The translations under genes were made by a program, and so were the position numbers. From IMG/VR virus record IMGVR_UViG_3300010392_001047, positions 1-21,317 of that record: a stretch of DNA of 21,317 nucleotides, one strand, 5' to 3'. This document shows, one piece after another, positions 1 through 21,317 of the stretch. Each line of letters starts with the position of its first letter. The stretch's first letter is position 1. The DNA is from a virus. A model generated the notes under the pieces. It ran no database searches and was not told the origin of the DNA. It worked only from the letters and a program-made list of their open reading frames with translations.

Positions 1-454
1 ACTTTTAACGATGATGAAAACCGGATGGGATGATGTGACAGATTATTTAGAAAAAATCGATACAAGTACGGATGGAATATTTAAGTCTACTCTCCAAAGA
101 AATAATGAAGGATTTCAAAATGTTAACGAAGAAAGTAAGGAAACCGTACAGAGAAATAATGAAGGTAATGAAACTATGCAGAGAAATAATTTATCTGTAA
201 GTAATTTAAATACTTCAAGTCTTAACATTAGTGAACCAACAACAAGTACCATCGCATCTAATTCTAACCTTACTGTGAGTGGTCAAGTTAATTTAACAGT
301 TGATAATATGCCAACTAGTTCGGTTATGACTAAGGAGGAGTTCGCTAGATACTTAATAAATAATCCAGACGCGATGGCGACAATCAGTTCCCAACTACTT
401 AATACAAATGGAACGTATGGTGGGTCTGTGACTGGTGGAGGTATGAACTCATAA
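1..454 (+). CDS. C-terminal part of a low-complexity phage tail protein (5'-partial, possibly tape measure)
   Basis: The reading frame is open to the left edge of the window (codons start at base 2), so the ATG pair at 11-16 may be internal and the gene may begin upstream. The visible ~147 residues are rich in Asn, Ser, Thr and Gln. They contain a QRNNEG/QRNN motif three times, then a stretch of short beta-like segments (NLTVSGQVNLTVDN), and then a helix with the pattern TKEEFARYLINNPDAM. A short beta segment followed by a terminal helix resembles the C-terminal ends of phage tail tape-measure and tail-tip proteins, but this is recollection of a pattern and not an alignment. It lies 87 bases upstream of a giant virion protein gene and is transcribed in the same direction, which fits a late tail module. 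No catalytic motif, signal peptide or membrane segment is visible. The structural role is inferred from context. Confidence 0.5.
   Translation, partial: LLTMMKTGWDDVTDYLEKIDTSTDGIFKSTLQRNNEGFQNVNEESKETVQRNNEGNETMQRNNLSVSNLNTSSLNISEPTTSTIASNSNLTVSGQVNLTVDNMPTSSVMTKEEFARYLINNPDAMATISSQLLNTNGTYGGSVTGGGMNS
95..190 (+). repeat. Three in-frame copies of a QRNN(EG)-coding repeat
   Basis: The nucleotide motif CARAGAAATAAT recurs at 95-106, 149-160 and 179-190. The first two copies continue identically into GAAGG. The spacings, 54 and 30 bases, are multiples of three, so every copy encodes QRNN in the same frame. This looks like internal duplication within the low-complexity part of the tail protein. 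Confidence 0.7.
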
Positions 455-474
455 TATTAATAGGGGTATCTTTG

Positions 475-482
475 TATAAATC
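475..482 (+). promoter_or_regulatory. Possible late-type promoter motif (TATAAATC)
   Basis: TATAAATC matches the T4 late consensus TATAAATA at seven of eight positions. It lies in the 87-base gap before the giant structural gene at 542. TATCTTTG at 467-474, just upstream, matches the Bacteroidota -7 element TAnnTTTG, but I see no convincing TTG-type -33 element at the right distance. In DNA this AT-rich the evidence is weak. Confidence 0.25.
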
Positions 483-541
483 TATTCTTTTAGTTTACAC
501 AAAATTATGTTACCGTCTATTTATCTAAAAAGAATATATAG

Positions 542-3500
542 ATGTCATTAAGTCCATTATCATTTGATTCTACTGAAAATTTTAGAAAAAAATTATTAGT
601 AAAAAATCTACAACCATACAATAGCGATGGTTTTAGTCCTGCTTCTCAGCCTGGACAGAGTGAAGTGATAATAAACGATATTGGTGTTATTGATTCAGAT
701 GAAGTTGAAGTTATTGGTTCTAATGAAGGAAATTATGCTTACGTTAAAAATCAATATGGTCCCGAAGGAGGATTTGGGGAACCAAAATCTATTGACGATG
801 TTACATTTATAAATTCAGTTACGAGTTTTAGTAATACCTTAAATTTAGATATGGGTCAGGGTATACCCGCATTAGTCGGTAAAAGTCCTTACAATACCTT
901 TATTGCCTCATCATATAACCCGTTCACACTACTAACAAGTCAGAACCCCCAAGGTAGTAACGGGTCACTATCTCAGGATTCCGATTTAGCAAGAATAGCT
1001 GCGGAATCACTTAAGACTGAATTTCAGTATAGAGTTGCCGAAGAAACATATCAACAAACAATAGGTAGGGTAAATGCAATAGACGCGTTATCTGACCCAT
1101 TTGATTTATTAGGTATAGTTACAGGTAATAAATCTGTAATTGAAAGGGATTGGAAAATTTCAGTACCTAAAAGTTTAATTGGTAAAGGTTTAGATTTTAT
1201 TAGTCGAGTGAGTGGAATTTACTCGCCATATTCATGGATACCTGGTGACTATTTTAGTTCCGAACCAAAACAAATGTATTTAAATCAAATCGCCAATAAA
1301 ATAACTGGATTATTTGATAAGAGAGGGGTTTTAAAATTACCTACCGAAAAAACGGGAATGCAAATTTTCTTGGATAATACAGGTGGAGGACAGAGGTCAA
1401 GACTTTTTCATGGTCTTAGACTTAACCGTTATATACCCGATTATAACCGAAATTTTTTAACTGATTTATTTACTAAAGTACCAAAACAAAATTATTATGT
1501 AGGTAGTTCACAACAAGAAATGAGAGATATTGTGGCTCCCGCAGAATCTCTACCATTAGACCAAGATGGTAATAAAACTCAGGTACCTGTTTATGGGTAT
1601 GATGAGATTGCTAAAATATATGAAAACGAAAAGAGGGATAATATATATCAATTTGGATTAAACCAAACCTCAACATATGACGGTTCAGGGTTACAGGGAG
1701 GGTTTACATGGGTATCACCTAAATATAAAGATAGAGCCGGACAAAAAGTTGGTAAAGGGGCTGAGTTTTTTGGTACTATCGACACAGATTGGAACGAACA
1801 AGGTGTTCAAAATACATTCACCGCAACTCAATCAGTAGATGGTGCAGGAAATTATGATTTTACATCAGGGTCGATATTAGATAATACGCAAAAATTAATC
1901 AACGCAGCCGATGAGGTTGTGGGGGTTAGAAAATTACAACACGTTGGAAACGCGATTGACCAAGTATCAAAAGTATTTCATGATGGAACAAGAGAACTAA
2001 CAAAAGGTTCGAGAGTAATCGCTTATAAAGATGTTGGTGGAGATATTGTAGGCCAAGAATATTGTCGCGTATTTACTAAAGATACCCCATATTACTCAAT
2101 GGCTGACCTACAAAAAAGTGAGGGTATAACAACAGCTAATAGACGTTTTACTTACTCAGTGTTAGATAGTACATATAATTTAAACATTGCGCCAATGAGG
2201 GGTAATGAAAGTACAAACATAACAGGGAACGATTTTAGTCCTAAAGGAGAAGGGGTTAAAAAATACATGTTCTCTTTAGAAAACTTGGCTTGGAGAACAT
2301 CAACAAAAAAAGGTTTCACATATCAAGACCTACCTCATTGTGAGAGAGGTCCTAATGGTGGTAGAATTATGTGGTTCCCTCCATATGATATGAAAGTTAG
2401 TGAAACAAATTCAGCTAATTGGAATACAAACGAATTTTTAGGACGACCAGAACCAATATATACTTACAATAATACCACGAGAAATGGTAATTTAAGTTGG
2501 AAAATAGTGGTTGACCACCCATCGATTTTAAATACTATCGTGGATAAAGAATTAGCGAATCAGAGTAACAATAATAAAGTTACAAGTATTGTAGATTCAT
2601 TTTTTGCGGGTTGTAGAAAGTATGATATATATGAATTGGCCTTAAAGTATCCACAATTTACCTACAGTGATATCTATGAAATTATAGTAAATTCTCCTTT
2701 ACCTGAAGAAGTAAAAGAAAATTTTGACATTATAAATACTAACGTACCTGGTGATAATGACCCAGCAACAGAGGAGTATGTTGATAAAATAAAAGAAGAC
2801 ACATACGATTTCTCATATTATTTTGATAATGATGTTCCTGGTAAACAAGATGCTACCGTAACGACTGCCGATGAATCTTACCAAACAACATTAACTAATT
2901 ATATTGCCAAACAGACTGAGTACAATAATGAGGCCACGGCTGAAAATAAAGTAGGGGTTAACGAGTTTTATGAAAAAAACATATTACCAGGACCTAACGG
3001 TGATAAAGGACCATTACAGAGTACTTTAAGATTTTTGAAAGGAGTGGGGGAAGCTTTGAATGCAGGTTCTACAGTTGAAGTTTTATTACAAGGTTCGGCA
3101 TCGTCACCTAATAATGTTAACTATAATAAAGCATTATCGAAAAGAAGAATCGATAGTGTTATACAATATTTATTACCATTAACACCTTTGGGTACAACAA
3201 AAACGTTACAACAATGGAAAGATGATACACCGAGTAAATTTATAATTAAAGAGGTTGCGTCGGGAGAACAGGTAACTATTAATGGTGTCGATTGTACACA
3301 AGAACTACCTTCATCCGATAAAGTATATTCACCACAGGCGATGGGTTGTAGAAGAGTATTTTTTAACAGTGTTGTTGAAACACCATACCAAGAAGAAATA
3401 GAGGTAACTGATGAAGAAAGTACGCCACCTGTAGTTGATACTAAAACACAAACTGCAACACCTGAGAAACCGGTTATGAAACAACCAACAAAAACTGAAA

Positions 3501-5326
3501 AACAAAGACAGGAAGTTGCGAAAATAATAGTCAGAAAGTTGTTAACTGAATGTGATTACTTTGATTTAGTTAAAGAAAGTTCGCCGATGGTTTACAACGG
3601 AATAAAAGAAAAGATAAAGTATTTTCAACCGGCATTTCATTCTACCACACCCGAAGGTTTAAACTCAAGACTTACATTTCTACAACAATGTATTAGACCT
3701 GGTGATACGATTCCTGTTATTGGAGAGGATGGTAGACCAACAGAGTTCAACGCTAAAAATACTTCATTTGGGGCTCCCCCAATATGTATATTAAGAATTG
3801 GGGATTTCTACCACACTAAAATTGCAATTAATCAGATATCAATTAGTTATGAACCATTAGTTCTTGATTTAAATCCTGAAGGAATTGGAGTTCAACCAAT
3901 GTTAGCGGATATTAATATGTCCTTTTTCTTTATAGGTGGTCAAGGATTAAAAGAACCTGTTAATCGATTACAAAATGCCCTTTCATTTAATTATTACGCA
4001 AATACTGAAGTTTACGATGATAGGTCTGTTGTTACGGAAGAACGGGACGAGTTAAATCAAGAGATATGGGAATCCATAGAAAGTAATATAACGTTTGGCT
4101 CGGATAATAGACCAACCAATGAGGACATACCAACTAAAGGAGTTACTATCGGTACAATTAAAAGTGATATTATAACAACTTATCCGTCAACCACAGAAAG
4201 TACGACTAGTGGTCAAACTTCATTTAAAACTATAATGGCGACGGCAGTCAGTGATGTTCAAAATTATGCGACTTCTCTTACTGAATCTCTTAATCAAGTT
4301 GCGACCACTTATTCTATAGATGGTTTAGCGTACTTTACAGACGAAAGAAATTATACTTCAGGTGATACAATAGGGTATTTTACGGATGGGTTTACTGGTA
4401 ATACCAAAGGTACTAATTTATTTGGTAAACCAAAGGAAGATGAGTTACAAGATAAAATAAATAATTTATTTGATGAAATAATTGATGACGTAAATAATGA
4501 TAATTCACCACTACTTAAAAAGATAGAAAATAAGAATTTTACAAATGCCGACATAGATTTATATAAATTTAATATAATTAATTTAATTAACGAAATTAAA
4601 CCAAATTACATATCGGACTATATGAGTGTTATGCCGAAAGTGGTGAATAACCAATTAAGTTTAATTTCTACGATTGATAAGATTAGTTTTGTTATGACTA
4701 ATACTGATGGTTTTGCGGACAAAGCGAGAAACGTACAACAGGAATTAAATGCTGCGGATAATGTTGATAAAACTTCTAAAAACGCAAATAACACTTACGA
4801 GGAGATGGAAAATGATATGGTGACTTTGAGTACTGACCTACAAGAATTTTATGACCAAATATTTGTAGATGACAAAAGATTAGTCGAAAAATCATTTAAG
4901 TCTGACTATTCGTTTTCAATTGAATATCAAGATGAAGGACTATATTACTCTCGTTTTATGAACGCAATGTATCAAAAAATATTAAATGATAAAGAAAATG
5001 TTATACAAAAATTATTAAATGATAGGTTAAGTGGTATTAATAAATGGAATAGATACGTAAATAATATCGTAGATGACTTACAAAAAGACTATGAGAAAGT
5101 TCAAAGAAAAACTGAAAGAGAGTTAGATAGATTTAGTAAACGTAATACAGTTAGAAAGTTTAACGACTATTCACCATTTACTAAAGAAAAAGAAAGAATA
5201 TTTTATTATATGAACGTACCTAAAGCGAACGTAAATTCAGTTAAAGACGGATATTTTAATGAGTTGTATTCTGGATTAAACAAGGGAGGTAAAATCTCTT
5301 ATAACGGAAAAGTAACATTTAATTAA
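542..5326 (+). CDS. Giant baseplate/tail structural protein with embedded OmpA-like domain (1594 aa)
   Basis: This is a very large virion protein lying directly before the gp53-like gene (stop at 5324-5326, next ATG at 5329). Three regions stand out. Residues about 600-665 hold a conserved-looking block (GPNGGRIMWFPPYDMK, then FLGRPEPIYTY, then RNGNLSWKIVVDHPS) that resembles tail-tube-initiator or baseplate proteins of large phages. Residues about 755-945 look like an OmpA-C domain: an opening YDFSYYFDND strand, the core GSAS...N...LSKRR at 851-869, and a closing CRRVFF at 936-941. Residues about 1078-1165 (RIGDFYHTKI, SYEPL, DLNPEGIGVQPM, FFFIGG, LQNALSFNYYANT) form a second baseplate-like block. 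The C-terminal ~250 residues are highly charged and probably helical or coiled coil. No signal peptide is seen. Structural assignment is likely. The gp48/gp54-like comparison is tentative, because those T4 proteins are four to five times shorter. Confidence 0.7.
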   Translation: MSLSPLSFDSTENFRKKLLVKNLQPYNSDGFSPASQPGQSEVIINDIGVIDSDEVEVIGSNEGNYAYVKNQYGPEGGFGEPKSIDDVTFINSVTSFSNTLNLDMGQGIPALVGKSPYNTFIASSYNPFTLLTSQNPQGSNGSLSQDSDLARIAAESLKTEFQYRVAEETYQQTIGRVNAIDALSDPFDLLGIVTGNKSVIERDWKISVPKSLIGKGLDFISRVSGIYSPYSWIPGDYFSSEPKQMYLNQIANKITGLFDKRGVLKLPTEKTGMQIFLDNTGGGQRSRLFHGLRLNRYIPDYNRNFLTDLFTKVPKQNYYVGSSQQEMRDIVAPAESLPLDQDGNKTQVPVYGYDEIAKIYENEKRDNIYQFGLNQTSTYDGSGLQGGFTWVSPKYKDRAGQKVGKGAEFFGTIDTDWNEQGVQNTFTATQSVDGAGNYDFTSGSILDNTQKLINAADEVVGVRKLQHVGNAIDQVSKVFHDGTRELTKGSRVIAYKDVGGDIVGQEYCRVFTKDTPYYSMADLQKSEGITTANRRFTYSVLDSTYNLNIAPMRGNESTNITGNDFSPKGEGVKKYMFSLENLAWRTSTKKGFTYQDLPHCERGPNGGRIMWFPPYDMKVSETNSANWNTNEFLGRPEPIYTYNNTTRNGNLSWKIVVDHPSILNTIVDKELANQSNNNKVTSIVDSFFAGCRKYDIYELALKYPQFTYSDIYEIIVNSPLPEEVKENFDIINTNVPGDNDPATEEYVDKIKEDTYDFSYYFDNDVPGKQDATVTTADESYQTTLTNYIAKQTEYNNEATAENKVGVNEFYEKNILPGPNGDKGPLQSTLRFLKGVGEALNAGSTVEVLLQGSASSPNNVNYNKALSKRRIDSVIQYLLPLTPLGTTKTLQQWKDDTPSKFIIKEVASGEQVTINGVDCTQELPSSDKVYSPQAMGCRRVFFNSVVETPYQEEIEVTDEESTPPVVDTKTQTATPEKPVMKQPTKTEKQRQEVAKIIVRKLLTECDYFDLVKESSPMVYNGIKEKIKYFQPAFHSTTPEGLNSRLTFLQQCIRPGDTIPVIGEDGRPTEFNAKNTSFGAPPICILRIGDFYHTKIAINQISISYEPLVLDLNPEGIGVQPMLADINMSFFFIGGQGLKEPVNRLQNALSFNYYANTEVYDDRSVVTEERDELNQEIWESIESNITFGSDNRPTNEDIPTKGVTIGTIKSDIITTYPSTTESTTSGQTSFKTIMATAVSDVQNYATSLTESLNQVATTYSIDGLAYFTDERNYTSGDTIGYFTDGFTGNTKGTNLFGKPKEDELQDKINNLFDEIIDDVNNDNSPLLKKIENKNFTNADIDLYKFNIINLINEIKPNYISDYMSVMPKVVNNQLSLISTIDKISFVMTNTDGFADKARNVQQELNAADNVDKTSKNANNTYEEMENDMVTLSTDLQEFYDQIFVDDKRLVEKSFKSDYSFSIEYQDEGLYYSRFMNAMYQKILNDKENVIQKLLNDRLSGINKWNRYVNNIVDDLQKDYEKVQRKTERELDRFSKRNTVRKFNDYSPFTKEKERIFYYMNVPKANVNSVKDGYFNELYSGLNKGGKISYNGKVTFN

Positions 5327-5328
5327 TT

Positions 5329-5646
5329 ATGAGATATTGGAATAGATATACTGACTTTTTAGTTAACGGACAACAAACGGTGGTACCATTTGTTAGAATA
5401 CCTTCAAAACCTTCAGATAAGAGATTTATTTTTAGGACTGGTCGTAGTAGGTTAGATAAACTAAGTTATGAATTTTACGAATCTCCATATTTTGGTTGGT
5501 TAATTTTAGCCGCGAACCCACAATACGGGGGGTTAGAATCAAATATTCCAGATAACGCACTTTTGTTCATACCTTTCCCGTTAACTAATTCTTTACAAGA
5601 TTATAAGGCGGCAGTTGAAAATCACTTCTTCTACTATGGCAGATAA
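5329..5646 (+). CDS. 53: Baseplate wedge protein, gp53-like (LysM-like fold)
   Basis: This 105-residue protein has the pattern of the small LysM-like wedge proteins of T4-type baseplates. A positively charged N-terminal region leads to RLDKLSYEFYESPYFGWLIL (residues 41-60), an Asn-Pro turn (N63 P64), and a closing IPDNALLFIPFP near residues 73-84. LysM-like and gp53 proteins share this order: start of the fold, Y-G/S-P-Y-W/F-W helix, N-P turn, then an 'I..G/N..L.IP' strand. The N-terminal MRYWNRYTDFLVNG fits a virion wedge subunit. It begins two bases after the stop of the giant protein gene and overlaps the next gene by 11 bases, so it is probably translated as part of one operon. In T4, gene 53 neighbours gene 5, the hub lysozyme, and here the next gene also looks hub-like. 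That agreement supports the call. Confidence 0.72.
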   Translation: MRYWNRYTDFLVNGQQTVVPFVRIPSKPSDKRFIFRTGRSRLDKLSYEFYESPYFGWLILAANPQYGGLESNIPDNALLFIPFPLTNSLQDYKAAVENHFFYYGR

Positions 5647-8600
5647 AAAATTCTTTGGTAACGATAAAGTTTACGTTGAAACTGATTATGATAATGTTGT
5701 TGTGGTTGACCCTAACAAAGTGGTTAACTCTGATGGTACAGTTGAAGAACGTAATATTAATCAAGAAAATTTAATAACCTACGCTAATTTAGAGGCTAGA
5801 GTAATCCCAAGAACAAAATTGGCTATTGGTTCTAACTATGAGGATAGTGTTAAAAATGTTGGTGTCGCACAATTAAAGGTTAACTTTATGGAAGGTAATC
5901 CCCAAAACCAAAAAGAACCCAACGTTAATTTAGGAGGTAATCTTGCTGATGACCCAAAATATTTTGATTCGACATGGACCGACCAATTTTTACCTGGACA
6001 AAATAATAAAATGGAAAATGACATTTTTAGTTCGGGAAGAGGTGTTGATACTCAATTATTAGGTATTACTCGTATTAATATAAAAATGAATCCAGCATTC
6101 GTACCTACAGTTACTATTGAAATGACCGATGTACAGGGAAGGGTTTTATTTGAAAGAGGGGATAAGTCTCCGTGTTCAATATTTATGAACCTACCTTACC
6201 CAATTTTTATATTAACCGTAAAGGGTCATTATGGTAAGGCTATTAAGTTGGAGTTAATGTTAAAAGATTTTAACGCTCGATTTGACCCATCAGACGGTAG
6301 TTATCAAATCACTACCTCATATGTTGCTCGTTCACACGCATTTTTACAAGATACATTATTAGATTACCTATATACTACACCACATATGTATCCAAAAAGT
6401 TATGAGCTTGAGAATGTTAAGGGAATACCTGCCGGTGGTACTGTTGCAATTGACAAAATAGATACTACCAAAGGAATGGAAAAAATTAAAGAGGTGTACT
6501 CTTTATATAAATCTAAAGGATTGGTTGAAGAAGATTTTCCAGAAATAACTCTAAATCAAATGAGAATGAGATTGGAGTATTTTAATAGGTATGTAATGGA
6601 GGCTTACACAAAAGAAGATATGACGGTATTAACTGAGGTTGTTAATTATGAGACCGCGATTAATGAATATAGAAGAAGTATTTTTCCAGACATTAAAGAT
6701 AATTGGTTTAATCAGTTTGTTGACGCGACTTCAATATACGTTCTAAATGATGTAAATGCGTCGACCCTATACGGGTTAAAGACAGAACTTGATGAACAAG
6801 GGCGTAGAAGAGCTATATCAAAATTAACGGTAGCCATAGATGAAGGAAATAAAAAATTAAATTCTAACTCCACATTTGGTGTTAATGGTAAGTATGAGAT
6901 TGAAGAAAAAGAAATTAAGTCTGGAATACCTAATAATATTCATGCGAGTGATTTAACAGAAGAAATCAAGGACCCAAGTAGGATAGATTATAAGGCAACA
7001 TATATTAAACGTAATGGTAGTGAACCGACAGAAGAAGAATTAAAAGAGTTTGAAGGGAAGATAAAGGCTGCGTTTGAAGTATCTGCGAAAAGTTATAAAG
7101 TAGGTCCTGACGGAGAATTACAAGAAACTGATAACCCTTCAGTACTCATTAAATTTGGTAATGTAATAAAAGATAAAAACTTTCAAAATGGTAGTTTTTT
7201 AGCAAAATTAGCTAAAATTGAGACCACATTTAAAACTAAAAGGGAAAATATAGAAATACAATTATCTGAGGCGTTAGCTAAAAAAGTGATAAGTTCGGAT
7301 GTTGGGTTAGGTTTTAACCCCACCATAAATAATGTTTTGGCGGTAATATGTGCAAATTCTGAGGCGTTCTACAGGTTAATGGATGAAACACATACCCGTG
7401 CGTGGGATGTGAGAACTAATCCAGCTAGATTATCGGCAATTATGCCTGCAGATAAATCATTTGGAGTTGATGCCAAAGTTTCTTTACAGACAGTGAAAGT
7501 AGATGGTAAAGCGGATTCGTTAACTAATACTCAAATAGTGTACCCATGGCCACAGTACTTTATTAAAAAAATTGACGAAAACAAAGATGCTTACTACGAT
7601 TTAACATACCCTGGAAATCCTGAGGTTATTAATTCAATACAAGGGTGGGACTATACTTTATGGCCTGAAATACAATTTACGGAAGAATATATAACCGCGT
7701 CTTTAGAAAAAGATAAACCTAACATCAACATTAATTACGGTAATGAAACTCAAGTTTCAAAATATATTGGAATAAATTCGGTAGAGTTTCCATTTAATAA
7801 TACACCTTATACTAATGAAGAGTTTGTTTCATTTTTTTACGAAATTTATGAAAGAACTTATTTAGGTGCGAATTATAGTAAAGTGGTCAGAAATAATAAT
7901 TTTAGAGAAAATATATATCCTGTGTTAGCGGATTTTGAATCATCTAACATAAAAGAGGGTTTGGACAATGTTCCTGAATTAATGAAGATATTAAAGGAGT
8001 TTCAGTTTAATGCTTCAACATTTAATCAATATTTATTATCAATTTCTAATAATGGACAGGGTAGTTTTTTCGCTAGAAAAGTAAGAGATATATTTACACA
8101 AAACTATATAAAAGGATACGTGGATATTGATTTTGGAATTTATAGTCAAGAAAGTATGAATACAAATTCAGTTGAAGTTATTTCCTCAGTAGATTCAGTA
8201 AAAGATTTAGAAACTTATATTACGGGAACTTCGTCAAACGCTACAACATTAATGGATGTTTATCCATTTAATAATCTTACTTGGTTAAAAGAAAATATTT
8301 CTAAAGGTAAAGACATATCCGAGATTGATAGGGCGAATAGTACGACTAGTGTTATGAACTTTAATGTACTTAAAAAAACTATATCAACGTTTGATGACCA
8401 ATCATCTGATGATATTAGATATAAAAATAATTTCATTACTTATTTTCAATACGAAAAAAATTATCCGTCAAATCCTAATCAGAACACTAGCAATAATAGT
8501 GATAGTACACAATATCAAACAAATGCTCAATCTAAGGACTATTATTTGAATCGTGAAAATAAAGATTTTTATTTGACCGAAAGCCCAATAGATTATGGTA

Positions 8601-11600
8601 CTGATTATAATACCGCAACAAATAATTTAACATCAATACAAACGACTTCGTTATTAAATACACCTTACTTTACCAATGCGTTATTAAAAGGGGTATCGGG
8701 AGAAACCAACGGAGTAATAAATCCGTATGTAGGTTTAGGGTATATTTATCTAAATTCATTACCATTACCTACACTCAGTGAAAAATATTTAACAAGAAAC
8801 ACTAGTGACGCTGGAGTTAATACTACTAAATGGGGTGATAATATTTATGCGGGTCTAAGTAAATTTGCTGCGATACATAAGATACCATATCTTTGGTTAT
8901 TAAAATATGGTTCAATATGGCATAGATATAAAGAAGATAAAGTAGGTAATGGAGATATTCTTGACGGAATATGGAAAGATTTCAACTATGTTAATGCTTA
9001 TGACCCAATTACTAATGATATAAATAAAGTTTATGACGTACAAAACTATACTGGTGGGAGTACTACCTATGTTCCTCAAAAAACTGAAATTGTTCCATTT
9101 ACTATACCTAACATATTAAATCCATCACTTCCGGGGATTCCGGTTAACTTTAACTATCAATTCACTAAAAACGGATTTTATCCTAAAGTGGTAAATGATA
9201 CTTACAAATTCTTTACAGGTAAGTCACCTTTAACGGGGTATACCAATACTGAAATGAATGACTTATTTAATAATGGTAAATTTAAATTAGGTAAATCACA
9301 AAGTAATTTTTTACCAGCGGGGTATGACCAGAATAACGTACTTAATACTTTAAGTTATGACAGTTATTTTCAATATTTTGATATTGAAGGTAATACTAGT
9401 TTTGATTTTAATTTCACAACTTCAGGTGTTAATACTACTTCACCAAAGATGTTAATAATACCATCTTCAGGTTATTTAAAGTTTACACAAGCCCAAAGAG
9501 AGTGTCTAAACTCACAAAACCACTTAACTCAAAATATAGATATCAACAATAAATCTATTCAAAATGGTAATGTTAGGTCATTGTGGGCATCATCTCATTA
9601 TGGGTATTATAATAATGAATGGGTAAGAAAACCTAATACAAGTCAATATATTAAAGTTATTGATACGGGAGATACCCAACAAGATGCGTTTAATATTATT
9701 AATAAAAATAATGATAATCCGTATAAATCTATTGAGGAAATTTTTGCTATCTTCTCTAAAGAGATGTTAGATGAATTTGAGAAACACTTTTTAAACTTTT
9801 GTAAAAAAGATAAGGACTATGAGGATATAGTCTTTAATCCGTCAACACGCAATGATGACAATTATCAAGGCTCGTTTAATATTGAGTACGATTATAATAT
9901 TGAAAAAGTAATGAGCAGTTTACTTATTATTGATAAACCCGAAATGACAGATAATTCAATAAATGATGTTAAAAGTATTTCTGATAGTCAAATGGAGCAA
10001 TTTGTTAATTTAAATAAAGGTGAAATTTTAGAAAAAGATATAATATTAAAAATAGGTAACCCCGGAAGATTTAACAGAAGGGTGTTTGATTCATTTTCAA
10101 AAATTGAGGACATTGTTCCGATAGACCCGATTGATTTTGGCTACTATAGAGAAGGTTCAGTTCCTACGGCAACAAATGCCACGACATTAGCTGGTAGTCA
10201 AGGGGCGTCACCTGAAGTTTGGGATGAGTTATACTTACGTGTTGGTTACTATGATGATTTTGATTTAATGTATAGTGATAATGGTTCATTCATAACCGAT
10301 TTTTTTCCAATCATGGATATTGAGTTTACTAAAGAAAATGTTATAGATTTGTCTCAAATTATTAAAGTTTTCATGACAGAAAAAATGAAAAATAATAATT
10401 TAACAAAAAGTGACTTCCAACAAACTTTTGATTCATTCATGTCTGGTCAAGCGTCTTTTCAAAATGATATGTTAAATCAAATTTTTAAAACTTTAAATAA
10501 AGATTTACCATCGGTTAAATCTAACAATGCTCAAGTAAGGATTTCCAAGTTAGACGATAAAGATGGTGGAATTAAAACTGACTTATGGGAGACATTTAAA
10601 AACTTTAATGACCGTTGGATATCAGGACAAGACGTTAAAAACAAAACATTATTTGAACAATTTTTATTTTTAGATAAAGCGAATAGACCTATTGGAGATA
10701 AAGTTATTATTGACATTAATAAACTAAGGGGGTTTTTAAAAAGTAATTTACCACAAACAAGTGTTTTATCTCTTATAGGTAACATATTAGAAAAAAATAA
10801 TTTTATCTTTATGCCGACACCATCTTATTCTAATTTCTATGGTAGAAATGAAAGAGTTAAAGAAGGGATGCCTGACCCGGCATTCAGTGATATTGCTAAT
10901 AATACGTTTGGTACATTTTTAGAAGTTGATACCCATAGTTCTGAACCTAAATTATTAGCTATATATGTTGGTAAACCATCAGAAAAGTTACACACTTCAC
11001 CTGAAAACGATAATTATTTATATGGTGACGATTCTTTTGATATCGCTCAACCTTCACTATCTGCGGTTAGGGCGTCAGAAGACGGGGTAACTAACTTCTC
11101 TAATAGAAATAAAGTAGTTGCGTTTAATGTAGATTTTGGTAGGCAAAACCAAAGTATGTTTAAATCAATTAATATTGATATGGCCCAAAGAAAAAACATT
11201 GCACCAACATTTAAGATACTTGCGGATATGGGAGCACAAGCCGATGGTCAAAAAGTGGCTCAACAGTCGGTAAGTTTATATAATTTTTATAAAGCAGCTA
11301 GCTATAATTGTAGTGTAACTGCAATGGGTAATGTAATGATTCAACCTACAATGTATTTTAATTTAAGGTATGTTCCTATGTTTTATGGACCATATTTAAT
11401 TACGAGTGTTACTCATGATATTACAACTAGAGATTTTCAAACAACATTTGAAGGTGTACGAATGTCAAAATATTCATTAAAAATGCCAGACGGTCTAATA
11501 TCGAGCGTAAATAGAGAAATCGTACAAAATTACTTATCGGAAGTTAGGAGAATACCGAACCTCGCAGGTTCTACTGCAGATACCGTTACTAGGTCCGCAA

Positions 11601-12253
11601 ATATAAAAAATAGTTCTACTAGTAGTGGAGCAAAAACACAAATCGTTGACAATCAAAAATGTGTTGCGGTACAAAAAATTAATAAACCTTATGTTGATAT
11701 AACAAGAAAAAGTATCACTCAAACAACATTTAAAACGTTAATTGACGGAAGTAGTAATTTTAACGATAACGTGAAGAAATTTATCTTTGGTGTTGGTTAT
11801 GTTGAAAATGGTAAAGGGCGTAACGTGGTTAGTATTAATAATAATCATTTCAACTTAAAAAACCTTAAAGAAAATGCTAAATGGACAATTAATTTTGAAG
11901 AACAAGTGTGTGTTAATGATAGTGATTACGCGATTCCTTACCTCTCATTTAAATCGCCAGGGGATTCAATTATGTTTATGAATCAAGTTTGTTCACAGTA
12001 TGAACAAATAATTGATGCGTTTTTAGTTAATACTACAATTAATGGTAACTTACCTAAAACTTTTGCTTACTTATGGTATTATACCTTTAGGTTTACCACA
12101 TTAGATAAAGAATTAAACGCCGGTAGTAATATAGACGACTCAATTATTGCGTCAGTAAACCATGATTTAACTACGAATGTTCAATCAAAAAAACTTTTTG
12201 ATGGGGCAGAGCAAACTTTTCAAATTAAAATAAACGATTGGAATCGAAGTTAA
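5636..12253 (+). CDS. Giant baseplate hub-like protein with putative C-terminal muralytic domain (~2205 aa)
   Basis: The frame can open at TTG 5615, but ATG 5636 (MADKKFFGNDKVY) overlaps the previous stop by 11 bases and is the more likely start; numbering here uses it. Residues about 136-252 form a conserved-looking block (ITRINIKMNP, TVTIEMTDVQGRVLFERG, LPYPIFILTVKGHYGKA). Residues about 1825-1952 (FNVDFGRQNQSMF, NFYKAASYNCSVTAMGN, YFNLRYVPMFYGPYLITSVTHDI, FQTTFEGVRMS) resemble the gp27/gpD-type hub beta-barrel, in which a tube-adjacent domain ends in a 'GPYLI..V.H.I....F.T.F.G.R' strand. Residues about 2030-2130 contain GVGYVENGKG, then NNNHFNL, then IPYLSFKSPGDSIMFM. This matches the layout of glucosaminidase or lysozyme-like domains, with a catalytic Glu (here E2057) about eleven residues before an Asn pair. 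The long middle is unassigned. The structural role is well supported by context; the enzymatic domain is inference. Confidence 0.65.
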   Translation: MADKKFFGNDKVYVETDYDNVVVVDPNKVVNSDGTVEERNINQENLITYANLEARVIPRTKLAIGSNYEDSVKNVGVAQLKVNFMEGNPQNQKEPNVNLGGNLADDPKYFDSTWTDQFLPGQNNKMENDIFSSGRGVDTQLLGITRINIKMNPAFVPTVTIEMTDVQGRVLFERGDKSPCSIFMNLPYPIFILTVKGHYGKAIKLELMLKDFNARFDPSDGSYQITTSYVARSHAFLQDTLLDYLYTTPHMYPKSYELENVKGIPAGGTVAIDKIDTTKGMEKIKEVYSLYKSKGLVEEDFPEITLNQMRMRLEYFNRYVMEAYTKEDMTVLTEVVNYETAINEYRRSIFPDIKDNWFNQFVDATSIYVLNDVNASTLYGLKTELDEQGRRRAISKLTVAIDEGNKKLNSNSTFGVNGKYEIEEKEIKSGIPNNIHASDLTEEIKDPSRIDYKATYIKRNGSEPTEEELKEFEGKIKAAFEVSAKSYKVGPDGELQETDNPSVLIKFGNVIKDKNFQNGSFLAKLAKIETTFKTKRENIEIQLSEALAKKVISSDVGLGFNPTINNVLAVICANSEAFYRLMDETHTRAWDVRTNPARLSAIMPADKSFGVDAKVSLQTVKVDGKADSLTNTQIVYPWPQYFIKKIDENKDAYYDLTYPGNPEVINSIQGWDYTLWPEIQFTEEYITASLEKDKPNININYGNETQVSKYIGINSVEFPFNNTPYTNEEFVSFFYEIYERTYLGANYSKVVRNNNFRENIYPVLADFESSNIKEGLDNVPELMKILKEFQFNASTFNQYLLSISNNGQGSFFARKVRDIFTQNYIKGYVDIDFGIYSQESMNTNSVEVISSVDSVKDLETYITGTSSNATTLMDVYPFNNLTWLKENISKGKDISEIDRANSTTSVMNFNVLKKTISTFDDQSSDDIRYKNNFITYFQYEKNYPSNPNQNTSNNSDSTQYQTNAQSKDYYLNRENKDFYLTESPIDYGTDYNTATNNLTSIQTTSLLNTPYFTNALLKGVSGETNGVINPYVGLGYIYLNSLPLPTLSEKYLTRNTSDAGVNTTKWGDNIYAGLSKFAAIHKIPYLWLLKYGSIWHRYKEDKVGNGDILDGIWKDFNYVNAYDPITNDINKVYDVQNYTGGSTTYVPQKTEIVPFTIPNILNPSLPGIPVNFNYQFTKNGFYPKVVNDTYKFFTGKSPLTGYTNTEMNDLFNNGKFKLGKSQSNFLPAGYDQNNVLNTLSYDSYFQYFDIEGNTSFDFNFTTSGVNTTSPKMLIIPSSGYLKFTQAQRECLNSQNHLTQNIDINNKSIQNGNVRSLWASSHYGYYNNEWVRKPNTSQYIKVIDTGDTQQDAFNIINKNNDNPYKSIEEIFAIFSKEMLDEFEKHFLNFCKKDKDYEDIVFNPSTRNDDNYQGSFNIEYDYNIEKVMSSLLIIDKPEMTDNSINDVKSISDSQMEQFVNLNKGEILEKDIILKIGNPGRFNRRVFDSFSKIEDIVPIDPIDFGYYREGSVPTATNATTLAGSQGASPEVWDELYLRVGYYDDFDLMYSDNGSFITDFFPIMDIEFTKENVIDLSQIIKVFMTEKMKNNNLTKSDFQQTFDSFMSGQASFQNDMLNQIFKTLNKDLPSVKSNNAQVRISKLDDKDGGIKTDLWETFKNFNDRWISGQDVKNKTLFEQFLFLDKANRPIGDKVIIDINKLRGFLKSNLPQTSVLSLIGNILEKNNFIFMPTPSYSNFYGRNERVKEGMPDPAFSDIANNTFGTFLEVDTHSSEPKLLAIYVGKPSEKLHTSPENDNYLYGDDSFDIAQPSLSAVRASEDGVTNFSNRNKVVAFNVDFGRQNQSMFKSINIDMAQRKNIAPTFKILADMGAQADGQKVAQQSVSLYNFYKAASYNCSVTAMGNVMIQPTMYFNLRYVPMFYGPYLITSVTHDITTRDFQTTFEGVRMSKYSLKMPDGLISSVNREIVQNYLSEVRRIPNLAGSTADTVTRSANIKNSSTSSGAKTQIVDNQKCVAVQKINKPYVDITRKSITQTTFKTLIDGSSNFNDNVKKFIFGVGYVENGKGRNVVSINNNHFNLKNLKENAKWTINFEEQVCVNDSDYAIPYLSFKSPGDSIMFMNQVCSQYEQIIDAFLVNTTINGNLPKTFAYLWYYTFRFTTLDKELNAGSNIDDSIIASVNHDLTTNVQSKKLFDGAEQTFQIKINDWNRS

Positions 12254-12282
12254 TTTAAGAAAAAGGGCATTTATCATATATT

Positions 12283-12290
12283 TATAAATA
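12283..12290 (+). promoter_or_regulatory. T4-type late promoter motif TATAAATA
   Basis: This is an exact match to the T4 late promoter octamer, in the 44-base gap between the hub gene stop and the ATG at 12298. It sits within a 13-base string, TTTATAAATAAAA, that recurs exactly at 13174-13186. With the usual spacing from octamer to start site, the transcript would begin almost at the ATG. AT-rich DNA produces such octamers by chance, so the placement is the main support. Confidence 0.4.
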
Positions 12291-12297
12291 AAAGATT

Positions 12298-12522
12298 ATG
12301 GATACTAAAGCATTATTAGACCAGTTTTTGTCAAAAGACACTAGAATAACTGAAAAAAATACAGGTAACGGTTACAAAGAAGTTTGTGATTTAGACACTG
12401 GAGATTGTTATACCGTAAGAATGAGGGATGGACTTATAGAAAGGGTCGATAATTCAATGAAATTAAATAAGACTTTAAGAGTTGAAACACCTCATGGTGT
12501 AAAGACACTCTTAAACGGTTAA
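12298..12522 (+). CDS. Small uncharacterised phage protein (74 aa)
   Basis: I do not recognise this protein. It is 74 residues, mixed in charge, with two cysteines in a CDLDTGDC segment (residues 36-43). Short beta-like segments follow (YTVRMRDGLIERVD, TLRVETPHGVKTLL), which suggest a small folded, probably beta-rich protein. It has no signal peptide or membrane segment. It follows the hub-like gene after 44 bases that contain a late-promoter-like octamer, and it is followed after 13 bases by the acidic 204-residue gene, so the pair probably share a transcript that ends at the terminator near 13190. Context suggests a late, virion-associated or assembly role, but nothing in the sequence proves it. 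The ATG at 12298 gives the only sensible start after the motif. Confidence 0.6.
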   Translation: MDTKALLDQFLSKDTRITEKNTGNGYKEVCDLDTGDCYTVRMRDGLIERVDNSMKLNKTLRVETPHGVKTLLNG

Positions 12523-12535
12523 AAAAATATACAAA

Positions 12536-13150
12536 ATGTCTGTAGATAAGAAAATATTAGAAGAGATAAGTAAATATAATAATATTAACAAATATATTAC
12601 TGAACAAGAAACTGACTTACCTGAGCCGATTGAAGGTGGTGAACTTGATTTAGAAAGTCCTGAACTTGAAATTGATGATGTACAACCTGTCGATGTTGAG
12701 TCTGACCCAGATGTTGAAGTTGTAGGTGAACCTATATCTGATACTGACATTGATAGTGAAGGTGGTACGGAAGAGTTAGATATAACTGATTTAGTGACCA
12801 CTCAAAAAGATATGTCAGCTAAACAAGAGGAGTATATGGATAGTATGATGGATAGGTTAAATGACCTTACTTCTAAATTATCTGATATGGATAAAATATT
12901 AGTTAAAATTAATAGTTTAGAAGACAAAGTTGAAAAATATCGTCAAAAATCACCTGAAGAAAAGCTACAACTAAGAAGTTTAGATAGTTACCCATATAAT
13001 CAAAAGTTAACAGATTTCTTTATGGACAAAGGTCCTGATATGGAAAAGACGGGTAAAAATGAATATGTGTTAACGTCTGATGAAGTGGAAAGTTATTCAG
13101 ATAGAGATATCAAAGATTCGTTTGATGCACCTTTAGAACAAGAATATTAA
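12536..13150 (+). CDS. Acidic coiled-coil phage protein of unknown function (204 aa)
   Basis: The protein has three visible parts. A short N-terminal helix (KKILEEISKYNNINKYI) is followed by a very acidic, Pro-containing linker (residues about 24-85, dominated by Asp and Glu). Next comes a predicted coiled coil (residues about 92-140, with M/L/I spaced as heptads in DSMMDRLNDLTSKLSDMDKI). The C-terminal ~60 residues are mixed and end in LEQEY. This composition resembles phage scaffold, core or assembly proteins, but it is not diagnostic and I do not recognise the family. It is the last gene before the strong terminator at 13190 and follows the 74-residue gene by 13 bases, so it probably belongs to the late structural transcript. 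An open frame on the opposite strand over its acidic part (12511-12801) is a compositional shadow. Confidence 0.6.
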   Translation: MSVDKKILEEISKYNNINKYITEQETDLPEPIEGGELDLESPELEIDDVQPVDVESDPDVEVVGEPISDTDIDSEGGTEELDITDLVTTQKDMSAKQEEYMDSMMDRLNDLTSKLSDMDKILVKINSLEDKVEKYRQKSPEEKLQLRSLDSYPYNQKLTDFFMDKGPDMEKTGKNEYVLTSDEVESYSDRDIKDSFDAPLEQEY

Positions 13151-13175
13151 TACCCCTTACATATTATATAAAGTT

Positions 13176-13183
13176 TATAAATA
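13176..13183 (+). promoter_or_regulatory. Second TATAAATA octamer, directly before a terminator
   Basis: This is an exact T4-type late octamer inside the same 13-base string (TTTATAAATAAAA) seen at 12281-12293. Its odd position, six bases upstream of the terminator stem, means a transcript starting here would be only a few tens of bases long. It may be chance, a remnant, or the start of a very short RNA. Confidence 0.25.
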
Positions 13184-13189
13184 AAAATT

Positions 13190-13220
13190 AAAGACCATTC
13201 TAAATGGTCTTTTTTTATTT
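13190..13220 (+). terminator. Strong intrinsic terminator
   Basis: A perfect 10-bp stem (AAAGACCATT at 13190-13199 pairing with AATGGTCTTT at 13203-13212) with a 3-base loop (CTA) is followed by TTTTATTT. It separates the late structural block from the replication block that starts with the gp32-like gene. The A-rich left arm could also make it work on the opposite strand. Confidence 0.85.
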
Positions 13221-13246
13221 GACTTCATGACTTTCTTTGTTATATT
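13219..13246 (+). promoter_or_regulatory. Candidate promoter for the replication block (TTGACT - 16 bp - TATATT)
   Basis: TTGACT at 13219-13224 and TATATT at 13241-13246, 16 bp apart, form a reasonable sigma70-like pair just after the terminator and 50 bases upstream of the gp32-like start codon. A Bacteroidota TAnnTTTG element is not cleanly present. Starting a new transcript immediately after a terminator makes sense here because the gene class changes from structural to replication. Confidence 0.45.
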
Positions 13247-13247
13247 A

Positions 13248-13259
13248 TTACTTGAGTAA
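13248..13259 (+). promoter_or_regulatory. Short inverted repeat just after the candidate -10 element
   Basis: TTACT-TG-AGTAA is a 5-bp inverted repeat with a 2-bp centre, placed one base after TATATT. Its position over the expected transcription start would suit an operator, but it is short and could be chance. Confidence 0.2.
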
Positions 13260-13296
13260 ACGATAAATAAATAATAACAGAGAAAAAAGAAAAATT

Positions 13297-14157
13297 ATGG
13301 CAAATGCATTAGACGCGGTATTAGCTCAGTATGAGCAGAATACCTCAAAATCAAACACAGGAAGACAATCTATCTCTCAAGAAGATAGGTTAAAACGTTA
13401 TTTCACGACTTATTTACCAAAAGGTACAAGTTCGGGACAGAAAAGAGTACGTATACTACCAACACCTGATGGTTCATCACCTTTTAAGGAAGTGTGGTAT
13501 CATGAGGTACAGATTGACGGTAAATGGACTAAACTTTATGACCCAGGTAAAAATGACGGAGAACGTTCACCTCTTACTGAGGTTTACGAAGAATTAATCT
13601 CAACAGGTAAAGAATCTGATAAAGATTTAGCTAGACAATATCGTCCACGTAAATTTTACATTGTAAAACTTATTGATAGAGACAATGAGGACCACGGACC
13701 TAAATTTTGGAGATTTAAAGATAACTACAAACAAGAAGGTATCTTAGATAAAATTATTCCGATTTGGAAAGCGAAAGGTGATGTGACCGACGCTAACGAG
13801 GGACGTGATTTAATGGTTGAACTATCAAAGGCTAAAACACCTAAAGGTATTGAGTATACGGTTGTACAGACAGTTATGTATGATGACCCGTGTGCTATTC
13901 ATACGGATGAGTCTCAAATGAAAGAATGGATGACTAACGAGTTAACATGGCAAGATGTTTACGCACAGAAACCCGTAGAGTATTTAGAGGCGATTGCAAG
14001 AGGTGAGACACCTGTTTGGAGTTCCGACTTAAAGAAGTACGTTTATGGTGACGATTCTTCTGAAGTGGTATTAGGTGGTTCGAATGAATCAACTAAAACT
14101 GAGGTGACAACTGACCCACAATCAAAAATGGGTGTGGATACAGACTTACCATTTTAA
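13297..14157 (+). CDS. 32: gp32-like single-stranded DNA-binding protein
   Basis: This protein probably coats single-stranded DNA during replication and recombination. It is 286 residues, close to T4 gp32 at ~300. It has a basic N-terminus with an S/Q-rich linker, then RVRILPTPDGSSPF (50-63) and YHEVQIDGKW (68-77). These correspond to the gp32 core, where T4 has a similar RFLPS...PF...NH...NGKW order. FYIVKLIDRD (120-129) and KFWRF (136-140) continue the OB-fold. H69 matches a zinc ligand of T4 gp32, but the other three ligands (cysteines in T4) are absent; the only cysteine is C199. The C-terminal ~35 residues are acidic or polar and end in DTDLPF, like bacterial SSB tips (DDDIPF or DDLPF) and unlike the T4 tail. 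The leader GAGAAAAAAGAAAAATT has no clear Shine-Dalgarno sequence. It is followed by a hairpin and then the recombinase gene, the usual gp32-UvsX partnership. Confidence 0.85.
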   Translation: MANALDAVLAQYEQNTSKSNTGRQSISQEDRLKRYFTTYLPKGTSSGQKRVRILPTPDGSSPFKEVWYHEVQIDGKWTKLYDPGKNDGERSPLTEVYEELISTGKESDKDLARQYRPRKFYIVKLIDRDNEDHGPKFWRFKDNYKQEGILDKIIPIWKAKGDVTDANEGRDLMVELSKAKTPKGIEYTVVQTVMYDDPCAIHTDESQMKEWMTNELTWQDVYAQKPVEYLEAIARGETPVWSSDLKKYVYGDDSSEVVLGGSNESTKTEVTTDPQSKMGVDTDLPF

Positions 14158-14173
14158 TAACAACTAACATGAT

Positions 14174-14203
14174 GATGGTGACAACAGTGATGTTGTCACC
14201 ATC
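14174..14203 (+). terminator. 12-bp perfect hairpin between the SSB and recombinase genes
   Basis: GATGGTGACAAC (14174-14185) pairs perfectly with GTTGTCACCATC (14192-14203) around the loop AGTGAT. It is followed by only TTTATC, so the U-tract is weak. It may be a partial terminator that lets SSB mRNA exceed downstream mRNA, or a 3'-end stabilising structure. Confidence 0.65.
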
Positions 14204-14221
14204 TTTATCAATTTAAAAAAT

Positions 14222-15226
14222 ATGGCAATAAAGAAAAAAGATTTTAGTAGTATAAAAAAGAAATTTTCTACATCCGCAAAATATAAACCACAAAGGTTTT
14301 TTGATTTGGGTGAGGATTTCTTAGATGCTGTTGGATTACCTGGACCAGCAATAGGTCATTTAAATATGTTTTTAGGACATTCAGATACGGGTAAAACAAC
14401 TGCGTTAGTAAAAGCAGCAGTAGACGCTCAGAAAAAAAATATATTACCTGTATTCATTATTACGGAACAAAAATGGTCTTTTGAGCACGCAAAACTTATG
14501 GGTTTCGAGTGTGATGAAGTAGTTGATGAAGAAACAGGTGAATTAGATTGGGACGGGTTCTTCATTTTTAATAATAATTTTAATTATATAGAACAAATAA
14601 CTGACTTCATTAATGAGTTATTGGACGCTCAGTCTAAAGGTGAATTAGATTATGACTTGCTGTTCTTATGGGACTCAGTGGGTTCAGTACCATGTAAAAT
14701 GACTTTTGACGGTAAAGGTGGTAAAATGCATAACGCATCTACATTAGCGGATAAAATAGGTATGGGTATCAACCAAAGAATTTCGGGCTCACGTAGAGCG
14801 GATTCTAAGTATGAAAATACTTTATTAATTGTTAACCAACCTTGGGTACAACTTCCTGATAACCCATTTGGGCAACCTAAGATAAAGAGTAAAGGAGGTG
14901 AGGCGATTTGGTTAAATTCTTCTTTAGTTTTCTTATTTGGTAATCAAAAAGATGCTGGTACCACCACTATAGCGGCAGTTAAGAACAAAAGAAAAGTAAA
15001 GTTTGCGTCCAGAACAAAAATATCGGTAATGAAAAATCATATCAATGGATTAGGATACGCGGATGGAAAAATAATTGTAACTCCTCACGGATTCATAGCA
15101 GGTAAAGAGAGTACTGAGGAAAAAAAATCAATTGAAAAATACAAAAGTGAGCAATCTGAGTATTGGAAAAAGGTCATCGGAGTTGAAGGTGATTTTAAGT
15201 TAGAAGAAGAAAAAAAAGAACAGTAA
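14222..15226 (+). CDS. uvsX: UvsX/RecA-like recombinase
   Basis: This is a strand-exchange ATPase of the RecA superfamily, 334 residues (T4 UvsX is ~390). Walker A is GHSDTGKTT (52-60). The glutamate that activates water is probably E82 in ITEQKW. Walker B is LLFLWDS (146-152), with D151. The NQPW segment (205-208) matches the RecA NQ motif, and KSKGGEAIWLNSSLVFLF (222-239) matches the RecA 'GG.A..F.....L' segment after loop L2. A Lys-rich N-terminus precedes the core and a charged helical tail ends the protein. The start ATG at 14222 follows an A-rich leader without a Shine-Dalgarno sequence. It lies just after the gp32-like gene and before the 5' nuclease, a classic T4-type arrangement of recombination-dependent replication genes. 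RadA or DnaB-like ATPases are less likely because of the NQ motif and neighbours. Confidence 0.9.
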   Translation: MAIKKKDFSSIKKKFSTSAKYKPQRFFDLGEDFLDAVGLPGPAIGHLNMFLGHSDTGKTTALVKAAVDAQKKNILPVFIITEQKWSFEHAKLMGFECDEVVDEETGELDWDGFFIFNNNFNYIEQITDFINELLDAQSKGELDYDLLFLWDSVGSVPCKMTFDGKGGKMHNASTLADKIGMGINQRISGSRRADSKYENTLLIVNQPWVQLPDNPFGQPKIKSKGGEAIWLNSSLVFLFGNQKDAGTTTIAAVKNKRKVKFASRTKISVMKNHINGLGYADGKIIVTPHGFIAGKESTEEKKSIEKYKSEQSEYWKKVIGVEGDFKLEEEKKEQ

Positions 15227-15244
15227 CAATTTAACACAAATAAA

Positions 15245-16261
15245 GTGGTTAAAACATTATTAATTGACGGAAATAATTTATTTAAAATAGGTTTTCATGG
15301 AGTAAGAGATTTCTACCATGACGGAAAACATATTGGAGGTTTATATCATTTCGTTAACACAATCAAAAAGTTTCTTAATGAACACAATCATGATAAAGTC
15401 ATTGTGTTTTGGGATGGGGAAAATAACTCATCCCAAAGAAAACTTATTTCACCAGAATATAAGGGAAATCGTAAACAGTCATTAAACGAGGCTAAAAAGG
15501 AATCGTTCGAGTGGCAGGTACAACAAGTTAAATCATATCTTGAAGAAATGTTTATCAGACAAGTTTCTGTTAAAAACACTGAGAGTGATGATTTAATCGC
15601 ATATTATTGTCAAATATCTGAAGACGAATATAAGACTATCTATTCTTCAGATAAGGACCTTACACAACTTATCTCCGATAAAGTGGAAGTGTACCAACCG
15701 ATGAAGAAGATAACCCTTAGAAATGGAGATTTAGTCCCTTTAAAGGATATCTCAATCCCACATCAGAACATATCAACTTTTAAAATCATATCAGGTGATA
15801 AATCAGATAATATTGATGGTATCAGATATATGGGTGAAAAAACATTTGTGAAGTTATTTCCCGAAATAGTTGATAGTGTCGTAACTATTGATGATATTTT
15901 AAAACATGCAGAGGAACTACATAAAACTGATAAAGACAATCGAGCACTACAAAATTTACTCTCAGGAAAAACAAAAAGAGGGATTTATGGTGAAGAATTT
16001 TTTATAATCAATAAAAAACTCGTAGATTTGTCTCAACCTTTATTAACCGAGGACTCAAAAGTGATTATTGAACAGTACCATACAGAAAATTTGGACCCTG
16101 ATGGTAGAGGATATAAAAACCTAATGAGAATGATGATGAGTGATGGGATTTTTAAGTATCTACCAAAACATGATAATGCGTGGGTTGAATTTTTAACCCC
16201 TTTTATGAAATTAACAAGAAAAGAAAAAAGAAGATTTAAAACTAAAAAACGTTTAATATGA
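15245..16261 (+). CDS. rnh: FEN-family 5'-3' nuclease (T4 RNase H-like)
   Basis: This is a 338-residue flap/5' nuclease that would remove RNA primers and flaps during lagging-strand synthesis. All metal-binding motifs of the FEN/PIN family are seen: LLIDGNNL with D8; VIVFWDGEN with D57; YKGNR (72-76); the ESDDLIAYY cluster with E113, D115 and D116; YSSDKDLTQL with D136 and D138; and the H3TH-like GDKSDNIDGIRYMGEKT (184-200) with D185 and D188. Length is close to T4 RNase H (~305) and unlike the Pol I-linked enzyme, since no polymerase domain follows. The start is GTG at 15245 (MVKTLLIDGNN), because no ATG is available before the motif. Its stop overlaps the next ATG in an ATGA junction, indicating translational coupling. 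An RNase H1-type enzyme is excluded by the motif set. Confidence 0.88.
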   Translation: MVKTLLIDGNNLFKIGFHGVRDFYHDGKHIGGLYHFVNTIKKFLNEHNHDKVIVFWDGENNSSQRKLISPEYKGNRKQSLNEAKKESFEWQVQQVKSYLEEMFIRQVSVKNTESDDLIAYYCQISEDEYKTIYSSDKDLTQLISDKVEVYQPMKKITLRNGDLVPLKDISIPHQNISTFKIISGDKSDNIDGIRYMGEKTFVKLFPEIVDSVVTIDDILKHAEELHKTDKDNRALQNLLSGKTKRGIYGEEFFIINKKLVDLSQPLLTEDSKVIIEQYHTENLDPDGRGYKNLMRMMMSDGIFKYLPKHDNAWVEFLTPFMKLTRKEKRRFKTKKRLI

Positions 16262-16722
16262 AAGAAAAAACAGAAACAACCAAATTAGAGTTCTTAATGA
16301 CTCTAAATGATAACTTTGTTGTACAGAGGTACTTTAATGTTAGAGGGTATAATCCTAAGGCTAGAGGGAGTGTTGAGCTTTATGAGGTAATCAGAAATGC
16401 GTCTGAAGTAATTCAGGAAGATTTGAAAATCAAATCGTGTAACTACCTTTCAGAAAATATTGGTCAAATAATGGTCAATCCTGAATTGTTAGAAACATCA
16501 AATACTGATGGTGACGAGCATTTTAACATTTACCTTAAGATAGGAGATGAGACAATTTGTCATAGAATTATAGACGCTAAATTATACCCACCTAAGACTA
16601 GATACACTGTGGACGTACGCCCACACCTAAAAAAGTTACTTCGCGAGTTAACTGACACTTTCTCAAGTGAAAATTTAACTTACAAGTACCTAGAGCATTC
16701 ACTAATTTACCCATATTTATAA
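16258..16722 (+). CDS. Uncharacterised protein between nuclease and helicase genes (154 aa)
   Basis: I do not recognise a named family. The protein is 154 residues, charged and soluble, with a recognisable early motif LNDNFVVQRYFNVRGYNPKARGS (its parts lie at residues 16-38), a middle helix, and a beta-rich part (FNIYLKIGDETICHRIID). A basic stretch VRPHLKKLLREL lies near residues 120-131. It is translationally coupled to the 5' nuclease through an ATGA overlap and is followed 30 bases later by the replicative helicase. That position suggests a replication accessory role. In T4 the helicase loader gp59 is encoded elsewhere and is larger (~217 residues), so a loader role would be speculation. 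My impression is that similar proteins occur next to this gene set in other T4-like phages, but I cannot verify that here. Confidence 0.6.
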   Translation: MKEKTETTKLEFLMTLNDNFVVQRYFNVRGYNPKARGSVELYEVIRNASEVIQEDLKIKSCNYLSENIGQIMVNPELLETSNTDGDEHFNIYLKIGDETICHRIIDAKLYPPKTRYTVDVRPHLKKLLRELTDTFSSENLTYKYLEHSLIYPYL

Positions 16723-16752
16723 TTTACAAACACAGATTAAAACTCAAGAAAT

Positions 16753-18132
16753 ATGTCAAAAGAAAAGAATTTTGGTTACCTCGGTAATACATTTCAATTA
16801 CAAATACTTAACAATATTATCCTTTATAAGGATTTCGCAAGTTCTATTGTAGATGTGTTGGAACCTAAGTACTTTGACAATCAATATTTTAGGTTAATCA
16901 TGCAGATGACCAAGGAGTATTATCACAAATATGAACACGCTCCTTCATTCTCAACACTTGAACAAATCACTAAGTCTGAGGTAACATCACCTATGGCCCA
17001 AAAAATGGTCTTAGATATGATAACTCAGGTGGTTGATGCCCCTGATGATGGGTATCAATATGTTCAAGAAAAGGCGTTAAAGTTCTGTAAACAACAAGAA
17101 TTACAGAAGGTAATGACTAAAGCACAAAAGATTATCGATAAAGGTGATTTTGAATCTTATGACCATTTAGAAGAAATGGTAAGAGAAGCTTTACAAGTTG
17201 GAGAAGTTGATACGGGAACTGCGGACGTTTTTTTTAATTTAGATGAGGTTTTGGATGATGATTTTAGACATCCAATTCCTATCGGTATAACAGGTATTGA
17301 TAACCTACTAAAAGGTGGGTTGGCTAAGGGCGAAATTGGAGTCATTTTAGCTCCGACAGGTGTGGGTAAAACTACAGTACTCAGTAAAATTGCTAATAAC
17401 GCATTTAACTTAGGTTATAATGTTTTACAGATATTTTTTGAAGACAACCCTAAGATTATACAAAGAAAACATTTCACTATGTGGACAAAAATTGCACCAG
17501 ATAATTTGTCATTACAGAGAGAAGAGGTTTTAGAAAGGGTTAGACAAATTAAAGAAAATGCACCTAACAGACTTATACTAAAAAAGTTACCTTCAGATAC
17601 GTTAACGATGAATCAGATAAAGAATCAAATGCGTAAAATGATTGCTGAAGGGATTAAAATAGATTTAGTCGTAGTTGATTATATTGATTGTATCGTTCCA
17701 GATAAGAATTTAGGGGACGAATGGAAAAGTGAAGGTTCGGTTATGAGAGGATTTGAATCAATGTGTCATGAATTAGATATTGCGGGTTGGACGGCAACTC
17801 AAGGGAATCGTTCTTCAATATCTTCTGAAGTTGTAACCACGGACCAAATGGGTGGGTCAATCAAAAAAGCCCAAGTAGGTCACGTTATTATTTCTGTTGC
17901 TAAATCCCTACAACAGAAAGAAATGAATTTAGCGACAATAGCCATTACCAAGTCAAGAATTGGTAAAGATGGTATTGTATTTGAAAATTGCAAATTCGAT
18001 AACGAAATGATAGAAATTGATACGGATAGTAGTGTAACCTTCTTAGGTATGGAAGAACAAAAAGAAGAAAAAAACAAAGTACGTATTCAAGAACTACTAC
18101 AAAAGAGAAAACAAAGGGAAAGTAAAATATAA
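16753..18132 (+). CDS. 41: Replicative DNA helicase, gp41/DnaB-like
   Basis: This is a hexameric 5'-3' helicase with the DnaB/gp41 layout, 459 residues (T4 gp41 is ~475). The N-terminal helical domain (residues 1-~150) contains YLGNTFQLQILNNIILYKDFA and PKYFDNQYFRLI, typical of the family. A linker leads to the RecA-like core that starts at PIPIGITGIDNLLKGGL (174-190). Walker A is APTGVGKTT (200-208). FFEDNP (228-233) holds the catalytic glutamate, and Walker B is LVVVDYID (305-312). ATQGNR (348-353) fits motif H3, and AITKSRIGKDG (397-407) contains the likely arginine finger. The last ~35 residues are Lys/Glu-rich. The ATG at 16753 follows an A-rich leader. It lies after the 154-residue gene and before nrdB, in line with T4-type replisomes. 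No primase domain is fused, so a separate primase must lie outside the window. Confidence 0.9.
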   Translation: MSKEKNFGYLGNTFQLQILNNIILYKDFASSIVDVLEPKYFDNQYFRLIMQMTKEYYHKYEHAPSFSTLEQITKSEVTSPMAQKMVLDMITQVVDAPDDGYQYVQEKALKFCKQQELQKVMTKAQKIIDKGDFESYDHLEEMVREALQVGEVDTGTADVFFNLDEVLDDDFRHPIPIGITGIDNLLKGGLAKGEIGVILAPTGVGKTTVLSKIANNAFNLGYNVLQIFFEDNPKIIQRKHFTMWTKIAPDNLSLQREEVLERVRQIKENAPNRLILKKLPSDTLTMNQIKNQMRKMIAEGIKIDLVVVDYIDCIVPDKNLGDEWKSEGSVMRGFESMCHELDIAGWTATQGNRSSISSEVVTTDQMGGSIKKAQVGHVIISVAKSLQQKEMNLATIAITKSRIGKDGIVFENCKFDNEMIEIDTDSSVTFLGMEEQKEEKNKVRIQELLQKRKQRESKI

Positions 18133-18136
18133 AATT

Positions 18137-18151
18137 TTTTAAAAACAATAA
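18137..18151 (+). repeat. 15-base leader repeat, copy 1 (before nrdB)
   Basis: TTTTAAAAACAATAA here recurs exactly at 19430-19444 in front of nrdA. Both copies lie within 15 bases of the start codon and replace a Shine-Dalgarno sequence with an A-rich leader. Confidence 0.6.
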
Positions 18152-18154
18152 TAT

Positions 18155-19435
18155 ATGGACAATCTAATTGATAGTGTCAGTAAAGACATTCGTTATGTAA
18201 TAAAGAGAAGTGGAGATAAGGTAGTTTTTAAATCTGAAAAGATTGAAATGGCTATTTTAAACGCGATGAAAAGTATAGATAAAGTAGACGAGAGTATGGC
18301 TGAAAAAATTGCTAGACTCACAACTAAAAGCCTTTTCAGGGGTAATAAAGAAAGAGTTCCTAATGTGGATGAGATTCATGATATGGTAGAGAATAAATTG
18401 ATGGATAACGGGTTAAATGATGTGGCAAAGGAATACATTATTTATCGCTCTAAAAATCGACCTAACATTTTTTCAAAAAGAACTAATCTTAAACCTTACG
18501 AGTACCCAAACTTAAATGAATATGTGGACGCAATTAGACACTCCTATTGGGTACACACAGAATTTAACTATACGTCTGATATCCAAGACTATAAAGTACA
18601 TTTAAATGAAAAAGAAAAATCGGCAGTTGAAAGAGCAATGTTAGCGATTTCACAAATTGAAGTGGCGGTTAAATCATTTTGGGGTGACATTTATAAAAGA
18701 ATGCCGAAACCTGAAATTGGTAATGTAGGGGCTACGTTTGCTGAATCGGAAGTGAGACATGCGGACGCTTACTCACACCTAATTCAATTACTAGGTCTTA
18801 ATGGGGAATTTGAAAATTTGTTAGAGGTTCCACAAGTGAGAAGAAGAATTAAATACTTAGAAAAGGCTATCTCAAACTCTAAATCAGTCGATGATAAAGA
18901 ATACTTTGAGTCTATAGTGTTATTCTCAATGTTTGTTGAAAACGTATCACTATTTTCACAATTTTTAGTTATTATGTCATTTAATAAACATAAAAATAAA
19001 TTAAAAGGTATTAGTAACGCAGTTGAGGCAACATCTAAAGAAGAGAATATCCATGCGGAATTTGGGTTTGAATTAGTTAATTTAATCAAAAAAGAAAACC
19101 CTGATTGGTGGACACCACAATTAGTTGAAGATTTAGTTATCGCAACTAAAGAGGCTTATGAAGCGGAGACTGAAGTAGTTAATTGGATTTTCGAAAAAGG
19201 TGATTTAGAATTTTTAACTAAAAAACAAACAATGGAGTTCATTAAACATAGATTTAACGTATCTTTGAATTCTATAGGTGTTGATAGTATTTTTGAAATT
19301 AATCAAACACTATTGGAAACCACAGAATGGTTTGATGATGAAATTCTAACTACAAAACATACTGACTTTTTTAATAAAAGAAGTATTAATTACAGTAAAA
19401 AGCAGAAATCGATAACATCTAACGATTTATTTTAA
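18155..19435 (+). CDS. nrdB: Class I ribonucleotide reductase small subunit with N-terminal ATP-cone
   Basis: This is the radical-generating subunit that works with NrdA to make dNTPs. It is 426 residues, about 50 to 100 more than a usual NrdB/NrdF. The extra part, residues ~12-107, is an ATP-cone: YVIKRSGDKVVFKSEKIEMAI, then VPNVDEIHDMVENKLM, then VAKEYIIYRSKN. The ferritin-like core follows. Its metal ligands are visible as E169 (Asp in E. coli), E199 and H202 in ESEVRH, E262, and E297 with H300 in EENIH. Y206 occupies the radical tyrosine position (E-x2-H-x3-Y). The C-terminus ITSNDLF would be the tail that binds NrdA. ATP-cone NrdB proteins have been described from Bacteroidota such as Leeuwenhoekiella. 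Which metal pair it uses cannot be read from sequence alone. It is followed 21 bases later by nrdA, so the two are co-transcribed. Confidence 0.9.
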   Translation: MDNLIDSVSKDIRYVIKRSGDKVVFKSEKIEMAILNAMKSIDKVDESMAEKIARLTTKSLFRGNKERVPNVDEIHDMVENKLMDNGLNDVAKEYIIYRSKNRPNIFSKRTNLKPYEYPNLNEYVDAIRHSYWVHTEFNYTSDIQDYKVHLNEKEKSAVERAMLAISQIEVAVKSFWGDIYKRMPKPEIGNVGATFAESEVRHADAYSHLIQLLGLNGEFENLLEVPQVRRRIKYLEKAISNSKSVDDKEYFESIVLFSMFVENVSLFSQFLVIMSFNKHKNKLKGISNAVEATSKEENIHAEFGFELVNLIKKENPDWWTPQLVEDLVIATKEAYEAETEVVNWIFEKGDLEFLTKKQTMEFIKHRFNVSLNSIGVDSIFEINQTLLETTEWFDDEILTTKHTDFFNKRSINYSKKQKSITSNDLF

Positions 19436-19444
19436 AAACAATAA
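19430..19444 (+). repeat. 15-base leader repeat, copy 2 (before nrdA)
   Basis: This exact copy of TTTTAAAAACAATAA at 18137-18151 overlaps the nrdB stop codon and lies 12 bases before the nrdA ATG. Confidence 0.6.
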
Positions 19445-19456
19445 CAAAATAATAAT

Positions 19457-21163
19457 ATGAAAAATAGAAAACCATTTAATTGGATTAATGAAGAATCAGT
19501 TACGTTTCTTCGTAGAGGTTATTTGAGTGAGGGTGAGGAACCTTTAGATAGAATAAAAACAATTGCGGAACATGCAGAAAAACTATTAGGTAAAGAAGGG
19601 TTCGCCGATAAATTTTACGACTATATGAGTAAAGGGTGGTATTCACTATCATCACCAGTATGGGCAAATTTTGGTAAAGAAAGAGGGTTACCTGTTAGTT
19701 GTTTTGGTTCTAATGTCAGTGATAGTATAGAGTCAATTCTATTTACTCAGGCTGAGGTTGGTGAGATGAGTAAAATGGGTGGAGGTACTTCAGGGTATTT
19801 CGGTAACATTCGTGGTCGTGGAGCTAAGATAACTGATAACGGACATGCTCCAGGAGCGGTCCACTTTATGAATCTTTTTCAAAGTGTCGTAGATAATATT
19901 TCACAAGGGGCGACACGTAGAGGTAGATTCTCACCTTACTTACCTGTTGAACATCCAGACATTATGGAGTTTTTAGAGATTGGTACAGAAGGTGCTTCAA
20001 TCCAAGATTTGACACACGCAGTGACGGTAACCGATAAGTTCATGCAAGAGATGATTGCCGGTGATGATGATAAAAGAAAAGTATGGGCAAAAGTAATCCA
20101 AAGAAGAGGTGAAATAGGTTATCCATATATCATGTTCCATGACACGATGAATAATAACGCACCTAAAGTTTACCAAGATAAAGGGGCTAAAATTTATAAT
20201 TCCAATCTTTGTTCTGAAATAGCTCTACACAATTCTGAAGACGAATCATTTGTTTGTGTATTATCTTCAATGAATGTATTACACTATGATGAGTGGAAAG
20301 ACACCGATGCTGTTGAAACTATGGTTTATTTCTTAGATGCGGTAGTCACTGAGTATTGTAATAAATTAGAAGAATTAAGAGACAATGGTACCAGAGAAGG
20401 TAAAATGGCGTTTCTTTATATGGAAAAGGCTTATAACTTTGCTAAGAGACAAAGGGCACTTGGTTTAGGTGTTTTAGGTTGGCACTCACTTTTACAATCA
20501 AAAGGGTTGGCTTTTGATACAAGAGAAACTGCTAAACTTAACGTTGAGGTATTTAAAACTATTAAAGATAAATCGTATAAGGCATCAGAGGAGTTAGCTG
20601 AAATATTTGGGGAACCTGAATATCTAAAAGGTTATGGTAGACGAAACGTAACACTTAATGCAGTTGCTCCGACTACTTCATCGGCGTTTATTCTTGGTCA
20701 GGTATCACAATCTATTGAACCTATTTGGTCTAACTGTTATGTTAAGGATGTTGCTAAAATGAAGGTAACTATAAAAAATCCAGTGTTAAAAGAATTGTTA
20801 GAGTCTATGGGTCGAGATAACAAAGAGACTTGGGATAGTATAAAAAAGGGAGATGGTTCGGTACAACATTTAGATTTTTTAAGTGACGAACAAAAAGATG
20901 TTTTTAGAACATTTGCAGAAATTAATCAGTCATCAATTATTAATCAAGCGGCAATAAGACAGGATTATATAGACCAATCACAGTCATTAAATCTAATGGT
21001 TTCACCTGAAATGCCGACTAAAGATGTAAATAAGTTACTTATTGACTCATGGAAGTTAGGGGTAAAAACACTATATTATCAACATTCAATGAACTCAGCA
21101 CAAGCATTTGCTAGAAAAAAATTAAATTTAAATGATTTACAATGTGTTGCATGTGAAGGTTAA
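19457..21163 (+). CDS. nrdA: Class I ribonucleotide reductase large subunit lacking an ATP-cone
   Basis: This is the catalytic subunit, which reduces ribonucleotides with a radical from NrdB. It is 568 residues, compared with ~760 for E. coli NrdA, and starts directly in the core with no N-terminal cone. Active-site motifs are present: C82 in VSCFGSN (redox Cys), NLCSEIAL with N250, C252 and E254 (substrate site and thiyl radical Cys), C267 in FVCVLSS (second redox Cys), PTTSSA (405-410), and the tyrosine pair Y540 and Y541 in LYYQHS (radical pathway). The tail ends QCVACEG, with C563 and C566 as the likely thioredoxin-facing pair. GGGTSGYFGNIRGRGA (108-123) is a typical core loop. It follows nrdB after 21 bases with the same A-rich leader and is followed by a strong terminator. 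Overall activity control is presumably supplied by the cone on NrdB. Confidence 0.93.
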   Translation: MKNRKPFNWINEESVTFLRRGYLSEGEEPLDRIKTIAEHAEKLLGKEGFADKFYDYMSKGWYSLSSPVWANFGKERGLPVSCFGSNVSDSIESILFTQAEVGEMSKMGGGTSGYFGNIRGRGAKITDNGHAPGAVHFMNLFQSVVDNISQGATRRGRFSPYLPVEHPDIMEFLEIGTEGASIQDLTHAVTVTDKFMQEMIAGDDDKRKVWAKVIQRRGEIGYPYIMFHDTMNNNAPKVYQDKGAKIYNSNLCSEIALHNSEDESFVCVLSSMNVLHYDEWKDTDAVETMVYFLDAVVTEYCNKLEELRDNGTREGKMAFLYMEKAYNFAKRQRALGLGVLGWHSLLQSKGLAFDTRETAKLNVEVFKTIKDKSYKASEELAEIFGEPEYLKGYGRRNVTLNAVAPTTSSAFILGQVSQSIEPIWSNCYVKDVAKMKVTIKNPVLKELLESMGRDNKETWDSIKKGDGSVQHLDFLSDEQKDVFRTFAEINQSSIINQAAIRQDYIDQSQSLNLMVSPEMPTKDVNKLLIDSWKLGVKTLYYQHSMNSAQAFARKKLNLNDLQCVACEG

Positions 21164-21188
21164 GGGATAAAATATAGGGATATTGTAT

Positions 21189-21220
21189 AAAAAGGTTGGA
21201 TTCGTCTAACCTTTTTTCTT
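21189..21220 (+). terminator. Strong intrinsic terminator after nrdA with a UUCG loop
   Basis: AAAAAGGTTGGA (21189-21200) and TCTAACCTTTTT (21205-21216) pair, including one G-U, around a TTCG tetraloop, followed by TCTTTT. It ends the replication/nucleotide block 26 bases after the nrdA stop codon and separates it from the next structural gene. Confidence 0.85.
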
Positions 21221-21247
21221 TTATATTTAGATAAAATAATCTGTGTT

Positions 21248-21255
21248 TATATTTA
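21248..21255 (+). promoter_or_regulatory. Weak late-promoter-like motif before the gp25-like gene
   Basis: TATATTTA matches the TATAAATA octamer at six of eight positions. It lies six bases before the start codon, almost the same spacing as the exact octamer before the 74-residue gene. In such AT-rich DNA this is suggestive only. Confidence 0.2.
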
Positions 21256-21261
21256 TGAAAT

Positions 21262-21317
21262 ATGGCAGACGGTAAAACATACGGAGTATTTTTTCCTTTT
21301 AGAGATAGTTTACAAGG
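21262..21317 (+). CDS. 25: Start of a gp25-like baseplate wedge protein (3'-partial)
   Basis: Only 18 codons are visible before the window ends, reading MADGKTYGVFFPFRDSLQ. The pattern G-x-x-FPF-R-D-S near the N-terminus is typical of gp25/GPW-type baseplate wedge proteins, in which the conserved core begins with 'FPF..S..G.'. The gene begins 42 bases after a terminator and would mark the return to structural genes. The assignment rests on a very short segment, so an unrelated structural protein remains possible. Confidence 0.5.
   Translation, partial: MADGKTYGVFFPFRDSLQ

Follow-up and report, generated by a model that had tools for sequence, protein, structure and literature searches.

The genome of Staphylococcus phage K contains no GATC, and Sau3A is the common restriction system of its host (PMC6532042). 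In a 2018 survey, double-stranded DNA phages were found to commonly avoid orthodox Type II sites, and GATC was under-represented in each of the 46 phages that face a matching restriction endonuclease encoded by their host (PMC6286503). GATC is also wholly absent from phiX174, as it is from the DNA described here, although phiX174 is a small single-stranded DNA phage of Escherichia, in which a link with mismatch repair has been proposed (PMC5014478). The nearest cultured relative of this DNA, judged by its UvsX recombinase, is the Flavobacterium phage vB_FspM_immuto (Immutovirus), and the immuto phages (45% identity) are the only cultured phages matching that protein. Both share the gene order ssb, recombinase, exonuclease, helicase, nrdB and nrdA, whereas GATC is near normal in immuto, with 74 of 89 expected sites in 24 kb, and in 80 uncultured relatives of immuto (3255/3834).

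The window, namely the whole stretch of DNA that was analysed (21,317 bases) and an entire IMG/VR record (G000), is a fragment of a T4-like phage, in which genes for replication and ribonucleotide reductase lie downstream of two very long ORFs:

1..21317, no strand, GATC-free stretch (59 expected), the whole window
542..5326, plus strand, 1594-aa ORF with no assigned function, conserved in relatives (cluster 16), GATC-free coding DNA
5615..12253, plus strand, 2212-aa ORF with no assigned function, conserved in relatives (cluster 11)
13297..14157, plus strand, gp32-like single-strand DNA-binding protein (PF08804, phrog_1192/224)
14222..15226, plus strand, UvsX-like recombinase (phrog_97; tree), which served to find and order relatives
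15245..16261, plus strand, 5'-3' exonuclease (PF02739, phrog_107)
16753..18132, plus strand, DnaB-like replicative helicase (phrog_19, PF03796)
18155..19435, plus strand, ribonucleotide reductase small subunit with N-terminal ATP-cone (PF00268, PF03477), nearest isolates Flavobacteriales
19457..21163, plus strand, ribonucleotide reductase large subunit (phrog_84)

The 2212-aa ORF (5615..12253) has no match among cultured phages. Residues 831-878 of the 1594-aa ORF (window:542-5326) give a weak, below-cut-off match to an OmpA-type domain.

The first-pass annotation had claimed that GATC is missing throughout the window where at least 50 sites would be expected, and both claims hold: a programmatic count gives 0 in 21,317 bases, while 58.6 are expected under a second-order Markov model and 61.4 from base frequencies. 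When all 256 4-mers are counted, as it had proposed, GATC alone has zero occurrences. The palindromes that it cited as present lie at their positions (CCGG at 21, GGCC at 2051, GCGC at 2189 and CTAG at 4206), and GCGC (1 observed, 12 expected) and CTAG (22/44) are depleted yet still present. A codon-preserving control, which it had named as a possible refutation, leaves the absence standing: with synonymous codons permuted within each gene 1000 times, so that protein and codon usage are kept, the coding part of the window holds 48.6 ± 4.9 GATC (range 33–62), against none observed. With composition and codons both controlled, GATC in the window thus lies below the one-tenth of expectation used to define site elimination. 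It is clear that synonymous codon choice in the window avoids GATC, as the Asp codon before C is GAC in 32/32 cases (elsewhere 103/457), the Ile codon after G is ATC in 0/59 (other contexts 61/418), and Ser after.GA is AGY in 6/6.

Uncultured relatives of the window, found through its UvsX, are abundant, with 84–98% identity over 80 contigs in a first scan and many more in later scans. GATC is zero in 69 of these 80 relatives, in 22 of 25 further relatives from a second scan, and in 35 of 89 new loci obtained by two queries with GATC-bearing members, a few of which re-sample contigs from the earlier counts. Comparison beyond the window had been suggested at the outset, and relatives of up to 172 kb also turn out to lack the site; the longest GATC-free record comprises 171,629 bases, for which 538 sites are expected. 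Across 19 records including the window, 1,372,205 bases contain 0 GATC against about 3,783 expected, and their non-coding DNA contains 0 against about 97. In the ORFs of these 19 records, Asp before C is encoded by GAC in 2243/2243 cases, Ile after G by ATC in 0/3463, and Ser after.GA by TCN in 0/516. Sister lineages that bear GATC have 19% to approximately 100% of expectation, and one record holds a single GATC (1/91); the intermediate states amount to 1%, 19%, 22%, 25%, 41% and 54%. In those of the longer partly depleted records that were inspected, GATC is evenly spread. These intermediate states suggest lineages recently freed from, or now coming under, selection.

Every one of these records is a metagenome contig, which could be taken to favor chance, composition or a library artefact as the source of the pattern. 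However, GATC-free and GATC-bearing relatives come from the same metagenomes, at 0/60 and 50/62 in 3300044846 and at 0/38 and 64/75 in 3300044641, and therefore a library artefact does not account for it; together with the 33–62 sites held by the shuffles, this makes such an origin scarcely credible. A mutational rather than selective origin, in which host cytosine methylation of GATC is followed by deamination to GATT/AATC, is very improbable. A cytosine-methylating GATC methyltransferase is prevalent in Flavobacterium psychrophilum (PMC11837570), and GATT is somewhat commoner in GATC-free than in GATC-bearing records, as such a process would produce. It misfits the data, however, because the neighbors that need other changes, namely GAAC/GTTC, GACC/GGTC and GAGC/GCTC, rise along with GATT. 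Moreover, the invariable GAC for Asp before C is a change not made by deamination of the C, nor would mutation pressure bring the count in 1.37 Mb down to exactly zero.

A UvsX tree with 198 rows shows GATC eliminated in 125 of them, for which about 11 state changes suffice, whereas elimination of CATG in 14 rows takes 13; these counts are approximate because a single protein underlies the tree and support is weak for many branches (as seen in a smaller set), and alone they cannot separate gain from loss. Few changes for GATC and many for CATG indicate that the GATC state has been inherited and long kept, and that CATG loss is recent and repeated. GATC was lost deep in the group and stayed lost, while CCGG, CATG, TCGA, ACGT and GCGC come and go.

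A trait so deep and strict is what an inherited cause would give, and GATC restriction endonucleases are rare in the sampled Bacteroidia; both points would fit a GATC nuclease encoded by the phage itself, used for breaking down host DNA or keeping out rivals, with the phage protected by lacking the site. In the phage records, however, which are fragments, neither DpnII-family (0/29) nor MutH/Sau3AI-family (0/19) nuclease genes were found, and no gene cluster proved exclusive to the GATC-free records when synteny was checked. Cluster 54 was considered as a gene specific to GATC-free records and rejected, as it is missing at the same locus in four of them. In this cluster (e.g. G004:25208-25756), a zinc-ribbon-like module, CDxCGWSW...CHKCG, is attached to differing bodies of small phage proteins, some of which lack the module. 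As the loss of other palindromes in single lineages also lies beyond one phage enzyme, a phage nuclease is regarded as quite unlikely. Only slightly more room is left for a combined account, still unlikely, in which GATC loss is driven by an inherited phage property, either a GATC nuclease that has gone unrecognized or a strict need for DNA free of the site, the shifting second palindromes reflect separate host encounters, and the GATC-bearing sisters have lost the property or gained protection.

In 32 records, all 4-mers below 0.25 of expectation are palindromes, namely GATC, CCGG, CATG, TCGA, ACGT, GCGC and CGCG, and their combinations vary by lineage. A loss confined to palindromes is the trace that orthodox Type II restriction leaves. 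The missing words are thus orthodox Type II recognition sites, accompanied by a few longer words, including an asymmetric one. That 5-mer, ACAGC/GCTGT, is absent on both strands from G321 (0/38), G004 (0/26) and G317 (0/18) and nearly so from G007 (1/17), the records of L315, L015, L342 and L029, respectively, as if a non-palindromic restriction site were avoided. G013 (record of L044, 326 kb) has 0 TTTAAA against 192 expected and 0/15 GACGTC, with GATC evenly spread at 25% of expectation. TATATA is absent from G050 (0/32), G044 (0/30) and G048 (0/19), the records of L158, L143 and L156, and TATA is common in the lineage. In G313 (record of L317), ACGT is almost gone, at 7 against 198 expected.

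Instead of ordinary Type II enzymes, the agent selecting at GATC could be DpnI-like restriction that depends on methylation, or mismatch repair of the MutH kind. Mismatch repair has been invoked for the lack of GATC in phiX174 (PMC5014478), and GATC methylases without a restriction endonuclease are known in Flavobacterium (PMC11837570). Yet neither MutH nor DpnI systems involve the second missing sites CCGG, CATG, TCGA and ACGT, and those MutH-family genes of Bacteroidia that were read encode restriction endonucleases of the Sau3AI family, which renders this possibility decidedly improbable.

As to methylases, the first-pass annotation had suggested looking for a Dam-like phage enzyme; the window has no D12 (Dam-like) methylase gene, but such genes do occur in three large relatives. 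Dam-family D12 methylases are encoded by G013 (GATC at 25% of expectation), G313 (78%) and G051 (0), at the orthologous loci G313:153263-154102, G013:271136-271975 and G051:116068-116916, and each of these records also has an N6/N4 methylase. The Dam-family gene adjoins a DnaJ-like ORF in G013 and G051, and the nearest phage matches of these genes, at 56–58%, are in uncultured phages with genomes of 634–735 kb. A Dam-like methylase as the reason for GATC-bearing relatives was rejected: it is found in G013 and G313, yet GATC-free G051 owns one too, and therefore methylase ownership does not decide the GATC state. The association expected of phage self-methylation, a Dam-like methylase with GATC tolerated, was accordingly not found. 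Methylases of any class, with C5 matches obtained by single-query phmmer only, are present in 5/10 GATC-bearing and 1/10 GATC-free records of at least 60 kb, all of them fragments, a difference that is not significant (Fisher p 0.14). Three neighboring ORFs at G314:54113-56735 match C5 methylase, as does a fourth at 8151-10232. DNA modification of the QueC type was likewise set aside, since the QueC-like gene of immuto has no match in the window's lineage. No phage methylase pattern cleanly accounts for the GATC-bearing sisters.

The probable host was approached through translation signals and gene affinities. Shine-Dalgarno motifs precede 0–5% of lineage genes against a background of 4–8%, i.e. 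without enrichment. Absence of a Shine-Dalgarno signal is a trait of Bacteroidota; immuto and a Polaribacter fragment likewise lack the signal, in contrast to fragments of Paenibacillus and Pasteurella, with only 7–9 starts in each bacterial fragment. The nearest isolates by ATP-cone NrdB are Polaribacter and Crocinitomix (58–61%), a signal that is weak because the search also matched Patescibacteria and gammaproteobacterial bins. A UvsX scan of prokaryote genomes for host identification found nothing. Together, the missing Shine-Dalgarno signal, the NrdB affinity and the closeness of UvsX to that of the Flavobacterium immuto phages make Bacteroidota the likely hosts.

Searching likely hosts for GATC restriction, another suggestion of the first-pass annotation, did yield Sau3AI-type and DpnII-type operons, in a few percent of the Bacteroidia sampled. 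MutH/Sau3AI-family genes occur in 7/248 Flavobacteriales and 16/395 Bacteroidia species, and DpnII-family genes in 2/248 and 9/395, respectively, some of these matches being weak. Three MutH/Sau3AI-family genes that were read are Sau3AI-family restriction endonucleases by a curated model (562.8, 453.7 and 538.3 bits; cut-off 300), and for one the match to the solved Sau3AI scores 8e-78. Two of the three directly adjoin a C5-type methylase ORF, one such ORF being confirmed as dcm superfamily, and the Crocinitomix gene has no adjoining methylase within the short stretch fetched. Two strong DpnII-type matches adjoin an ORF whose motifs mark it as a putative D12 methylase. In addition, CCGG and CGCG systems have been described alongside the GATC methyltransferase in F. 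psychrophilum (PMC11837570), and Prevotella intermedia is reported to have a GATC system that is active (PMC5608340). The low frequency of GATC restriction endonucleases, for two families in the sampled species, is the main weakness of the host-restriction account; such enzymes may be commoner in the true hosts, or other enzyme families may be acting.

Taken together, it is highly probable that a T4-like phage lineage, probably growing on aquatic Bacteroidota, shed GATC to evade Type II restriction in its hosts, of the Sau3AI type and/or the DpnII/MboI type. The first-pass annotation had read the loss as strong selection, most simply by GATC restriction in the host range, and this remains the best-supported reading, given the palindromes-only losses, the operons in Bacteroidia, and the failure to find a DpnII- or MutH/Sau3AI-family nuclease gene in the phage records scanned. 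Two of its parts we infer, namely the assignment of the hosts to Bacteroidota and the role of restriction in them as the selecting agent. A GATC newly arisen by mutation would leave the genome, unmethylated on entry, open to cutting in enzyme-carrying hosts, and mutants bearing it would be purged for that reason, with much of the constraint taken up by synonymous codon choice.

This kind of phage defense is already known, as in phage K; what is unusual here is how complete and how old it is, and that its course can be followed on a tree. Phage K is a large virulent phage from which GATC has likewise been eliminated genome-wide, and Sau3AI-family operons exist in the plausible hosts of the window's lineage, but phage K belongs to an unrelated phage group with a different probable host phylum, and for the window's lineage host and enzyme are only those that we infer. 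Unlike in phage K, the trait is traced over a divergent lineage with sisters in every intermediate state, and it is this completeness, along with the graded sister states, that is notable. The result is a readable record of restriction pressure for a widespread uncultured phage group, and the set of missing palindromes could predict hosts by matching to restriction repertoires. The 2018 survey paired phages with known hosts (PMC6286503); it and the present comparison both reveal non-random loss of orthodox Type II palindromes, which in the present lineage is absolute for GATC over 1.37 Mb of related records.
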